Notes under the pieces: model-generated | What the model was told of the DNA's origin: nothing | The model's database searches: none | What the model saw: the letters and a program-made list of their open reading frames with translations, nothing else | Made by a program: the position numbers and the translations under genes | From: Streptomyces vietnamensis | Lineage (GTDB): Bacteria; Actinomycetota; Actinomycetes; Streptomycetales; Streptomycetaceae | Assembly (NCBI RefSeq): GCF_000830005.1 | Contig: NZ_CP010407.1 | Location: 8,010,001 to 8,074,000 of the forward strand | DNA length: 64,000 nucleotides | Reading direction: 5' to 3' | Shown: one piece after another, positions 1 to 64,000 of the stretch | How positions within the stretch are numbered: position 1 is the stretch's first letter | Layout: each line of letters begins with the position of its first letter

Positions 1-2432
<2,432 letters not shown>

Positions 2433-2445
2433 CGCACACGCCGAA

Positions 2446-2476
2446 GCGGCGTCACCACCCGAGGTGGTGACGCCGC
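2446..2476. terminator. Bidirectional terminator hairpin
   Basis: Perfect 14-bp arms (GCGGCGTCACCACC / GGTGGTGACGCCGC) around a 3-nt loop, placed between the converging enolase and protease genes. No U-tract follows, as is usual in Streptomyces. Confidence 0.8.
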
Positions 2477-2491
2477 GTCAGCTTCGATCGG

Positions 2492-5400
2492 TCACTTGCC
2501 GAGCCACGCGTTGTGGATCGTCAGCGTCGACGTGTTCCCCTGCTTGTCCGTGACCTTGGCGGAGAACGAGACGCCGCTGTCCTTCGCCGGGCTCTTCACG
2601 GAGATCAGGCCGCCCACGACCTTCGCGGGCTGCCAGGTCTTCCCGTCGTCGTAACTCACCGACACCGCCAGGGACTTCAGGTTCGCCCCGGCCGCGGCGC
2701 CCTGCACGGTCACGGGGACCAGGACCGTGGTGCGCTCCGGGATCCGCGAGGCGAGGTCGACGGGCGCACCGAAGCGGACCGTGGACACCGGCAGCGGCGT
2801 CGTCGCCGCGACCTGCTTCGAGCGGAACGTGAAGCCCGTCTCGATCCGGGTGGAGACCCCGGCGACCTTCGCCGGCCGTTCCGCGGACGTCGTCAGCCGG
2901 TACTCGGCGTCGGCGGCGTCGACCGCGAACGGCTTCGAGCCGCTCAGCGGATCGTCGTTCTCGGCGATCTTCACGCCGTCGCGATAGAGCGTGGTCGTGG
3001 CCGAGAGGTACGGGAGTGCCGGCAGGTGACCCTGGCCGTCGGTGAACAGCGGCACGGCGCCCACGAGCTGCTGCTCGCCCGTCGCCGGGTCGGGAGCCGT
3101 ACGGAAGACACCCATGCCCTCGCCCAGGAGCGGCCCGAAGACACCGGCGTTGAAGGTCTCCCGGTACGTCCTGCCGGCCTCGTAGCGCTTCGGCCGGACC
3201 ATCTCGTACGCGCCCTCGAAGGCCGGGTAGCCCCACTGGTCCGGCGCGCCCAGCTGGTTGAACCGGGTGAGCCAGGTGGCGCCGTCGGCGGTGGAGACGT
3301 AGAAGGTGCGGGTGCCCGGCGCCGGCTGCGGCGCGGAGAAGCCGTTGCCCTCCGGCGCGCCCGGCAGATGGGCGTACGGGGAGGCGAGCGCGGTCTTCCC
3401 GGGCGCCGAGGCGCCGAGACCGACCTTCAGCGTGGCCAGCTCGTCCGCCTTCACGTGCCGGGTGTAGCCGGTCGCGACCGTGTCGACCTTGCCGCCGAAG
3501 GCCACCGAGTACTGGCTGGTGGCGTCCTTGAGGAAGTGCGCGTCCCAGGTCTGCAGGAGGGAGCCGTCGGTGACGGCCGGCCCCTGGTGGGCGGTGCGGA
3601 AGCCGGTGAAGCCCCGCAGGACCCAGCCGTTGCCGACCCGGCCGATGTCGGTGGCGCGCTCGTAGTACGTCCCCGCGTAGTCGGCCTTGTCGAGGCCGGG
3701 CACGGTGAGGTCCACCGGCTTGGTGGTGCGGGCGTCGGCGACGACCGTGGTGTCGGCGGAGACGTCGAGCTTCGGCCGGGCGATCCAGTCGGTGCCCGCC
3801 GTGTAGTCCGACGGGTCCTGGTAGACGGCCGTGTTGAGCGTGTACGAGCCCTTGGGCACCCGGATCGTGTGGGCGCCCGGTTCGTTGTCGACGCGCGCCT
3901 GGAAGTTCGCGGCGGGCCCGCCGACGCCGGTCAGGGTGGTGGAGAAGTTCGGGGCGTCGGTGCCGTCGCGGCCGAGGGTGCGGACCGTGAGGTCGTACGA
4001 CTCGGCCTCCCGGACGGCCACCGCGGCCGTGCGGACGGACCGGCCCGCGCCGGTGGCGGTGACGTAGCCCGAGTAGGCGCCGTCGACGTCACCGATCCGG
4101 GTGTCGGCGATGAGGTCGACCTCGGCGGTGCCGCCCGCGGGCACGGTCACCTTCGAGGCGCCGAGCGCGAAGAACCCGGCCGGGGCGGGCTTGCCCGACG
4201 GGTCGAGGGCGGACACCGACAGGTCGAGGGTGACGTCCGTGGCCCCGAGGTTGCGGTAGGCGACCTTCTTCGTCACGGGCTTGTCGTCGGCGTGCGGCCA
4301 GAGGGCCGTGCCGAAGTTCAGCGACACCGGCTCGGCGACGACGCTCTGGGCGAGCGCCTCGTCGACCCGGATCCGGCCCGCGCCCTGCTGGAAGGCGGTG
4401 TAGCCGCCGTCCTCGGCGGAGCCGGTCAGCGCGCCCTTGAGCTCGGCGGACTTCCAGTCGGGGTGCCGCTGCTTCAGGATCGCGGCCGCGCCCGCGACGT
4501 GCGGGGTCGCCATGGAGGTGCCGTCGAGCTGGAGGTAGCCCGGTGCGGGGTGCGGAATGCCGGGGCGCGTGTCGAGGGCGCTGCCGGCGGCGGCCGCCGC
4601 GGTGATGGCGACGCCGGGCGCGGTCACGTCGGGCTTGACGGCGCCGTCGTCGACGCGCGGGCCGGTGCTGGAGAAGGGCGCGAGCCTGTCGTCCTTGTCG
4701 ACGGCGCCGACGGTCAGCGCGGCGTCCGCGCTGCCCGGCGAACCCAGGCTCGACGCACCGGACTCGCCCTCGTTGCCCGCCGCGATCGCGAACAGGATCC
4801 CCTTCTCGGCGGACAGCCGGTCGACCGTCGCCTCCAGCGGGTCGACGCCGGGGCTGTCGGGGCCGCCGAGGCTGAGGTTGACGACGTCCGCGCCTTCGGC
4901 GGCGGCCCACTCCATGCCCGCGATGACTGCCGAGTCGTCCCCGTATCCCTCGTCGTCGAGGACCTTCCCGCTGATCACCTTGGCGCCGGGGGCGACGCCC
5001 TTGAACCGGCCGCCAGACTTCGCGCCGGTGCCGACGGCGATGGACGCGACGTGCGTGCCGTGCCCGACGCGGTCCACGGCGTCGGCGGAGGCGGAGAAGT
5101 TCTTCTCGCCGACGATCTGCGTCTTCAGGTCGTCATGGGTCTTGTCGACGCCGGTGTCGAGGACGGCGATCTTCACGCCCGTGCCGTCGAACCCGGACTC
5201 CCAGGCCTTGTCGGCGCCGATCTGCGGGACGCTGCGGTCCAGGCTCGCGCCGCGCACCCCGTCCAGCCACACCTTGTCGATGCCGGAGGCGACGGCGCGC
5301 AGCCCGCCGGCCTGAGGGTTGGTCAGCGCCTCCCACACCTTCGCCACGTCGTCCCGGGACGTACGGACGGCGTCGGCGTCGATCGTCGGGAACGTACGCC

Positions 5401-5839
5401 GCAGCCGGGTGTCACCGGCCGCGCGGACCTCGGCGCGTGCGGCGCCGGCGCCCCCTTCGTACTGCACGATCAACTTCAGACCGTCGCGGTGGCTCTTGCG
5501 CAGCCGCGGGTCGGTGAGCAGGGAGAGGTCGAAGAGCCGCTGGTCGAGGCGGCCGGTGGCGATCAGGCGCCGCGCGTCGGCGGGCACCACGAGCGTGTGG
5601 TCCCCGGTGCGCTGCACCTGTACGGGTATGTGCTCACGGCCCTTGGCGGACTCGAAGCCCACCATCCGGCCCTTGGCGTCCACCACCACGCGGTCGCCCG
5701 TGACGAGCGGGATCCGCTGGGTGCCGCCGATGCGTGAGGTGGTGTCCGGTGCGGTCGTCGCCGTGGCGGGTCCGGTCATGCCTGCGACGAGGGCCACCGA
5801 TGTGGCCGCTGCGACGGTGAAGGCGCGTGCTCTCTGCAC
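2492..5839 (-). CDS. Secreted subtilisin-like serine protease (peptidase family S8)
   Basis: About 1115 residues. An Arg-rich N-terminus and the hydrophobic stretch FTVAAATSVALVAGMTG, ending ATA, form a signal peptide. A propeptide-like region is followed by the S8 catalytic domain: Asp in AVLDTGVD (near residue 228), His in GHGTHVAS (near 260) and Ser in GTSMATPHVAGAA (near 440). The C-terminal 600 residues look like beta-rich Fn3/Ig-type domains common in large extracellular Streptomyces S8 enzymes. It probably degrades extracellular protein. The GTG at 5839 is used as start; an in-frame TTG at 5851 directly behind a GGGGGAG sequence is an alternative, and neither has ideal spacing. A frame continuing upstream to 6373 runs through the promoter region and is unlikely. 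Confidence 0.92.
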   Translation of the reverse strand: MQRARAFTVAAATSVALVAGMTGPATATTAPDTTSRIGGTQRIPLVTGDRVVVDAKGRMVGFESAKGREHIPVQVQRTGDHTLVVPADARRLIATGRLDQRLFDLSLLTDPRLRKSHRDGLKLIVQYEGGAGAARAEVRAAGDTRLRRTFPTIDADAVRTSRDDVAKVWEALTNPQAGGLRAVASGIDKVWLDGVRGASLDRSVPQIGADKAWESGFDGTGVKIAVLDTGVDKTHDDLKTQIVGEKNFSASADAVDRVGHGTHVASIAVGTGAKSGGRFKGVAPGAKVISGKVLDDEGYGDDSAVIAGMEWAAAEGADVVNLSLGGPDSPGVDPLEATVDRLSAEKGILFAIAAGNEGESGASSLGSPGSADAALTVGAVDKDDRLAPFSSTGPRVDDGAVKPDVTAPGVAITAAAAAGSALDTRPGIPHPAPGYLQLDGTSMATPHVAGAAAILKQRHPDWKSAELKGALTGSAEDGGYTAFQQGAGRIRVDEALAQSVVAEPVSLNFGTALWPHADDKPVTKKVAYRNLGATDVTLDLSVSALDPSGKPAPAGFFALGASKVTVPAGGTAEVDLIADTRIGDVDGAYSGYVTATGAGRSVRTAAVAVREAESYDLTVRTLGRDGTDAPNFSTTLTGVGGPAANFQARVDNEPGAHTIRVPKGSYTLNTAVYQDPSDYTAGTDWIARPKLDVSADTTVVADARTTKPVDLTVPGLDKADYAGTYYERATDIGRVGNGWVLRGFTGFRTAHQGPAVTDGSLLQTWDAHFLKDATSQYSVAFGGKVDTVATGYTRHVKADELATLKVGLGASAPGKTALASPYAHLPGAPEGNGFSAPQPAPGTRTFYVSTADGATWLTRFNQLGAPDQWGYPAFEGAYEMVRPKRYEAGRTYRETFNAGVFGPLLGEGMGVFRTAPDPATGEQQLVGAVPLFTDGQGHLPALPYLSATTTLYRDGVKIAENDDPLSGSKPFAVDAADAEYRLTTSAERPAKVAGVSTRIETGFTFRSKQVAATTPLPVSTVRFGAPVDLASRIPERTTVLVPVTVQGAAAGANLKSLAVSVSYDDGKTWQPAKVVGGLISVKSPAKDSGVSFSAKVTDKQGNTSTLTIHNAWLGK

Positions 5840-5851
5840 GTGTGCGCGCAA

Positions 5852-6234
5852 GTCTCCCCCAGGAGCTTGGGATGAGGTCGAATGGTCGATTCCGGCCGGG
5901 GTACGAAGACGCCTGCCGCCGGTCAGCGCAGTATGTGAGGAGAGAAAGACGTGATCAACGCGGGTGGGGGAGGGGGGAGTCGATTCACATGGTTTCAAGC
6001 CATCGTGCGGTGGCGGAGTGCGATGGGGCGACGATGACGGTGTGACGGGACGATGACGGCGGGGCGATCCTTGCGCGACAGCGGTGTGGGCCGGGACGGC
6101 TCCCGGCCAGGCCCCGCGGGCCTGTCGGGGGCCGGTCCCCGTGCGCCGGAAGCGCGCCCGTCCCCTTGGCCGTATCCGTACCCGGATGGAACGGCTCTCC
6201 GTCCGGGTACGGCGGGGACGACTTCCGGCCCGGG
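5852..6234. other. Intergenic stretch, 383 bp
   Basis: Holds the presumed promoter of the S8 protease and, at its right end, the terminator hairpin of the next minus-strand gene. Short G/A-rich repeats (GACGATGACGG twice near 6030-6060) are seen. Small open frames here lack a convincing ribosome binding site or a recognisable product. Confidence 0.5.
6176..6212 (-). terminator. Terminator hairpin of the secreted-protein gene
   Basis: Perfect 11-bp arms (CCGTACCCGGA / TCCGGGTACGG) around a 15-nt loop, 22 bp past the stop codon of the minus-strand gene ending at 6235. Confidence 0.65.
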
Positions 6235-7821
6235 CTACGGCCGGCCGTCGAGCCAGCTCAGCTTGTGCCCGTACAGCACCCGCTGGCAGTAGTCCGTGCC
6301 GACCGGGTCGGCGGCGTCCCGGTTCGCCGTGCAGTCGGTGGCCGACCCCGGGCGGTGCTCGGACAGGGACCACAGCCGGCCCGTGCCGCGCTCGAAGTAG
6401 AGGTCCTCGGCGCCCCGGGCGGTCTTGACGGCCTGGCCCTTCGTGACCAGTTGGCCGTTGCTCCAGTTGAAGCGCCAGAGGTTGCCAGGCTCGTCCGTGC
6501 CCTTCGACTCGTTCACGTACAGCGTGCCGTTGTAGGCCGTCGCGCCCTGGGCGCCGCCGTTGGTCAGCGGCAGGTAGTTGGCCCAGCCCTGGGCGGTCGC
6601 GTCGGCGGAGCGGCTCTCCAGGTCCGCGACGGAGTAGGAGGCGATGCGGCCGGTGGACGGGTAGCCGCTCTGCGGACGGCAGTACTCACCCATGATCAGG
6701 CGGTCCGGGGTGGTGCTGCGGTCGAGCGAGATGTAGGAGGCCTTCGGGGCGCCGGTGTCGACACAGGCGTAGGAACCCGCGGGATTGCCCTGCGCGGCCT
6801 TGAACTTCCAGGCGGCGACCTGCGGCATCACATAGCGGTAGCCGAAGCTGTACCAGACGTTGTCGTGCCGGCCGACCTTCGTCTTGTCCTCGGTGTTGGC
6901 AGTGGTCTGCACCCCGTCGGTGTCGCTGCCCATCGCGTCGTGCGTGGTGGGGTCGCCGTCCGGGTCCAGGTCCATGATGTAGCGCATGTCGAAGACGCGC
7001 AGGCCGTTGCGGGTGTCGGCGACGTAGAGGTAGTTGCCGTACCAGACGATGCCGCCGGCGTGGACGCCCTTCTGGATCGGGTACTCGGAGGCGTGCAGCC
7101 CGTCGAAGGAGACGTGGTCGGCCGAGTTGATGTAGGTCCAGCCCAGCAGGACGTGCCGGTACTTGACCTCGGGGCTGCCCGTGGCCGGGTTCGTGCGGCT
7201 CTGCACGAAGGTGATACGGACGCCCTTCTGGTTGCAGGCGTCGTTGGCCGCCAGCTCGGCCGCGGTGCAGTCGCCGGTCGCCGGGTCCGGGTCGGTCTCG
7301 CGGCCCGGGTCCCAGCCGTCGTACGAGGCGAACAGCTGGATGTTCCCGGCCGTGCCCCACAGCTCGTCGTCCTGGGCGTCGGAGACGCCCGAGAAACCCT
7401 GGGGGACCCACTCCTGCGAGGTGGAGTCGTCGTTCTGCAGGCAGTACTTGATGTCCGGATCCGTGGCGGTGCCGAACGGGTCGCGGGAGCACCACGGCGT
7501 CACGGTGCGGTTCGCCCCGGCCAGGAGGTTCTGCACACCCGACTTGGGGAGCACCGCGTCGAGGCGGGCGACCCGGGTGGCGGTCTCGGCGTTCAGCGCG
7601 CCGGGCGACATCGTGAAGTCACCGGGCGAGGCCGCGCCACCGGGCGAGCTCCAGGCGGTGGCCGCGAACGAGGAGGGGGCGGTTTCGGCCGCGAGGGGCT
7701 CCTGGACCGTGAAGTCCTGCGGAACGTCCTCGGCCTGGGCCGGAGCCGTGAGGCCCGTGAACGCGAGCGAGGCCGCGGCGGCTGCGGTGAGCCAGGCGCG
7801 GCGTATGCGCCTTGAGGGCAT
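6235..7821 (-). CDS. Secreted protein of unknown function
   Basis: 528 residues with a clear signal peptide: MPSRRIRRAW, a hydrophobic Ala/Leu core, then a PAQA-ED cleavage site near residue 30. The GGAGG ribosome binding site is 9 bp before the ATG. The mature protein has repeated blade-like segments such as HAGGIVWYGNYLYVADTRNGLRVFDMRYIM, GATAYNGTLYVNESKG and NLWRFNWSNGQ, which suggest a beta-propeller. It also contains an Asp-rich DLDPDGDPTTHDAMGSDTDG stretch that could bind Ca2+. Several paired Cys residues suggest disulfides. I recognise no enzyme family, so no activity is proposed. No partner gene is adjacent; it has its own terminator downstream. Confidence 0.75.
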   Translation of the reverse strand: MPSRRIRRAWLTAAAAASLAFTGLTAPAQAEDVPQDFTVQEPLAAETAPSSFAATAWSSPGGAASPGDFTMSPGALNAETATRVARLDAVLPKSGVQNLLAGANRTVTPWCSRDPFGTATDPDIKYCLQNDDSTSQEWVPQGFSGVSDAQDDELWGTAGNIQLFASYDGWDPGRETDPDPATGDCTAAELAANDACNQKGVRITFVQSRTNPATGSPEVKYRHVLLGWTYINSADHVSFDGLHASEYPIQKGVHAGGIVWYGNYLYVADTRNGLRVFDMRYIMDLDPDGDPTTHDAMGSDTDGVQTTANTEDKTKVGRHDNVWYSFGYRYVMPQVAAWKFKAAQGNPAGSYACVDTGAPKASYISLDRSTTPDRLIMGEYCRPQSGYPSTGRIASYSVADLESRSADATAQGWANYLPLTNGGAQGATAYNGTLYVNESKGTDEPGNLWRFNWSNGQLVTKGQAVKTARGAEDLYFERGTGRLWSLSEHRPGSATDCTANRDAADPVGTDYCQRVLYGHKLSWLDGRP

Positions 7822-8084
7822 ACGGGGTTGCCTCCGTTGGTCATGTGTCGGACAAGTCGAACGGAGGGTTCCAGAGCGCCGAAGCGAAACGCAAACTTGA
7901 TCGATATACCGTCAATGGGGTGGAGTTATGGCGCACTTGAAGGCGAAATGCCCGTATCGCACGACCGAGGTCGACGCGGGGGACGGCCGGGGGACGGTCG
8001 GGGGACGCCCGCTCGGTACAAGACCTGCCGCCGATCCGCACAAGATCCACACGGCAGGCCGTCGCGCCCTCCTATCATCGGCGG

Positions 8085-8753
8085 ATGCGCACTCACCGTA
8101 TTGACCGTCCGGCAGATCTCGACGTCGTCCGCGAGTCGTACGACCGGGTGGCCGACAGCTACGCCGACATGGTGGTGACGACGGGAATCGGCGACATCCG
8201 TCGCCACCCGTGGCTCAAGGCGTCGATCGACGCCTTCGCCGACAGCGTGGGCGGGCTCGGGCCCGTCCTCGACGTCGGCTGCGGCCCCGGAACGGTGACC
8301 GCGTACCTCGCCGAGCGCGGACTCGACGTGTCCGGGGTCGACCTCTCCCCCCGCATGATCGAGAACGCGCGCCGGCTCCACCCGGAGTGCCGCTTCGACG
8401 TCGCCTCCGCCACGGAACTCGACCTGGCCGAAGCGTCCCTGGGCGGCGTGCTCGGCTGGTGGTCGCTCTTCAACCTCCCCCGCGAGATCCTGCCGCAGGT
8501 GCTCGGCATGTTCGCACGCGCCCTGAAGCCGGGCGGACACCTCATCGCCGCGACGCACGTCGGCGACGAGGACCTGGAGCGCACCGAGGCGTACGGAGTC
8601 GCCTCCGTCAGCTGGACGACCCACCAGTGGCGTCCGGAGCAACTCGTGGACCTGATCGAGAAGGCGGGCCTGCACCCGGTCGCCGAACTCCGGCTCCCCG
8701 CGGACGAACACGTCGGCCCGGGCGTGGTCGTCATGGCCAAGCGCCTCGGCTGA
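8085..8753 (+). CDS. SAM-dependent methyltransferase, class I
   Basis: 222 residues. The N-terminal YDRVADSYADM motif and the SAM-binding motif I VLDVGCGPGTVTAYLAERG mark a UbiE/Methyltransf_11-type fold, followed by GVDLSPRMIENARRLHPECRFDVASA (motif II, acidic residue after the second strand) and a FNLPREILPQVLGMFARALKPGGHLIAATH segment. Substrate unknown. No adjacent biosynthetic genes define a pathway. The start ATG at 8085 fits the family N-terminus; no strong ribosome binding site is seen. Confidence 0.85.
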   Translation: MRTHRIDRPADLDVVRESYDRVADSYADMVVTTGIGDIRRHPWLKASIDAFADSVGGLGPVLDVGCGPGTVTAYLAERGLDVSGVDLSPRMIENARRLHPECRFDVASATELDLAEASLGGVLGWWSLFNLPREILPQVLGMFARALKPGGHLIAATHVGDEDLERTEAYGVASVSWTTHQWRPEQLVDLIEKAGLHPVAELRLPADEHVGPGVVVMAKRLG

Positions 8754-8933
8754 GATCCGGACGGCCCTCCGCGTGTCCGGCGTACGGCTGCTCGTCGGGG
8801 GGTGGGGGCCGGGGGTCGGGGTCCGGGGGCCGGGGATGCGGGCGGTCGGCGGTTGACCCATGGCCGGACGATCACATGACGAGGCGTCAAATCAATACTG
8901 GAGTAAGTTATTTATTTGCTCTATGTTGCTCGC

Positions 8934-10124
8934 GTGTTGCGACATCGCGCCCAGCCTCTGGTCAGTGCACCCGCCGAGACCGCGGTCCTCGCCCTGCTCC
9001 TCGCGGAGGGCCCCCTCAGCCGAGTGGAACTGGCGCGGAGGACCGGACTCTCCTCGACCGCCGTCACCAAGGCGGCCAGGCCCCTCATCGACGACGGCTA
9101 TCTGTACGAACTCCCGCCGGAGCGCACCGCACCCGGCGCCGGCCGGCCGGTCAACCCGCTCGCGGTCGCCCCCGACCGGGAGTACTTCATCGGCCTGAAG
9201 ATCAGCTCCGACCAGGTCTTCGGCGCCGTGTGCGATCTGCGGGCCGGGATCCGGGCCACGGCCGTCCGCCCGCTCGACGACTGCACCCCCGAGGCCGCCG
9301 CCGCCCTCACCGCCGGGCTCGTCGGCGAACTCCTCGACGCCGAACCCGCGTTCCGGTCCCGTACGCGCCACATCGGCGTCGCGGTGAACGGGGACGTGGA
9401 CCGGGACGGCGGCCGGCTCCGCCACTCCGGCCTCCTCGGCTGGCGCGACGTCCCGCTCGCCGAACTCCTCACCGCCGCCACCGGCCTGGCCGTCACCGTC
9501 GAGAACGACGTCAGGGCCCTGACCGTCGCGGAGCACTGGTTCGGCGAGGGCATCGGCACCGAATACTTCGCCCTCGTCACCATCGGCGCGGGCATCGGCT
9601 CCGCCCTCGTCGTCAACGGGCAGCTCCTCAGGGGCGCTCACGGGGTCGCGGGCGAGGTCGGACACCTCTGCGTCGACCCGAGCGGCCCGCGTTGCCGCTG
9701 CGGCGCGCGCGGCTGCGTCGAGGCGATCGCCTCGACCGACGCGATCCTCGCGGAAGTCCGGCAGGCCACCGGGAACCCGCACCTCACGTTCGGCGAGGTC
9801 GCCGACCTGGCCCGGGGCGACCATCCGGCGGCCCGCGAGGCCTTCGCCCGCGCCGGACACGCCATCGGGGTCGGCATCTCCGCGCTCGTCAACCTCGTCG
9901 GCCCGGAGCGGGTCGTCGTCAGCGGCGAAGGTGTCGACGCCTACGACCTGTTGAGCCGCCACATCCAGGACGCGTACGCCGCACACGCCTTCGGGGCGGC
10001 TTCCCGCTGCCCGCTGTCGCTGCGGCCGCTCCCCTGGGAGGACTGGGCCCGCGGCGGTGCCGCCGTGGCCATCCAGGCCCTCTTCCCGCAGTACGCGGTC
10101 ACCACCACGACCGGCGCCGGCTGA
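8934..10124 (+). CDS. ROK-family transcriptional repressor
   Basis: 396 residues. An N-terminal winged helix (ETAVLALLLAEGPLSRVELARRTGLSSTAVTKAARPLIDDGYL) is followed by a ROK sugar-kinase-like domain with IGVAVNGDVD, ENDVRALTVAEHWFG, LVTIGAGIGSALVVNGQLLRGAHGVAGEVGHLCVD and the zinc/ROK signature CRCGARGCVEAIAS. Such proteins sense sugars and control glycoside hydrolase or transporter genes. The gene runs directly into a GH5 enzyme gene 141 bp downstream, its likely target. The GTG at 8934 is chosen; a TTG at 8916 with GGAG about 12 bp upstream is possible. The upstream DNA (8880-8930) is unusually AT-rich for the window and probably holds the promoter and an auto-operator. Confidence 0.88.
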   Translation: MLRHRAQPLVSAPAETAVLALLLAEGPLSRVELARRTGLSSTAVTKAARPLIDDGYLYELPPERTAPGAGRPVNPLAVAPDREYFIGLKISSDQVFGAVCDLRAGIRATAVRPLDDCTPEAAAALTAGLVGELLDAEPAFRSRTRHIGVAVNGDVDRDGGRLRHSGLLGWRDVPLAELLTAATGLAVTVENDVRALTVAEHWFGEGIGTEYFALVTIGAGIGSALVVNGQLLRGAHGVAGEVGHLCVDPSGPRCRCGARGCVEAIASTDAILAEVRQATGNPHLTFGEVADLARGDHPAAREAFARAGHAIGVGISALVNLVGPERVVVSGEGVDAYDLLSRHIQDAYAAHAFGAASRCPLSLRPLPWEDWARGGAAVAIQALFPQYAVTTTTGAG

Positions 10125-10197
10125 ACATCCCGCAGCCCTCGCGTACGACACCCCTCTCCTCACCAGGCAGACGGGGCCGACCCGCACACCGCACCGA

Positions 10198-10231
10198 CCT
10201 CCCGCACCACGCACCCTCCCGCACCACGCAC
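10198..10231. repeat. Perfect tandem direct repeat, 2 x 17 bp, before GH5 gene
   Basis: The 17-mer CCTCCCGCACCACGCAC occurs twice head to tail (10198-10214 and 10215-10231), ending 34 bp before the GH5 start codon. It could be a regulator binding site or a recent slippage duplication. Confidence 0.6.
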
Positions 10232-10265
10232 AAGGCAGGTACGTCCCCACCCGTAAGGAGCCCCC

Positions 10266-12203
10266 GTGACACCCCGCTTCACCCTGCTCCGACGCGCGAC
10301 CGCAGTCCTCGCCACCTCGTCCGCACTCCTCCTCGGCACCCTCACCCCGAACGCCGCCGTCGCGGACACGGGGACGGCGCCGCCCCCGGCCCTCACCGGC
10401 GCGCAGCTCGCCGCCTCGTGGACCGCCCCGCTGTCGACCCGGGACCGGTACGTCGTCGACGCCGACGGCGACCGGTTCAAGCTCAAGTCCGGGAACTGGG
10501 CGGGTGCGCAGGGCACCTGGCAGGGCAGCGGCGACGTCGGCGACGTCGCCAACCACCAGGCCCGGCAGATGTCGCACAACATTCCGCTCGGCCTCGACAG
10601 GAAGCCGATCGCCGGCATCCTGGCCGACTTCCACGCCCTGGGCCTCAACAGCATCCGGCTGCCCTTCGCCAACGCGCTGGTCCACGACACGAGCGTCGTA
10701 CCGGACTCGGCCGTCGCCGCCAACCCGCAGCTCAAGGGCAAGACCCCGCTGCAGGTGCTCGACGCCGTCGTCGCGGCCCTGACCACGGACGGCTTCGCCG
10801 TCATCCTCAACAACCACACCACCAGCTACCGCTTCTGCTGCGGCCTGGACGGCAACGAGCGCTGGAACAGCGGCCAGTCGAGCAAGGAGTGGATCGACGA
10901 CTGGGTCTTCCTCGCCAAGCGCTACCAGGCCGACAAGCGGGTCGTCGGAGCCGACCTGCGCAACGAGGTCCGCCGCGACACCTGGGACGACCCCAACTGG
11001 GGCTGGGGCGACGAACACGACCTCAACAAGGCCATGGAAGAGGCCGGCAACAAGATCCTCCAGGCCAACCCCGACATGCTCGTCATCATGGAGGGCATCA
11101 ACTGGCAGGGCATACCCACCGATCTGACCCCCCACGGCCGCCCGATGCTCACCCCGGTCGCCACCCTGTCCAACACCCTGATCCGCTCCGACAAGCTCGT
11201 CTACGCGGCCCACTTCTACGGCTACACGGGCCCGAACCACACCGGCGCCACCGGCACCGGCGAGACGCACGACCTCCGCTACGAGGAGCTCACCCCCGCA
11301 CAGCTCGCCCAGGCCGTCGACGACGAGGCCCTGTTCGTCACCCGGTCCGGGCAGCACTTCACCGCACCCGTGTGGATCAGCGAGTTCGGCGCCGCGGGCC
11401 GCGGGGACGTCGACGCCAGGGAACGCGCCTGGTTCACCAACTTCACCGACATCCTGGTGCGGAACGACGCCGACTTCGCCATCTGGCCGCTGGTCGGCTG
11501 GACCGACGCGAACGGCACGCCGCAGGACAACTGGGCCATGGTCAACTACAGCGCCGACGGCACCCGGCTCGGCGTCATGGACGCCGGCGACTGGCGCGCC
11601 ACCGACTGGAACAAGCTCGTCAACGCCCCCGGCAAGACCGGCAGGGTGGCCGACGCCCCGCGCTGGAACATGCTCGACCTGGACCACGCCGACTACGACG
11701 TCTCCGCCACCATGCTCGCCAAGCCGGACTGGTCCCCGGGCAACCGCAAGGGCAACTGCCCGGACAGCCAGCGCGTGACCGGTCTCGCCCGCAGCAGCGG
11801 CCGCGGTCTGTGCACCGACGCCGGGCAGCCGGCCAAGGCGAGCGGAGCCTGGACCGTCGTCACCGACGAGCGGTACGTGACCGGAGGCGACTGGGCGAGC
11901 GGCTACAGCAAGCTCCAGTGCCCCGACCGCACCTTCGCCGTCGGCTACAGCGTGCGGGGCGCCGCCATGGCGGCCCTCCTGTGCGCCCCCGCGGCCACCG
12001 CCCTGCCCACCGGCGGACGCGTGCTCTGGTTCGACCACGGCGACAACCGGCCCGCGACCGGCGGCTCGACCGCCAGCGACTGGGCGCCGGGCTACTACAA
12101 GGGCCAGTGCCGCGACGACGAGTACCTCGCCGGCGTCGCCTACACCTGGAAGTGGAACCACGGCGGCGTCCCCGACGCCCTGCTGTGCCGCCCGCTCTCC
12201 TGA
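10266..12203 (+). CDS. Secreted glycoside hydrolase family 5 (cellulase-like) with triple C-terminal repeat
   Basis: 645 residues, GTG start preceded by AAGGAG. A signal peptide spans MTPRFTLLRRATAVLATSSALLLG to about residue 36. The (beta/alpha)8 GH5 domain has the acid/base Glu in DLRNEVRRD and the nucleophile Glu in VWISEFGAAG, plus LRLP-like SIRLPFANALV. GH5 enzymes cleave beta-glucans or mannans outside the cell; the substrate cannot be fixed by eye. After residue ~485 there are three related segments starting DW(S/A)xG and carrying K-x2-C and a closing LC: roughly 487-520, 541-580 and 604-645. Each has two Cys likely to form a disulfide, suggesting a repeated wall- or carbohydrate-binding module. 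The upstream ROK gene is the likely regulator. Confidence 0.88.
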   Translation: MTPRFTLLRRATAVLATSSALLLGTLTPNAAVADTGTAPPPALTGAQLAASWTAPLSTRDRYVVDADGDRFKLKSGNWAGAQGTWQGSGDVGDVANHQARQMSHNIPLGLDRKPIAGILADFHALGLNSIRLPFANALVHDTSVVPDSAVAANPQLKGKTPLQVLDAVVAALTTDGFAVILNNHTTSYRFCCGLDGNERWNSGQSSKEWIDDWVFLAKRYQADKRVVGADLRNEVRRDTWDDPNWGWGDEHDLNKAMEEAGNKILQANPDMLVIMEGINWQGIPTDLTPHGRPMLTPVATLSNTLIRSDKLVYAAHFYGYTGPNHTGATGTGETHDLRYEELTPAQLAQAVDDEALFVTRSGQHFTAPVWISEFGAAGRGDVDARERAWFTNFTDILVRNDADFAIWPLVGWTDANGTPQDNWAMVNYSADGTRLGVMDAGDWRATDWNKLVNAPGKTGRVADAPRWNMLDLDHADYDVSATMLAKPDWSPGNRKGNCPDSQRVTGLARSSGRGLCTDAGQPAKASGAWTVVTDERYVTGGDWASGYSKLQCPDRTFAVGYSVRGAAMAALLCAPAATALPTGGRVLWFDHGDNRPATGGSTASDWAPGYYKGQCRDDEYLAGVAYTWKWNHGGVPDALLCRPLS

Positions 12204-12220
12204 TCCGCCCGCTCGACCGA

Positions 12221-12254
12221 CTCCGGCCCGCCGACGCACCTCGGCGGGCCGGAG
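12221..12254. terminator. Terminator hairpin after GH5 gene
   Basis: Perfect 14-bp arms (CTCCGGCCCGCCGA / TCGGCGGGCCGGAG) around a 6-nt loop, 17 bp past the GH5 stop. Just beyond it (about 12270-12310) CAGGCCTCAG-type short repeats run into the end of the TetR gene. Confidence 0.8.
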
Positions 12255-12304
12255 TCTTCGTCTGTACGGCGCGGCCTCAGGCCTCAGACGTCAGGCCTCA
12301 GGCC

Positions 12305-12952
12305 TCAGGCGGACGGCTCGGCCGTCGCGGCGAGCGCCGCCGGCAGTTCGGCCGCGGTGGCGCGGAGCCGGCGCACGAGGTCCTCGGGGGTGTGTCCGGC
12401 CGGCTGTGCCACCCAGGCGTCCAGGGCCCGGTGGAACAGGACGACGAGGAGGTCGAGCGCCAGACGGGCGTGCAGCTGCCCGCCGGAGCGGGGGAGGGCG
12501 AAGCGCCGCTCGACCACGGCGAGCGCGGAACGCGTGGTGCGGTCGCAGAACGCGAGGCCGTGCGCGTCCGTGGAGGGCGTCCGGGCGGCGAGGTGGCGGC
12601 TGGCCAGGACGCGCCCGGCCCAACCGTCGGCCGGCATCCGGCCGACCGCCTCGGCGAGGGCGTCCTCGAACAGCGCGAGGAGCTGCCGCCCGTCGGCCGG
12701 GCAGGTCTCCAGGACGTCGAGGAAGGCCGCCCACAGGTCCTGCGTGGGGGCCATGGCGACGTCCTCCTTGCTGTCGAAGTAGCGGAAGAAGGTCCGCTTC
12801 GACACCTCGGCCGCGTCGCAGAGCCCGTCCAGCGTCACCCCGTCGAAGCCGTGGGTGCCGAACAGGTCGAGCGCGGTGTCGATCAGCGTCTGCCGGGTGC
12901 GCAGCTTCTTGCGCTCGCGCAGCGGGAGCGGGGAGGAGTTTTCGGCCGTCAT
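12305..12952 (-). CDS. TetR-family transcriptional regulator
   Basis: 215 residues. A TetR N-terminal helix-turn-helix is clear: [50 protein letters not shown]. The remaining 150 residues are the variable ligand-binding domain. It is divergent from a zinc-less alcohol dehydrogenase/quinone oxidoreductase gene, with a 15-bp palindrome in the 76-bp gap, the classic arrangement for a repressor controlling the neighbouring oxidoreductase. The ATG at 12952 is used; in-frame GTG codons just upstream are possible. Confidence 0.88.
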
Positions 12953-12995
12953 CACCACCACTGTATCGGAGCGGCAAACGCTACCTATAGGCTTA

Positions 12996-13010
12996 TGCCA
13001 CTCAGTGGCA
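12996..13010. promoter_or_regulatory. Palindromic operator candidate between TetR gene and oxidoreductase
   Basis: TGCCACT-C-AGTGGCA, perfect 7-bp arms, lying 18 bp before the oxidoreductase start codon in the divergent promoter region. Inferred TetR binding site. Confidence 0.6.
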
Positions 13011-13028
13011 GATTCTTGGAGGTCTTGT

Positions 13029-13967
13029 ATGCGCGCGCTTCTCGTCGACCCCTCCGCCCCCGGCGGCCTCCGGCTCGGCGCCGTCCCCGACCCCGAGCCC
13101 GCACCCCACCAGGCCCTGGTCCGGGTGACCGCGACCTCGCTCAACCACGGTGAGATCGCCTTCGGCCTCGGCGCCGCCCCGGCCGGCTCGGTCCTCGGCT
13201 GGGACGCCGCCGGGATCGTCGAACGGGCCGCCGCGGACGGCTCGGGACCCGCCGCCGGCACCCCCGTGGTGACCCTGATGCCCGACGGCGCCTGGGCCGA
13301 ACTCCGCGCGGTCGACACCGCCCTGATCGGCGCCGCCCCCACCGGGGCCGACCCCGCCTCCCTCGCGACCGTCCCCGTCGCCGGCGCGAGCGCCCTGCGC
13401 GCCCTGCACCGCCTCGGCCCGCTCCTGGGGCGCGACGTCCTGATCACCGGGGCCACCGGCGGCGTCGGGCGGTACGCCGTCCAGCTCGCCCGCGCCGCGG
13501 GCGCCCGTGTCGTGGCGTCCACGAGTTCCCCGGCCGCCAACGGCGAACTCCTGTGCGACCTCGGGGCACACGAGGTGGTCGGAGCGCCGAAGGAGGTCTC
13601 CCGGCCGGTGGACGGGGTGATCGACCTGGTCGGCGGCCCGCTCCTCGTGGACGCGTACGACACACTCGGCGAGGGCGGCACGCTCGTCGCCCTCGGGCAC
13701 TCCGCCGGCACGGGCGAGGACTTCCCGTTCGGGGCGCTGTTCGGCGACCAGGGACGGCACGACCGGTCCGTCGTGACCTTCTTCCTGCTCAACTGCACCG
13801 GCCTCGACCGCGATCTGAGCTGGCTCGCCCACCGCGTCGCCGACGGGACCCTGGACCCGGGCATCACCTGGCGGGGCGGCTGGGACGACGCGGCGGACGC
13901 GGTCGCCGCCCTGCGCGCCGGCGGCCTGCACGGGAAGGCGGTCCTCACCTTCGACGGGCTCGGCTGA
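13029..13967 (+). CDS. Zinc-independent medium-chain dehydrogenase / quinone oxidoreductase-like
   Basis: 312 residues, GGAGG 6 bp before the ATG. GroES-like N-terminal domain ([36 protein letters not shown]) and Rossmann NAD(P)H domain with [28 protein letters not shown]. The Cys/His zinc ligands of classical alcohol dehydrogenases are absent, placing it with quinone oxidoreductases and enoyl reductases. It probably reduces an electrophilic carbonyl or quinone under control of the divergent TetR protein. Confidence 0.85.
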
Positions 13968-14008
13968 TCGGGGATCCCGCCGATGCCGGCCGGGTGTTGA
14001 ATCGGGCC

Positions 14009-15223
14009 ATGCGCATTCTGATCATCACCGCCGGCTCCCGGGGAGATGTCGCGCCCTTCACCGGCCTGGGGCGCCGCCTCCTCGACGCGGGCCATCAGGT
14101 CGCCGTGGCCGCCCACCCGTCCTTCGCCGCACTCGTCGGCGGATGCGGACTCGAACACCGGCCCATGCCGGGAGACCCCCAGGAGCTCCTCCGGGGCTGG
14201 TCGCGGGCGGCCTCGCGGGAGGAGGCGCAGGCGCTGACGAGGGCGTACGCGGACGGGCTCGCCGACGGGGTGGCGGATGCCGTGGAAGGCGGGGCCGACC
14301 TGCTGCTCACGGCCCACGGCCCGGCCCCGCTGAGCCGGACGGCCGGCGAGGCGTTCGGCATCCCCGTCATCGGCACCTACCTCGTACCGTCCTTCGCGAC
14401 CCGGGAGTTCCCGCTGCCCCACGCGCGGAGCACCGAAGACCAGGGCCCGGAGGGCAACCTCGCCGCGGGCCGGGACGTCATGAGGCGCGCCGAAGGGGTC
14501 TTCGCCGGCGGAGTGACCCGGCTGCGCGACCGCCTCGGGCTGCCCGACGGCACGCCCTCGGCGGCGGCCGACATCCGGCCGGCCTTCCACGGCTACAGCC
14601 CGCTGGTGGTGCCGCGCCCCGGGGACTGGCCCTCCGGGGTCGACGTGACGGGCTACTGGTGGCCCGCGCGGCCGGACGCCTGGCAACCCCCGGCCGAACT
14701 GGTCGACTTCCTCCAGGCCGGCCCGCCCCCGGTGTTCCTCGGGTTCGGCAGCATGGCGCCGGGGGAGGGCGAACGGCTCGGCGAGCTGGTGGCCGCGGCG
14801 GTGAAGCGGGCGGGCGTGCGCGCGGTGGTGCAGGCGGGATGGGCAGAACTGAGCGGTTACGGCTCCGACCTCCTGGCCGTCGGCGACGTTCCGCACGACT
14901 GGCTGTTCCCGCGCACCGCCGCCGTCGTCCACCATGCCGGGGCGGGCACCACCGGGGCCGGACTGCGGGCCGGTGTGCCCGCAGTGCCCGTCCCCGTCAT
15001 GTACGACCAGCCGTTCTGGGCGTCCCGGCTGCACGCGCTGGGAGTCGCCCCGCGGCCCGTGCCGTTCCAGGACCTCACCGCCGAAGCCCTCGGCGACGCG
15101 ATCACGGCCTGCCTGTCCGAGCCGTCCCTCCGCCGCCGCGCGGCCGAACTCGCCCGCGGGATCGCGGCGGAGGACGGCGCGGCGCCGGTGCTCGCCCACA
15201 TCGACACCGTACGCGCCGGGTGA
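14009..15223 (+). CDS. UDP-glycosyltransferase, sterol 3-beta-glucosyltransferase-like (GT1)
   Basis: 404 residues of GT-B fold. The N-terminus MRILIITAGSRGDVAPFTGLGRRLLDAGHQV is typical of GT1/GT28-like enzymes. The C-terminal domain has FLGFGSMAPGE, VGDVPHDWLFPRTAAVVHHAGAGTTGAGLRAGVPAVPVPVMYDQPFWASRLHALGVAPRPVPF, a donor-binding motif strongly recalling the UGT80/ATG26 sterol glucosyltransferase group. Bacterial relatives also glucosylate polyketides, so the acceptor is open. It lies 41 bp after the oxidoreductase and immediately precedes the steroid locus, but on the opposite strand from its first genes and behind a terminator, so a functional link is only suggestive. Confidence 0.8.
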   Translation: MRILIITAGSRGDVAPFTGLGRRLLDAGHQVAVAAHPSFAALVGGCGLEHRPMPGDPQELLRGWSRAASREEAQALTRAYADGLADGVADAVEGGADLLLTAHGPAPLSRTAGEAFGIPVIGTYLVPSFATREFPLPHARSTEDQGPEGNLAAGRDVMRRAEGVFAGGVTRLRDRLGLPDGTPSAAADIRPAFHGYSPLVVPRPGDWPSGVDVTGYWWPARPDAWQPPAELVDFLQAGPPPVFLGFGSMAPGEGERLGELVAAAVKRAGVRAVVQAGWAELSGYGSDLLAVGDVPHDWLFPRTAAVVHHAGAGTTGAGLRAGVPAVPVPVMYDQPFWASRLHALGVAPRPVPFQDLTAEALGDAITACLSEPSLRRRAAELARGIAAEDGAAPVLAHIDTVRAG

Positions 15224-15244
15224 CGGACGGGAAGGCTTCCCGTA

Positions 15245-15265
15245 GGGGGCGGGGACCCCGCCCCC
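15245..15265. terminator. Bidirectional terminator hairpin
   Basis: GGGGGCGGGG-A-CCCCGCCCCC, perfect 10-bp arms, between the converging glycosyltransferase and acyl-CoA dehydrogenase genes. Confidence 0.75.
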
Positions 15266-15281
15266 CCACGGTCGCGGCCCG

Positions 15282-16355
15282 TCAGGCCGTGACCAGACCC
15301 AGATCGGCCGCCAGACGGGCCCGGTGCCAGGCCGGCGGGCCGAAGAGCTGGGCCGAGCCGTGCGCCCGCTTGAAGTAGCGGTGGGCGTCGTGCTCCCAGG
15401 TGATGCCGATGCCGCCGTGCAGCTGGATCATCTCGCCCGCCACCGCCGAGAACGCCTCCGAGCAGGCGGACTTGGCGGCGGCCGCCAGCCGCGTCAGCTC
15501 CGGGTCGTCCGCGGCGGCGGCGAAGGAGGCGCCGAGCGCGGCCGAACGCGCCGACTCCACCAGGACGTACGCGTCCGCGAGGCGGTGCTTGACCGCCTGG
15601 AAGGAGCCGATGGCCCGGCCGAACTGGACCCGCTCCCGCGCATAGGCGAGGGTGACTTCGAGGCAGCGCGCGGCGGCGCCGACCTGTTCGGCGGCGAGCG
15701 CTGCGCACGCCAGGTCCAGTACGTGCGCGAGGACCCGGTCGCCCGCGCCCTCCGCCCCCAGGAGACGGCCCTCCGCCTCCGTGAGCACCACGCGCGCCTG
15801 CGCCCGGGTGGAGTCCATCGTCACCGTCGCCCCGCGCCCCACGCCCGCGCCGTCCACGGGCACCTCGAAGAGCGAGACGCCCGCTCCCGAACGGGCCGCC
15901 ACGAGCAGCACCCCGGCCGTCGCGCCGTCGAGGACGTGCTCCTTGGTGCCGGTGATCCGCCACGTGCCGCCGGGCCCGGCGGTGGCCTCCGCCCGTACGG
16001 CCGAAGGGTCCCAGGAGCCGGCCTCGGCCCACGCCAGGGCCCCCACCACGGCGCCCGAGGCCAGGTCGGGAAGGAGCCGTGCGCACGCCTCCCCGTCGCC
16101 CGAGGCGAGCAGCGCCTGTGTCACGAGGACCGCGGAGCCGAGGTACGGGACGGGGCTCAGCTCCCGTCCCAGCTCCTCCAGCACCACATGGACTTCCCCG
16201 GCCCCGTACCCGGCGCCGCCGTACTCCTCGGGGACGGCGAGACCCGCGACGCCGATCTGCTCGGTCAGCGGCCGCCAGGCCGCCTCCCCCGGGTGCCGTC
16301 CGAGCACGGCCCGCACGGCGGACCGCAGTTCCTCCTGTTCCTCCGTCGGCCTCAT
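15282..16355 (-). CDS. Acyl-CoA dehydrogenase, small FadE-type (C/D-ring steroid catabolism)
   Basis: 357 residues, shorter than the usual 380-400. N-terminal domain (MRPTEEQEELRSAVRAVLG, EEYGGAGYGAGEVHVVLEELGRELSP), a middle domain with WAEAGSWDPS and ITGTKEHVLDG, and a C-terminal helical domain with RVQFGRAIGSFQAVKHRLADAYV and LHGGIGITWEHDAHRYFKRAHGSAQLFG. The short length and FGRAIGSFQAVKHRLAD segment resemble the FadE32/FadE33-type subunits of the mycobacterial HIP pathway, which form heteromers with a second subunit. It would oxidise a CoA thioester derived from steroid rings C/D. Its start overlaps the stop of the MHS transporter gene (ATGA). Confidence 0.85.
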   Translation of the reverse strand: MRPTEEQEELRSAVRAVLGRHPGEAAWRPLTEQIGVAGLAVPEEYGGAGYGAGEVHVVLEELGRELSPVPYLGSAVLVTQALLASGDGEACARLLPDLASGAVVGALAWAEAGSWDPSAVRAEATAGPGGTWRITGTKEHVLDGATAGVLLVAARSGAGVSLFEVPVDGAGVGRGATVTMDSTRAQARVVLTEAEGRLLGAEGAGDRVLAHVLDLACAALAAEQVGAAARCLEVTLAYARERVQFGRAIGSFQAVKHRLADAYVLVESARSAALGASFAAAADDPELTRLAAAAKSACSEAFSAVAGEMIQLHGGIGITWEHDAHRYFKRAHGSAQLFGPPAWHRARLAADLGLVTA

Positions 16356-17743
16356 GCCTCTGCTCCTCTCGACGTCGTACGGGTACGGGGCTGCTCGTCC
16401 GGCGTCGCCGGGTCCTCCGGGTCCTCCGCCGACAGGTCCCGGCCCCGGGTCTCGGCCGTGCGCCAGACGGCGAGCGCGGTCACGAGCCCGCAGACGACGG
16501 CGAGCACCACGAGGGGCGTGCTGCGGATGTCCTCGGAGCCGGAGAGCAGGCTCCCGGCGAACATCGGGGTGAATCCGCCGCCGATCAGCGCGGCCAGCTG
16601 GTAGCCGAGCGAGGCGCCGGTGTAGCGGACCCGGGTGCCGAACATCTCCGAGAGCAGCGGCCCGAGCGGCGCGTACATCGCGGACTGCACCACCTGGCCG
16701 ATGACCATGCCGAGGATCAGCAGCGTGGTCGAACGCGCGTCGACCAGGGCGTAGACCGGGAAGGCGAGCAGGACGATGCCGGCCGCACCGCCCAGGACCA
16801 CGGCTCGGCGGCCGACGCGGTCGGAGAGCGCGGAGAACAGCGGGATGGACACGAGGCCCGTGACCGAGGTGAAGAGCAGCCCGGTCATCACCTCGGAGGT
16901 GGCGTATCCGATGGCCGTGGCGTACGTGAGCATGAACGTGCTGATCAGCGCCGTCAGCGCGAACGGGCCGATGCCCACGGCACACGCGAGGACGAGGTTG
17001 CGGGGCCTGCGCAGCACCTGCGCCAGCGGAACGCCGGGAGCCCCACCGGCGCCGCTCTCCTGCGCCGCCTGCCGGAACAGCGGGCTCTCCGAGATGCTGA
17101 CGCGCACGTACAGACCGATCCCGAGGAGCACCGCGCTGAACAGGAACGGGACCCGCCACCCCCAGGACAGGAAGGAGTCGCGGGGGAGCAGCGAGGCGAG
17201 GGTGACGGCGACCGTGGAGAGCAGGAAGCCGATGGGGGAGCCCATCTGCATCACGCCGCTCCACAGGCCCCGGCGCTTCGGATCGGCGTGCTCGACGACC
17301 ATGAGCGTCGCGCCGGCCCACTCCCCGCCGATGGCGACGCCCTGGACGACGCGGAACAGCACCAGGAGCACGGGCGCCGCGACGCCGATCGTCCCGTACG
17401 TCGGGAGGACGCCGATCAGGAAACTCGCCACGCCCATGAGGGCCATGGTGAGGACGAGCATGGACTTGCGGCCGAGCCGGTCGCCGAAGTGGCCGAAGAC
17501 GGCGCCGCCGAGCGGGCGCGCCACATAGCCGGCGGCGAGCGTCCCGAAGGCGGCGATCGTGCCGACCGTGGGATCGGACTCGGGGAAGAACAGCTCGCCG
17601 AAGACGAGCGCGGCCATCGTGCCGTAGAGCAGGAAGTCGTAGTACTCGATGACGGTGCCGAGCAGGCTCGACAGGGCCACCCTGCGCAGCAGGGCGGGGT
17701 CGGAGGATCTCTCGGGGGTGTGCGGGGACGGTGCGGGGGACAC
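16352..17743 (-). CDS. Metabolite:H+ symporter (MHS family, MFS), likely substrate importer
   Basis: 463 residues, 12 predicted membrane helices. The family signature is seen at the N-terminus, LSSLLGTVIEYYDFLLYGTMAALVFGELFFP, and the MFS loop motif GHFGDRLGRKSMLVLTMALMGVASFLIG after helix 2, with a second copy DRVGRRAVVLGG in the second half. MHS members (ShiA, ProP, KgtP relatives) import carboxylates and osmolytes by proton symport. Enclosed by acyl-CoA dehydrogenase genes on the same strand, it is the only transporter in the steroid locus and a candidate importer of a steroid acid or a C/D-ring intermediate such as HIP. That substrate is inference from position. Confidence 0.85.
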   Translation of the reverse strand: MSPAPSPHTPERSSDPALLRRVALSSLLGTVIEYYDFLLYGTMAALVFGELFFPESDPTVGTIAAFGTLAAGYVARPLGGAVFGHFGDRLGRKSMLVLTMALMGVASFLIGVLPTYGTIGVAAPVLLVLFRVVQGVAIGGEWAGATLMVVEHADPKRRGLWSGVMQMGSPIGFLLSTVAVTLASLLPRDSFLSWGWRVPFLFSAVLLGIGLYVRVSISESPLFRQAAQESGAGGAPGVPLAQVLRRPRNLVLACAVGIGPFALTALISTFMLTYATAIGYATSEVMTGLLFTSVTGLVSIPLFSALSDRVGRRAVVLGGAAGIVLLAFPVYALVDARSTTLLILGMVIGQVVQSAMYAPLGPLLSEMFGTRVRYTGASLGYQLAALIGGGFTPMFAGSLLSGSEDIRSTPLVVLAVVCGLVTALAVWRTAETRGRDLSAEDPEDPATPDEQPRTRTTSRGAEA

Positions 17744-17817
17744 GCTGACTCCCGGGTGCGGTAGGGATGGTGGGGAGGGATGAGCGGTGCTGGGCCTGGG
17801 GGTACGTGTGGGGGTAC

Positions 17818-17849
17818 GTGCCCGCTGCCCGGCCCGGGGCAGCGGGCAC
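17818..17849 (-). terminator. Terminator hairpin after the FadE-type pair
   Basis: Perfect 13-bp arms (GTGCCCGCTGCCC / GGGCAGCGGGCAC) around GGCCCG, 30 bp past the stop of the dehydrogenase gene ending at 17879. It may separate the operon above from the transporter/dehydrogenase pair, which then needs its own promoter near 17750-17815. Confidence 0.75.
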
Positions 17850-17878
17850 CGCTTGCGGAGCGAGGACGCGGGAACCGC

Positions 17879-18865
17879 TCAGGACGCGAGGACGCGGGCG
17901 CGGCAGGCCGCGGGGGTGCCCCAGGCGTCGCGGAGGGGCCGGGCCTTGCGGATCCACAGGGCGAGGTCCAGCTCCTCGGTGTAGCCGACGGCCCCGTGGA
18001 GCTGGAGGGCCGTGCGGGCGGCGGCGTACGCGGCCTCGCCCGCCGTGACCTTCGCCGCGGCGACCTCGGCGGAGCGGTGGTCCGCCCCTTCCGCGAGGGC
18101 CAGGGCGGCCGAGTGGAGCAGGGGCTGGGCGAACTCCAGGGCGATGAGCGTGTCGGCGAGGCGGTGCTTCACTGCCTGGAAGGAGCCGATGGCGACCCCG
18201 AACTGGGTGCGCTGCTTCACGTATTCCACGGTCCGGTCGAGGAGCGCGCGGCCGAGGCCGAGGGACTGGGCGGCGGTGGCGAGCGCGGCGACCTCGGCGG
18301 CGTGCGCGGCCGCGGCGGCCACCGCAGGGCCCTGCGCCAGGACCGTTCCGCCGAGCGGGCGGGCGAGCCGGCGCGCGGGATCGGCCGAGGGCTGGACGGG
18401 TCCTGCCGTCTCCGCCAGGCGTACGGTGTCGCCCTCGACGACGAGCACGGCGTCGGCGGCGTCCGGGTCCAGGGCGTAGGGGCTGCCGGCGGCCGGCAGG
18501 CACAGGGAGACGACCGCCTTGCCCGAGGCGATCTGCGGCAGCCAGGCGGCGGCCGCGGCGTCGTCGAGCCGGTCGAGGAACGCGGCCGCCGAGACCGTCT
18601 CGACCACCGGACCGGGCACGGCGTGGCGGCCCAATTCCGTGAAGGCGACGGCCAGTTCGACGGGCAGTGGGCCGAGCCCGTCGTGCCGCTCCGGCACGGC
18701 GAGGGCGAACACCCCCGCCTCCGCGAGCCGGGACCAGAGCGCGCGGCCGGGTGCCGTGTCACCCGCCGCCCAGGCCCGTACCGCCGTCGGGGTGTCGGCC
18801 GCCGTGAGCATGGAGTCGAGGGAGCGGGCGAACTCCCGCTGCTCGTCGTCGAGGAGGAACCGCAT
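17879..18865 (-). CDS. Acyl-CoA dehydrogenase, small FadE32/33-like subunit
   Basis: 328 residues, markedly shorter than canonical enzymes but similar to FadE32/FadE33 of the KstR2 regulon. Recognisable parts: MRFLLDDEQREFARSLDSML, LAEAGVFALAVPERHDGLGPLPVELAVAFTELGRHAVPGP, EYVKQRTQFGVAIGSFQAVKHRLADTLIALE and LHGAVGYTEELDLALWIRKA. The central beta domain is trimmed. Its start codon overlaps the stop of the preceding 389-residue dehydrogenase (TGATG), which argues for a co-translated heteromeric enzyme, as known for steroid FadE pairs. The partner assignment is inference. Confidence 0.83.
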   Translation of the reverse strand: MRFLLDDEQREFARSLDSMLTAADTPTAVRAWAAGDTAPGRALWSRLAEAGVFALAVPERHDGLGPLPVELAVAFTELGRHAVPGPVVETVSAAAFLDRLDDAAAAAWLPQIASGKAVVSLCLPAAGSPYALDPDAADAVLVVEGDTVRLAETAGPVQPSADPARRLARPLGGTVLAQGPAVAAAAAHAAEVAALATAAQSLGLGRALLDRTVEYVKQRTQFGVAIGSFQAVKHRLADTLIALEFAQPLLHSAALALAEGADHRSAEVAAAKVTAGEAAYAAARTALQLHGAVGYTEELDLALWIRKARPLRDAWGTPAACRARVLAS

Positions 18866-20034
18866 CACCGGCGTCCCTTCGGGAGGCCGAGCAGCCGCTC
18901 GGCGATGATGTCGCGCTGGATCTCGTTGGTGCCGGCGTAGATGGGCCCGGCGAGGGAGAAGGTGTGGCCCTCGGCCCAGCCTCCGTGCGCGGGCGCGTCC
19001 GCGGCCCCGTCGGACAGCTCGCCCAGCGGTCCGAGCAGATCGAGGGCGGTCTCGTGGAGCGCGATGTCCAGCTCGGACCAGAAGACCTTGTTGAGACTGG
19101 ACTCGGCGCCGATCGAACCCCCGGCGGCGATGCGCGAGACGCCCGCGTAGGCGAACAGCCGGTAGGCGCGGGCCTTGACGACCGCGTCGGCGACCCGGTC
19201 GCGCAGGGCGGTGTCGGACGGGTCGGCGGTCTCCCGCCACAGCCCGGTGAGCCGCTCGGCGGCGGCCGTGAACCGGCCCGGGCTGCGCAGGGTGAGCCCC
19301 CGCTCGTTGCCCGCGGTGCTCATCGCGACCCGCCAGCCCTGCCCCGGCGCGCCGATCACGTCCTCGTCGGGCACGAACACGTCGTCGAGGAAGAGCTCCG
19401 CGAAGGCGGGCTTGCCGTCGAGCCGCCCGATGGGCCGTACGGTCACCCCGTCGGCGTCGAGCGGGAACATCAGGTACGTCAGGCCCTGGTGCGGCTTCGC
19501 GGCGTCGGGGTCGCTGCGGAACAGGCCGAAGGCGCGGTCGGCGAAGGCCGCCCGGGACGACCAGGTCTTCTGGCCGCGCAGGAGCCAGCCGCCGTCGGTC
19601 CGCACGGCCGTGGACCGCAGCGAGGCGAGGTCGGAGCCGGACTCGGGCTCGGACCAGGCCTGGGCCCAGATGACCTCGCCGCTCGCCATGGACGGCAGGA
19701 CGCGGGCGCGCTGCTCGTCGGTGCCGTGCTCGAAGAGGGTGGGGGCGAGGAGGTTGATGCCGTTCTGGCTGACCCGGCCGGGGGCGCCGGCCGCGAAGTA
19801 CTCCTCCTCGAAGATCAGCCACCGGAGGAGGGAGGCGCCCCGGCCGCCGTACTCCTCGGGCCAGGAGACCACCGACCAGCGGTCGGCGGACAGGGTCCCC
19901 TCCCACTCCCGGTGGGCGGCGAAGCCCTCCTCCGTCTCCAGGGAGGGCAGGGGGGTGTGGGGCACGTGGGCGGTGAGCCAGGCGCGGGCCTCGGCCCGGA
20001 AGGCGTCCTCCGCCGCGGTGAAGTCGAGGTCCAT
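18865..20034 (-). CDS. Acyl-CoA dehydrogenase, full-length FadE31-like
   Basis: 389 residues. Signature segments: WPEEYGGRGASLLRWLIFEEEYFAAGAP, QAWSEPESGSDLASLRSTAVRTDGGWLLRGQKTWSSRA (FAD/substrate loop), VFVPDEDVIGAPGQGWRVAMSTAGNERG and the C-terminal IYAGTNEIQRDIIAERLLGLPKGRR. It oxidises an acyl-CoA to its enoyl form with FAD and an electron-transfer flavoprotein. It sits between an enoyl-CoA hydratase-like gene upstream (overlapping by one base) and the short dehydrogenase downstream, all from the promoter carrying the CAA-N4-TTG operator at 20.9 kb. It is most like the mycobacterial FadE31 group. Confidence 0.87.
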   Translation of the reverse strand: MDLDFTAAEDAFRAEARAWLTAHVPHTPLPSLETEEGFAAHREWEGTLSADRWSVVSWPEEYGGRGASLLRWLIFEEEYFAAGAPGRVSQNGINLLAPTLFEHGTDEQRARVLPSMASGEVIWAQAWSEPESGSDLASLRSTAVRTDGGWLLRGQKTWSSRAAFADRAFGLFRSDPDAAKPHQGLTYLMFPLDADGVTVRPIGRLDGKPAFAELFLDDVFVPDEDVIGAPGQGWRVAMSTAGNERGLTLRSPGRFTAAAERLTGLWRETADPSDTALRDRVADAVVKARAYRLFAYAGVSRIAAGGSIGAESSLNKVFWSELDIALHETALDLLGPLGELSDGAADAPAHGGWAEGHTFSLAGPIYAGTNEIQRDIIAERLLGLPKGRR

Positions 20035-20891
20035 CAGGCTCCAGCCGCCTTCATCGAGCGTATGTCCATGCCGCCGAGCGCGTCGGGGGCGGTCTCGGCG
20101 TTGTGCGCGTGCGCGAGGTGGTGCAGGCCGAAGACCGAGTCCATGCCGGTGTGCAGGCCCTGGAGGTCCTCGGCCTGGTTGACGGCGCGCTTGGTCAGGG
20201 CCAGGCCCATGCGGGGCATCTCGGCGATGCGGTTCGCCAACTCCAAGGTCCTCTCCCTGAGTTCCCCGGTCGGCACGACCCGGTTGACCATGCCGACCTC
20301 GTAGGCGCGCCGGGCGTCCATGCGGTCGCCGGTGTAGAGGAACTCCTTGGCGATGCGCGGGGGCATCACCCACGGGTGGGCGAAGTACTCGACGCCGGGG
20401 ATGCCCATGCGGACCACCGGGTCGGCGAAGAACGCGTCCTCGGAGGCCACGATGAGGTCGCACACCCAGGCGAGCATCAGGCCGCCCGCGACGCAGGCGC
20501 CCTGCACCGAGGCGATCACGGGCTTGGGCAGTTCGCGCCAGCGTCGGCACATGCCCAGGTAGACCTCGGACTCACGGGCGAAGCGGCTCTCCGCGCCCTG
20601 CTTGTCCGAGTGGTCCCACCAGAGCCCGGCCCGCCGGTCGAACGGCAGATGGGCGTCCCGCTCGGGGGTGCCGATGTCGTGGCCGGCGGAGAAGTGCCTC
20701 CCCGCTCCGGCGAGCACGACGACCTTCACCTCGTCGTCGTCGGCCGCGCGGTAGAAGGCGCGGTCGAGGGCGTAGGTCATCGCGGAGTTCTGGGCGTTGC
20801 GGTAATCGGGCCGGTCCATCGTGACCACGGCCACCGGGCCGAGGCGTTCGTAGCGGACCGGGCCCGTGGATGCGGTGCGGGCAGCGGACAT
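20034..20891 (-). CDS. Enoyl-CoA hydratase/isomerase family protein
   Basis: 285 residues of crotonase fold. Seen: VAVVTMDRPDYRNAQNSAM, VVVLAGAGRHFSAGHDIG (first oxyanion-hole segment), KPVIASVQGACVAGGLMLAWVCDLIVASEDAFFADPVVRMGIPG (second oxyanion hole, with GG). An inserted acidic/Trp-rich loop near residue 90 (AGLWWDHSDKQGAESRFARESEVYL) lengthens it slightly relative to 260-residue hydratases. First gene of a four- or five-gene minus-strand operon that includes FadE-type dehydrogenases. It may hydrate an unsaturated CoA ester of the C/D-ring remnant; exact substrate unknown. The start lies 13 bp from the 17-bp operator. Confidence 0.85.
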   Translation of the reverse strand: MSAARTASTGPVRYERLGPVAVVTMDRPDYRNAQNSAMTYALDRAFYRAADDDEVKVVVLAGAGRHFSAGHDIGTPERDAHLPFDRRAGLWWDHSDKQGAESRFARESEVYLGMCRRWRELPKPVIASVQGACVAGGLMLAWVCDLIVASEDAFFADPVVRMGIPGVEYFAHPWVMPPRIAKEFLYTGDRMDARRAYEVGMVNRVVPTGELRERTLELANRIAEMPRMGLALTKRAVNQAEDLQGLHTGMDSVFGLHHLAHAHNAETAPDALGGMDIRSMKAAGA

Positions 20892-20903
20892 CCGCCCTCC
20901 TTC

Positions 20904-20920
20904 CCTAACAAGTGTTTGGT
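20904..20920. promoter_or_regulatory. KstR2-like operator, divergent promoter 1
   Basis: CCTAACAAGTGTTTGGT. Its reverse complement is identical to the site at 28797-28813 except for two central bases. The core is CAA-N4-TTG, the same spacing as the known KstR2 consensus core (CAAGnnCTTG). It sits 13 bp before the minus-strand hydratase start and 17 bp before the plus-strand dehydrogenase start, so one bound TetR dimer could block both promoters. Confidence 0.75.
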
Positions 20921-20936
20921 AGGTTAACGTACGGCC

Positions 20937-22103
20937 ATGAGCAACGTCGAGGAGTTCCGCAGAGAGGTCCGCGGCTGGCTGAGCGCCAACCTCACGGGCG
21001 AGTTCGCCGCCCTGCGCGGGCGCGGCGGCCCCGGACGGGAACACGAGGCGCACGCCGAACGCCTCGCCTGGGAGCGGCACATGGCCGCCGCCGGGTGGAC
21101 CTGCGTCGGCTGGCCCAAGGAGTACGGCGGACGGGGCGCGAGCCTCGAACAGCAGGTCGCCTTCCACGAGGAGTACGCCCTCGCCGACGCCCCCGCCCGC
21201 GTCAGCCACATCGGCGAGCAGCTCCTGGGACCCACCCTCATCGCCTTCGGCACCCCCGAACAGCGGGAGCGCTTCCTCCCGAAGATCGTCAGCGTCGAGG
21301 AGCAGTGGTGCCAGGGCTACTCGGAGCCGGACGCCGGCTCGGACCTGGCCAACGTACGCACCCGCGCCGAGCGGGACGGCGACGACTGGGTGGTCACCGG
21401 GCAGAAGGTGTGGACCTCACTCGCGCACGAGGCCGACTGGTGCTTCGTCGTCGCCCGCACCGAACCCGGCTCCACCCGCCACCACGGCCTGTCCTATCTG
21501 CTCGTCCCCCTGGACCAGCCCGGCGTCGAGATCAGGCCGATCGTCCAGCTCACCGGGACCTCCGAGTTCAACGAGGTCTTCTTCGACGGGGCCCGTACCC
21601 ACGCCTCCCACGTCGTCGGCGCCCCCGGCGACGGCTGGCGGATCGCCATGGCCACCCTCGGCTTCGAGCGGGGCGTGTCCACCCTCGGCCAGCAGGTCGG
21701 CTTCCGCCGCGAGCTGGAAGCCCTCGTCGAACTGGCCAAGCGCAACGGCGCCGCCGCCGACCCGCTGATCCGCGACCGCATCGCCCGCGCCTGGATCGGC
21801 CTGGAGACCATCCGGTTCAACGCCCTGCGCATGCTCGACGGCGTCGCCGCCGGAGCACCGGGACCCGAGGCCTCCATCGGGAAGATCTTCTGGGCCACCT
21901 GGCACCGCGAGCTCGGCGAACTCGCCATGGACGTCTGCGGAGCCGGGGGAATGCTGGCCGACGGCGAGCCGTACGACCTCACCGACTGGCAGCGGCTCTA
22001 CCTCTTCTCCCGCTCCGACACCATCTACGCCGGCTCCAACGAGATCCAGCGGAACATCATCGCCGAGCGCGTCCTCGGCCTGCCCAAGGAGGTCCGCCCA
22101 TGA
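20937..22103 (+). CDS. fadE30: Acyl-CoA dehydrogenase, FadE30-like
   Basis: 388 residues. Seen: MSNVEEFRREVRGWLSANL, WPKEYGGRGASLEQQVAFHEEYALADAP, QGYSEPDAGSDLANVRTRAERDGDDWVVTGQKVWTS, ASHVVGAPGDGWRIAMATLGFERG, IYAGSNEIQRNIIAERVLGLPKEV. Position directly before an IpdF-like SDR and a KstR2-like regulator, and length 385-390, match mycobacterial fadE30, which acts on a CoA thioester of the HIP pathway soon after FadD3. The stop overlaps the next start (ATGA), so it is translationally coupled. Symbol assigned by synteny and length. Confidence 0.82.
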   Translation: MSNVEEFRREVRGWLSANLTGEFAALRGRGGPGREHEAHAERLAWERHMAAAGWTCVGWPKEYGGRGASLEQQVAFHEEYALADAPARVSHIGEQLLGPTLIAFGTPEQRERFLPKIVSVEEQWCQGYSEPDAGSDLANVRTRAERDGDDWVVTGQKVWTSLAHEADWCFVVARTEPGSTRHHGLSYLLVPLDQPGVEIRPIVQLTGTSEFNEVFFDGARTHASHVVGAPGDGWRIAMATLGFERGVSTLGQQVGFRRELEALVELAKRNGAAADPLIRDRIARAWIGLETIRFNALRMLDGVAAGAPGPEASIGKIFWATWHRELGELAMDVCGAGGMLADGEPYDLTDWQRLYLFSRSDTIYAGSNEIQRNIIAERVLGLPKEVRP

Positions 22104-22888
22104 CCGGCACCCCACCCCCCTACGTGCCGGGCCACGGTCTGCTCGCCGGCCGCGACGCCGTCGTCACCGCCGCCGCGGGCGCCGGCATCGGCGGCGCCAC
22201 CGCCCGACGCCTCCTGGAGGAAGGCGCACGCGTGGTCGTCTCCGACGCCCACGCCCGCCGGCTCAAGGAGTCCGAGGCCGAACTCGCCGCCGAGTTCGGC
22301 GCGGACCGCGTCGCCGCCCTGCCCTGCGACGTCACCGACGAGACCCAGGTCGCCGCCCTGTTCGACCTCGCCGTCGAGCGCCACGGACGCCTCGACATCG
22401 TCGTCAACAACGCCGGCCTCGGCGGCACCGCCGACCTCGTCGACATGGCCGACGAACAGTGGGACAAGGTCCTCGACGTCACCCTCAACGGCACCTTCCG
22501 CTGCACCCGCGCCGCACTGCGCCGCATGAAGGAAGCGGGCGCCGGGGGAGTCGTCGTCAACAACGCCTCCGTGATCGGCTGGCGCGCCCAGAAGGGACAG
22601 GCCCACTACGCCGCCGCCAAGGCCGGCGTCATGGCCCTCACCCGCTGCGCCGCCCTGGAGGCCGCCGAGTACGGGGTACGGGTCAACGCCGTCTCCCCGA
22701 GCCTGGCCATGCACCCGCACCTGGTGAAGGTGACCACCCCCGAACTCCTCGAAGAACTGACCTCCCGCGAGGCCTTCGGCCGCTACGCGGAGCCGTGGGA
22801 GGTGGCCAACGTCATCGTCTTCCTGGCCAGCGGCTACTCCTCGTACCTGACGGGCGAGGTCCTCTCCGTCAGCAGTCAGCACCCGTGA
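22100..22888 (+). CDS. ipdF: Short-chain dehydrogenase, IpdF-like (C/D-ring catabolism)
   Basis: 262 residues of SDR fold: VVTAAAGAGIGGATARRLLEEGARVVVSD (TGxxxGIG-type cofactor site with Ala replacing the first Gly), DIVVNNAGLGG (NNAG), Ser near VVVNNASVIGW, and the YAAAKAG catalytic Tyr-x3-Lys. In Mycobacterium IpdF oxidises the hydroxyl of 5-hydroxy-HIC-CoA and lies between fadE30 and kstR2, as here. It overlaps both neighbours (ATGA before, GTGA after). Ring position specificity cannot be read from the sequence. Confidence 0.82.
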   Translation: MTGTPPPYVPGHGLLAGRDAVVTAAAGAGIGGATARRLLEEGARVVVSDAHARRLKESEAELAAEFGADRVAALPCDVTDETQVAALFDLAVERHGRLDIVVNNAGLGGTADLVDMADEQWDKVLDVTLNGTFRCTRAALRRMKEAGAGGVVVNNASVIGWRAQKGQAHYAAAKAGVMALTRCAALEAAEYGVRVNAVSPSLAMHPHLVKVTTPELLEELTSREAFGRYAEPWEVANVIVFLASGYSSYLTGEVLSVSSQHP

Positions 22889-23478
22889 GACCGGCGCCCG
22901 AGCGGCGCCGCGAGATCCTGGACACGGCGGCCGAGGTCTTCGCCGCGCAGGGGTACGACGCCACCACCGTCCGCCGCATCGCCGACGCGGCCGGCCTGCT
23001 CGCCGGCAGCCTCTACTACCACTTCGACTCCAAGGAGTCGATGCTCGACGAGATCCTCGCGTCCTTCCTGCGCGAGCTGTGGGGCAGATACGACGCCGTG
23101 CTCGCCGCCGGCCTCGACCCCCGGCAGACCATCGAGGCCCTCGTCACCGAGTCCTTCCGCGAGATCGACCGGCACCGCGCCGCCGTCGCCATCTTCCAGA
23201 AGGAGTCCCGGCACCTCCAGGAACTGCCGCGCTTCGGCTACCTGGCCGACGCGCAGCACCGATTCGAGGAGGCCTGGCTCGGGACCCTGGAGCGCGGCGT
23301 CGCCGCCGGGGTCTTCCGCGCCGACCTCGACGTCCGCCTCACCTACCGCTTCGTGCGCGACACCGTCTGGGTCGCCGCGTCCTGGTACCGGCCGGGCGGA
23401 CAGCACAGCCCGGAGGAGATCGCCCGCCAGTACCTGTCCATGGTCCTGGAGGGCATCGCCTTCATCACCCGTACATGA
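22885..23478 (+). CDS. kstR2: TetR-family regulator, KstR2-like
   Basis: 197 residues, GTG start overlapping the SDR stop. Helix-turn-helix region RREILDTAAEVFAAQGYDATTVRRIADAAGLLAGSLYYHFDSKESMLDEIL is followed by FREIDRHRAAVAIFQKESRHLQELPRFGYL and VRDTVWVAASWYRPGGQHSPEEIARQYLSMVLEGI, which recalls KstR2, the HIP-CoA-responsive repressor of C/D-ring genes. It belongs to the operon it probably represses. The two near-identical 17-bp sites at 20.9 and 28.8 kb are the likely operators. The name rests on resemblance plus regulon content. Confidence 0.8.
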   Translation: MRPAPERRREILDTAAEVFAAQGYDATTVRRIADAAGLLAGSLYYHFDSKESMLDEILASFLRELWGRYDAVLAAGLDPRQTIEALVTESFREIDRHRAAVAIFQKESRHLQELPRFGYLADAQHRFEEAWLGTLERGVAAGVFRADLDVRLTYRFVRDTVWVAASWYRPGGQHSPEEIARQYLSMVLEGIAFITRT

Positions 23479-23511
23479 CATGACATCGTGGACAGAGAAG
23501 AAGGAGCCGTC

Positions 23512-24669
23512 ATGGCCGAGGCATACATCGTCGAAGCGGTACGCACCCCGGTCGGCCGGCGGAACGGCGGCCTTTCCGCCGTCCACCCGGCCGACCTCGG
23601 AGCCCATGTTCTCAAGGCGCTCATGGAGCGCTCGGGCGCCGACCCGGCCGCCGTCGAGGACGTCGTCTTCGGCTGCCTGGACACCGTCGGCCCGCAGGCC
23701 GGCGACATAGCCCGCACCGCCTGGCTGGCCGCCGGACTGCCCGAGGAGGTGCCCGGCACGACCGTGGACCGGCAGTGCGGCTCCTCCCAGCAGGCCCTGC
23801 ACTTTGCCGCACAGGGCGTCCTGTCCGGCACCCAGGACCTGGTGGTCGCCGGCGGCGTGCAGAACATGTCGATGATCCCCATCGCCTTCGCCAGCCGCCA
23901 GGCCGCCGACCCGCTCGGCCTCACCGAGGGCCCGTACATCGGCTCCGAGGGCTGGCGCGCCCGCTACGGCGACCAGCCGGTCAACCAGTTCCACGGCGCC
24001 GAGCTCATCGCCGCCAAGTGGGACATCTCCCGCCGGGACATGGAGGAGTTCGCCCTGCGCTCGCACCAGCGGGCCGCCCGCGCCATCGACGAGGGCCGCT
24101 TCGACCGCGAGATCGTCCCGTACGGGGACGTCACCACCGACGAGGGCCCGCGCCGCGACACCACCCTGGAGAAGATGGCCGGCCTGAAGCCGCTGGTCGA
24201 GGGCGGCCGGCTGACCGCCGCGGTCTCCTCGCAGGTCTCCGACGGCGCCTCGGCGATGCTGATCGCCTCGGAGCGCGCCGTACGCGAACACGGACTGACG
24301 CCGCGCGCCCGGGTCCACCACCTGTCCGTCCGGGGCGAGGACCCGATCCGCATGCTGTCCGCCCCGATCCCGGCGACGGCGTACGCGCTGAAGAAGGCCG
24401 GGATGACGCTCGACGACATCGACCTGGTGGAGATCAACGAGGCCTTCGCCTCGGTCGTCCTCGCCTGGCTGAAGGAGACCGGCGCCGACCCGGAGAAGGT
24501 CAACGTCAACGGCGGCGCCATCGCCCTCGGCCACCCCCTCGGCGCGACCGGCACCAAGCTGACCACCACCCTGCTCCACGAACTGGAGCGCACCGGGGGC
24601 CGGTACGGCCTCCAGACCATGTGTGAGGGCGGCGGTCAGGCGAACGTGACGATCATCGAGCGTCTGTGA
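23512..24669 (+). CDS. fadA6: Thiolase (acetyl-CoA acyltransferase), FadA6-like
   Basis: 385 residues, AAGGAG before the ATG. Acylation Cys89 in VDRQCGSSQQAL, NEAFAS, the catalytic His in GGAIALGHPLGATGT and the second Cys in MCEGGGQANV are all present, so it should be an active degradative thiolase. FadA6 of Mycobacterium cleaves the open-chain MOODA-CoA formed from rings C/D and neighbours kstR2, as here. Its 3' end overlaps the converging VOC gene by 17 bp. A start 24 bp upstream (GTG) is possible but lacks the ribosome binding site. Confidence 0.87.
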   Translation: MAEAYIVEAVRTPVGRRNGGLSAVHPADLGAHVLKALMERSGADPAAVEDVVFGCLDTVGPQAGDIARTAWLAAGLPEEVPGTTVDRQCGSSQQALHFAAQGVLSGTQDLVVAGGVQNMSMIPIAFASRQAADPLGLTEGPYIGSEGWRARYGDQPVNQFHGAELIAAKWDISRRDMEEFALRSHQRAARAIDEGRFDREIVPYGDVTTDEGPRRDTTLEKMAGLKPLVEGGRLTAAVSSQVSDGASAMLIASERAVREHGLTPRARVHHLSVRGEDPIRMLSAPIPATAYALKKAGMTLDDIDLVEINEAFASVVLAWLKETGADPEKVNVNGGAIALGHPLGATGTKLTTTLLHELERTGGRYGLQTMCEGGGQANVTIIERL

Positions 24670-25207
24670 CGTTCCCGAACTCGGAGCCGAAGAGCTTCTG
24701 CCACACCGCGTGATCGGTGCGGGGACCGCCGGGGGTCTCCGCACCGTACTCGGCGATCTCGGCGTCGATGTCCAGCGGGAGGGTGGGCGAGGTCATCGCC
24801 GACAGCTCCTTGGCCACCGCGTGGTCGGGGACCAGCCAGCACACCTCGAACTCGATGCCGTCCGGGTCGCGGCCGTACAGGGCCTTGGTGGAGGCGTGGT
24901 TGCTCGCCCCGGTCAGGGCCCCGGCCTCGGCGAGCCGGGTCCGCATCCGGCGCAGCTCCGCCAGCGTGTCCACCTCCCAGGCCAGGTGGTACAGGCCGAC
25001 CCGCCCGGTGCGCTGCCCGGAGCCCGGGCCGGGGGACTGGAACAGGCCGAGGTCGTGGTCGTTGGCGGAGCCCGCCGCCTGGAGGAAGGCCGCCCCGGGG
25101 AACGCCTGCGGCAGCGGCCGGAATTCGAGGACGTCGCGGTAGAAGGCGAGGCTGCGCTCCAGGTCGGAGACGAAGAGGACGGCGTGGTTCAGCCGCTGGA
25201 TCGGCAT
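24653..25207 (-). CDS. VOC-family protein, catechol-2,3-dioxygenase-like
   Basis: 184 residues, one pair of vicinal-oxygen-chelate modules. Probable metal ligands are all in place: His in LNHAVLFVSDLERSLAFYRDVLEF, His in GLYHLAWEVDT and Glu in GIEFEVCW. The module order and the QAAGSANDHDLGLFQ strand fit the glyoxalase/small extradiol dioxygenase group. It has no counterpart I recall in the core mycobacterial HIP gene set, yet lies inside this cluster, converging on the thiolase with 17 bp overlap and upstream of ipdC on the same sense. Function unknown; a dioxygenase, epimerase or isomerase on a CoA or ring intermediate is possible. Confidence 0.75.
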   Translation of the reverse strand: MPIQRLNHAVLFVSDLERSLAFYRDVLEFRPLPQAFPGAAFLQAAGSANDHDLGLFQSPGPGSGQRTGRVGLYHLAWEVDTLAELRRMRTRLAEAGALTGASNHASTKALYGRDPDGIEFEVCWLVPDHAVAKELSAMTSPTLPLDIDAEIAEYGAETPGGPRTDHAVWQKLFGSEFGNVTDAR

Positions 25208-25304
25208 GGCGGTTCCGTTCGGGGTAGGTGCGGGGCAGATCAGGGGGAACACGTGTCCGCCGGGGTGAAGGTACCCCGGCGGACACGTTCGTGCGGGTGA
25301 CGGG

Positions 25305-26369
25305 TCAGTCCACGGCGGGCAGGGCGCGGAGCGCGGCCTGCGCCTCGGCCATCAGGCGGTCGACGAGCTCGGCGCAGGACGGCAGGTCGTCGATCAGGCC
25401 GGCGACCTGCCCGGAGGCCATCACGCCCAGATCGGTACGGCCCTCGACCATGGACGCCTTGAGCAGCATCGGGGTGTTGGCCGCCAGCAGGATCTGGCTC
25501 CACGTCAGGTCCTTGCCGTGCTTCATCGCCAGGCCGTCACGGACCATCTGCGGCCAGCTCATGCCGGACTCGCGACGGAAGGCCGACGCGTGCCGGACCG
25601 CGCGAAGGAGCGAGGAGGCCCGGCCCGAGCGTTCGAGGGCGTCGACCAGCTCCGTACGCAGCATCCGGTGCGGCAGTCCGTCCACCTTCGTGGTGACGGT
25701 GACGTCCGTGACCGCCGCGGCGAGGTAGCGGGCCTTCACCGCGTCGGGGACCGTGCTGTCGGAGGTGAGCAGGAAGCGCGTGCCCATGGCGATCCCGGCG
25801 GCGCCGTAGGCGAGGGCCGCGACCAGGCCGCGCCCGTCGTGGAAGCCGCCGGCCGCGACGACCGGGATGTCCACGGCGTCCACGACCTGCGGCAGCAGGA
25901 CGGTGGTGGCGACGCTGCCGGTGTGGCCGCCGCCCTCCCCGCCCTGCACGATCACCGCGTCGGCGCCCCAGGCCGCGACCTTCTCGGCGTGCCGCCTGGC
26001 CCCGATGGAGGGGATCACGACGACGCCCGCGTCCTTGAGCCGCGCGATCAGCTCGCGGGACGGCGCGAGCGCGAAGGAGGCGACCTTCACGCCCTCGTCG
26101 ATGATGATCCGCACGCGCTCGGCGGCGTCCCCGGCGTCCGCGCGCAGGTTCACGCCGAAGGGCGCATCCGTACGGGACTTGACCTCGCGCACCGCGGAGC
26201 GGAGCTGGTCGACGGTCATCGTCGCCGAGGCCAGGATCCCGAGCGCCCCGGCGTTGGCGGTGGCCGAGACCAGGCGGGGACCGGCCACCCACCCCATGCC
26301 GGTCTGCACGACCGGGTGGCGCACCCCGACGAGTTCGGTGAGCCGGGTGCCGATCGTGACGTCGCTCAT
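25305..26369 (-). CDS. ipdC: Flavin-dependent oxidoreductase, nitronate monooxygenase/2-nitropropane dioxygenase fold, IpdC-like
   Basis: 354 residues. TIM-barrel FMN enzyme: HPVVQTGMGWVAGPRLVSATANAGALGILAS at the N-terminus, GVNLRADAG, VVIPSIGARRHAEKVAAWGADAVIVQGGEGGGHTG with the phosphate-binding glycines, and VVAAGGFHDGRGLVAALAYGAAGIAMGTRFLLTSDS. In Mycobacterium the ipdABC trio and echA20 are adjacent; IpdC acts on the C/D-ring CoA ester before hydrolytic ring opening. Here ipdC overlaps ipdB (ATGA) and is the last gene of echA20-ipdA-ipdB-ipdC, driven from the operator at 28.8 kb. Confidence 0.85.
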   Translation of the reverse strand: MSDVTIGTRLTELVGVRHPVVQTGMGWVAGPRLVSATANAGALGILASATMTVDQLRSAVREVKSRTDAPFGVNLRADAGDAAERVRIIIDEGVKVASFALAPSRELIARLKDAGVVVIPSIGARRHAEKVAAWGADAVIVQGGEGGGHTGSVATTVLLPQVVDAVDIPVVAAGGFHDGRGLVAALAYGAAGIAMGTRFLLTSDSTVPDAVKARYLAAAVTDVTVTTKVDGLPHRMLRTELVDALERSGRASSLLRAVRHASAFRRESGMSWPQMVRDGLAMKHGKDLTWSQILLAANTPMLLKASMVEGRTDLGVMASGQVAGLIDDLPSCAELVDRLMAEAQAALRALPAVD

Positions 26370-27133
26370 GAGGGGACCTCCCGGTCGCGCAGCCCCTTCG
26401 GGTCGATCTCCTCGCGGATCAGCCGCAGTTCCTCGGCGGTGGGCTCACGGGTGTACGGCACCTCGTCGGGCACGGTCAGCGCGAAGCCGGTCGCCGCCAG
26501 GACCTCCTCGACCGTCACGCCGGGGTGCAGCGAACGCAGCCGCATGGTGCGGTCCGGGGTCTCGAAGTCGAAGACGCCGAGGTCGCTGATGACGTCCGGG
26601 AGGCGGTGGTAGCGGGTCGCGGAGGGGCCGGCCGCGGCCGCCCGGTCGTAGCCGACGCCGGAGACCATGTCGACCCGCTCGACGAAGACGCGCGTCGAGT
26701 GCTTGGGGACCCAGTAACTGGTCGGGTTGTTCAGGGTGTTGACCGGCGCGCCGCGCACGCCGAGGAGCTGGCGCTTCGGCCGCGCCCAGTCGCCGATGCA
26801 GCTGATGTTCTGGTTGCCGTACCGGTCGAGCTGGCTCGCGCCCATCATCACGTGCCGGCGCCCGGTGGCGACCATGGCCAGGTGCTGCCGGTACGGCAGC
26901 CAGCCCTCCACCACCCCCGGCGCGGCGCCGACCGCCGGCACGTCGGCGATGAGCAGCGCCTCCCCGTCGGTCAGCAGCAGGTCGGGGGAGAAGGTGAGCT
27001 TCGCGAGCCGGGCGCCGATCATCGGGACGGTGCCCATCGGGCTGGCCAGGACCTCGCCCGCGCTCCGCCAGGCCTCGGCGCAGGCGACGACGCAGTACTC
27101 GGCCCGCGTCGCGTTCGTCAGGGTGCCGCTCAC
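26366..27133 (-). CDS. ipdB: CoA-transferase-fold subunit beta, IpdB-like ring hydrolase
   Basis: 255 residues, GTG start overlapping the ipdA stop (GTGA). Class I CoA-transferase fold: TRAEYCVVACAEAWRSAGEVLASPMGTVPMIGARLAK, RRHVMMGASQLDRYGNQNISCIGDWARPKRQLLGVRGAPVNTLNNPTSYWVPKHSTRVFVERVDMVSG. Mycobacterial IpdAB has this fold but works as a hydrolase that opens ring C of COCHEA-CoA. The run of ipdA and ipdB beside echA20 supports that role over a generic CoA transferase. Confidence 0.87.
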   Translation of the reverse strand: MSGTLTNATRAEYCVVACAEAWRSAGEVLASPMGTVPMIGARLAKLTFSPDLLLTDGEALLIADVPAVGAAPGVVEGWLPYRQHLAMVATGRRHVMMGASQLDRYGNQNISCIGDWARPKRQLLGVRGAPVNTLNNPTSYWVPKHSTRVFVERVDMVSGVGYDRAAAAGPSATRYHRLPDVISDLGVFDFETPDRTMRLRSLHPGVTVEEVLAATGFALTVPDEVPYTREPTAEELRLIREEIDPKGLRDREVPS

Positions 27134-27996
27134 GCTTCCTCCTTCTGGAACGCCGCGACCGCGGCCTGGTAGGCGTCCTCGTCCCCGGACAGGAACCGGG
27201 CGGTGAACTCCCGCCAGGCCTCCGGGTCCCGGGCCGCCTTGACGTAGGCGCGCTGGAAGGCCTCGTCCCGGTCGTAGTCCGGGGCGCAGGAGGTGAAGTG
27301 CGCGCCGTTCGGGGTCTCCACGACACCGTCGACGAACGCGCGCTTGAGCAGCAGCGACTGCGGTCCCGCGTCCTTGAGCAGCTCCGGGGTCTCCACGATC
27401 CGCTCGCAGGAGACGTACGCGGCGTCGGCGGCCTCGCAGAACAGGTCGTCGAAGTACGGGTCGGGGCCCAGGTACTGGCCGTTGCCGTGCACGTCGGCAC
27501 GGTTGAGGTGGACGAGCGCGGCGTCCAGGTGCAGGGCGGGGACGGCGACGAGCTCCTCGCGGTCGTCGTACGGGGAGGTGACCGTCCGCAGCGAGGGGTT
27601 GACGGTCATCACGTCCGAGGCGAGCCCTGCCCGGATCGGCATGAAGGGCAGCCGGTGCACGGCGGCGGTCAGGCCCCACATCACCATGGCCTCGTCCAGC
27701 TCCACCAGCTCGAAGTCACCGCGCTGCCGGGCCGCGCCGAAGTGCGGCTCCAGGGGGACGGAGTCGAGCGTGGCGAAGGCCGCGACCAGCTTGCGTATCT
27801 TCCCGGCCGCGGCGAGCAGCCCGACGTCCGGGCCGCCGTACGAGACCACGGTCAGGTCGGTGAGGTCGGAGCGCAGCAGCGCCCGTACGAGGGCCATCGG
27901 CTTGCGCCGCGAGCCCCAGCCGCCGATGCCGATCGTCATCCCGCTGCGGAGCCGGCCCACGACCTCCTCGGCGGTCATCGTCTTGTCCCTGCTCAC
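27130..27996 (-). CDS. ipdA: CoA-transferase-fold subunit alpha, IpdA-like ring hydrolase
   Basis: 288 residues, GTG start overlapping the echA20 stop (GTGA). Seen: TMTAEEVVGRLRSGMTIGIGGWGSRRKPMALVRALLRS (CoA-binding loop), VVSYGGPDVGLLAAAGKIRKLV, and FELVELDEAMVMWGLTAAVHRLPFMPIRAGLASD, whose acidic ELDE motif at about residue 99-102 matches the place of the catalytic Glu near 105 reported for the mycobacterial protein (recalled, not aligned). It works with IpdB to hydrolyse the ring-C bond of the D-ring-opened steroid remnant. Confidence 0.87.
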   Translation of the reverse strand: MSRDKTMTAEEVVGRLRSGMTIGIGGWGSRRKPMALVRALLRSDLTDLTVVSYGGPDVGLLAAAGKIRKLVAAFATLDSVPLEPHFGAARQRGDFELVELDEAMVMWGLTAAVHRLPFMPIRAGLASDVMTVNPSLRTVTSPYDDREELVAVPALHLDAALVHLNRADVHGNGQYLGPDPYFDDLFCEAADAAYVSCERIVETPELLKDAGPQSLLLKRAFVDGVVETPNGAHFTSCAPDYDRDEAFQRAYVKAARDPEAWREFTARFLSGDEDAYQAAVAAFQKEEA

Positions 27997-28775
27997 GACT
28001 GCTGCTCCTTTCCGGTGTCCACGGTGTCGTTCTTGCCGAAGGTGTCGCGGACCCGGTCGGCCACGCCGCTGAGGTTGGCCTCGAAGGTGAAGCCCTGCTC
28101 GAAGCGGTAGCTGCGGTGGACGTCCACCGGGTCGATGCCGTTGATCGCGGCCTTGGCCAGCCGGATCAGCTGCCCGTCCTTGGCGGCGATCTCCCGCGCG
28201 AGTTCGAGCGCCGCGTCGAGCAGCCGCTCGCGCGGGACGACCCGCCAGACCGAGCCGTGCCGGTGCAGCTCCTCGGCGGTGACCGTGCGCGAGGTGTAGT
28301 ACAGCGCCCGCATCAGCTGCTGCGGGACCAGCCGGGCCAGGTGCGTGGCCGCGCCGAGCGCGCCCCGGTCCAGCTCGGGCAGGCCGAAGGTCGCGTCCTC
28401 GGAGGCGACGATCGCGTCGGCGTTGCCGACCAGGCCGATGCCGCCGCCGAGACAGAAGCCGTGCACGGCGGCGACCACCGGCACCTCGCAGTCGTAGACG
28501 GCGGCGAAGGCCTCGTAACAGCCGCGGTTGGCGCCCAGGAGGGCGTCGTGCCCGGCCGTGCGCTGGATCTCCTTGATGTCGACGCCGGCGTTGAAGCCGC
28601 GGCCCTCCGCGGTGAGGACGACGCAGCGCACCTCGGGATCGGCCCCTGCGGCGCGGACCGCGGCGGCGAGGTCGTACCAGCCCTGGACGGGGAGGGCGTT
28701 GACCGGGGGGAAGTCGACGGTGACGACGGCGATGCCCTTGTCGCCCTTGTCCGGGGCGGAGGTGGAGACACCCAT
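27993..28775 (-). CDS. echA20: Crotonase-family ring hydrolase, EchA20-like
   Basis: 260 residues of crotonase fold: IAVVTVDFPPVNALPVQGWYDLAAAVRAAG, VVLTAEGRGFNAGVDIKEIQ, VPVVAAVHGFCLGGGIGLVGNADAIVASEDATFGLPELDRGALGAATHLARLVP. In the HIP pathway EchA20 hydrolyses ring D of HIEC-CoA, and it is encoded next to ipdAB in Mycobacterium and Rhodococcus, as here. It is the first gene of the minus-strand operon and its start is 21 bp from the 17-bp operator. A generic enoyl-CoA hydratase is the alternative, but the synteny is strong. Confidence 0.85.
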   Translation of the reverse strand: MGVSTSAPDKGDKGIAVVTVDFPPVNALPVQGWYDLAAAVRAAGADPEVRCVVLTAEGRGFNAGVDIKEIQRTAGHDALLGANRGCYEAFAAVYDCEVPVVAAVHGFCLGGGIGLVGNADAIVASEDATFGLPELDRGALGAATHLARLVPQQLMRALYYTSRTVTAEELHRHGSVWRVVPRERLLDAALELAREIAAKDGQLIRLAKAAINGIDPVDVHRSYRFEQGFTFEANLSGVADRVRDTFGKNDTVDTGKEQQS

Positions 28776-28796
28776 GAGCAGATCAGCTACCTTTCC

Positions 28797-28813
28797 ACCA
28801 AACGTTTGTTAGG
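28797..28813. promoter_or_regulatory. KstR2-like operator, divergent promoter 2
   Basis: ACCAAACGTTTGTTAGG, with the perfect inner palindrome CAAACGTTTG. It equals the reverse complement of the site at 20904-20920 at 15 of 17 positions. It is located between echA20 (minus) and the SDR pair (plus), so the two divergent promoters of this region share one site. Confidence 0.78.
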
Positions 28814-28853
28814 TGGAAGATAGCAGCGGTTCGCGCGCTGCGGGAGGTGTCCC

Positions 28854-29630
28854 TTGCCAGTCACCATCGATCTGTCGGGATCCGTCGCCGTCGTCACCGG
28901 CGGCACACGGGGCGTCGGCGCCGGAATCGCCCGCGCTCTGCTCGAAGCGGGCGCGGAGGTCGTGACCTGCGCGCGACGCGCCCCCGAGAAGCCCGTCGAG
29001 GCGGCCGGGCGCACGGCCCGCTTCCTCCCCGTCGACCTGCGCGACCCGGCCGCCGTCGCCGGCTTCTTCGACCGGGTGCGCGACGACCACGGAAGGCTGG
29101 ACGTCCTGGTCAACAACGCGGGGGGAACCCCGTTCCGGATGCTCGACGAGGGGAGCGCCGAGCAACAGGCCCGCGTCCTCGAACTGAACCTCGTCGCCCC
29201 GCTGACCGCCTCCCTCGCCGCGTACGAGGTGATGCGCCATCAGCCCGGCGGCGGGACCATCATCATGATCGGCAGCGTCAGCGGCACCCGCCCCTCACCG
29301 GGCAGCGCGGCCTACGGAGCCGCCAAGGCGGGCCTGGACAACCTCGCCCGCTCCATGGCGGTGGAATGGGCACCGCTGGTACGGGTCAACACGCTCGTCC
29401 CCGGCATGGTGCGCACCGAACTCTCCCACCTGCACTACGGGGACGAGGACGGCATCGCCTCCGTCGGCCGCACCGTGCCCCTCGGCCGGCTCGCCGAGCC
29501 CGCCGACATCGGCGACGCCTGCGTCTTCCTCGCCTCCGACCGGGCCGCGTACATCAGCGGCGCCAGCCTGCTCGTCCACGGGGCCGGGGAACGCCCGGCC
29601 TTCCTGGACGCGGCGACGGTCAACCACTGA
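28854..29630 (+). CDS. Short-chain dehydrogenase (KstR2-regulon type SDR 1)
   Basis: 258 residues. TTG start at 28854 behind a strong GGGAGGTG ribosome binding site; no ATG or GTG fits. SDR motifs: VAVVTGGTRGVGAGIARALLEAGAEVVTC, LDVLVNNAGG, IMIGSVSG with the catalytic Ser and YGAAKAGLDNLARSM. Position beside echA20, paired with a second SDR, mirrors the Rv3549c/Rv3548c pair of Mycobacterium, whose exact steps are beta-oxidation-type reductions or oxidations in C/D-ring breakdown. Specificity cannot be read here. Confidence 0.85.
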   Translation: MPVTIDLSGSVAVVTGGTRGVGAGIARALLEAGAEVVTCARRAPEKPVEAAGRTARFLPVDLRDPAAVAGFFDRVRDDHGRLDVLVNNAGGTPFRMLDEGSAEQQARVLELNLVAPLTASLAAYEVMRHQPGGGTIIMIGSVSGTRPSPGSAAYGAAKAGLDNLARSMAVEWAPLVRVNTLVPGMVRTELSHLHYGDEDGIASVGRTVPLGRLAEPADIGDACVFLASDRAAYISGASLLVHGAGERPAFLDAATVNH

Positions 29631-29662
29631 ACCCACCCATCCCTCTTCGAAAGGCACCCACC

Positions 29663-30574
29663 ATGACCGGACTGTGCAACGGACGCGTCGTCGTCGTCAC
29701 CGGGGCGGGCCGCGGGCTCGGCCGCGCGCACGCGCTCGCCTTCGCCGCCGAGGGCGCCAAGGTCGTCGTCAACGACCTCGGCGTCGGCCTCGACGGCACC
29801 GGAGGCGGGGCGGGGCCCGCCCAGCAGGTCGTCGACGAGATCGTCGCCTCGGGCGGCGAGGCGGTCGCCCACGGCGGCGACATCGCGACGACGGACGGCG
29901 CGGCCTCACTCGTCACCACGGCGCTCGACGCCTTCGGCCGCCTCGACACCCTCGTCAACAACGCCGGCTTCCTGCGCGACCGCATGCTCGTCAACCTCGA
30001 CGAGGACGACTGGGACGCCGTCATGCGCGTCCACCTCAAGGGCCACTTCCTGCCGCTGAAGCACGCGGCGGCGTACTGGCGGGCGGAGGCCAAGGCGGGC
30101 CGTACGCCCGACGCCCGCGTGATCAACACTAGCTCGGGTGCCGGCCTCCTCGGCAGCGTCGGCCAGGGCAACTACGCGGCCGCCAAGGCCGGGATCGTCG
30201 GCCTCACCCTCGTGGCCGCGGCCGAGATGTCCCGCTACGGCGTCCAGGTCAACGCGATCGCGCCGGCGGCCCGGACGCGGATGACGGAGCAGACCTTCGC
30301 GGAGACGATGGCCGCGCCGGGGGGAGACGCCTTCGACGCCATGGCCCCGGAGAACGTCTCCCCCCTCGTCGTCTGGCTGGGCTCGGCGGCCTCGGCGGGG
30401 GTCACGGGGCGTGTCTTCGAGGCGGAGGCGGGCCGGATCACGGTGATGGAGGGCTGGCGCCCGGGCCCGACGGCGGACAAGGGGGCCCGCTGGACCCCGA
30501 CGGAGGCGGGCGAAACGACCCTGAAGCTCCTGGCGGCCTCGGAACCCCCGCACCCGGTGTACGGGGCCCACTGA
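29663..30574 (+). CDS. Short-chain dehydrogenase, 17-beta-HSD4/MFE-type (SDR 2)
   Basis: 303 residues. VVVVTGAGRGLGRAHALAFAAEGAKVVVNDLGVGLDGTGGGAGPAQQVVDEIVASGGEAVAHGGDIA is the typical (3R)-hydroxyacyl-CoA dehydrogenase form with NDLG binding the adenine side; LDTLVNNAGFLRDRMLVNLDEDDWDAVMRVHLKGHF and INTSSGAGLLGSVGQGNYAAAKAGIVGL complete the SDR core. It resembles the dehydrogenase half of peroxisomal multifunctional enzyme 2. It probably oxidises a 3-hydroxyacyl-CoA during beta-oxidation of steroid-derived acids. It follows SDR 1 by 32 bp with a weak AAAGG ribosome binding site. Confidence 0.85.
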   Translation: MTGLCNGRVVVVTGAGRGLGRAHALAFAAEGAKVVVNDLGVGLDGTGGGAGPAQQVVDEIVASGGEAVAHGGDIATTDGAASLVTTALDAFGRLDTLVNNAGFLRDRMLVNLDEDDWDAVMRVHLKGHFLPLKHAAAYWRAEAKAGRTPDARVINTSSGAGLLGSVGQGNYAAAKAGIVGLTLVAAAEMSRYGVQVNAIAPAARTRMTEQTFAETMAAPGGDAFDAMAPENVSPLVVWLGSAASAGVTGRVFEAEAGRITVMEGWRPGPTADKGARWTPTEAGETTLKLLAASEPPHPVYGAH

Positions 30575-31151
30575 CGCCCCCGCGCCCGGCGAGACAACGC
30601 CCCCACGGACCCGGACCCGCGCCGGGCGTCGCCCCCGCCCGCGCGGGGCCCGCGCCCTCTGAGCGTCGCCCCGCCCCGTGCGGGCCCGCGCCGTGCTGGA
30701 CGGCGCCCCGCCTCGCCCGTGGGCCCGCGCCTGGCTGGGCGTTGCCCACCCCCGTGTGGGCAATCGTCCCGCTGGGGCGGGACGGGTGGGCACACGGGAC
30801 GGCGCCCCCGGCCGGGCCTAGGCGTTCCGCGCCTGGACCCGCACCTCAGCGGCGCCGCACGACGTGGTGCGGGTTCGGGCGCGGGAGCCTCGGGCGCCGG
30901 CAGGGCGCGGGTCCGTTGTGCCCACCCGTTCCGCCCCAGCGGAACGACTGCCCACAACGGGGGCGGCACGAGGCGCCCACAACGGGGACGGCGCCGGCCG
31001 GGCGGGTGGGCACCGCCCCAGCGGAACGATCGCCCACAACGGCGGGGCGCCGCCCACAACGGCGGGGGCGCAGCCCGCAGCGGGTGGCGGGCGCAGGCCC
31101 ACGACGCGGGCCCGGCGGGACCGAGGCCCATGGCGCGGGGCCCGGTGGGGT
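30575..31151. repeat. Gene-free stretch with a palindromic repeat cluster (REP-like)
   Basis: No credible gene in about 670 bp between the SDR and hsaE. A 38-bp unit of the form GTGGGCA...GTTCCGCTGGGGCGGAAC...GTGGGCAC occurs at 30756-30793 (forward), 30918-30955 (reverse, 35 of 38 positions identical) and shortened at 31006-31037 (reverse). Each carries an inner hairpin of about 7-bp arms around TGGG/CCCA. The short element GCCCACAACGG also recurs near 30950, 30975, 31032 and 31052. An additional TTGCCCAC-N6-GTGGGCAA hairpin lies near 30742-30763. I believe similar elements are scattered in Streptomyces chromosomes. Confidence 0.7.
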
Positions 31152-31168
31152 TTCCCGCTCAGCGGGAG
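31152..31168. promoter_or_regulatory. Candidate IclR operator upstream of hsaE
   Basis: TTCCCGCTCAGCGGGAG. The first ten bases are identical to the sites at 40081 and 52167 and the right arm follows nYGGGAR. It ends 75 bp before the hsaE start codon. Confidence 0.7.
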
Positions 31169-31243
31169 CGGGCGCTCCCCGGCCGCCGCGCCCCCGGCCT
31201 AGCCTCGCCGGACAGCCCCAACCGCCCGCAGGAGGGACCCGCC

Positions 31244-32026
31244 ATGCTCACGGACCGCCAGAGACAAGAGGCGGCCGAGCTGCTCCGCTCCGCCGAACAG
31301 CACGTCGCACCGATCGCCCCGCTGACCGAGGCGTTCCCCGGCATCGACACCGAGGACGCGTACGAGATCCAGCTCCTCAACATCCGCCACCGCCTCGCGG
31401 CCGGCGCGGCGGTGCGCGGTCACAAGGTGGGCCTGTCGTCCCCGGTGATGCAGCGGATGATGGGCGTCGACGAACCGGACTACGGCCATCTGCTCCACGA
31501 CATGGAGCTCCACCAGGACGTCCCGGTCCGTGCCGCCCGCTACTGCCGACCGCGCGTCGAGGTCGAGGTCGGTTTCGTCCTCGGCGACGACCTGCCGGGC
31601 GAGACCTGCACCCCGGCGGACGTCCTCGCCGCCACCGAACGCGTCGTGCCCGCCCTGGAGTTGATCGACAGCAGGATCCGCGACTGGCGGATCACCATCG
31701 CCGACACCATCGCGGACAACGCCTCCTCCGCCGGATACGTCATCGGCGAGGGCCGGGATCCCCGCGAGCTCGACCTCAAGGCGATCGACGCCCGGTTGAG
31801 CAGCGGTGGTGAGCTGCTCGCCGAGGGGCGCAGCGACGCCGTGCTCGGCGATCCGGTCCTCTCCGTCGCCTGGCTGGCCCGTACCGTCGCCCGCTTCGGC
31901 GTGCCCCTGAAGAAGGGGCACGTGGTGCTGCCCGGTTCCTGCACCCGGGCCGTCGACGTGGCGGCCGGGGGCACCTTCACCGCCGAGTTCGCCGGCCTTG
32001 GCTCCGTCTCCCTCTCGTTCATCTGA
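31244..32026 (+). CDS. hsaE: 2-hydroxypenta-2,4-dienoate hydratase, HsaE-like
   Basis: 260 residues, GGAGGGA ribosome binding site before the ATG. Fits the MhpD/TesE/HsaE hydratase family: [47 protein letters not shown] (Glu metal ligands), [32 protein letters not shown] and [37 protein letters not shown]. It hydrates the 2-hydroxydienoate released from rings A/B by HsaD to a 4-hydroxy-2-oxo acid. It starts the hsaE-hsaG-hsaF-kshA-orf-kshB gene run. Confidence 0.92.
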
Positions 32027-32033
32027 GGTGATC

Positions 32034-32945
32034 ATGACCATCAAGACAAAGGCGACCGCCGCCATCGTCGGATCCGGCAACATCGGCACCGACCTGCTGT
32101 ACAAGCTGCAGCGCTCCGCGTACGTCGAACCCCGCTGGATGATCGGCGTCGACCCCGACAGCGAGGGCCTCGCCCGCGCCGCCCGGGCCGGCCTGGAGGC
32201 CAGTCACGAAGGCGTCGACTGGCTGCTCGCCCAGGACGAGAAGCCCGACATCGTCTTCGAGGCCACCAGCGCCTACGTCCACCGGGCCAACGCCCCCCGC
32301 TACGCCGAACTCGGCATCAAGGCCGTCGACCTGACGCCGGCGGCCGTCGGCCCCGCCGTCGTACCGCCCGCCAACCTCCGCGAGCACCTGGACCAGCCGA
32401 ACGTCAACATGATCACCTGCGGTGGACAGGCCACCATCCCCATGGTGTACGCGGTCTCCCGCGTCGTCCCCGTCCCGTACGCGGAGATCGTCGCCTCGGT
32501 GGCCTCCGTCTCGGCCGGCCCCGGAACCCGGGCGAACATCGACGAGTTCACCCGCACCACCTCGCGCGGCATCGAGACCATCGGCGGCGCCGAGCGCGGC
32601 AAGGCCATCATCATCCTCAACCCGGCCGAGCCGCCCGTCATCATGCGCGACACCGTCTTCTGCGCCATCCCCGAGGACGCCGACCGGGACGCCATCGCCC
32701 TCTCCGTCAAGGAGATCGCCGAGCAGGTCGCCTCGTACGTCCCCGGATACCGGCTGCGCGCCGAACCGCAGTTCGACGACCCCAGCCCTTCGAGCGGCGG
32801 GATGGCCCGCGTCGCGATCTTCCTGGAGGTGGAGGGCGCCGGCGACTACCTGCCGCCCTACGCCGGAAACCTCGACATCATGACCGCCGCCGCCACCAAG
32901 GTCGGCGAGGAGTTCGCCAAGGCGATCCTCGCCGTCGGCGCGTAA
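32034..32945 (+). CDS. hsaG: Acetaldehyde/propionaldehyde dehydrogenase (acylating), HsaG
   Basis: 303 residues. NAD site [21 protein letters not shown], catalytic Cys in [64 protein letters not shown]. It converts the aldehyde channelled from HsaF to acetyl- or propionyl-CoA. An aldolase/dehydrogenase complex forms with the next gene product, 12 bp downstream. The family is well conserved and the assignment is firm; the steroid role comes from context. Confidence 0.95.
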
Positions 32946-32957
32946 GGAGCACCCCGC

Positions 32958-33980
32958 ATGCCCTACTCGGACACCCTCGACATCCGGATCACCGACTCCT
33001 CGCTGCGCGACGGCTCCCACGCCAAGCGCCACCAGTTCACCGCCGACGACGTACGGTCGATCGTCGCCGCCCTCGACGGCGCCGGCGTCCCGGTGATCGA
33101 GGTGACGCACGGCGACGGACTCGGCGGATCCTCGTTCAACTACGGGTTCTCCAGGACCCCCGAGCAAGAGCTGATCAAGGTCGCCGTCGAGACCGCGCGC
33201 TCGGCGAGGATCGCCTTCCTCATGCTCCCCGGACTCGGCGTCAAGGACGACATCCGGGCCGCCCACGGCAACGGCGCGAGCATCTGCCGCATCGCCACCC
33301 ACTGCACCGAGGCCGACATCGCCGACCAGCACTTCGGACTCGCCCGCGAGATGGGCCTGGAGACCGTCGGCTTCCTGATGATGGCCCACTCCACGACCCC
33401 CGAGAAGCTGGCGCGCCAGGGCCGCGTCATGGCCGATGCGGGCTGCCAGTGCGTGTACGTCGTCGACTCGGCCGGCGCCATGGTCATGGACGACGTCACC
33501 GCCCGCGTCGAGGCCCTCGTCGCCGAGCTCGGCGACGACGCCCAGGTCGGCTTCCACGGCCACGAGAACCTGGCCCTCGGCACCGGCAACTCCATCGCCG
33601 CCGTCAAGGCCGGAGCCCTCCAGATCGACGGCTCCACCCGCCGGCTCGGCGCCGGAGCGGGCAACACCGCCGTCGAGGCCCTCGTCGCGGTCTGCGCCAA
33701 GATGGGCATCCGCACCGGCATCGACGTACTGAAGATCATCGACGCGGCCGAGGACGTCGTCCGCCCCGTCATGGACGACGAGTGCCGGCTCGACCGGCTC
33801 GCCCTCCTCATGGGCCACGCCGGCGTCTACTCCAGCTTCCTCAAGCACGCCTACCGGCAGGCCGAGCGCTACGGCGTCTCCGGCGCCGAGATCCTCCTGC
33901 GCGCGGGCGAACGCCGCCTGGTCGGCGGCCAGGAGGACCAGCTCATCGACATCGCCGTCGAACTCGCCGCGCAGAACTGA
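32958..33980 (+). CDS. hsaF: 4-hydroxy-2-oxovalerate (2-oxohexanoate) aldolase, HsaF
   Basis: 340 residues, AAGGAG ribosome binding site. HMGL-like TIM barrel: [54 protein letters not shown] (metal and catalytic Arg-Asp), [63 protein letters not shown] (HGHE metal-binding His pair). It cleaves the 4-hydroxy-2-oxo acid to pyruvate and an aldehyde that is passed to HsaG. Confidence 0.95.
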
Positions 33981-34005
33981 ACCGACACACATCAGGAGGG
34001 ACGAG

Positions 34006-35160
34006 ATGACTGCTCTCAACGACGAGGTCCGGGTCATCGACGCGGGCAGGCCGCCGACGCGGTTCGCCCGGGGCTGGCACTGCCTTGGCCTCGCCGACGC
34101 CTTCAAGGACGGAAAGCCGCACGAGATCGAGGCCTTCGGCACCAAGCTGGTGGTTTTCCAGGGCCAGGACGACGGACAGCTGCACGTCCTCAACGCCTAC
34201 TGTCCCCACATGGGCGGCAACCTCGCCCAGGGCACCGTCAAGGGCGACGCCGTCGCCTGTCCCTTCCACGACTGGCGCTGGTCGGGCGACGGCCGCTGCG
34301 CCGGCATCCCGTACGCCCGCCGCGTCCCGCCCCGCGCCAGGACCCGCGCCTGGATCTCGCTGGAGCGCAACAAGCAGCTCTTCGTCTGGAACGACCCCGA
34401 GGGCAACCCCCCGCCCCCCGAGGTGACCGTCCCCGAGATCGCGGGCATCCACGGCCCGGAAGCCGACCAGTGGAGCGACTGGACCTGGAAGACCCTCCGG
34501 GTCGAGGGCGCCAACTGCCGCGAGATCGTCGACAACGTCGTGGACATGGCGCACTTCTACTACGTCCACTACGCGTTCCCCGAGTACTTCAAGAACGTCT
34601 TCGACGGCCACGTCGCCACCCAGTACATGGAGAGCAGCCCCCGCGGGGACATGGAACTGGGCACCCTCAGCTCCGGCCGCCTGCGCTCCGACGCCTCCTA
34701 CTTCGGCCCCTCCTACATGATCGACCACCTCTACAGCGACGTCGGCGGCGGCGCGGAGATGGAGATCGTCCTCATCAACTGCCACTACCCGATCGACGAG
34801 AACAGCTTCCTGCTCCAGTACGGGGCGATCGTGAAGCGGCTGCCCGGGATGACGGACGAGCAGGCCGCCGAGGCCGCACGGCTCACCGCCGAGGGAGCCA
34901 CCGTCGGCTTCGAGCAGGACGTGGAGATCTGGCAGAACAAGACCCGGATCGACAACCCCCTGCTCACCGAGGAGGACGGCCCCGTCTACCAACTGCGGCG
35001 TTGGTACGAGCAGTTCTACGTCGACGTCGCCGACGTCAAGGACGAGATGACCCGCCGCTTCGAGTTCGAGATCGACACGCAGCGCGCCAACGCGGCATGG
35101 CGCGCCGAGGTCGAGGAGAACCTGGCGCGCCGCGCGGCGGAGACGGAAACCGGAGCCTGA
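34006..35160 (+). CDS. kshA: 3-ketosteroid 9-alpha-hydroxylase, oxygenase component (KshA)
   Basis: 384 residues, the KshA length. Rieske cluster Cys66-x-His68 in NAYCPHMGG and Cys85-x2-His88 in VACPFHDWRW. Mononuclear iron ligands His183 and His188 in DMAHFYYVHYAF and Asp305 in FEQDVEIW, almost the positions known for mycobacterial KshA. With the reductase KshB it hydroxylates C9 of 1,4-androstadien-3-one steroids, which opens ring B and aromatises ring A. It is followed after one base by a small Cys-containing protein gene and then kshB. Confidence 0.95.
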   Translation: MTALNDEVRVIDAGRPPTRFARGWHCLGLADAFKDGKPHEIEAFGTKLVVFQGQDDGQLHVLNAYCPHMGGNLAQGTVKGDAVACPFHDWRWSGDGRCAGIPYARRVPPRARTRAWISLERNKQLFVWNDPEGNPPPPEVTVPEIAGIHGPEADQWSDWTWKTLRVEGANCREIVDNVVDMAHFYYVHYAFPEYFKNVFDGHVATQYMESSPRGDMELGTLSSGRLRSDASYFGPSYMIDHLYSDVGGGAEMEIVLINCHYPIDENSFLLQYGAIVKRLPGMTDEQAAEAARLTAEGATVGFEQDVEIWQNKTRIDNPLLTEEDGPVYQLRRWYEQFYVDVADVKDEMTRRFEFEIDTQRANAAWRAEVEENLARRAAETETGA

Positions 35161-35161
35161 C

Positions 35162-35464
35162 ATGCAAGCGGTGGAGTGCGCGGCCTGCGGCAACCAGGTC
35201 CTGTGCGAGAAGTTCAGCATCGCCCACACCTCCGTGCAGTGGACGGCCGACGCGGCCGTCGTCTGCACGGAGTTCGGCGAACGGGTCGGCCGGGGCGGGA
35301 ACACCGCCCGGATGCGGACCTGCGGGGCCCTGCGGGCGAGCATCGACCGTGCGGTCGAGGACGGCACCCTGACGGTCAGCACCCTGGAGCCGGTCGGCCC
35401 GGAGTCCGGCACCCGGGAGTACGACATGGCAGGCACCGCGACCACGGAGGCCGGCGATGCCTGA
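35162..35464 (+). CDS. Small cysteine-containing protein between kshA and kshB, unknown function
   Basis: 100 residues, starting one base after the kshA stop and overlapping the kshB start by 8 bp, so it is part of the kshA-kshB translational unit. The N-terminus holds C6-x2-C9-x5-C15 (ECAACGNQVLCEKFSIAHTSVQWT), with two more Cys in VVCTEFGE and MRTCGALRASIDRAV. This could form a small zinc or Fe-S knuckle. The C-terminal 35 residues are low complexity and probably disordered. I recall no counterpart in the textbook two-component KSH systems. It might be an accessory electron carrier or assembly factor; that is inference from position only. Confidence 0.75.
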   Translation: MQAVECAACGNQVLCEKFSIAHTSVQWTADAAVVCTEFGERVGRGGNTARMRTCGALRASIDRAVEDGTLTVSTLEPVGPESGTREYDMAGTATTEAGDA

Positions 35465-36503
35465 GCCCACGACCAGCCCTCGCACCCACCGGTTGCGCGT
35501 CGTCGAGGTCATCGCAGAGACGGCCGACGCGCACTCCCTGGTGCTCCAGGCACCACCGGAGAGCGCGGACCGCTTCACGTACCGCCCCGGGCAGTTCCTC
35601 ACCCTGAAGCTGCCCGGCGCGGATGGTCACCCCGCGGCCCGCTGCTACTCCCTCGCCAGCTCGCCCCACACCGGCGAGCCGATGAAGATCACCGTCAAGC
35701 GGGTCGCCGGCGGGTACGGCTCCAACTGGGTCTGCGACCGGCTCGCGGCAGGCGACGAGCTGGAAGTGCTGCCCCCGGCCGGCACCTTCACCCCCGACTC
35801 CCTCGACGGCGACCTGCTGCTCGTCGCCGGAGGGAGCGGCATCACCCCCGTCCTGTCGATCGCCAAATCGGCGCTGGCCGGAGGCCGGGGCCGGGTGGTG
35901 CTGCTGTACGCCAACCGCGACGAGTCCTCGGTCATCTTCCGCGACGAGCTGCGGGAGCTGACCGAGGACCACCCGGACCGGCTCCTCGTGATCCACTGGC
36001 TGGAGTCGCTCCAGGGCCTGCCCGCCGCGGAACTGCTGGCCGCCGCGCTCGCGCCGTACGCCGACCGCGAGGCCTTCGTCTGCGGCCCGCAGCCGCTCAT
36101 GGACGCCGTCGAGCAGGCCCTGCGCCCGCTCGGCACGCCCGGCGACCGCATCCACCGGGAACGCTTCTTCTCGTTGAGCGCGGACGTCTTCGACGCCCCC
36201 ACGGTGCCACACAGCACGGAGACCGAGGGCGCCGGCACGGCCGAGGTCGAGCTCGACGGCGAGACCCACACCGTCGCCTGGCCGGCGGCGACCCCCCTGC
36301 TCGACGTCCTCCTGGCCGCGGGCGTGGACGCCCCGTACTCCTGCCGGGAGGGCGCCTGCAGCGCCTGCACCTGCCGGGTCGTGACGGGCGAGGTCAAGAT
36401 GCTCCGCAACGACGTCCTGGACGACCAGGACGTCGCCGAGGGATACGTCCTGGCCTGCCAGGCCCTCCCGCTCACCGACCGGGTCGAGATCACCTATTCC
36501 TGA
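35457..36503 (+). CDS. kshB: 3-ketosteroid 9-alpha-hydroxylase, ferredoxin reductase (KshB)
   Basis: 348 residues with FAD, NAD and [2Fe-2S] domains in order. FAD site RCYSLASSPHTG near residue 62; NAD domain LLLVAGGSGITPVLSIAKSAL, VLLYANRDESSVIFRDEL and FVCGPQPLMDAVEQAL; C-terminal plant-type ferredoxin with Cys-x4-Cys-x2-Cys in CREGACSACTCRV and the fourth Cys in VLACQALP. It feeds electrons from NADH to KshA, directly upstream. A phenylacetyl-CoA epoxidase-type reductase would look similar, but the kshA neighbour settles it. Confidence 0.93.
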   Translation: MPEPTTSPRTHRLRVVEVIAETADAHSLVLQAPPESADRFTYRPGQFLTLKLPGADGHPAARCYSLASSPHTGEPMKITVKRVAGGYGSNWVCDRLAAGDELEVLPPAGTFTPDSLDGDLLLVAGGSGITPVLSIAKSALAGGRGRVVLLYANRDESSVIFRDELRELTEDHPDRLLVIHWLESLQGLPAAELLAAALAPYADREAFVCGPQPLMDAVEQALRPLGTPGDRIHRERFFSLSADVFDAPTVPHSTETEGAGTAEVELDGETHTVAWPAATPLLDVLLAAGVDAPYSCREGACSACTCRVVTGEVKMLRNDVLDDQDVAEGYVLACQALPLTDRVEITYS

Positions 36504-36516
36504 GGAGGGGACCGCC

Positions 36517-37293
36517 ATGTCCCGAACCTGTCTGGTCACCGGAGCGGCCTCCGGCATCGGCGAGGCCACCGCCGCCCTGCTGCGGAAGCAGGGTCACACC
36601 GTCATCGGCGCCGACCTCACCGAGGGCGACATCCGCGCCGACCTGTCCACGGCCGAGGGCCGGGCCGAACTCGTCGCCCGGGCCCGCGAGCTGACCGGCG
36701 GCCGTCTCGACGCCGTCGTCTCCTGCGCGGGAGTCGCCCACTTCGACCCCCTCACGATCAGGGTCAACCACTTCGGCGCCGTGGCCACGCTCGACGGTCT
36801 GCGTCCGCTCCTCGCGGCCGGCACCGATCCGCGGGCCGTGGTCGTCGGCTCCATCGACTCCGTCCACCCCACCGACCCCGCGATCGTGGACGCCGCGCTC
36901 GCCGGGGACGAGACGGCGGCGGTGGCCGCCTCGCGCGCGGCCGTCGACCGCGGCGAGGGGCACCTCGTCTACTCCTCCTCCAAGGCGGCGATCTCCCGCT
37001 GGGTCCGCCGCGCCGCACCCACCGACGCGTGGGCCGGGGCGGGCGTCCCGCTCAACGCGGTGGCCCCCGGCGTGGTCGTCACGCCCCTGACCCGGCCGAT
37101 GCTCGACGACCCGGAGATGCGGGGGCTCGTGGAGCAGAGCGTGCCGATGCCGCTGCACGGACACGCCCGCCCCGAGCAGCTGGCCCCGCTGATCGCGTGG
37201 CTGGCCTCGCCCGAGAACGCCCTCGTGACCGGGCAGGTCGTCTTCGCCGACGGGGGAGCCGACGCGCTCCTGCGCGGCGACCGCACCTGGTGA
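36517..37293 (+). CDS. Short-chain dehydrogenase, 3-alpha-hydroxysteroid dehydrogenase-like
   Basis: 258 residues. LVTGAASGIGEATAALLRKQGHTVIGADLTEGDIRADLSTAEGR and the shortened core RVNHFGAVATLDGLRPLLAAG closely recall Comamonas 3-alpha-HSD/carbonyl reductase (HsdA), in particular the DLSTAEGR turn and the lack of the usual alpha-helix region before the active site. Catalytic Ser in VVVGSIDSVHP and YSSSKAAISRWVRR (Tyr-x3-Lys). It would interconvert 3-hydroxy and 3-oxo steroids, delivering the 3-ketone that KstD and KshA need. 13 bp after kshB, so in the same operon, which ends at the next hairpin. Confidence 0.82.
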   Translation: MSRTCLVTGAASGIGEATAALLRKQGHTVIGADLTEGDIRADLSTAEGRAELVARARELTGGRLDAVVSCAGVAHFDPLTIRVNHFGAVATLDGLRPLLAAGTDPRAVVVGSIDSVHPTDPAIVDAALAGDETAAVAASRAAVDRGEGHLVYSSSKAAISRWVRRAAPTDAWAGAGVPLNAVAPGVVVTPLTRPMLDDPEMRGLVEQSVPMPLHGHARPEQLAPLIAWLASPENALVTGQVVFADGGADALLRGDRTW

Positions 37294-37325
37294 CGACCCG
37301 TACCAGGACACCAGGACAAGAGAAC

Positions 37326-37351
37326 GAGGGGCACCCGCACGGGTGCCCCTC
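37326..37351. terminator. Terminator hairpin of the hsaE-kshB-HSD operon
   Basis: Perfect 11-bp arms (GAGGGGCACCC / GGGTGCCCCTC) around GCAC, 32 bp past the SDR stop. Confidence 0.8.
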
Positions 37352-37390
37352 CCTGTATCCCCTTGCCGTACCCCTACCGAGGAGACGCCC

Positions 37391-37837
37391 GTGAATCCCC
37401 GTACGCTCGAACGCTCCGCCGTCCTCCCGGCCGCCCCCGACGCCGTGTGGGCGGTCGTCGGAGACTTCGGCGCCCTTGCCGACTGGCACCCCCACGTGCC
37501 GCCGTCCGCCCTGGAGGACGGCGGCGACCCTGCCGCCCCCGGCACCGTCCGGGTCTTCGCGGTCGACGGCGTGACCGTCGCCCGGGAGCGTCTGCTCGAC
37601 CGCGACGAGGCCGCCCGCTCGTACCGCTACGCCCTCCTCGACCCCGTCATGCTCCCGGTGGACGACTACGTGGCGACGCTCGCCGTGCGTTCGCACCCCG
37701 ACGGTGCCGAGGTCCGGTGGTCCGCCGCCTACCGGAGCGCGGACGACGTCGTCGCCCAGGTGGAGGCGGTCTTCGGGGACGGCACCTACGGCACAGGGCT
37801 CGCCGCCCTGCGGGCGCGCTTCACATCCACTCGCTGA
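37391..37837 (+). CDS. SRPBCC-family (START-like) small protein
   Basis: 148 residues, GTG start with GGAG upstream. N-terminal RSAVLPAAPDAVWAVVGDFGALADWHPHVPPSAL is the standard opening of the polyketide cyclase/SRPBCC fold, which forms a hydrophobic ligand pocket. The C-terminus VEAVFGDGTYGTGLAALRARF matches the long C-terminal helix. It could bind a steroid or an intermediate, or act as a cyclase/isomerase; no catalytic residues stand out. Its end overlaps the converging IclR gene by 17 bp, inside the steroid locus. Confidence 0.78.
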   Translation: MNPRTLERSAVLPAAPDAVWAVVGDFGALADWHPHVPPSALEDGGDPAAPGTVRVFAVDGVTVARERLLDRDEAARSYRYALLDPVMLPVDDYVATLAVRSHPDGAEVRWSAAYRSADDVVAQVEAVFGDGTYGTGLAALRARFTSTR

Positions 37838-38702
37838 ACCGCAGCCAGGCCATCATGTTGTCCATCGAGGGCTGCGGCAGCGCCTCGGCGGCCCCCGCAC
37901 CGGCCGACCGGTCCCGCTTCTCCGACTGCCGTCCGGGACCGAACATCGACTGCCACACCGACCGCGCGCAGCCGCGTACGGCCGGGGCGAGCCGTTCCAT
38001 CTCCCGGTGGACGCCGTGGCCGCTCACCGAGATCGCGGCGATGGCCCGGCCGGCGCCGCGCAGCGGAGCGGCCACGCAGAAGACCCCGCGGTACCCCTCC
38101 TCGTGGTCGAAGGCCACGCCGCGCTCCCGCGTCATCGCCAGCTCACGCCGGAAGGACTCGGGGCGGGTGAGGGTGCGCGGGGTACGCGGCCGCAGCCCGT
38201 CCCGTATCACCTGCTCCACCGGCCCCGCGTCCCCGAAGGCCAGGATCGCCTTGCCCGAGGCCGTGCAGTACGCCGGCTGCCGCCCGCCCATGCGCGAGGG
38301 CACGACGGAGTCGTCCGAGCCGCCGATCCGCTCCAGATAGACCACCTCGGAGCCGTCGAGCACGGTGAGGTGCACCAGATGGCCGGTGGACTCGTGCAGC
38401 GCGTGCAGATGGGGCAGCGCCGCCCGCCGGAGCCGGTTGTGGTGCGAGGCCATGGCGCCGAGCTCCAGCATGCCCATGCCCAGCCGGTAGTCGCGGCCCT
38501 CGCGCTCCAGCCAGCGCAGCTGCACCAGCTGGTCGAGGATGCGGTGCGCGGAGGAGCGGCGGATGCCCGAGCGCTGCACGACCTCGGTGAGTGTCAGCCG
38601 GGGCCCCGCGCTCTCGAAGGCGCTCAGCACCTTCGCCGCCTTCTCCAGCAGGGACAGCGGCGCCATCCCGGCCTCGACAGCCTCGACAGCACTGGTCGTC
38701 AT
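37821..38702 (-). CDS. IclR-family regulator of the steroid ring A/B genes
   Basis: 293 residues. N-terminal winged helix LSLLEKAAKVLSAFESAGPRLTLTEVVQRSGIRRSSAHRILDQLVQLRWLEREGRDYRLGMGMLELGAMA and effector domain with HESTGHLVHLTVLDGSEVVYLERIGG, RMGGRQPAYCTASGKAILAF and AAPLRGAGRAIAAISVSG. IclR proteins control aromatic and steroid catabolism and can activate or repress. It is divergent from the first hsaA. The three-copy 17-bp motif upstream of hsaE, the second hsaA and the FadD3-like operon is its most likely target. The start at 38702 (ATG) gives a normal-length protein; the open frame extends further but into the promoter. Confidence 0.87.
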   Translation of the reverse strand: MTTSAVEAVEAGMAPLSLLEKAAKVLSAFESAGPRLTLTEVVQRSGIRRSSAHRILDQLVQLRWLEREGRDYRLGMGMLELGAMASHHNRLRRAALPHLHALHESTGHLVHLTVLDGSEVVYLERIGGSDDSVVPSRMGGRQPAYCTASGKAILAFGDAGPVEQVIRDGLRPRTPRTLTRPESFRRELAMTRERGVAFDHEEGYRGVFCVAAPLRGAGRAIAAISVSGHGVHREMERLAPAVRGCARSVWQSMFGPGRQSEKRDRSAGAGAAEALPQPSMDNMMAWLRFSEWM

Positions 38703-38883
38703 CGGCACCTCCCACACGGACAGCCCAGCCGATCGACCCCTGGCTGGGTCCGTAATCTCCGGTATTGCGTGGAGATTGCCAGAGGATGACAGCGCTGTGA
38801 AGAGGGAGTTCCGTCTCGGAACAGTAACGCGTAGGTTCCCTGTCGTCACGGCACGACGAGACCGGAATGCAAGAGGTGCGCCC
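38703..38883. promoter_or_regulatory. Divergent promoter region, IclR gene / first hsaA
   Basis: Contains GTTCCG-TCT-CGGAAC at 38808-38822, a perfect 6-bp-arm palindrome 61 bp before hsaA, and an interrupted inverted repeat around CCCAGCC (near 38724) and GGCTGGG (near 38742). It lacks the 17-bp TTCCCGCTCA motif found at three other operons, so the two promoters here may be controlled through a different site. Confidence 0.45.
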
Positions 38884-40053
38884 ATGCGCGAAGAGGACGT
38901 TCTCGCGGCGGTACGCGCCCTCGCCCCCGCCCTGCGCGAGCGCGCGACCGAGGCGGAGGAGCTGCGCCGGGTCCCCGACGCCTCCGTGAAGGAGCTGACG
39001 GAGGCCGGTTTCTTCCGGCTGCTCCAGCCAGGGGCGTACGGCGGACTCGCCGCCGACCCGGCCGTCTTCTACGCCGCCGTGCACGAGATCGCCAAGGCCT
39101 GCGGCTCGACCGGCTGGGCGGCGGCCGTCCTCGGTGTCCACCCCTGGTACGTGGCCCAGTTCGACCCGCGGGCCCAGGAGGAGGTCTGGGGCGCGGACGG
39201 ATCCACCCGGATCTGCTCCTCCCACGCCCCCACCGGCGAGGTCACCACCGTCGACGGCGGCTTCCGGCTCTCCGGCCGCTGGCACTTCTCGGCCGGCTGC
39301 GACCACGCCCGGTGGGCGCTGCTCGGCGGCCTCGTCACCGACGCCGAGGGCCGGCCGGTGGACATGCTGACCTTCCTGGTGCCGTACGCCGACTACCGCG
39401 TCGACGCGGTCTGGGACACGGTCGGGCTGCGCGGCAGCGGCAGCAACGACGTCGTCGTCGAGGACGCCTTCGTCCCCGCCCACCGGGCGCTCGGCTACGG
39501 CCCGGTGACCACGCTGAGCTGCCCCGGGCAGGAGGTCCACCCGGAGCCGCTCTACCGGCTGCCGTACGCGGCCGTCTTCACCACCACCATCTCCACCGCG
39601 ATGGTCGGCATCGCCGAGGGCGCCCACGAGGACCAGGTCGACGCGGCCCGCGAGCGCCTGAAGGCCCCGCAGGGCCGACGGGCCGCCGAGGACCCCTTCG
39701 CCCAGGCGCGCATCGCCCGCGCCGCCGGCGAGATCGACGCCGCCCGGCTCCAGCTCCACCGCAACATGACCGAGCTGTACGCGCTCGCGCGCGACGGCGC
39801 CCCGATCCCCAGGGAACTGCGCGCCCGCACCCGCCGCGACCAGGCCCTCGCCACCGAACGCGCCATCACGGCCGTGGACCTGCTCATGGAGAACGCCGGC
39901 CGCGGACCGCTCCACGTGGGCGACGACGTCCTCCAGCGCGCCTGGCGCGACCTGCACACCGGCCGCGGCCAGGCCGCCAACGACGTCGACCGGGCGCTCG
40001 TCCTCTACGCCCAGGACGCCCTCGGCATGGACGTCCACGACCCCATGCTCTGA
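38884..40053 (+). CDS. hsaA: Flavin-dependent 3-HSA 4-monooxygenase-like, HsaA paralogue 1
   Basis: 389 residues, acyl-CoA dehydrogenase fold of the two-component aromatic hydroxylase type. LRRVPDASVKELTEAGFFRLLQPGAYGGLAADPAVFYAAVHEIAKACGSTGWAAAVLGVHPWYVAQF, HAPTGEVTTVDGGFRLSGRWHFSAGCDHARWALLGG and DTVGLRGSGSNDVVVEDAFVPAHRALGYG match HsaA/HsaA-like hydroxylases. It would hydroxylate 3-HSA to the catechol 3,4-DHSA using reduced flavin from HsaB. It is a close paralogue of the next gene, separated from it by a hairpin. Whether both act on 3-HSA is unknown. Confidence 0.85.
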   Translation: MREEDVLAAVRALAPALRERATEAEELRRVPDASVKELTEAGFFRLLQPGAYGGLAADPAVFYAAVHEIAKACGSTGWAAAVLGVHPWYVAQFDPRAQEEVWGADGSTRICSSHAPTGEVTTVDGGFRLSGRWHFSAGCDHARWALLGGLVTDAEGRPVDMLTFLVPYADYRVDAVWDTVGLRGSGSNDVVVEDAFVPAHRALGYGPVTTLSCPGQEVHPEPLYRLPYAAVFTTTISTAMVGIAEGAHEDQVDAARERLKAPQGRRAAEDPFAQARIARAAGEIDAARLQLHRNMTELYALARDGAPIPRELRARTRRDQALATERAITAVDLLMENAGRGPLHVGDDVLQRAWRDLHTGRGQAANDVDRALVLYAQDALGMDVHDPML

Positions 40054-40059
40054 CCCGCG

Positions 40060-40085
40060 GGGAACCCTCCCGCACGAGGGTTCCC
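40060..40085. terminator. Hairpin between the two hsaA paralogues
   Basis: Perfect 10-bp arms (GGGAACCCTC / GAGGGTTCCC) around CCGCAC, 6 bp past the first hsaA stop. Its right arm partly overlaps the candidate IclR operator at 40081-40097. A second inverted repeat with 9-bp arms (CCGTACGGC / GCCGTACGG) follows at 40113-40132, in the promoter of the second hsaA. Confidence 0.65.
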
Positions 40086-40097
40086 GCTCAGTGGGAG
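40081..40097. promoter_or_regulatory. Candidate IclR operator upstream of second hsaA
   Basis: TTCCCGCTCAGTGGGAG, differing from the hsaE site in one base. It ends 76 bp before the start codon of the second hsaA, almost the same spacing as at hsaE (75 bp). Confidence 0.7.
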
Positions 40098-40173
40098 CAG
40101 CGCATTTCGCTGCCGTACGGCACGCCGTACGGTCCTGGCATTCCCCCACCACGACCCGAAAGGGGATGCCCCC

Positions 40174-41340
40174 ATGGCCGATGACGTCCTGGCAGCGATC
40201 CGTGACCTCGCCCCCGCCCTGCGCGACCGCGCGGCCGAGGCCGAGACGCTGCGCCGGGTGCCCGACACCTCCGTCAAGGAACTGGAGGACACCGGCTTCT
40301 TCCAGCTGCTCCAGCCCAAGGCCTTCGGAGGTCGCGCGGCCGACCCGGTGGTCTTCTACTCGGCGGTCAAGGAGATCGCCAAGGCATGCGGATCGACCGG
40401 CTGGGTCGCCTCCGTGGTCGGCGTCCACCCCTGGCACGTCGCCCTGTTCGACCCCCGCGCCCAGCAGGAGGTGTGGGGCCAGGACCCCAAGACCCGCATC
40501 GCCTCCTCGTACGCCCCCACCGGCAAGGCCACCGCCGCCGACGGCGGCTTCCGGCTCTCCGGCCGGTGGCACTTCTCCTCCGGCTGCGACCACGCCCGCT
40601 GGGCGCTCCTCGGCTGCCTCGTCACCGACGGCGAGGGCAACCCGGTCGACATGCGCACCTTCCTGATCCCCAGGTCCGACTACCGCGTCGACGACGTCTG
40701 GGACACCGTCGGCCTGCGCGGCACCGGCAGCAACGACGTCGTCGTCGAGGACGTCTTCGTCCCCGACCACCGCGCCCTGAGCTTCGGCCCCGTCACCGCC
40801 CTGAGCGTGCCCGGACACGAGGTCAACCCCGAGCCGCTGTACCGGCTGCCGTACGCCGGCGTGTTCACCACCACCATCTCCACCCCGATCGTCGGCATCG
40901 CCGAGGGCGCCTTCGAGTCGTACGCCGAGGCCACCCGGCAGCGGTTCCGCGTCTCGTACGGGCAGAAGGTCGCCGAGGACCCCTTCGCGCAGGTCCGCAT
41001 CGCCCGCGCCGCCAGCGACATCGACGCGAGCTGGCTGCAACTGACCCGCAACATCGGCGAGATGTACGCCCTCGCCGAGCGCGGCGAGGAGATCCCGATG
41101 GAGCTGCGCACCCGCACCCGCCGCGACCAGGTGCTCGCCACCGAACGCTCCGTCGCGGCCGTCGACCTGCTGATGGAGAACTCCGGCGGCAGCGCCATGC
41201 GCACCGGCCCCGGGCTCGTCCAGCGCGCCTGGCGCGACGCCCACACCGGCCGCGGCCACGCCGCGAACGACCCCGAGCGGGCCCTGGTCATGTACGGGCA
41301 GGCCGCGCTCGGCATCGACATCCAAGACACCATGGCCTGA
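40174..41340 (+). CDS. hsaA: Flavin-dependent 3-HSA 4-monooxygenase, HsaA paralogue 2
   Basis: 388 residues, AAAGGGG ribosome binding site. Same architecture as its upstream neighbour: LRRVPDTSVKELEDTGFFQLLQPKAFGGRAADPVVFYSAVKEIAKACGSTGWVASVVGVHPWHVALF, YAPTGKATAADGGFRLSGRWHFSSGCDHARWALLG, DTVGLRGTGSNDVVVEDVFVPDHRALSFGP. Because it is first in the hsaA-hsaD-hsaC-hsaB run, it is the better candidate for the true 3-HSA hydroxylase. It needs reduced flavin from HsaB encoded three genes on. Confidence 0.9.
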   Translation: MADDVLAAIRDLAPALRDRAAEAETLRRVPDTSVKELEDTGFFQLLQPKAFGGRAADPVVFYSAVKEIAKACGSTGWVASVVGVHPWHVALFDPRAQQEVWGQDPKTRIASSYAPTGKATAADGGFRLSGRWHFSSGCDHARWALLGCLVTDGEGNPVDMRTFLIPRSDYRVDDVWDTVGLRGTGSNDVVVEDVFVPDHRALSFGPVTALSVPGHEVNPEPLYRLPYAGVFTTTISTPIVGIAEGAFESYAEATRQRFRVSYGQKVAEDPFAQVRIARAASDIDASWLQLTRNIGEMYALAERGEEIPMELRTRTRRDQVLATERSVAAVDLLMENSGGSAMRTGPGLVQRAWRDAHTGRGHAANDPERALVMYGQAALGIDIQDTMA

Positions 41341-41352
41341 GAGGCGTTGACG

Positions 41353-42225
41353 ATGGCAGAGCTCAGCTACGAGTCGACCTCCCGCACCGTCAAGGCGGCC
41401 GGGCTCACCCTCCACTACCACGAGGCCGCACCCGCCGACCGGGCCGCCGAGGCACCCGTCGTGATCATGCTCCACGGCGGCGGGCCCGGCGCCTCCGCCT
41501 GGAGCAACTTCGGCCGCAACCTCCCCGTGTTCGCCGAGCACTTCCGCACGCTCCTCGTCGACCAGCCCTGCTTCGGCCGCTCCGACAAGCCGGAGCTCGA
41601 CAAGGACTACTTCAGCTACAGCGCGGACGCCGTCGCCGCCCTCATGGACGAACTCGGCATCGAGCGGGCGCACTTCATCGGCAACTCCCTCGGCGGTGGC
41701 ACCGCCGTCCGCATCGCCCTGAACCACCCGGACAAGGTCGGCAAGCTCCTCCTGATGGGCCCCGGCGGGGTCTCGGTCAACCTCTTCGCCCCCGACCCGA
41801 CCGAGGGCATCAAGCGGCTCTTCGAGTTCAACTCCGCACCCGAGCCGGCCAAGGAGCAACTGCGCGCCTTCCTCGGCGTCATGGCGTACGACCAGTCGAT
41901 CGTCACCGACGAGCTCGTCGAGGAACGCTGGGCCTCGGCCACCGACCCCGACACCCGGCTCGGCAGCGCCCGGATGGGCGCCTCCTTCGCCAACCCCGCC
42001 TGGGCCGAGGCCACGATGCTCTGGCGCGAGGCCCACCGCATCACCCAGCCGGTGCTGCTCACCTGGGGCCGCGAGGACCGCGTCAACCCCCTCGACGGCG
42101 CCCTCGTCGCCCTCAAGACCATCCCCGACGCGCGTCTGCACGTCTTCCCGCACTGCGGCCACTGGGCGCAGACCGAGCAGGCCGACGAGTTCAACCGCCT
42201 CGCCGTCGACTTCTTCACCCACTGA
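41353..42225 (+). CDS. hsaD: 4,9-DSHA hydrolase (C-C bond hydrolase), HsaD
   Basis: 290 residues, alpha/beta-hydrolase. Oxyanion segment VIMLHGGGPGASAWSNF, nucleophile Ser112 in GNSLGGG, Asp242 in TWGREDRVNPLDGA and His270 in HCGHWAQ form the meta-cleavage-product hydrolase triad, at nearly the mycobacterial HsaD positions. It hydrolyses the ring A meta-cleavage product 4,9-DSHA to HIP (DOHNAA) and 2-hydroxyhexa-2,4-dienoate. ATG at 41353 follows GAGAGG; a TTG two codons upstream is less likely. Confidence 0.95.
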   Translation: MAELSYESTSRTVKAAGLTLHYHEAAPADRAAEAPVVIMLHGGGPGASAWSNFGRNLPVFAEHFRTLLVDQPCFGRSDKPELDKDYFSYSADAVAALMDELGIERAHFIGNSLGGGTAVRIALNHPDKVGKLLLMGPGGVSVNLFAPDPTEGIKRLFEFNSAPEPAKEQLRAFLGVMAYDQSIVTDELVEERWASATDPDTRLGSARMGASFANPAWAEATMLWREAHRITQPVLLTWGREDRVNPLDGALVALKTIPDARLHVFPHCGHWAQTEQADEFNRLAVDFFTH

Positions 42226-42278
42226 CCCCGCTGAACCTTCTGAACTTTCTGACACCTTCCACAGAAGAGGTGCACACC

Positions 42279-43187
42279 ATGGACATCCGTGCTCTCGGAT
42301 ACCTCCGCCTGGAGACCACCACCCTGGACGAGTGGCGCCGCTACGCGCTCGACGTCCTCGGCATGGTGGAGGCGACCGGCACCACCGAGGACACCCTCTG
42401 CCTCCGCCTGGACGACCGCGCCTACCGCATCGTCATCCAGGCCGGCGAGAGCGACCGGCTCCTCGCGGCCGGCTGGGAGGTGGCGAACTCCGCCGCACTC
42501 GCCCGCGCCGCCGAGGAGCTGGAGGCCGCCGGCGTCGCCGTCAAGGCCGCCGACCCCGCCGAACTCGCCGAGCGCCGCGTCCAGGGCCTCATCCACGTCA
42601 CGGACCCCGGCGGCAACCCGCTGGAGATCTACTGGGGCCAGGCCCAGGACCACACCGCGCTCGGCACCCCGTACGGCAACCGCTTCGTCACCGGGACCCC
42701 CGCAGGGGAGGACTTCGGCCTCGGCCACGTCGTGCTCCCGGTGCCGGACATCGAGGCCGCGCTCGACTTCTACGAGAACCTGCTCGGCTTCCAGCTGCGC
42801 GACTCGATGAAGCTGCCGCCGCAGGCCGTCCCGACCGCCACCGAGCAGCGGGACTTCCACTGGATGCACTTCCTGAGCCCCAACCGCCGCCACCACAGCC
42901 TCGGCCTCTACCCCGGCGCCCTGCCCCCCGGCATCGTGCACTTCATGGTGGAGCTGGAGACCCTCGACGACGTGGGCCGCGGTCTCGACCGCATGCAGGC
43001 CGCGGGCATCCCCATCGCGTCCAGCCTCGGCCGCCACACCAACGACCGCATGGTGTCCTTCTACGCCCAGGCCCCCGGCGGCTTCCAGGTCGAGTACGGC
43101 TGGGACGGCCTCGTCGTCGACCCCGCCACCTGGGTCGCGAAGGAGATCACCGCCGACAGCTTCTGGGGCCACCGGTGGAACGGCTGA
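42279..43187 (+). CDS. hsaC: 3,4-DHSA extradiol dioxygenase, HsaC
   Basis: 302 residues, type I two-domain extradiol dioxygenase. Fe(II) ligands His150 (FGLGHVVLP), His221 (GIVHFMVE) and Glu272 (FQVEYG); conserved active-site RHHSLGLYP and Tyr262. It performs the meta-cleavage of the aromatised ring A of 3,4-DHSA between HsaA and HsaD. An AGAGG ribosome binding site precedes the ATG. Its last 13 bases overlap hsaB. Confidence 0.95.
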   Translation: MDIRALGYLRLETTTLDEWRRYALDVLGMVEATGTTEDTLCLRLDDRAYRIVIQAGESDRLLAAGWEVANSAALARAAEELEAAGVAVKAADPAELAERRVQGLIHVTDPGGNPLEIYWGQAQDHTALGTPYGNRFVTGTPAGEDFGLGHVVLPVPDIEAALDFYENLLGFQLRDSMKLPPQAVPTATEQRDFHWMHFLSPNRRHHSLGLYPGALPPGIVHFMVELETLDDVGRGLDRMQAAGIPIASSLGRHTNDRMVSFYAQAPGGFQVEYGWDGLVVDPATWVAKEITADSFWGHRWNG

Positions 43188-43663
43188 TCCCGCCGTCCGA
43201 GTTCCGGGACGTCCTCGGCCGCTTCGCCAGCGGCATCACGGTCGTGGCGACGCTCGACGCCGACACCCTGGAACCGGTCGGATTCGCCTGCCAGTCCTTC
43301 GCCTCGCTCTCCCTCGACCCCCCGCTGGTCATGCTGGCCGTCGGCAAGAACTCCACCAGCTGGCCGAGGATCGAGCGGTCGGGCCGCTTCTGCGTCAACA
43401 TCCTGGCCGAGGACCAGCAGGCCACCTGCGCCGCCCTCGGCCGCAGCGGCCCCGACAAGTTCGCCGGGGTGCCCTGGAGCACCGGCGAGCACGGCACCGT
43501 GCGCATCGACGGAGCCCTCGCCCACGTGGAGTGCGAGCTGGACGCCGTGTACGAGGCCGGGGACCACCACTTGGTCACGGCACAGGTGGTGGCGCTCGAC
43601 GCCGGCGAGGACGGCCGGCCGCTGCTGTTCTTCCGCAGCCGCTACGCCGTGGGCGCGTTCTGA
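43175..43663 (+). CDS. hsaB: Flavin reductase, HsaB
   Basis: 162 residues from the GTG at 43175, which overlaps hsaC by 13 bp. Flavin reductase domain: FRDVLGRFASGITVVATLDADTLEPVGFACQSFASLSLDPPLVMLAVGKNSTSWPRIERSGRFCVNILAEDQQATCAALGRSGPDKFAGVPW, the usual FMN-binding split-barrel. It supplies reduced flavin to HsaA by diffusion. Stop and next start share one base. Confidence 0.93.
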   Translation: MERLIPPSEFRDVLGRFASGITVVATLDADTLEPVGFACQSFASLSLDPPLVMLAVGKNSTSWPRIERSGRFCVNILAEDQQATCAALGRSGPDKFAGVPWSTGEHGTVRIDGALAHVECELDAVYEAGDHHLVTAQVVALDAGEDGRPLLFFRSRYAVGAF

Positions 43664-44532
43664 TGCCCCTCGACGTCGAGAAGGCGCTCTCCGCGCCGCC
43701 GGTGCGCACCGAGGTCGGGTGGGACGAGCGCGACGTACGGCTCTACCACCTGGCGCTCGGCGCCGGCGTCCCCGAGACCGACCCGCGCGAACTGCGTTAC
43801 GCGTACGAGGGACACGAGCGGGGCCTCCAGGTCCTGCCCACCTTCGGCGTCGTCGCGGGCGGCACCGGCGGTGTCGGCTTCCAGGTCTTCGACCTGCCGG
43901 GCGTCGACATCGACCTGGCGAAGGTGCTGCACGGCGGCCAGGAGATCACCGTGCACCGCCCGCTGCCCGCCGCCGCACGGGCGACCGCGGTCACCCGGGC
44001 CGTGGCCGTGCACGACAAGGGCAAGGCCGCCGTCATCGTCCAGGAGTCCACCCTCATCGGCGAGGACGACGAGCCGCTGATCACCCAGCGGAACCAGATC
44101 TTCGTCCACGGGGAGGGCGGCTTCGGCGGCGACCGCGGTCCCTCCGAGCGCCTCCCCGCACCCGACCGGGAACCCGATCTGGTGGCCGAGGTCCCGACGC
44201 TCCGTCAGCAGGCCCTGCTCTACCGGCTCACCGGGGACTGGAACCCGCTGCACGCCGACCCGGCCACCGCCCGCCGCGCGGGCCACGACCGCCCCATCCT
44301 GCACGGACTCTGCTCCTTCGGGATGGCGGTCAAGGCGGTCACCGACCGGCTGCTCGACGGCGACGCGAGCGCGGTCACCGGCTGCCGCACCCGCTTCGCC
44401 GGGGTCTTCTTCCCCGGCGAGACCCTGCGGCTGCGGGTCTGGAAGACCCCCGACGGCTACCGGCTGACGGCCACGGCCGCGGACCGCGAGGACGCGCCGG
44501 TCCTCACCGACGCGCGGATCACCGCGCGATGA
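43663..44532 (+). CDS. MaoC-like double-hotdog enoyl-CoA hydratase
   Basis: 289 residues, two hotdog folds as in fungal or peroxisomal hydratase 2. The hydratase-2 motif YRLTGDWNPLHADPATARRAGHDRPILHGLCSFGMA is complete, with catalytic Asp and His. It forms (3R)-hydroxyacyl-CoA from 2-enoyl-CoA. Its position next to kstD mirrors Rv3538 (Hsd4B-like) beside kstD in Mycobacterium, where it is linked to steroid-acid beta-oxidation. The MFE-type SDR at 29.7 kb would be a matching (3R)-hydroxyacyl-CoA dehydrogenase. It overlaps hsaB by one base. Confidence 0.87.
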   Translation: MPLDVEKALSAPPVRTEVGWDERDVRLYHLALGAGVPETDPRELRYAYEGHERGLQVLPTFGVVAGGTGGVGFQVFDLPGVDIDLAKVLHGGQEITVHRPLPAAARATAVTRAVAVHDKGKAAVIVQESTLIGEDDEPLITQRNQIFVHGEGGFGGDRGPSERLPAPDREPDLVAEVPTLRQQALLYRLTGDWNPLHADPATARRAGHDRPILHGLCSFGMAVKAVTDRLLDGDASAVTGCRTRFAGVFFPGETLRLRVWKTPDGYRLTATAADREDAPVLTDARITAR

Positions 44533-44537
44533 CCCGG

Positions 44538-44569
44538 CGGCCGGGGCGGAGGACGGCCCGCCCCGGCCG
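44538..44569. terminator. Intercistronic hairpin before kstD
   Basis: Perfect 12-bp arms (CGGCCGGGGCGG / CCGCCCCGGCCG) around 8 nt, starting 6 bp past the MaoC-like stop and ending 33 bp before the kstD start. It may attenuate transcription or protect mRNA ends inside an otherwise continuous operon. Confidence 0.55.
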
Positions 44570-44601
44570 TCGACCCACCTGACACGACCAGGGAGAACCG
44601 C

Positions 44602-47095
<2,494 letters not shown>

Positions 47096-47096
<1 letters not shown>

Positions 47097-47860
47097 TGCC
47101 CGTCGATCTGACAGGAAAGGTCGCGCTGGTCACCGGCGCGGCTCGCGGCATGGGCGAGGCCGAGGCCCGCCTGTTCGCCGCCCTCGGGGCGAAGGTCGTC
47201 CTCACCGACGTCCTGGAGGCGGAGGGAGAGGCGACGGCCGCCTCCCTCGGCGCCGCCGCCCGCTTCGTACGCCACGACGTGACCGACGAGCAGTCCTGGG
47301 CGGCCGCCGTGGCCGCCGCCCAGGACGCCTTCGGCCGGCTCGACGTCCTCGTCAACAACGCCGCGATCTACTCCGCCTCGCCCATCACCGAGGAGGACCC
47401 GGCCCGCCTGGAGGCGATCCTCCGCGTCAACCTGATCGGCCCCTTCCTCGGCATCCGCGCCGTCGCGGGGGCGATGCGGGAGAGCGGCGGCGGCTCCATC
47501 GTCAACATCTCCTCGCAGGCCGGCCTCCAGGGCATCTGGGGCCACGGCGCGTACGGAGCCGCGAAGTGGGGGCTGCGCGGTCTGACCAAGACGGCCGCGC
47601 TCGAACTCGGTCCGGACGGCATCCGGGTCAACTCCGTCCATCCGGGGGCCATCACCACCGCGATGACCGCCCACCTGGGCACCAAGGAACATCCCGCCGC
47701 GCCGCTCGGACGGGTGGGGGAGCCCGAGGAGGTCGCCCGTCTCGTCGCCTTCCTCGCCTCCGACGACTCCTCCTACCTCTCCGGCGCCGAACTCGCCGTC
47801 GACGGCGGCGCGTCGGCCGGCCGCATGCCGCTCCTCACCCCGAAAGGAACGGACGCGTGA
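47096..47860 (+). CDS. Short-chain dehydrogenase, hydroxysteroid dehydrogenase-like
   Basis: 254 residues, overlapping the preceding stop by one base. [123 protein letters not shown]. It is related to the preceding 20-beta-HSD but diverged in the substrate loop after the active site. Between the 20-beta-HSD and an esterase, it is a good candidate for the 17-beta-hydroxyl oxidation (testosterone to androstenedione) or for 3-beta-hydroxyl oxidation. The choice cannot be made from sequence alone. Confidence 0.85.
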
Positions 47861-47892
47861 ACCAGACCCCGAAGGGAACCGACGAGTGAACC
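47837..47892 (+). repeat. 29-bp tandem duplication covering a ribosome binding site and start codon
   Basis: 47837-47863 and 47866-47892 match at 24 of 27 positions; each carries GAAAGGAA/GAAGGGAA and then GTGAACC. The first GTG (47857) opens a 10-codon frame that ends at 47889 on a TGA overlapping the real esterase GTG (47886). So a short translated leader coupled to the esterase is possible. Confidence 0.6.
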
Positions 47893-48800
47893 GACCCGAC
47901 CCCGACGTCCAGGCCGTCATCGACCTGGCCACCGCCGGCTTCCCGCCGCTGGCGACGGAGATGACGGACATCGCCGAGGTGCGCGCCTTCTTCGCCGCCC
48001 GCCCCCGGCCCGCCGTCCCCCCGCCCCCCGTCGCCCGCGTGGCGGACGAGGACGCCGACGGCGTGCCCGTACGCGTCTACGACCCGGCCGTCCACGAGGC
48101 CGCCCCCGTGATCGTGTTCTGCCACGGGGGCGGCTTCGTCCTCTGCGACCTCGACAGCCACGACCCCTTCTGCCGCGCCCTCGCCCGCGCCACGGAGGCG
48201 ATCGTCGTCTCCGTCGACTACCGCCGCGCCCCCGAACACCCCTTCCCCGCCGCCCCCGAGGACGCCTACACGGCCCTCCTCTGGGCGGCGAGGACCTTCC
48301 CGGGCCGCCGGATCGCCGTCGCCGGGGACAGCGCGGGCGCCAACCTCGCCACCGTCCTCACCCTGCTCTCCCGCGACCGGGGCGGCCCCGAGATCGCCTG
48401 CCAGGCGCTGTACTACCCGATGCTCGACCCCACCCGCTCCCGCCCCTCGCACCGCGAGAACGCCCGGGGCTACTTCCTCACCGCCGACCACCTGCGCTGG
48501 TACTGGGACGGCTACCTGCAGAACCCCGTGGACCGCACCAGCCCCTACGCGGCCCCGCTCGCCGGCGCCGACCTGTCCGGACTCCCGCCGGCCCAGCTCG
48601 TCACCGCCGGCTTCGACCCGCTCCGGGACGACGGCCTGGCGTACGCGGAAGCCCTGACCGCCGCGGGGGTCCCGGTGCAGGCCCGCCACCACGCCGGGAT
48701 GTTCCACGGCTTCCTCTCCATGGCGGGCGCCCTGCCCGCGGCCGCCGAGGCCCGCGAGACCGCCTTCGCCGCCCTGCGCGAGGCCCTTGCCGCGCGCTGA
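47886..48800 (+). CDS. Alpha/beta-hydrolase, hormone-sensitive-lipase family esterase
   Basis: 304 residues. HSL signature HGGG in VIVFCHGGGFVLCDLDSHDPFCRALARATEAIVVSVDYRRAPEHPFPAAPEDAY, nucleophile Ser in AVAGDSAGANLATV, Asp in GFDPLRDDGLAYAEAL and His in HHAGMFHGFLSM complete the triad. HSL esterases cleave short acyl esters of bulky alcohols. Last gene of the run from hsaA paralogue 2 through kstD, and placed tail to tail with the Baeyer-Villiger monooxygenase gene, it could hydrolyse the 17-acetoxy ester that enzyme would make. That substrate is inferred from context. Confidence 0.87.
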   Translation: MNRPDPDVQAVIDLATAGFPPLATEMTDIAEVRAFFAARPRPAVPPPPVARVADEDADGVPVRVYDPAVHEAAPVIVFCHGGGFVLCDLDSHDPFCRALARATEAIVVSVDYRRAPEHPFPAAPEDAYTALLWAARTFPGRRIAVAGDSAGANLATVLTLLSRDRGGPEIACQALYYPMLDPTRSRPSHRENARGYFLTADHLRWYWDGYLQNPVDRTSPYAAPLAGADLSGLPPAQLVTAGFDPLRDDGLAYAEALTAAGVPVQARHHAGMFHGFLSMAGALPAAAEARETAFAALREALAAR

Positions 48801-48820
48801 CCGACGCGTACGCGCGCCTG

Positions 48821-48858
48821 CGCCCCGCCCCTCACCCGATCGGGTGAGGGGCGGGGCG
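48821..48858. terminator. Perfect 38-nt palindromic bidirectional terminator
   Basis: Two 19-nt arms with no loop bases between them, centred on CCCGATCGGG, between the converging esterase and monooxygenase genes. Confidence 0.8.
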
Positions 48859-48879
48859 CTTTGCGGGGCGGCGCCGGCC

Positions 48880-50502
48880 TCAGCCGCGTATCAGCTCGAA
48901 CCCCTTGTACCCCGAGGCCGCGACGTCCGTGATGATCTCCCCGTACACCCCGAAGCCACCGATGAACGGCATGAACACCCGCGGCTTGCCCGGGATGTTG
49001 GCCCCCAGGTACCAGGAGTTCGCCGCCGGGAACAGCGTCGCCGCCGCCCGGTCGCGGCACTGCGCGACCCACTGCTCGACGGCCTCCGCGCTCGCCTCGA
49101 TCGCGCGGTAGCCGTGCTCGTCCAGATGGCGCAGGCAGTCGGCGAGCCAGTCGCCGTGCTGCTCGGCGCAGAGCACGACGTTGGCCATGACGGACGGGCT
49201 GCCGGCGCTCGTGAGGTTGAACAGGTTCGGGAAGCCGTCGACGCCCAGGCCCAGATAGGTGCGAGGACCCCCGCTCCAGACCTCCTTCAGGGGCCGGCCG
49301 CCCCGCCCCCGGACGTCCACCCGGTCGATCGCGCCGGTCATCGCGTCGAAACCGGTCGCGAACACGATCGCGTCGAGCTCCACCCGGGTGCCGTCGGCAA
49401 GCACGATCCCGGCGGCGTCGATCCGCTCGATCGGGTTCTCCCGCAGGCTCACGAGACGCACGTCGTCGCGGTTGAACGTCTCGTAGTAGTGCGAGTCGGT
49501 GACGATCCGCTTGGTGCCGATCGGATGGTCCGTGGGGACGAGGAGGTCGGCGGTGGCCGGGTCCTCGATGAGGGCGCGGACCTTCTCCTCCCAGAACGCG
49601 CGCGCCTCCTCGTTCGCCGCGAGGTCGGTCAGCTGGTCGGGGAAGGTCTTCGAGTACAGGACGCCGCCCAGCTCCCAGCGCTCCTCGAACGCGGCCCGCC
49701 GCTCCTCGGCGGACACCTCGAACGTCGCCGACGGGTGCGCCGCGTGGGGCGAGCCGCCGCCGCTGAGCCGCGAAAGCCGCCGCCGCTCGGCGTAGCCGGC
49801 CTTCTGCCGGCGGCGCGTCTCCTCGTCCAGGGGCCTGTTGCCCGCCGGGATGCTGAAGTTGGCGCTGCGCTGGAAGACGGTCAGGTGCGCCGCCTGCTCG
49901 GCGATCAGCGGGATGGCCTGGATGCCGGAGGAGCCGGTGCCGATCACACCGACGCGCAGCCCGCCGAAGTCCACGCCCTCGTGCGGCCAGGCGCCGGTGT
50001 GGTACGTGGCTCCCGCGAACTCCCCGGCCCCCGGGATGTCCGGCATGTGGGTGCTGGAGAGGCAGCCGACGGCGAACACGCAGAACCGGGCCGACACCAC
50101 CTCGCCGCCGTCCGTGCGGACCGTCCAGCGCAGCGTCTCCTCGTCCAGCTCGGCCGAGGTCACCGAGGTGGAGAAGGTGTAGCTGCGGCGCAGGTCGAAG
50201 CGGTCGGCGACATGGCGCAGATAGCGGATGATCTCCGGCTGGGCGGCGTACTTCTCGCTCCAGTCCCACTCCTGCTGCAGCTCCTCGTCGAAGGAGTACG
50301 AGTAGTCCACGGACTCCACGTCGCAGCGGGCGCCGGGGTAGCGGTTCCAGTACCAGACGCCGCCCACGTCGTCCCCGCGCTCGAAGCCGCGCACGCTGAA
50401 GCCGAGACCGCGCAGCCTGTGCACGGCGTACAGACCGGTGACGCCCGCGCCGATGACGACGACATCGACGGCATCGACGGACTGGATCTTGCTGTCGTTC
50501 AC
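48880..50502 (-). CDS. Baeyer-Villiger monooxygenase, steroid monooxygenase-like
   Basis: 540 residues. FAD site VVVIGAGVTGLYAVHRLRGLGFSVRGFERGDDVGGVWYWNRYPGARCDVESVDYSYSF, BVMO fingerprint FAGATYHTGAWPHEG (FxGxxxHxxxWP), NADP site VGVIGTGSSGIQAIPLIAEQA, and the late motif DAIVFATGFDAMTG. Length and the conserved stretches WNRYPGARCDVES, FQRSANFSIPAGNRPLD and SWYLGANIPGKPRVFMPFIGGFGVY recall the Rhodococcus steroid monooxygenase, which turns progesterone into testosterone acetate, but cyclopentanone-type BVMOs look similar. It probably inserts oxygen at C20 of pregnan-20-ones. The FadD3-like gene lies 13 bp upstream in the same operon. Confidence 0.87.
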   Translation of the reverse strand: MNDSKIQSVDAVDVVVIGAGVTGLYAVHRLRGLGFSVRGFERGDDVGGVWYWNRYPGARCDVESVDYSYSFDEELQQEWDWSEKYAAQPEIIRYLRHVADRFDLRRSYTFSTSVTSAELDEETLRWTVRTDGGEVVSARFCVFAVGCLSSTHMPDIPGAGEFAGATYHTGAWPHEGVDFGGLRVGVIGTGSSGIQAIPLIAEQAAHLTVFQRSANFSIPAGNRPLDEETRRRQKAGYAERRRLSRLSGGGSPHAAHPSATFEVSAEERRAAFEERWELGGVLYSKTFPDQLTDLAANEEARAFWEEKVRALIEDPATADLLVPTDHPIGTKRIVTDSHYYETFNRDDVRLVSLRENPIERIDAAGIVLADGTRVELDAIVFATGFDAMTGAIDRVDVRGRGGRPLKEVWSGGPRTYLGLGVDGFPNLFNLTSAGSPSVMANVVLCAEQHGDWLADCLRHLDEHGYRAIEASAEAVEQWVAQCRDRAAATLFPAANSWYLGANIPGKPRVFMPFIGGFGVYGEIITDVAASGYKGFELIRG

Positions 50503-50515
50503 GTTCGTACTCTCC

Positions 50516-52060
50516 TCATCGGGTGGTGGTCCCCGCCGACCGCCTCAGCGCCTTCTTGTCGACCTTGCCCGCCGCGTTGTGCGGCAGGGCCGGGAGGGCG
50601 TGGAAGGCGCGCGGGACCTTGAAGTTGGCCAGTCGCTCGCGCGTGTACGAGGTCAGCTCGGCCGCGTCGATCGGAGCGCCGGACGCCGGCACGCAGTACG
50701 CGACGCCGACCTCCCCGAGCCGTGCGTCGGGCGCGCCGACGACCGCCGCGTCCAGGACGGCCGGGTGGCCGCGCAGCACCTGCTCCACCTCCGCCGGGTA
50801 CACGTTGAACCCGCCCACGACGAACATGTCCTTCAGCCGGTCGGTGATCCGCAGGAAGCCGCGCTCGTCGAGCACCCCGACGTCCCCGGTGTGCAGCCAG
50901 CCGTCCGCGTCGACGGCCCGGGCGGTGGCCTCGGGGTCGTCGAGGTAGCCGTGCATCACGTGGTAACCGCGGGTGAGGATCTCGCCGGGCTCCCCGGGCG
51001 GGGCGTCGACGCGCAGCTCCGTGCCCTCCAGGGCCGTTCCGGAGGTGCGGGCCAGGGTCTCCGGGGACTCGTGCGGCGGGCAGATCGCGACCACGCCCGA
51101 TGACTCGGTGAGACCGTACGCGGTGTTGACGCTCCGCGCGCCGAGGGACGTCCTGATCTCCTCGATGAGCGCGGTGGGGATGTTCGCCGCGCCCGTGACC
51201 GCCATCCGCATCGCGCTCAGGTCGTACGCCGCGCGCTCGGGATGGTGGATGAGAGAGGTGAAGACCGTGGGCGCGCCGGTCAGGACGGAGATCCGCTCGT
51301 CCTGCATCCGGGCGAGGACGGCATCGGCGTCGAAGACCCGCTCCGGGACGATCGTGGCCCCGTGCAGGAGGCAGGCGAGGACGCCGGCCTTGTAGCCGAA
51401 GGTGTGGAAGAACGGGTTGACGAGCAGATAGCGGTCGCCGCGCCGGAGGGTCACCGTACGGGCCCAGGCGTCGTACACGCGCAGGTTCTGGCCGTGGGTG
51501 GTGGGCACGCCCTTGGGGCGGCCGGTGGTGCCGGAGGTGAAGAGGACGTCGGCGGTGTCGTCGGGGCGCACGGCGGCGGTACGGGCGAGCCGGTCCTCTC
51601 CGGTCACCCGGTCCGCGCCCGCGAGGAAGTCCGACCAGTCCGCGGAGTGCAGGGTCACCGTCCGCTCCAGGAGCGGGAGTTCCTCCCCCGAGGCCGCGAG
51701 CAGCGCCCGGTAGTCCGTACCCAGGAAGTCGTGCTCGGTGAAAAGGAGACGGGTGCGGGAGCGGCGCAGGATGTCGGCGGCCTCGGCCGCCTTGTAGCGG
51801 GTGTTCACCGGGACGAGGACCCCGCCGGCCGCCACCGCGCCGAGCGCGGCCACCACCCAGCGGGCGCTGTTGGGCGCCCACACGGCGACCGGGTCACCCG
51901 GGCGCACCCCTTGCGCGATCACCGCGCGCGCCACCCGGTCGACCCGGTCGCGCAACTCCGCGAACGTCCAGCGCTCCTCGCCGAAGACGAGGGCCTCCTC
52001 ATCCCCGTACCGCTCGGCGGCCCAGTCCGCGAGCCCGGCGATGGTCTGCGCGCCCCTCAT
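50516..52060 (-). CDS. fadD3: Acyl-CoA synthetase, FadD3-like (HIP-CoA ligase)
   Basis: 514 residues, ANL adenylate-forming fold. P-loop FTSGTTGRPKGVPTTHGQNLRVYDAW, AYGLTESSGVVAIC, YLDDPEATARAVDADGWLHTGDVGVLDERGFLRITDRLKDMFVVGGFNVYPAEVE and the C-terminal catalytic Lys in LPHNAAGKVDKKAL. FadD3 (507 residues in Mycobacterium) activates HIP, the HsaD product, as the CoA ester, the entry point to C/D-ring catabolism and the source of the KstR2 ligand. No other acyl-CoA ligase gene is in the locus, which supports this role. The promoter carries the candidate IclR site at 52167. Confidence 0.85.
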   Translation of the reverse strand: MRGAQTIAGLADWAAERYGDEEALVFGEERWTFAELRDRVDRVARAVIAQGVRPGDPVAVWAPNSARWVVAALGAVAAGGVLVPVNTRYKAAEAADILRRSRTRLLFTEHDFLGTDYRALLAASGEELPLLERTVTLHSADWSDFLAGADRVTGEDRLARTAAVRPDDTADVLFTSGTTGRPKGVPTTHGQNLRVYDAWARTVTLRRGDRYLLVNPFFHTFGYKAGVLACLLHGATIVPERVFDADAVLARMQDERISVLTGAPTVFTSLIHHPERAAYDLSAMRMAVTGAANIPTALIEEIRTSLGARSVNTAYGLTESSGVVAICPPHESPETLARTSGTALEGTELRVDAPPGEPGEILTRGYHVMHGYLDDPEATARAVDADGWLHTGDVGVLDERGFLRITDRLKDMFVVGGFNVYPAEVEQVLRGHPAVLDAAVVGAPDARLGEVGVAYCVPASGAPIDAAELTSYTRERLANFKVPRAFHALPALPHNAAGKVDKKALRRSAGTTTR

Positions 52061-52166
52061 GATCTGTCACGTCCTCCCTGCTGTCCCGCCCCCCGGCGGG
52101 GCGCGGGCGGTGGAACCACAGCGGAGGGGAGCCTGTCAGGGAGGGGGGTCCCGGCGCAGGGGCCGG

Positions 52167-52183
52167 TTCCCGCTCACCGGGAA
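52167..52183. promoter_or_regulatory. Candidate IclR operator upstream of the FadD3-like/BVMO operon
   Basis: TTCCCGCTCACCGGGAA, the most symmetric of the three copies (TTCCCG and CGGGAA arms). It lies 107 bp upstream of the ligase start codon on the minus strand. Confidence 0.7.
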
Positions 52184-52186
52184 GGT

Positions 52187-52240
52187 GGCGGGACTTCTTC
52201 TGACGCCGGGACTTCTTCCGGCGCCGGGACCTCTTCCGGC
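52187..52240. repeat. Three tandem 18-bp repeats
   Basis: Units GGCGGGACTTCTTCTGAC, GCCGGGACTTCTTCCGGC and GCCGGGACCTCTTCCGGC lie head to tail between the operator and the Sua5-like gene end. The second and third units differ by one base. They mark the right border of the steroid locus. Confidence 0.75.
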
Positions 52241-52258
52241 GAAGCGGCAGGAAAGCGG

Positions 52259-52903
52259 TCAGCGCGTGATCAGACCGGGTACGACCTTCGCCAGCTGCTC
52301 GAAGGACAGGACGCCCTCCCGTACGAGGACCGGGACGTCGCCGGTGAGGTCGACGATCGACGACGACACCGGTCCGGCGGTCCGGCCGCCGTCGAGGTAC
52401 ACCGACACGGAGTCCCCGAGCATCCCGAGGGCCGCGTCGCAGTCCTCCGGCGAGGGCCGGTCGGTGAGGTTCGCGCTGGAGACGGCCATCGGACCGGCCG
52501 CGGCGAGCAGGTCGAGGGCGAGGGGATGATCGGGCATCCGCACGGCCACCGTGCCGCCGGTCTCGCCCAGGTCCCAGGAGAGCGAAGGCCGGTGGCGGAG
52601 CACCAGCGTCAGACCGCCCGGCCAGAACGCCTCGATGAGGGCCTCGGCCGTCTCCGGCAGGTCCGCGACCAGGTCGTCGAGCGCGTCCCGCGAGCCGACG
52701 AGCACGGGGGAGGGCTTGTGGCGGCCCCGCCCCTTCGCGGCGAGGAGACCGGCGACGGCCCGCGGATCGAAGGCGTCGGCGCCGACACCGTAGACGGTGT
52801 CCGTCGGGAGGACGACGAGCCGCCCCTGTCCGAGCGCCGCCACCGCCGCGTCGATGCCGGCCCGGCGGGCCGAGGGATCCGAGCAGTCGAATCGCTGTGT
52901 CAT
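52259..52903 (-). CDS. L-threonylcarbamoyladenylate synthase (Sua5/YciO/YrdC family)
   Basis: 214 residues. GIDAAVAALGQGRLVVLPTDTVYGVGADAFDPRAVAGLLAAKGRGRHKPSPVLVGS (ATP/threonine/bicarbonate site), VAVRMPDHPLALDLLAAAGPMAVSSANLTDRPSPEDCDAALGML and SSSIVDLTGDVPVLVREG are family hallmarks. TsaC/Sua5 makes the carbamoyl-adenylate used for t6A tRNA modification. Its start overlaps the stop of a beta-carbonic anhydrase gene (ATGA). That is intriguing because the enzyme consumes bicarbonate. The housekeeping copy in Streptomyces lies near prmC, so this is probably a paralogue. Confidence 0.88.
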   Translation of the reverse strand: MTQRFDCSDPSARRAGIDAAVAALGQGRLVVLPTDTVYGVGADAFDPRAVAGLLAAKGRGRHKPSPVLVGSRDALDDLVADLPETAEALIEAFWPGGLTLVLRHRPSLSWDLGETGGTVAVRMPDHPLALDLLAAAGPMAVSSANLTDRPSPEDCDAALGMLGDSVSVYLDGGRTAGPVSSSIVDLTGDVPVLVREGVLSFEQLAKVVPGLITR

Positions 52904-53532
52904 GAGGTCGTGCACTCCGTGTTCTCGACGCCGTGGGAGGTGACAAGCCGGGCGCTGCCCTCGGCGAGCTGGTAGGCCAGGCCCACGACGGCCACTTCGC
53001 CCGTCCGCACCTGCTCGGACAGGACGCGGGAACGGTCCATGAGCAACTGCGCCGTGTGCCTTATGTGTTCGTCGATGATGTCGCAGTCCTCCGTCAGACC
53101 GGCGGCGCGGGCCGCCAGGATGCTCGGCGTCACCCGCTCCACCACGTCCCGTACGAATCCGGCCGCCGGCAGTCCGTCCTCCACCGCGGTCCGGGCCGCG
53201 GCGACGGCGCCGCACGAGTCGTGCCCCAGGACGACGACGAGCCGGCAGCCGAGCACGCTCGTGGCGTACTCGACGCTGCCCAGCACCTCGGCCCCGAGGA
53301 CATGGCCCGCGGTCCGTACGACGAACAGGTCGCCGAGCCCCTGGTCGAAGATGATCTCGGCCGCGAGGCGCGAGTCGGAGCAGCCGAGGATGACCGCGAA
53401 CGGCTCCTGTCCGGGGGCGAGCTGCGCACGACGTGCGGCGTCCTGATTGGGGTGGTCGGGGGTTCCGGCGACGAAACGCGCGTTGCCGGCGAGCATGGCG
53501 TCGAGAGCGACCGAGGGAGAGGTTCGAGGCAT
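52900..53532 (-). CDS. Beta-class carbonic anhydrase
   Basis: 210 residues from ATG 53532 (a GTG at 53541 is possible). Zinc ligands Cys and Asp-Arg dyad in ILGCSDSRLAAEIIFDQGLGDLFVVRTAGHVLG, His and Cys in VVLGHDSCGAVAAARTAV, with EYATSVLGCRLVVVLGH before it. The enzyme interconverts CO2 and bicarbonate. It overlaps the Sua5-like gene by four bases and so is probably co-translated with it, as if to supply bicarbonate locally. That coupling is inference. Confidence 0.92.
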   Translation of the reverse strand: MPRTSPSVALDAMLAGNARFVAGTPDHPNQDAARRAQLAPGQEPFAVILGCSDSRLAAEIIFDQGLGDLFVVRTAGHVLGAEVLGSVEYATSVLGCRLVVVLGHDSCGAVAAARTAVEDGLPAAGFVRDVVERVTPSILAARAAGLTEDCDIIDEHIRHTAQLLMDRSRVLSEQVRTGEVAVVGLAYQLAEGSARLVTSHGVENTECTTS

Positions 53533-53557
53533 GCCACCCACTGTAACGAGCCATTCT

Positions 53558-53617
53558 CGGCCCGTCCCCGGCCGGTCCCGTCCCCGGCCGGGGACGGAGC
53601 CGGTCGGGGACGGGCCG
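53558..53617. terminator. 60-nt near-perfect palindrome
   Basis: Two 30-nt arms with three mismatches around CCGGCCGG, located between the 3' end of the oxidoreductase gene at 53630 and the carbonic anhydrase promoter. It probably terminates the oxidoreductase transcript. The inner motif CCGTCCCCGGCC is also directly repeated. Confidence 0.65.
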
Positions 53618-53629
53618 CCGGACCGGGCG

Positions 53630-54553
53630 TCAGACGACCGACAGGACGATCTTTCCGGTCGTACGGCCCCGCTCGCCGAGCTCGTGGGCCTTCGCGGCCT
53701 CGGACAGGGGCAGGACGGCGTCGACGACCGGGCGCAGCGCGCCGCTCTCCACCAGGGCGGCGATCTCGCGCAGGCCCAGGTGGTCGGGCTCGACCAGGAC
53801 CCATGCGGCCCGCACGCCCTCGGGCGCGGCGGGCACGTCGTCCGGGCCGGGAAGGGTGATGAGCCGGCCCCCGGCCCGCAGCACCTTCAGGGAACGCTCG
53901 GCCGTCTCGCCGCCGAGGCCGTCGAGGACGACGTCGACGTCGGAGACGACGTCCTCGAACGGGGCCTCGCGGTAGTCGATCACCTCGTCCGCGCCGAGCT
54001 CCCGGAGCAGCTCGTGCTTGGCGGCACTGGCCGTGCCGATGACGTACGCGCCGCGGGCCTTGGCGATCTGGACGGCGAAGTGGCCCACGCCGCCGGCCGC
54101 GGCGTGCACGAGCACCCGCTCGCCGGGCCGTACGTCCGCCGCGTCGACCAGGGCCTGCCAGGCGGTCAGCGCGGCGAGCGGCAGGGCCGCGGCCTCCACG
54201 TGGGTGAGGGACTTCGGCTTCGGCGCGAGGTGGCGGGCCGGCGCCACGACGTACTCCGCGTATCCGCCCGCCTGCCGGGGGAACAGCGGCATCCCGAAGA
54301 CCTCGTCGCCCGGGCGGAGGTTCCCGACGCCCGGCCCCACGGCCTCGACCGTGCCGGAGACGTCCCAGCCGAGGACCGGCAGCGGGCCCCATGCGATGAG
54401 GGCGCCGCTCGCGCGGGTCTTCCAGTCCACCGGGTTCACGCCGGCGGCGTGAACCCGCACGAGGACCTCGTTCAGGCCCGGCTCCGGGCGCTCCACCTCG
54501 CGCTCGACGAGCTTCTCGGGACCGCCCCACTGCTCCACGACCACCGCACGCAT
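53630..54553 (-). CDS. NADP-dependent oxidoreductase, quinone oxidoreductase family
   Basis: 307 residues. GroES-like MRAVVVEQWGGPEKLVEREVERPEPGLNEVLVRVHAAGVNPVDWKTRASG, LGWDVSGTVEAVGPGVGNLRPGDEVFG and the cofactor loop VLVHAAAGGVGHFAVQIAKARGAYVIGTASAAKHELLRELGADEVIDYRE. No zinc ligands, so it belongs with zeta-crystallin-type enzymes reducing quinones or enones. Divergent from a GlxA/FtrA-type regulator gene, which probably controls it. Confidence 0.88.
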   Translation of the reverse strand: MRAVVVEQWGGPEKLVEREVERPEPGLNEVLVRVHAAGVNPVDWKTRASGALIAWGPLPVLGWDVSGTVEAVGPGVGNLRPGDEVFGMPLFPRQAGGYAEYVVAPARHLAPKPKSLTHVEAAALPLAALTAWQALVDAADVRPGERVLVHAAAGGVGHFAVQIAKARGAYVIGTASAAKHELLRELGADEVIDYREAPFEDVVSDVDVVLDGLGGETAERSLKVLRAGGRLITLPGPDDVPAAPEGVRAAWVLVEPDHLGLREIAALVESGALRPVVDAVLPLSEAAKAHELGERGRTTGKIVLSVV

Positions 54554-54584
54554 GCTCTCCGCCTCGTTCCTTCTCGGTCGGCTT

Positions 54585-54605
54585 CCGCCGGAACCCTTCC
54601 GGCGG
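54585..54605. promoter_or_regulatory. Inverted repeat in divergent promoter, oxidoreductase / AraC-type regulator
   Basis: CCGCCGGAA-CCC-TTCCGGCGG, perfect 9-bp arms, 32 bp upstream of the oxidoreductase start. Candidate regulator site or 5' hairpin. Confidence 0.5.
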
Positions 54606-54679
54606 CGACCCGTTCACGATCCCGTCCCGCGGCCCCTCACGGTGTTGGCCCTCCGGCCACTATGTGACAGGATTTGGCC

Positions 54680-55687
54680 ATGACCGAGATGGCCCAGAAC
54701 GAGCCGGTGCACCGCGTCGCGGTGCTCGCCCTGCCGGGAGTGCCGCCCTTCGAGCTCGGCATCCCCTCCCGCGTCTTCGGCAGCGTCCAGGACGCCGAGG
54801 GTCGCCCCCTGTACGAGGTCACCGTCTGCACCGCCGACGGCGCGCCCGTCCTGAGCGACGCGGGTTTCGTCGTCCAGCCGGCGGCGGGCCCCGAGGCGCT
54901 CGCCGCCGCCGACACCGTCGTCGTCCCGCCGACGCACGCCATGCCGGAGCTGGGGCGGGGCGGCCCGCTGCCGCCCGAGGTCGCCGGGGCCATCGCCGGG
55001 ATCCGGCCCGGCACCCGACTGGTCTCCATATGCTCCGGGTCGTACGTGCTCGCCGCCGCAGGTCTGCTCGACGGCCGGCCGGCCACCACCCACTGGAACC
55101 TGGCCCCGGAGTTCCGGCAGGCGTATCCCGAGGTCAAGCTCGACGAGGAGGTGCTCTTCGTCGACGACGGCGACGTCCTCACCTCGGCCGGGGTGGCCGC
55201 CGGGGTCGACCTGTGCCTGCACATGATCCGCCGCGACCACGGTGCCGCGGCCGCCAACCGGGCGGCCCGCATGTGCGTCGTACCGCCGTGGCGGGACGGC
55301 GGGCAGGCCCAGTTCATCGACCGGCCCGTGCCCGAGCCGACCCTCGCCAGTACGACCGCGACGCGCGCCTGGGCCCTGGAGCACCTCGGGGAGCCGCTCA
55401 CCCTCGGCCGGCTCGCCGAGCACGCCCGGATGAGCCTGCGGTCGTTCACCCGGCGGTTCCGGGACGAGGTCGGGATGACGCCCGTGCAGTGGCTCACGGC
55501 GCAGCGCCTGGAACTGGCCAAGCAGCTCCTGGAGACCACCGACCTCCCCATCGACCTCGTGGCGCACCGGGCGGGCATCGGCTCCGGCAACTCCCTGCGC
55601 GCGCACATGCGCACGGCCTTCGGCGTCTCGCCCGCCGCCTACCGGCGCGCGTTCGGCGCCTCCGACCCCGTCGGCGCGGCGCAGTGA
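54680..55687 (+). CDS. GlxA/FtrA-type transcriptional regulator (DJ-1/PfpI plus AraC domains)
   Basis: 335 residues. N-terminal amidotransferase-like domain (VAVLALPGVPPFELGIPSRVFG, TRLVSICSGSYVLAAAGLLDGRPATTHWNLAPEF, DVLTSAGVAAGVDLCLHMIRRDHGAAAANRAARMCVV) and C-terminal AraC double HTH (LGRLAEHARMSLRSFTRRFRDEVGMTPVQWLTAQRLELAKQLLETTDLPIDLVAHRAGIGSGNSLRAHMRTAFGVSPAAYRRAF). The Cys in the SICSG elbow is present but catalysis is not implied. It probably activates the divergent oxidoreductase gene. Start ATG at 54680 is chosen over the TTG two codons upstream. Confidence 0.88.
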   Translation: MTEMAQNEPVHRVAVLALPGVPPFELGIPSRVFGSVQDAEGRPLYEVTVCTADGAPVLSDAGFVVQPAAGPEALAAADTVVVPPTHAMPELGRGGPLPPEVAGAIAGIRPGTRLVSICSGSYVLAAAGLLDGRPATTHWNLAPEFRQAYPEVKLDEEVLFVDDGDVLTSAGVAAGVDLCLHMIRRDHGAAAANRAARMCVVPPWRDGGQAQFIDRPVPEPTLASTTATRAWALEHLGEPLTLGRLAEHARMSLRSFTRRFRDEVGMTPVQWLTAQRLELAKQLLETTDLPIDLVAHRAGIGSGNSLRAHMRTAFGVSPAAYRRAFGASDPVGAAQ

Positions 55688-55726
55688 GCGGTCGGACGGG
55701 CTTGACGGGCGAAGCCGGGGCGGGCG

Positions 55727-56299
55727 CTACGGGGTGAGCCAGCCGCGCAGGAGACGGCTCACGGCCGGCATCGCCACGTACGTCATCAGGACGTTGAAGA
55801 CGCAGGCCACGACCGCGCTGCTGAGCAGCAGGGGGAGCGCGGTCAGGTGGGGCACGAGGAACAGGCTGCCGAGCACGGAGATCGGGTAGATCGCCAGGGT
55901 CGCGCTGATCGCCATCTTCCACCGGGGCGGTGCGGGGCGCGTCGAGCCCGGCTTGGCGAACCAGGTCTCCATGCCGGTGAGTTTGCGCCGCGCGATCTCG
56001 GTGTGGTGGTGTCCCTCGCAGTCGGCGAACCAGGCCGCCCGTTCGGGAGACTCCTGCCAGGTCCGGCAGGCCTCCGCGTCCCGGAACCGGTGCACGAGGA
56101 ACCAGGGCGCGTCGCCGCCGGAGGAGCGGAAGAGGCCGTACCCCAGGTGGCCGGGGAAGGTGGCCGCCGTGTCGAGGATGCCCCGCGCCCACCGCTCGAA
56201 GGCGGCTTCGTGGCCGGGCTCCACCCGGCGGGCTATCAGGAGGGTCACCTCGCCGGTGTCGGCGGGGACGGTGGCGTGCTCAAGGCTGACCGCGGTCAC
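55727..56299 (-). CDS. Membrane protein with antibiotic-biosynthesis-monooxygenase-like domain
   Basis: 190 residues, GTG start with GAGGAG 5 bp upstream. Residues ~15-110 form an ABM/ferredoxin-like barrel (TLLIARRVEPGHEAAFERWARGILDTAATFPGHLGYGLFRSSGGDAPWFLVHRFRDAEACRTWQESPERAAW). Residues ~125-185 carry two hydrophobic helices (MAISATLAIYPISVLGSLFLVPHL and LLLSSAVVACVFNVLMTYVAMPAVS). This ABM plus two-helix layout is found in many bacterial DUF-type proteins. No function known to me. Confidence 0.8.
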   Translation of the reverse strand: MTAVSLEHATVPADTGEVTLLIARRVEPGHEAAFERWARGILDTAATFPGHLGYGLFRSSGGDAPWFLVHRFRDAEACRTWQESPERAAWFADCEGHHHTEIARRKLTGMETWFAKPGSTRPAPPRWKMAISATLAIYPISVLGSLFLVPHLTALPLLLSSAVVACVFNVLMTYVAMPAVSRLLRGWLTP

Positions 56300-56363
56300 A
56301 CATACTCCTCGTGATCACGCCGCGCCCGCCCCCACTGTACGCGTTGTGGGCCGCGGGCCGAGG

Positions 56364-56615
56364 TCACCAGCCGAAGCGGCGGTCGACCACCGCGGCGAAC
56401 TCCTCGAAGCTCAGGACGCGGTCGCCGTTCTGGTCGGCCTCGTCGAAGAGGGCCGCCGAGTCGTCGACGTCCCCGACTCCCCAGAAGGGGATCACGCCCT
56501 GCGCCGCCAGGGTGGGTCCCTTCTCCCGCAGCGCGCGGATGACCTCGGTACGGGTCAGCGTGCCGTCCTGGTCGAGGTCGAGCGCATCGAAGAGGATGCG
56601 GGCCTTGTCGCTCAT
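56364..56615 (-). CDS. EF-hand calcium-binding protein
   Basis: 83 residues with two canonical EF-hands: [12 protein letters not shown] near residues 13-24 (Asp at 1, 3, 5, Gly 6, Glu 12) and [12 protein letters not shown] near residues 61-72 (Glu 12 present). No signal peptide, so probably cytoplasmic. Similar small calmodulin-like proteins (CabA-D type) occur in Streptomyces. It lies between an ABM-type membrane protein and a TetR gene, with about 107 bp of spacer, and is likely a single transcript. Role unknown. Confidence 0.88.
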
Positions 56616-56722
56616 CACGTGTCCTGTCGGGTGGGGCCGGGCGCGGGCGCGGCCGGCGCATCGTGTGGGGGAGGACGCGCCGACCGCCTCCGGGGTTGCG
56701 TCCCCGTACGGGCAGGCGGCGT

Positions 56723-57391
56723 TCAGCCCTCGGTGCCGCGCTCGGCCGCACCCGCCGCACGGCCGAGTGCGGCGAGGAGCAGTTGGAGTTCGGCCTCGAC
56801 GAAGTCGGTGGCGGTGTCGGTGGCGGGGGACTCCTCGGGGGTGGACGCGGCCGGCTGGGCGAGGAAGACCGACCGGGCCGCGACGGTGCCGATCAGGACC
56901 AGGGTCAGGACGCCGATCTGTTCGGGCCCCATGCCCCGGATCGGCTCGCCGCGGCGAACGGCCTGGGCGATGAGGGCGTCCAGCTGCTCGCGGACCATCA
57001 GGTACACGTCGTCGTGGAGGATCTGGCGCAGCTCGGCGTCGTGCGCGGCCTGGCCCATCAGCGACAGCAGCGCGGGGCCGGTGGAGGCGCCCAGGATCCG
57101 CTGCTTGCGGACGAGGAACTCCCGGAGGTCGCCTTCGAGGGAGCCGGTGTCGATGCCGCCGAGTTCGTCCAGGGCGATGCGACGGGCCACGGCGCCGGCG
57201 AGCGCCTGCTTCGAGGGCCAGCGGCGGTAGAGGGAGGCGGTGGAGGCGCCGGCGCGCCGGGCCACGGCCGTGGTGGTGAAGGCGGCCCATCCCGACTCGT
57301 TCAGCACCTCGACCGCCGCGTCGATCAGAGCCGCGTCCACCCGCGGGTCCTTCGGTCGCCCTTTCAACGTGGTGTCGTCCCTGGTCGTCAT
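56723..57391 (-). CDS. TetR-family transcriptional regulator
   Basis: 222 residues. [63 protein letters not shown] is the HTH. The C-terminal part [42 protein letters not shown] fits the TetR_C_11/AcrR-like ligand domain. Divergent from an aldehyde dehydrogenase gene with a strong AT-rich palindrome between them. Inferred repressor of both genes. Confidence 0.88.
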
Positions 57392-57441
57392 GGACCGATT
57401 CTCTCGCATCGCGGCACGCGCCCTCCCCTCTCCGCTACAGT

Positions 57442-57460
57442 AAACGAAAAGCTTTCGTTT
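57442..57460. promoter_or_regulatory. TetR operator between TetR and aldehyde dehydrogenase genes
   Basis: AAACGAAA-AGC-TTTCGTTT, perfect 8-bp arms, 22 bp before the dehydrogenase start and 51 bp from the TetR start, in DNA far more AT-rich than its surroundings. Confidence 0.75.
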
Positions 57461-57481
57461 CGTATTGAGGTGTGTGACTCC

Positions 57482-58930
57482 ATGCCCACGACGACACCCG
57501 GCAGGGTCCTCCCGACCGCCACCCGGATTCCCGAGGCGGTCGCCGGCGCCCGGCGCCTCTTCGCCTCCGGAGCGACCCGCCCGCTTCCCGCCCGCATCCG
57601 CTCCCTGCACGCGCTGCGCGCGATGGTCACCGAGAACGAGGCCGCGTTCGAGGCCGCCCTGTGGAGCGATCTCCACAAGGGCCGGGCGGAGGCGCAGTCG
57701 ACCGAGATCGGCGTGGTCCTCGCCGAGCTCCAGCACACCCTGCGGCGGCTGCGGGGGTGGGCGCGACCGAAACGCGGGCCCGTTCCCGTGGCGCTGTGGC
57801 CGGCGCGGGCCCGGCTGGTGTCCGAGCCGCTCGGCGTGGTGCTGGTGATCTCCGCGTGGAACTACCCGGTGCAGGTCCTGCTCGCCCCGCTGGTCGGCGT
57901 GCTCGCCGCCGGGAACACGGCGGTGCTCAAGCCGAGCGAGCTGGCACCGGCGACCTCGGAGCTGATGGCCCGGCTCGTGCCCCGCTACTTCCCGGACGGC
58001 GTGGTGCGCGTCGTCGAGGGAGGAGTGCCGGAGACCACCGAACTCCTCGCGCAGAAGTTCGACCACATCGTGTTCACCGGAAGCGGGACGGTGGGCCGCA
58101 TCGTGATGCGTGCGGCGGCCGAGCACCTGACGCCGGTCACCCTCGAGCTGGGCGGGAAGTCACCGGTGTGGTTCGACGACGACGCCCATCTGCACCAGGC
58201 GGCCCGCCGCCTGGCGTGGGCGAAGTTCACCAACGCCGGGCAGACCTGCGTCGCCCCGGACTACGTGATGACCACGCCGGACCGGGTCCCGGCGCTCGTC
58301 GCCGCGCTCGGGGCGGCGATCGAGGACATGTGGGGCGCCGACCCGCGCGCGGGCCGGGACTACGGCCGCATCGTCAACGAGCGCCAGTTCGACCGCCTCG
58401 TCGGCCTCCTCGACGGGGCGGACGTGGTCGTCGGCGGCGAGCACGACCGGGCGGAACGCTATTTCGCGCCCACGGTAGTGACCCTTCCCGTCGGCACGGG
58501 CGGCACGGGAATCGGCCCGGACGCGGCGTACCCCGTGCTGCGCGAGGAGATCTTCGGCCCGATCCTCCCGATCGTCCCGGTCGCCTCCGCCGAGGAGGCC
58601 GTCGAGGTGATCAACGGCTGGGACGAGCCGCTCGCCCTGTACGTGTTCAGCTCCTCCGCCCGCACCCGCCGCCTGTTCGAGCAGAACACGTCCTCCGGTG
58701 CGGTGGTCCACGACGCGGGGATCGTGCACGTCGCGACGACCGGGCTGCCCTTCGGCGGCGTCGGGGCGAGCGGCATGGGCGCCTACCACGGTGCGTACTC
58801 CTGGCGCACCTTCTCCCACCTCAAGCCCGTCCTGAGGAAGCCACTGAGGCCCGACACCCTCCGCTTCGTACAGCCCCCGTTCGACGAGCTCGGACTCCGC
58901 CTCGTCAAACGCCTGATGCGTCACGGTTAG
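57482..58930 (+). CDS. Aldehyde dehydrogenase (ALDH3/coniferyl-type)
   Basis: 482 residues. [77 protein letters not shown] (general-base Glu) and [19 protein letters not shown] (nucleophile Cys), [12 protein letters not shown]. The absence of the long N-terminal arm and the C-terminal [31 protein letters not shown] fit the ALDH3 group that oxidises fatty or aromatic aldehydes with NAD(P)+. Controlled by the divergent TetR protein through the palindrome at 57442. Confidence 0.9.
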
Positions 58931-58990
58931 GGTTAGGCTGACGCAGTAAAAGCCGCTGGGGGGCGGGCCGTTGAACACGACGGGGGACTC

Positions 58991-59656
58991 GTGTCGGAAT
59001 ATTCAGGTCCTGGCGCGCCCGCAGCGCTGCCCTCGGCGCTGCGCGCGTCGCTCGGGCCGATCGCCGCCCTCGCCGCGGCGGCGGCCGCCGCACTCGGGGG
59101 CCTGTACGCCGGCCACGGCGGGCCCGGCAGGGTGGACAGGTGGATCCAGCCGATGGCGGAGGGCGTGCGGCCGCCGTGGTGGAACGTCGCCGACGCCCTG
59201 GACTTCCTGGGGGAGCCCGTCGGAGCGACGATGTCGGTCCTGGCCGCCGTGGCGGCCTGCCTGCTGCTGCGGCGTCCCCGCGCGGCGGTGCTCGTCGTCG
59301 CCGGCTCCGGCGCGACCGTGGCGACGACGACGCTGCTCAAGCCCCTGATGGGACGCACCATCCACGGCGGTTACCTGTCCTACCCGAGCGGGCACACCGC
59401 CTTCCTCAGCGCGCTCGCCCTCATGGTGGCCCTGCTCGCGGCCGGCCGGCTCGGCCTCGGCAGGGCGGCCGGCACGGCACTCGTGCTCGCCGCCTCGCTG
59501 GTCGCCGGCGCCGCCATGGGCTGGGCGCAGGTCGTCACGGGCGCGCACTACCCGACCGACACCCTCGGCGGCTGGTGCACCGCCCTCGTGGTGGCACCGG
59601 CGACCGCGTGGCTGGTCGACCGGATCGCCGACGACGGTCGGTGGCGGCGCCGCTGA
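58991..59656 (+). CDS. PAP2-family membrane phosphatase
   Basis: 221 residues, GTG start with GGGGGA upstream. Five to six hydrophobic segments. Phosphatase motifs in order: KPLMGRTIHGG, YPSGHTAFLSA and GAHYPTDTLGGW (C1-C3, with catalytic His in the third). It dephosphorylates a lipid phosphate such as undecaprenyl or phosphatidyl phosphate on the outer membrane face. 60 bp after the aldehyde dehydrogenase but with no clear functional link. Confidence 0.87.
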   Translation: MSEYSGPGAPAALPSALRASLGPIAALAAAAAAALGGLYAGHGGPGRVDRWIQPMAEGVRPPWWNVADALDFLGEPVGATMSVLAAVAACLLLRRPRAAVLVVAGSGATVATTTLLKPLMGRTIHGGYLSYPSGHTAFLSALALMVALLAAGRLGLGRAAGTALVLAASLVAGAAMGWAQVVTGAHYPTDTLGGWCTALVVAPATAWLVDRIADDGRWRRR

Positions 59657-59698
59657 GGGGCGACGGCGCCACCGCCGACGTCACGTCACCTCATGACC

Positions 59699-61033
59699 TC
59701 ATGCCAGGCGGCGGAACACCGGCTTCACCGGCCGCCCGGCCAGCCACGGCGTGGGGTCCCCGGCGTCCAGCGCCTTCCGGTACACCGCACACGCCTGGGC
59801 CACCACCTCGACGGTGCGGTCGATGTCGGCCTCGTCGAGCGCGCTGCTCACCACGAACGACGGGGCGAGCACCCCGCCCGCGAGGAGCCGGCGCAGGAAC
59901 AGGGTGCGGTACTCCTGCGAAGGCCGCCCGTTCCCGTCGAGGGTGGCGAAGACCAGGTTGCTGGCCCGGCCCCGTACGACGATGTGGTCACCGACGCCCA
60001 TGCCGGCCGCCGCCTCGCGGACACCGGCGGCCAGCCGCTCGCCGAGGGCGTGCAGCCGCGCGGTGATGCCCTCCTCGACGTAGGTGGTGAGCACGGCCAT
60101 CGCGGCGGCGAGCGAGTGCGTCTCCGCACCGTGCGTGGTGGACAGCAGGAACACCCGGTCGCCGGAGTGCCGCAGCCCGCCCCGCTCCATCAGCTCGCGG
60201 CGCCCGGCGAGCGCGGAGACGGCGAACCCGTTGCCCAGCGCCTTGCCGAACGTGGAGAGGTCGGGGACGACGCCGTACAGCCCCTGGGCACCCGCCTCCG
60301 ACCAGCGCAGGCCGGTGATCATCTCGTCGAAGACCAGGACGCAGCCGTGTCGGTCGGCCAGCTCGCGCAGGCCGGCGAGGTACCCGGGCGGGGGCTCGGT
60401 CTGGCCCGCGGGTTCGAGGATCAGACAGGCGACCTCGTCCCGGTACCGGGTGAGCAGCTCCTCCGTGGCGACCAGGTCCCCGTAGGGGAACGCCACGGTG
60501 AGCTCGTTGGTCGACGCCGGGATGCCGGCGGACATCGGCGTGGTGCCGATGAACCAGTCGTCGACGGAGAAGAACGGATGGTCGCCGCAGATCGCCACCC
60601 GCGGGCGCCCGGTGACGGCGCGGGCGAGGCGCACCGCGGCGGTGGTGACGTCGGAGCCGTTCTTCGCGAACTTCACCATCTCGGCGGTCGGCACCGTGGC
60701 CAGGAACCGCTCCGCCGCCTCGACCTCCAGGACGGACGGCCGGACGAAGTTGCTGCCGCGGTCGAGCTCCCGCCGCACCGCCTCCAGGACGCGCGGATGG
60801 GCGTGGCCGAGACTGACCGACCGCAGGCCGGAGCCGTACTCGATGTACCGGTTGCCGTCGATGTCCCACACATGGGCACCGCTGCCGTGGCTGATGACCG
60901 GGGCCAGGTGCTCGGGGTACTGGTCGTCGCCCTTGGCGTAGGTGTGCGCGCCCCCGGGGATCAGGGCGTGCAGCCGCTCGTTCGCCTGCCGCGAGCGGGG
61001 CAGGAGGAGCTCTCCGGTGTCTTCGGTGTCCAT
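59699..61033 (-). CDS. PLP aminotransferase/aminomutase class III, glutamate-1-semialdehyde aminomutase-like
   Basis: 444 residues. ALIPGGAHTYAKGDDQYPEHLAPVISHGSGAHVWDIDGNRYIEYGSGLRSVSLGHAHP, VKFAKNGSDVTTAAVRLARAVTGRPRVAICGDHPFFSVDDWFIGTTPMSAGIP, VFDEMITGLRWSEAGAQGLYGVVPDLSTFGKALGNGFAVSALAGRRE with the PLP Lys in FGKALGNG. In its operon with a sugar-epimerase-like and a pyruvyl-transferase gene it most likely modifies a nucleotide sugar or polymer precursor rather than making haem. 8 bp before the next gene downstream of it in transcription order. Confidence 0.88.
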   Translation of the reverse strand: MDTEDTGELLLPRSRQANERLHALIPGGAHTYAKGDDQYPEHLAPVISHGSGAHVWDIDGNRYIEYGSGLRSVSLGHAHPRVLEAVRRELDRGSNFVRPSVLEVEAAERFLATVPTAEMVKFAKNGSDVTTAAVRLARAVTGRPRVAICGDHPFFSVDDWFIGTTPMSAGIPASTNELTVAFPYGDLVATEELLTRYRDEVACLILEPAGQTEPPPGYLAGLRELADRHGCVLVFDEMITGLRWSEAGAQGLYGVVPDLSTFGKALGNGFAVSALAGRRELMERGGLRHSGDRVFLLSTTHGAETHSLAAAMAVLTTYVEEGITARLHALGERLAAGVREAAAGMGVGDHIVVRGRASNLVFATLDGNGRPSQEYRTLFLRRLLAGGVLAPSFVVSSALDEADIDRTVEVVAQACAVYRKALDAGDPTPWLAGRPVKPVFRRLA

Positions 61034-61040
61034 GCTGATC

Positions 61041-61592
61041 TCACTTCTCTGCTTGCTTGAGGGCCTCGGCGAGGCTCGGTGCCTCCCGGTCCCGCCGGGA
61101 CATCGAGGTGACCGGCAGCGGCCAGGGGATGGCGAGCTCTGGGTCGTCGAAGGCGATCGTCACGTCCTCGGCCGGATCGTGCGGGCGGTCGATGCGGTAC
61201 GAGGTGTCGGCGGTCTCGGTCAACGCCTGGAAGCCGTGCGCGCACCCCGCCGGGACGTACAGGGTCGTCTGCGTCTCGCCGGACAGGTCGAAGGTGGCCA
61301 CGTTCCGGTAGGTCGGCGAGTCCGGCCGCAGGTCGACGACGACGTCGAAGATCCTCCCGTACGAGCAGCGCACCAGCTTGGCCTCGCCGGCGCCCGAGCG
61401 CAGGTGCATGCCGCGCAGCACGCCCCGGACCGAGCGGGACACGCTGTCCTGGACGAAGGCGTACGGGTCGAGGCCCACCGAGCGGACCACGTCGACGTCG
61501 AAGGTGCGGCAGAAGAAGCCGCGCTCGTCGGCGTACGGCGTCGGTTCGAAGAGGAACGCGCCGGTGATCTCCGGGACTTCGGTCGCTTTCAT
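61041..61592 (-). CDS. dTDP-4-dehydrorhamnose 3,5-epimerase family (RmlC-like)
   Basis: 183 residues, the RmlC cupin length. FEPTPYADERGFFCRTFDVDVV, FVQDSVSRSVRGVLRGMHLRSGAGEAKLVRCSYGRIFDVVVDLRPDSPTY and LYVPAGCAHGFQALTETADTSYRID are the family core, with the catalytic-base His in LRGMHL and the metal/fold His in AHGF. It epimerises a 4-keto sugar nucleotide at C3/C5 or C3 only. The start is overlapped by the end of the pyruvyl-transferase-like gene. Confidence 0.9.
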   Translation of the reverse strand: MKATEVPEITGAFLFEPTPYADERGFFCRTFDVDVVRSVGLDPYAFVQDSVSRSVRGVLRGMHLRSGAGEAKLVRCSYGRIFDVVVDLRPDSPTYRNVATFDLSGETQTTLYVPAGCAHGFQALTETADTSYRIDRPHDPAEDVTIAFDDPELAIPWPLPVTSMSRRDREAPSLAEALKQAEK

Positions 61593-62788
61593 GAGGCCTT
61601 CCGGTACGCGGGGAACAGGGTCGTCGTCAAGGTGGTGAAGTGGTGGGCCAGTTGCCGTGCCGCGGCCCGGTTCCGGTCGGCGAGGGTCTGCCGCAGCTCC
61701 GTCGACCGCTTCTCCAGGTCCCGGAACTGTTCGAGCAGCCGGTCGGCGTCGACCTCGCGCGCCGGGTGGCAGTACGCGCCGAGGCCCATCTCGGTCATGA
61801 GCGCGTCGCTCTTCGCCGCGTAGGTGACCGCGAGCACCGGCGTACCGGTCTTCAGCGCGCAGATCAGATTGTGGTAGCGGATCGCCACCACGCTGTCGGC
61901 GGCCGCCATCTCCTTCATCAGATCGGCGAGGGAGGACGTCTCGGCGGCGGTGACCAGCGGCGAGTCCACCGCGTCGAGGATCGCGGCGACCACCGGCCGG
62001 TCGACCTCGTCGCCGGTGAGCAGCCGGACCGGCCTGCCGTCCTCGACCAGGGCACGGACGAAGCGGATCGTCCCGTCGAGGTAGCGCCGGTGGATCTCCT
62101 CGGCCCGGGCGCGGTCGTCATTGCCCCCGTGGAAGGCCATGACGCCGACGCAGACCACGCCCGGCGGGCCCGAGGGGGCGCTCGCCGGCGGCGCCGGCAG
62201 GGAGAAGGCGAGGTCCGGGTGGACCTCGTCGCGCGCGGTGTCCACGCCCATCGCCCGCATGGCGTCGCGGGACTGGGCGTCCCGGTACGAGCGGTACGCG
62301 GCCAGGCGCGCCGACCAGCGCACCAGGGCCCGGGTCGGCCGGTCGACGATCGGCGCGGCACCGACGCCGACCAGCGCCACCGGGGTGCGAAGGAGCCGCC
62401 CGGAGGCGCAGAGCAGGAACAGCGCGTACGGGAAGCCCCACGGCCGCAGCGGCAGCGTGGCCTCCAGGACGCCCATGCCCGGCACGATCACCACGTCGTG
62501 CCGGCGCACCCAGGCGGCGGTGCGGAAGGCGTCGACGAGCTTGCCCAGGCCCTTCCCCGCGACCGCGCCCGCACGCGAGGCGGTCCGGTACTCCCCGCGG
62601 TACCAGTGCAGCCGCGTCGCGGGGATCCCGAACGTGGCCGTGACGGCCTCGGGGCCGCCGCACAGCGCGTCGACGACCGCCTCCGGGTGCTCGGCGCGCA
62701 GGTACCCGAGCACGGCTTCGAGCGATCCGTCGTTGCCGAGGTTTCCGGAGCCGAGCAGGCCGAAGACCCCGACGCGCACCGGCGTCAC
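61589..62788 (-). CDS. Polysaccharide pyruvyl transferase family protein
   Basis: 399 residues, GTG start coupled to the glycosyltransferase stop (GTGA). VRVGVFGLLGSGNLGNDGSLEAVLGYLRAEHPEAVVDALCGGPE, VVIVPGMGVLEATLPLRPWGFPYALFLLCASGRLLRTPVALVGVGAAPI, VCVGVMAFHGGN, and AADSVVAIRYHNLICALKTGTPVLAVTYAAKSDALMTEMGLGAYCHP match the WcaK/CsaB family. It transfers pyruvate ketals from PEP to a cell-wall or capsule sugar. Confidence 0.87.
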   Translation of the reverse strand: MTPVRVGVFGLLGSGNLGNDGSLEAVLGYLRAEHPEAVVDALCGGPEAVTATFGIPATRLHWYRGEYRTASRAGAVAGKGLGKLVDAFRTAAWVRRHDVVIVPGMGVLEATLPLRPWGFPYALFLLCASGRLLRTPVALVGVGAAPIVDRPTRALVRWSARLAAYRSYRDAQSRDAMRAMGVDTARDEVHPDLAFSLPAPPASAPSGPPGVVCVGVMAFHGGNDDRARAEEIHRRYLDGTIRFVRALVEDGRPVRLLTGDEVDRPVVAAILDAVDSPLVTAAETSSLADLMKEMAAADSVVAIRYHNLICALKTGTPVLAVTYAAKSDALMTEMGLGAYCHPAREVDADRLLEQFRDLEKRSTELRQTLADRNRAAARQLAHHFTTLTTTLFPAYRKAS

Positions 62789-63741
62789 GCCTTCCTCCCC
62801 GCACGGCCCTCGCGCCCGGCGACGAGCGCGTCGACGGAGACGGTGAGGAGGGCCGGGTCGACCGGCGCGCGGTCCTCGACCCGCTCGCCGGCGCTCGGCC
62901 GGGCCCGGCTGGCCGCCCACTCGACCAGGTGGCGGTAGCAGGCGCGCCGGTCGGCCGCGGACAGCGGCGCCCGCCGGATCGCGTCGATGAAGCCCCAGAC
63001 GTACTCGGCGAGCAGCCGGGGCGTGGGGTGCAGCAGGCCGGCCCGCCGCGGGTCCAGGTTGACGCACCGGGAGCGCTTGGACGGGTTGGCCCGCTCGGCG
63101 CGCGTGGGGTGGTCGCGGCGGAAGTACAGCAGCTCCGGCACCTGGTGGAAGGGCCCGTGCAGGCCGATCTCGGAGACGAAGGTGCGGTCCGCGTGGTGGT
63201 AGCTGTCCATCGGCTTCACCCGGCGCAGCACATCGGCCCGGATCACCCCGTAGAAGTCGTCGCCGCCGGGCTCGAACAGCATGCTGCGGAAACGCACCGG
63301 CGCCTTCGGTGAGCCGGTGGCGAGCTTGTAGTCGTACGGGACCTTCACCTGGCCGTCCTCGTCGATGACGGCCTGGTCGGCGTGGGCGAGGATCACCTCG
63401 GGCCGCTCGTCGAGCGCCTCCACGCAGCGCCGCAGCAGGTCCCGGGCGTACAGGTCGTCGTGCGAGGCCCACTTGAAGAGCTCGGTGCGGCACTCGGCGA
63501 ACACCCGGTTGTGGTTCGGCGTGGCGCCGATGTTCCGGGGCAGCCGGATGTACCGGACGCGCGGGTCCCGCGCGGCGTACGCGCGGGCGATCTCCTGGGT
63601 CCCGTCGGTCGAGGCGTTGTCGGAGACGACCAGCTCGAAGTCCCCGTAGGTCTGGCCGAGGAGGGCGTCGAGCGATTCGGCGAGGTACTCCTCGCCGTTG
63701 TACACGGGCAGGCCGACGGTCAGCCTGGGTCGGGCGGTCAT
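62785..63741 (-). CDS. Glycosyltransferase family 2
   Basis: 318 residues. GT-A fold: LTVGLPVYNGEEYLAESLDALLGQTYGDFELVVSDNASTDGTQEIARAYAARDPRVRYIRLPRNIGATPNHNRVFAECRTELFKWASHDDLYARDLL, with the metal-binding acidic motif in SHDD. It adds a sugar to a polysaccharide or glycolipid. ATG at 63741 overlaps the stop of the gene upstream in transcription order (ATGA). Substrate unknown. Confidence 0.9.
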   Translation of the reverse strand: MTARPRLTVGLPVYNGEEYLAESLDALLGQTYGDFELVVSDNASTDGTQEIARAYAARDPRVRYIRLPRNIGATPNHNRVFAECRTELFKWASHDDLYARDLLRRCVEALDERPEVILAHADQAVIDEDGQVKVPYDYKLATGSPKAPVRFRSMLFEPGGDDFYGVIRADVLRRVKPMDSYHHADRTFVSEIGLHGPFHQVPELLYFRRDHPTRAERANPSKRSRCVNLDPRRAGLLHPTPRLLAEYVWGFIDAIRRAPLSAADRRACYRHLVEWAASRARPSAGERVEDRAPVDPALLTVSVDALVAGREGRAGRKA

Positions 63742-64000
63742 GAGGTCCTCACTTCGGGGATCGAGTTCACGTGGTGCTCGCGCCGGCCGGCGCGCAGGTG
63801 CAGCCACCACACGGCCGAGCTGCCGACGGTCGCGGCGGCGACGCCCCAGGCCGAGCCGACCGTGCCGGCCACGACCGCCCCGCCGAGCCCGCCGCCGGCG
63901 TAGCAGACGGAGGCGAAGAGCTGGGCGCGCAGGCTGCGCCGGGCCGCGCCGAGCGCGCGCAGCCCGGCCGCCGCGCCGGTGCCGAGGCCGGCGCCCGCGA
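63738..64000 (-). CDS. Polytopic membrane protein, probable polysaccharide flippase, C-terminal part
   Basis: Partial gene entering from the right edge; the frame ends with TGA at 63738-63740, overlapping the GT2 start codon. About 86 visible residues: RALGAARRSLRAQLFASVCYAGGGLGGAVVAGTVGSAWGVAAATVGSSAVWWLHLRAG contains two probable membrane helices joined by short loops, the normal ending of MATE/Wzx-type flippases, then a short soluble tail. Position between a glycosyltransferase and the unseen rest of a polysaccharide cluster supports a flippase; the assignment is tentative. Confidence 0.55.
   Translation of the reverse strand, partial: AGAGLGTGAAAGLRALGAARRSLRAQLFASVCYAGGGLGGAVVAGTVGSAWGVAAATVGSSAVWWLHLRAGRREHHVNSIPEVRTS

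Follow-up and report, generated by a model that had tools for sequence, protein, structure and literature searches.

The degradation of steroids by actinobacteria is currently described around two regulators, KstR and KstR2. Both are known steroid regulators of the TetR repressor type; KstR controls the side chain and the A/B rings and KstR2 controls the C/D rings (PMC7807495, PMC9782250). A steroid cluster of Streptomyces vietnamensis raises the question of whether a different protein governs part of this pathway. The window analyzed is a 64,000-nucleotide stretch of contig NZ_CP010407.1 (positions 8,010,001 to 8,074,000). The initial annotation proposed that a motif found three times in it marks a regulon of an IclR-family protein. 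The genes concerned are as follows.

31244-37293, + strand: putative operon hsaE-hsaG-hsaF-kshA-(100-aa protein)-kshB-SDR, from profile scores and gene context
37821-38702, - strand: IclR-family regulator of 293 aa, the candidate to bind the operator (Pfam IclR_C 137.9 bits, HTH_IclR 53.2 bits)
38884-40053, + strand: hsaA1, divergent from iclR (NF045629 542.8 bits, cut-off 450)
40174-48800, + strand: hsaA2-hsaD-hsaC-hsaB-MaoC-like-kstD-SDR-(SDR)-LipP-type esterase, possibly more than one transcript
48880-50502, - strand: Baeyer-Villiger monooxygenase (BVMO), whose closest solved relative is steroid monooxygenase 4aos (830.6 bits)
50516-52060, - strand: fadD3 (FadD3 model 707.8 bits, cut-off 657)

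The last two are taken together as one minus-strand block, 48880-52060. In the hsaE operon, the aldehyde dehydrogenase and the aldolase scored above their cut-offs, and the hydratase, the Rieske oxygenase, and the reductase scored below theirs. Because some of these models fell short, the names hsaE, kshA, and kshB rest on gene context. In the hsaA2 stretch, the HsaA, HsaD, and LipP1 models were above cut-off and the HsaB and KstD-type models were below. The genes hsaA1 and hsaA2 are tandem paralogs (72% identical).

Three sites for the motif were located, and each was scored with a matrix that was built from loci outside the window's clade.

31152-31168, + strand: 17-bp palindromic operator 5' of hsaE, TTCCCGCTCAGCGGGAG (26.1 bits)
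40081-40097, + strand: 17-bp palindromic operator 5' of hsaA2, TTCCCGCTCAGTGGGAG (25.4 bits)
52167-52183, - strand: 17-bp palindromic operator 5' of fadD3, TTCCCGCTCACCGGGAA (28.3 bits)

All three were found where the initial annotation had placed them, at 31152, 40081, and 52167, and they do share ten identical left-arm bases. The distances to the start codons are 75, 76, and 106 nt, in agreement with the 75-107 bp given earlier. The motif had been written as TTCCCGCTCAnYGGGAR; the sites are real, but the palindrome TTCCCGCTSAGCGGGAA describes them better. Exact matches to TTCCCGCTCAnYGGGAR number three in the whole 9.15-Mb genome, all of them inside the steroid cluster and none at unrelated genes, and two further places match with one mismatch. 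Within the window, five matches at three places were found at up to two mismatches; 100 dinucleotide shuffles gave an expectation of 0.22, and no shuffle had as many as five. The matrix gave 25-28 bits for the three sites and 4.7 bits for the next-best place, and the top score in 20 shuffled windows was 15.0 bits.

The operator is conserved. The palindrome recurs at the promoters of hsaA, hsaE, fadD3, kshA, and other steroid genes in Streptomyces, Actinomadura, Actinocorallia, and Microtetraspora. It is present at up to two mismatches in 57 of 63 IclR loci, and a reversed-pattern control was found in 0 of 63. At this threshold the 17-mer is absent from the other six (L127, L149, L150, L160, L161, and L163). 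With a looser pattern, matches outside the cluster were also obtained in five genomes (G012, G103, G157, G161, and G175), and 3 of 13 genomes that have no cluster gave matches too. Genome G157 keeps a 17-mer site; an IclR ortholog was not found in it, and its hsaA has three internal stops. Four HsaA-like loci (L056-L059) carry a related palindrome (up to three mismatches) and show no IclR match within the approximately 4 kb examined.

Which protein owns this operator? The IclR protein had been named as the only unassigned local regulator, and this did not hold, since two other candidates were found.

22888-23478, + strand: TetR-family regulator in the cluster, KstR2-like by position (Pfam TetR_N 68.1 bits)
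54674-55687: AraC/GlxA-type protein, just beyond the cluster

Assignment by elimination is weak. Comparative evidence from co-occurrence, linkage, and consensus fit now supports the assignment, and with it the proposal that the motif marks an IclR regulon. The protein at 37821, for which the start codon was chosen by conservation and the ribosome-binding site, exceeds both Pfam gathering cut-offs (HTH_IclR, 22 bits; IclR_C, 24 bits). Its best NCBIfam match is TIGR02431 (PcaR/PcaU/PobR), with a score of 145.2 bits, which is under the curated cut-off of 284.75. Among 246 genomes searched, all 16 with an ortholog of this protein have the palindrome; among the remaining 230, 35 show a 17-mer match at up to one mismatch (Fisher 1.4e-12, for genomes that are related and hence not independent). 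The operator is also linked to iclR. It lies within 350 bp upstream of the gene in 33 of 63 loci at up to three mismatches, counting one doubtful locus (L161). Outside Streptomyces it does so in 7 of 11 loci, where IclR identity is 40-59%; this count leaves out L109, a record that carries the label Microtetraspora but corresponds to a genome from the window's own genus. Locus L083 has hsaD instead of hsaA opposite iclR and still keeps a perfect palindrome. In the window's own iclR promoter the 17-mer was looked for and is absent.

The sequence of the operator is of the kind expected for this family. IclR group-1 operators are of the type GKTYCRYW3-4RYGRAMC, with a variant WTTYCRYW3RYGRAAW (PMC8222616), and it is through the variant that the 17-mer belongs to this type. 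It matches the variant at 14 of 17 positions, the exceptions being the centre and the symmetric positions 3 and 15. Among 200,000 random palindromes with equal GC content, 860 fitted as well. The recognition helix is nearly invariant across the loci compared and so provides no useful covariation, and an approach to specificity through changes in the helix was dropped.

A second palindrome is present upstream of iclR.

38808-38822: GTTCCGTCTCGGAAC, the window version of motif (b), between iclR and hsaA1

Motif (b), GTATTTCnnnnnGAAATAC, precedes iclR in 40 of 63 loci, and its range extends to Actinomadura. In the window's clade, iclR has a (b)-type palindrome, GTTCCGnnnCGGAAC, without the 17-mer. 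Being commoner at iclR than the 17-mer (40/63 vs. 33/63), (b) could be the IclR site. This leaves room for an unlinked transcription factor that would bind the 17-mer, with IclR binding (b) only and controlling itself. However, alignment by hand places the 17-mer closer to the IclR consensus than (b), and IclR and the 17-mer were found together in 16 of 16 genomes. The centres of the 17-mer and (b) are 22 nt apart in 18 and 23 nt apart in 3 of 35 pairs, a spacing like that of IclR tandem sites, reported as 18-22 nt (PMC8222616). One IclR protein may also bind both palindromes, since GenR is listed with 7- and 5-base spacers (PMC8222616). An unlinked binder is thus considered unlikely, if worth keeping in mind.

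A -10-like hexamer, for which promoter function is predicted, follows each of the three sites.

31200-31205, + strand: TAGCCT, offset 32 after the hsaE operator
40128-40133, + strand: TACGGT, offset 31 after the hsaA2 operator
52130-52135, - strand: CAGGCT, offset 32 after the fadD3 operator

Nearly equal spacings to the start codon had been pointed out for two of the sites, and these are correct (75 and 76 nt), but the truly constant spacing is to the hexamer and includes all three. This fixed spacing is a new finding of the present analysis. Target promoters were selected at up to three mismatches to the palindrome, and NANNNT begins at offset 30-32 after the 17-mer in 112 of 117 of them; many are orthologs, so that the counts overstate independence. 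The strict form, TANNNT, is found at this offset in 90 of 117 and at no other offset. The distance from site to start codon varies from 34 to 168 nt across these promoters, and the fixed distance holds in six or more different operons. A constant distance between the operator and the predicted -10 hexamer, as for a position-bound activator, is found in the 112 promoters. The operator centre would lie at about -52 from the presumed transcription start, as for an activator. The initial annotation gave no sign of control; the geometry as a whole points to activation. Promoters on the iclR side have the same geometry in 4 of 34 (loose NANNNT) or 0 of 34 (strict TANNNT), and autoregulation of iclR with the target-promoter geometry was rejected.

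It could be argued that IclR binds the 17-mer and, like most members of its family, mainly represses, with a steroid intermediate lifting the repression. The family is rich in repressors, and published IclR site centres peak between -20 and -80 relative to the gene start, a range that overlaps these sites (PMC8222616). But here the whole site lies upstream of the -35 region, and the distance to the hexamer is fixed in 112 of 117 promoters despite the variable distance to the start codon. A repressor would not need fixed phasing, so the constant spacing counts against repression, which appears improbable.

The TetR regulators probably have boxes of their own. Two KstR2-like boxes were found, with two mismatches (20907) and three mismatches (28797) to what we take to be the KstR2-type pattern.

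20907-20920: AACAAGTGTTTGGT, flanked by an echA-type and a fadE-type gene that diverge, outside the proposed IclR regulon
28797-28810: ACCAAACGTTTGTT, flanked by an echA20-type and an ipdF-type gene that diverge

The 20907-type box recurs in five of six other loci scanned. The core of the KstR-type box is AACnnGTT. None was found between genes of the window, and its four matches (23983, 49220, 51411, and 60225) are each inside an ORF. The window TetR scores 34.6 bits against the KstR model (cut-off 280), and the best hit in the genome, 200.5 bits, is also under this cut-off and is a protein type found genus-wide. This KstR-like TetR is present in 22 of 22 and 9 of 10 further genomes, mostly without the 17-mer. 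KstR-type boxes lie close to its gene and also at a steroid-thiolase/P450 promoter. In type-2 clusters the 17-mer is absent in five of five, four of which have KstR-like TetR genes nearby. KstR was rejected as owner on the missing intergenic boxes and the genus-wide occurrence of the KstR-like TetR, and the KstR2-like TetR on its probable boxes elsewhere and the type-2 clusters. Thus, although KstR and KstR2 are the known regulators of this pathway, it is very improbable that either type of TetR binds the 17-mer. The inducer of KstR is a side-chain acyl-CoA. A FadA5-type thiolase was over cut-off in 20 of 21 genomes searched, so that the side-chain genes are not missing, and the simple idea that KstR was lost along with its substrate is removed.

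The reading preferred here, at a probability of roughly 0.6, is that the IclR protein at 37821-38702 owns the operator and activates the A/B-ring operons beside the KstR2-like and KstR-like TetRs. That this neighbouring protein switches the steroid-ring genes on is suggested by what is conserved across dozens of related bacteria. The computation itself yields the conserved operator, its association with iclR, and the fixed spacing to the hexamer; binding to the 17-mer, activation, the transcription starts, and the inducer are inferred. A dimer or tetramer of IclR would occupy TTCCCGCTSAGCGGGAA, immediately upstream of the -35 region. Together with its probable co-inducer, a steroid-ring intermediate, it would bring RNA polymerase to three weak promoters, those of hsaE-kshAB, hsaA2DCB-kstD, and fadD3-BVMO. 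The half of the pathway for the A/B rings, which is KstR-repressed in mycobacteria and rhodococci, would here be under an IclR activator. Boxes at C/D-ring genes would remain with the KstR2-like TetR, and the genus-wide KstR-like TetR would act elsewhere in the genome, at its own gene and the steroid-thiolase/P450 promoter.

A wider reading is put forward tentatively. Control in Streptomyces and Actinomadura-type bacteria may be split among three regulators. Side-chain-type genes would answer to a KstR-like repressor of the core genome and the C/D rings to a KstR2-like one; the A/B rings would be under an IclR activator that was acquired and that responds to a ring metabolite from C19/C21 steroids, not to the side-chain acyl-CoA. 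Regulator, operator, and cluster would have been kept together across genera. If IclR senses a ring metabolite, the steroid monooxygenase and esterase pathway would be inducible without sterol side chains. Should IclR activation be true, the same pathway has been rewired in these bacteria with opposite logic and probably another inducer. This would bear on the genome-based prediction of steroid degradation and be relevant to steroid biosensors. It would also matter for strains that make steroid drugs, in which the regulator that is removed decides whether the rings are attacked.

Searches of an open-access library turned up no paper evidently describing such an IclR steroid regulon. In Rhodococcus ruber Chol-4, an IclR is mentioned as a gene within a steroid cluster (PMC6498646). 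In mycobacteria and rhodococci, KstR and KstR2 govern the corresponding halves of the pathway, but they are TetR repressors with other operators. SRTF1 of Nocardioides simplex is a further non-KstR regulator of actinobacterial steroid genes (PMC7807495). It differs from the window IclR in belonging to the TetR family and regulates kstD2. Within the IclR family, PcaR, PcaU, and PobR are activators of ring catabolism. Their model, TIGR02431, is the one that the window IclR matches best, yet under its cut-off. The PcaU and PobR operators are of the GTTCGAT type (Table 1 of PMC8222616). MhpR of E. coli is likewise an IclR protein with a palindrome upstream of -35, and it differs in its pathway, that of phenylpropionate. 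Its operator is also different, GGTGCACCTGGTGCACA (PMC8222616). GenR of Corynebacterium glutamicum is, like the window IclR, an actinobacterial IclR regulator of a ring-cleavage pathway (3-hydroxybenzoate/gentisate). Going by the title of the 2013 paper by Chao and Zhou, GenR reportedly both activates and represses. MhpR is an activator, with its palindrome near -58. The GenR palindrome is ATTCC-N7(5)-GGAAT (Table 1 of PMC8222616). GenR differs from the window IclR in its operator sequence and in its substrates, which are aromatic acids and not steroids.

There are three copies of a 17-bp palindrome in the window, each found where the initial annotation had placed it, and a nearby IclR gene encodes the proposed binder.

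31152-31168, 17-bp site upstream of hsaE
40081-40097, 17-bp site upstream of hsaA2
52167-52183, 17-bp site upstream of fadD3
37821-38702, minus strand, gene for the IclR regulator (293 aa), divergent from hsaA1
38808-38822, second palindrome (b), GTATTTCnnnnnGAAATAC, in the form GTTCCGTCTCGGAAC, upstream of iclR

The 17-bp palindrome is a real, conserved operator. The exact pattern TTCCCGCTCAnYGGGAR is not frequent at unrelated genes here: it occurs three times in the 9,153,777 bases of the genome, always within the steroid cluster; two additional places match with one mismatch. Distances to the start codon are 75, 76, and 106 nt, with two nearly equal, as first reported. A matrix was built from 88 sites (41 distinct), all outside the window's clade and chosen at up to three mismatches to the palindrome. 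With it the window sites scored 26.1, 25.4, and 28.3 bits, the runner-up place 4.7, and the best place in 20 shuffled windows 15.0. GC-rich repeats of the CCCACAACGG type lie at about 30950-31070, between an SDR gene and hsaE.

Conservation within the genus was explored through HsaA2, which matched in 54 of 246 genomes at E <= 1e-60, 17 of them at about 70% identity or more. In the approximately 4-kb loci around these matches the palindrome lies upstream of hsaA2 and is frequently perfect. The 20-kb neighbourhoods of 20 genomes have one site preceding hsaE (kshA if hsaEGF is absent) and another preceding hsaA2. Where there is no hsaA1 copy, the hsaA2 site is mostly between the divergent iclR and hsaA2; in locus L068 it is about 1 kb away from iclR. 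The fadD3 site was seen in the window, L081, L082, and L095, and in L074, where it is common to hsaE. IclR orthologs (at least 55% identity) were found in 16 of the 246 genomes, and all 16 carry the palindrome (<= 1 mismatch) in the steroid cluster. Some match at this threshold is present in 35 of the remaining 230 (Fisher 1.4e-12 for co-occurrence, with related genomes and kinship uncorrected). Among these 35, G157 has the site, its hsaA contains three internal stops, and an IclR ortholog was not found in it. A looser exact pattern, applied to 35 chosen genomes, matched 17/17 that bear the cluster, 0/5 with the other, type-2 kind of steroid cluster, and 3/13 others; several cluster-bearing genomes also match outside the cluster.

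Beyond the genus, an alignment of 15 IclR orthologs was used to scan the genomes of 84,980 species, which gave 63 IclR loci. The palindrome is present at <= 2 mismatches in 57 of these (108 sites) and none was found at that threshold in the other six; the reversed pattern gave 0 matches in the same 63. Seven of 11 loci from other genera, with IclR identities of 40-59%, carry a site within 350 bp upstream of iclR (up to three mismatches): Microtetraspora niveoalba, five Actinomadura, and one Actinocorallia. L109 was excluded from the 11, as its contig (JOFO01000005.1, G076), recorded under the name Microtetraspora glauca, is matched by a genome from the window's genus; the label is probably wrong.

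The position of the sites can indicate how they are used. Removing 14 duplicates from 165 site-gene pairs left 117 facing a steroid gene and 34 facing iclR; orthologous promoters among the 117 are not independent. A strict -10-like hexamer, TANNNT, begins 32 (52 promoters), 31 (34), or 30 nt (4) after the site in 90 of the 117, and at no other offset within 60 nt. With the first base free (NANNNT), 112 of 117 match at offsets 30-32 (hsaE 34/34, hsaA2 47/50, fadD3 8/8, kshA 6/6, SDR2 9/9, kstD 5/5, singletons 3/5), and the remaining 52 offsets combined give 49 matches. On the iclR-facing side the hexamer is at 30-32 in 4/34, strict in 0/34. The window's own hexamers are at 32, 31, and 32. This spacing is common to several unrelated operons, with start codons 34-168 nt from the site. 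Taking the hexamer as the -10 element would put the centre of the operator about 52 nt before the transcription start, immediately above the -35, which is where activators sit. Activation is the most likely predicted use.

The predicted binder is most likely the IclR protein. The 17-bp consensus agrees at 14/17 positions with WTTYCRYW3RYGRAAW, a main IclR-family operator type according to PMC8222616; among 200,000 random palindromes with a GC content of 73%, 860 fit any of three odd-length types equally well. An alternative is that IclR owns (b) only, and its strongest ground is the place of (b) upstream of iclR, in 40 of the 63 loci (up to four mismatches; GTTCCGnnnCGGAAC at 38808 in the window's clade). 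A 17-bp site is also present <= 350 bp upstream of iclR in 33 of the 63 (up to three mismatches; L161 doubtful). The two palindromes have a centre-to-centre distance of 22 or 23 nt in 21/35 pairs; the same paper reports 18-22 nt for IclR tandem sites, and its Table 1 gives GenR a spacer of 7 or 5. By analogy with the two spacers of GenR, a single IclR protein may bind both the 17-bp operator and (b). More distant IclR genes adjoin palindrome variants, GTTCCCGATSAGTGGAACG in the type-2 loci L096 and L097 and TGTTCCGCTCAGCGGACAC in L098. In L096 and L097 (G155, G179) the variant is located at hsaB|hsaD, IclR is only 40-42% identical, and KstR-like TetR genes are close by. HsaA-like monooxygenase genes (about 41% identity) in L056-L059 are preceded by GTCCCGGTCAGCGGAAA, and an IclR match was not found within roughly 4 kb. 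Beyond the effector domain, the IclR orthologs have an unusual C-terminal tail in common, MDNMMxWLRFSEWM (37821-37880).

The tandem paralogs hsaA1 and hsaA2 (38884-41340) have kept (b) and the 17-bp site, respectively, as though a single promoter module had been split between them following hsaA duplication. HsaA1, HsaA2, HsaD, FadD3, and LipP1 were above model cut-offs; HsaB, KstD, the hydratase, KshA, and KshB were assigned under cut-offs or by context. The BVMO (48880-50502) is closest to steroid monooxygenase and adjoins a LipP-type esterase (47886-48800), which suggests C21-steroid side-chain removal by a candidate progesterone side-chain cleavage pair. Our guess is that a steroid-ring intermediate is the inducer.

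Other regulators are also represented. Judged by its location, the TetR gene at about 22888 is KstR2-like, and putative KstR2-type boxes at 20907-20920 and 28797-28810 are at two divergent C/D-ring promoters. Similar boxes occur in type-2 clusters. A KstR-like TetR, under the family cut-off, is encoded at 2.58 Mb of the same genome, in 22/22 genomes tested, and in 9/10 genomes without HsaA; further such genes are near hsaA genes in 4/5 type-2 genomes. The four AACnnGTT matches in the window are all inside ORFs, none between genes. The 40 kb around the KstR-like TetR contain two KstR-type boxes between genes.

L164:6877 (about 2.58 Mb), KstR-type box at the KstR-like TetR's own gene
L165:17540 (about 2.61 Mb), KstR-type box in the gap separating the genes for a steroid thiolase (693.4 bits against a cut-off of 515) and a P450

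These boxes possibly mark a core sterol side-chain locus in Streptomyces. IclR regulators of catabolism are a known kind; one is unexpected in a pathway thought to be governed by TetR repressors.
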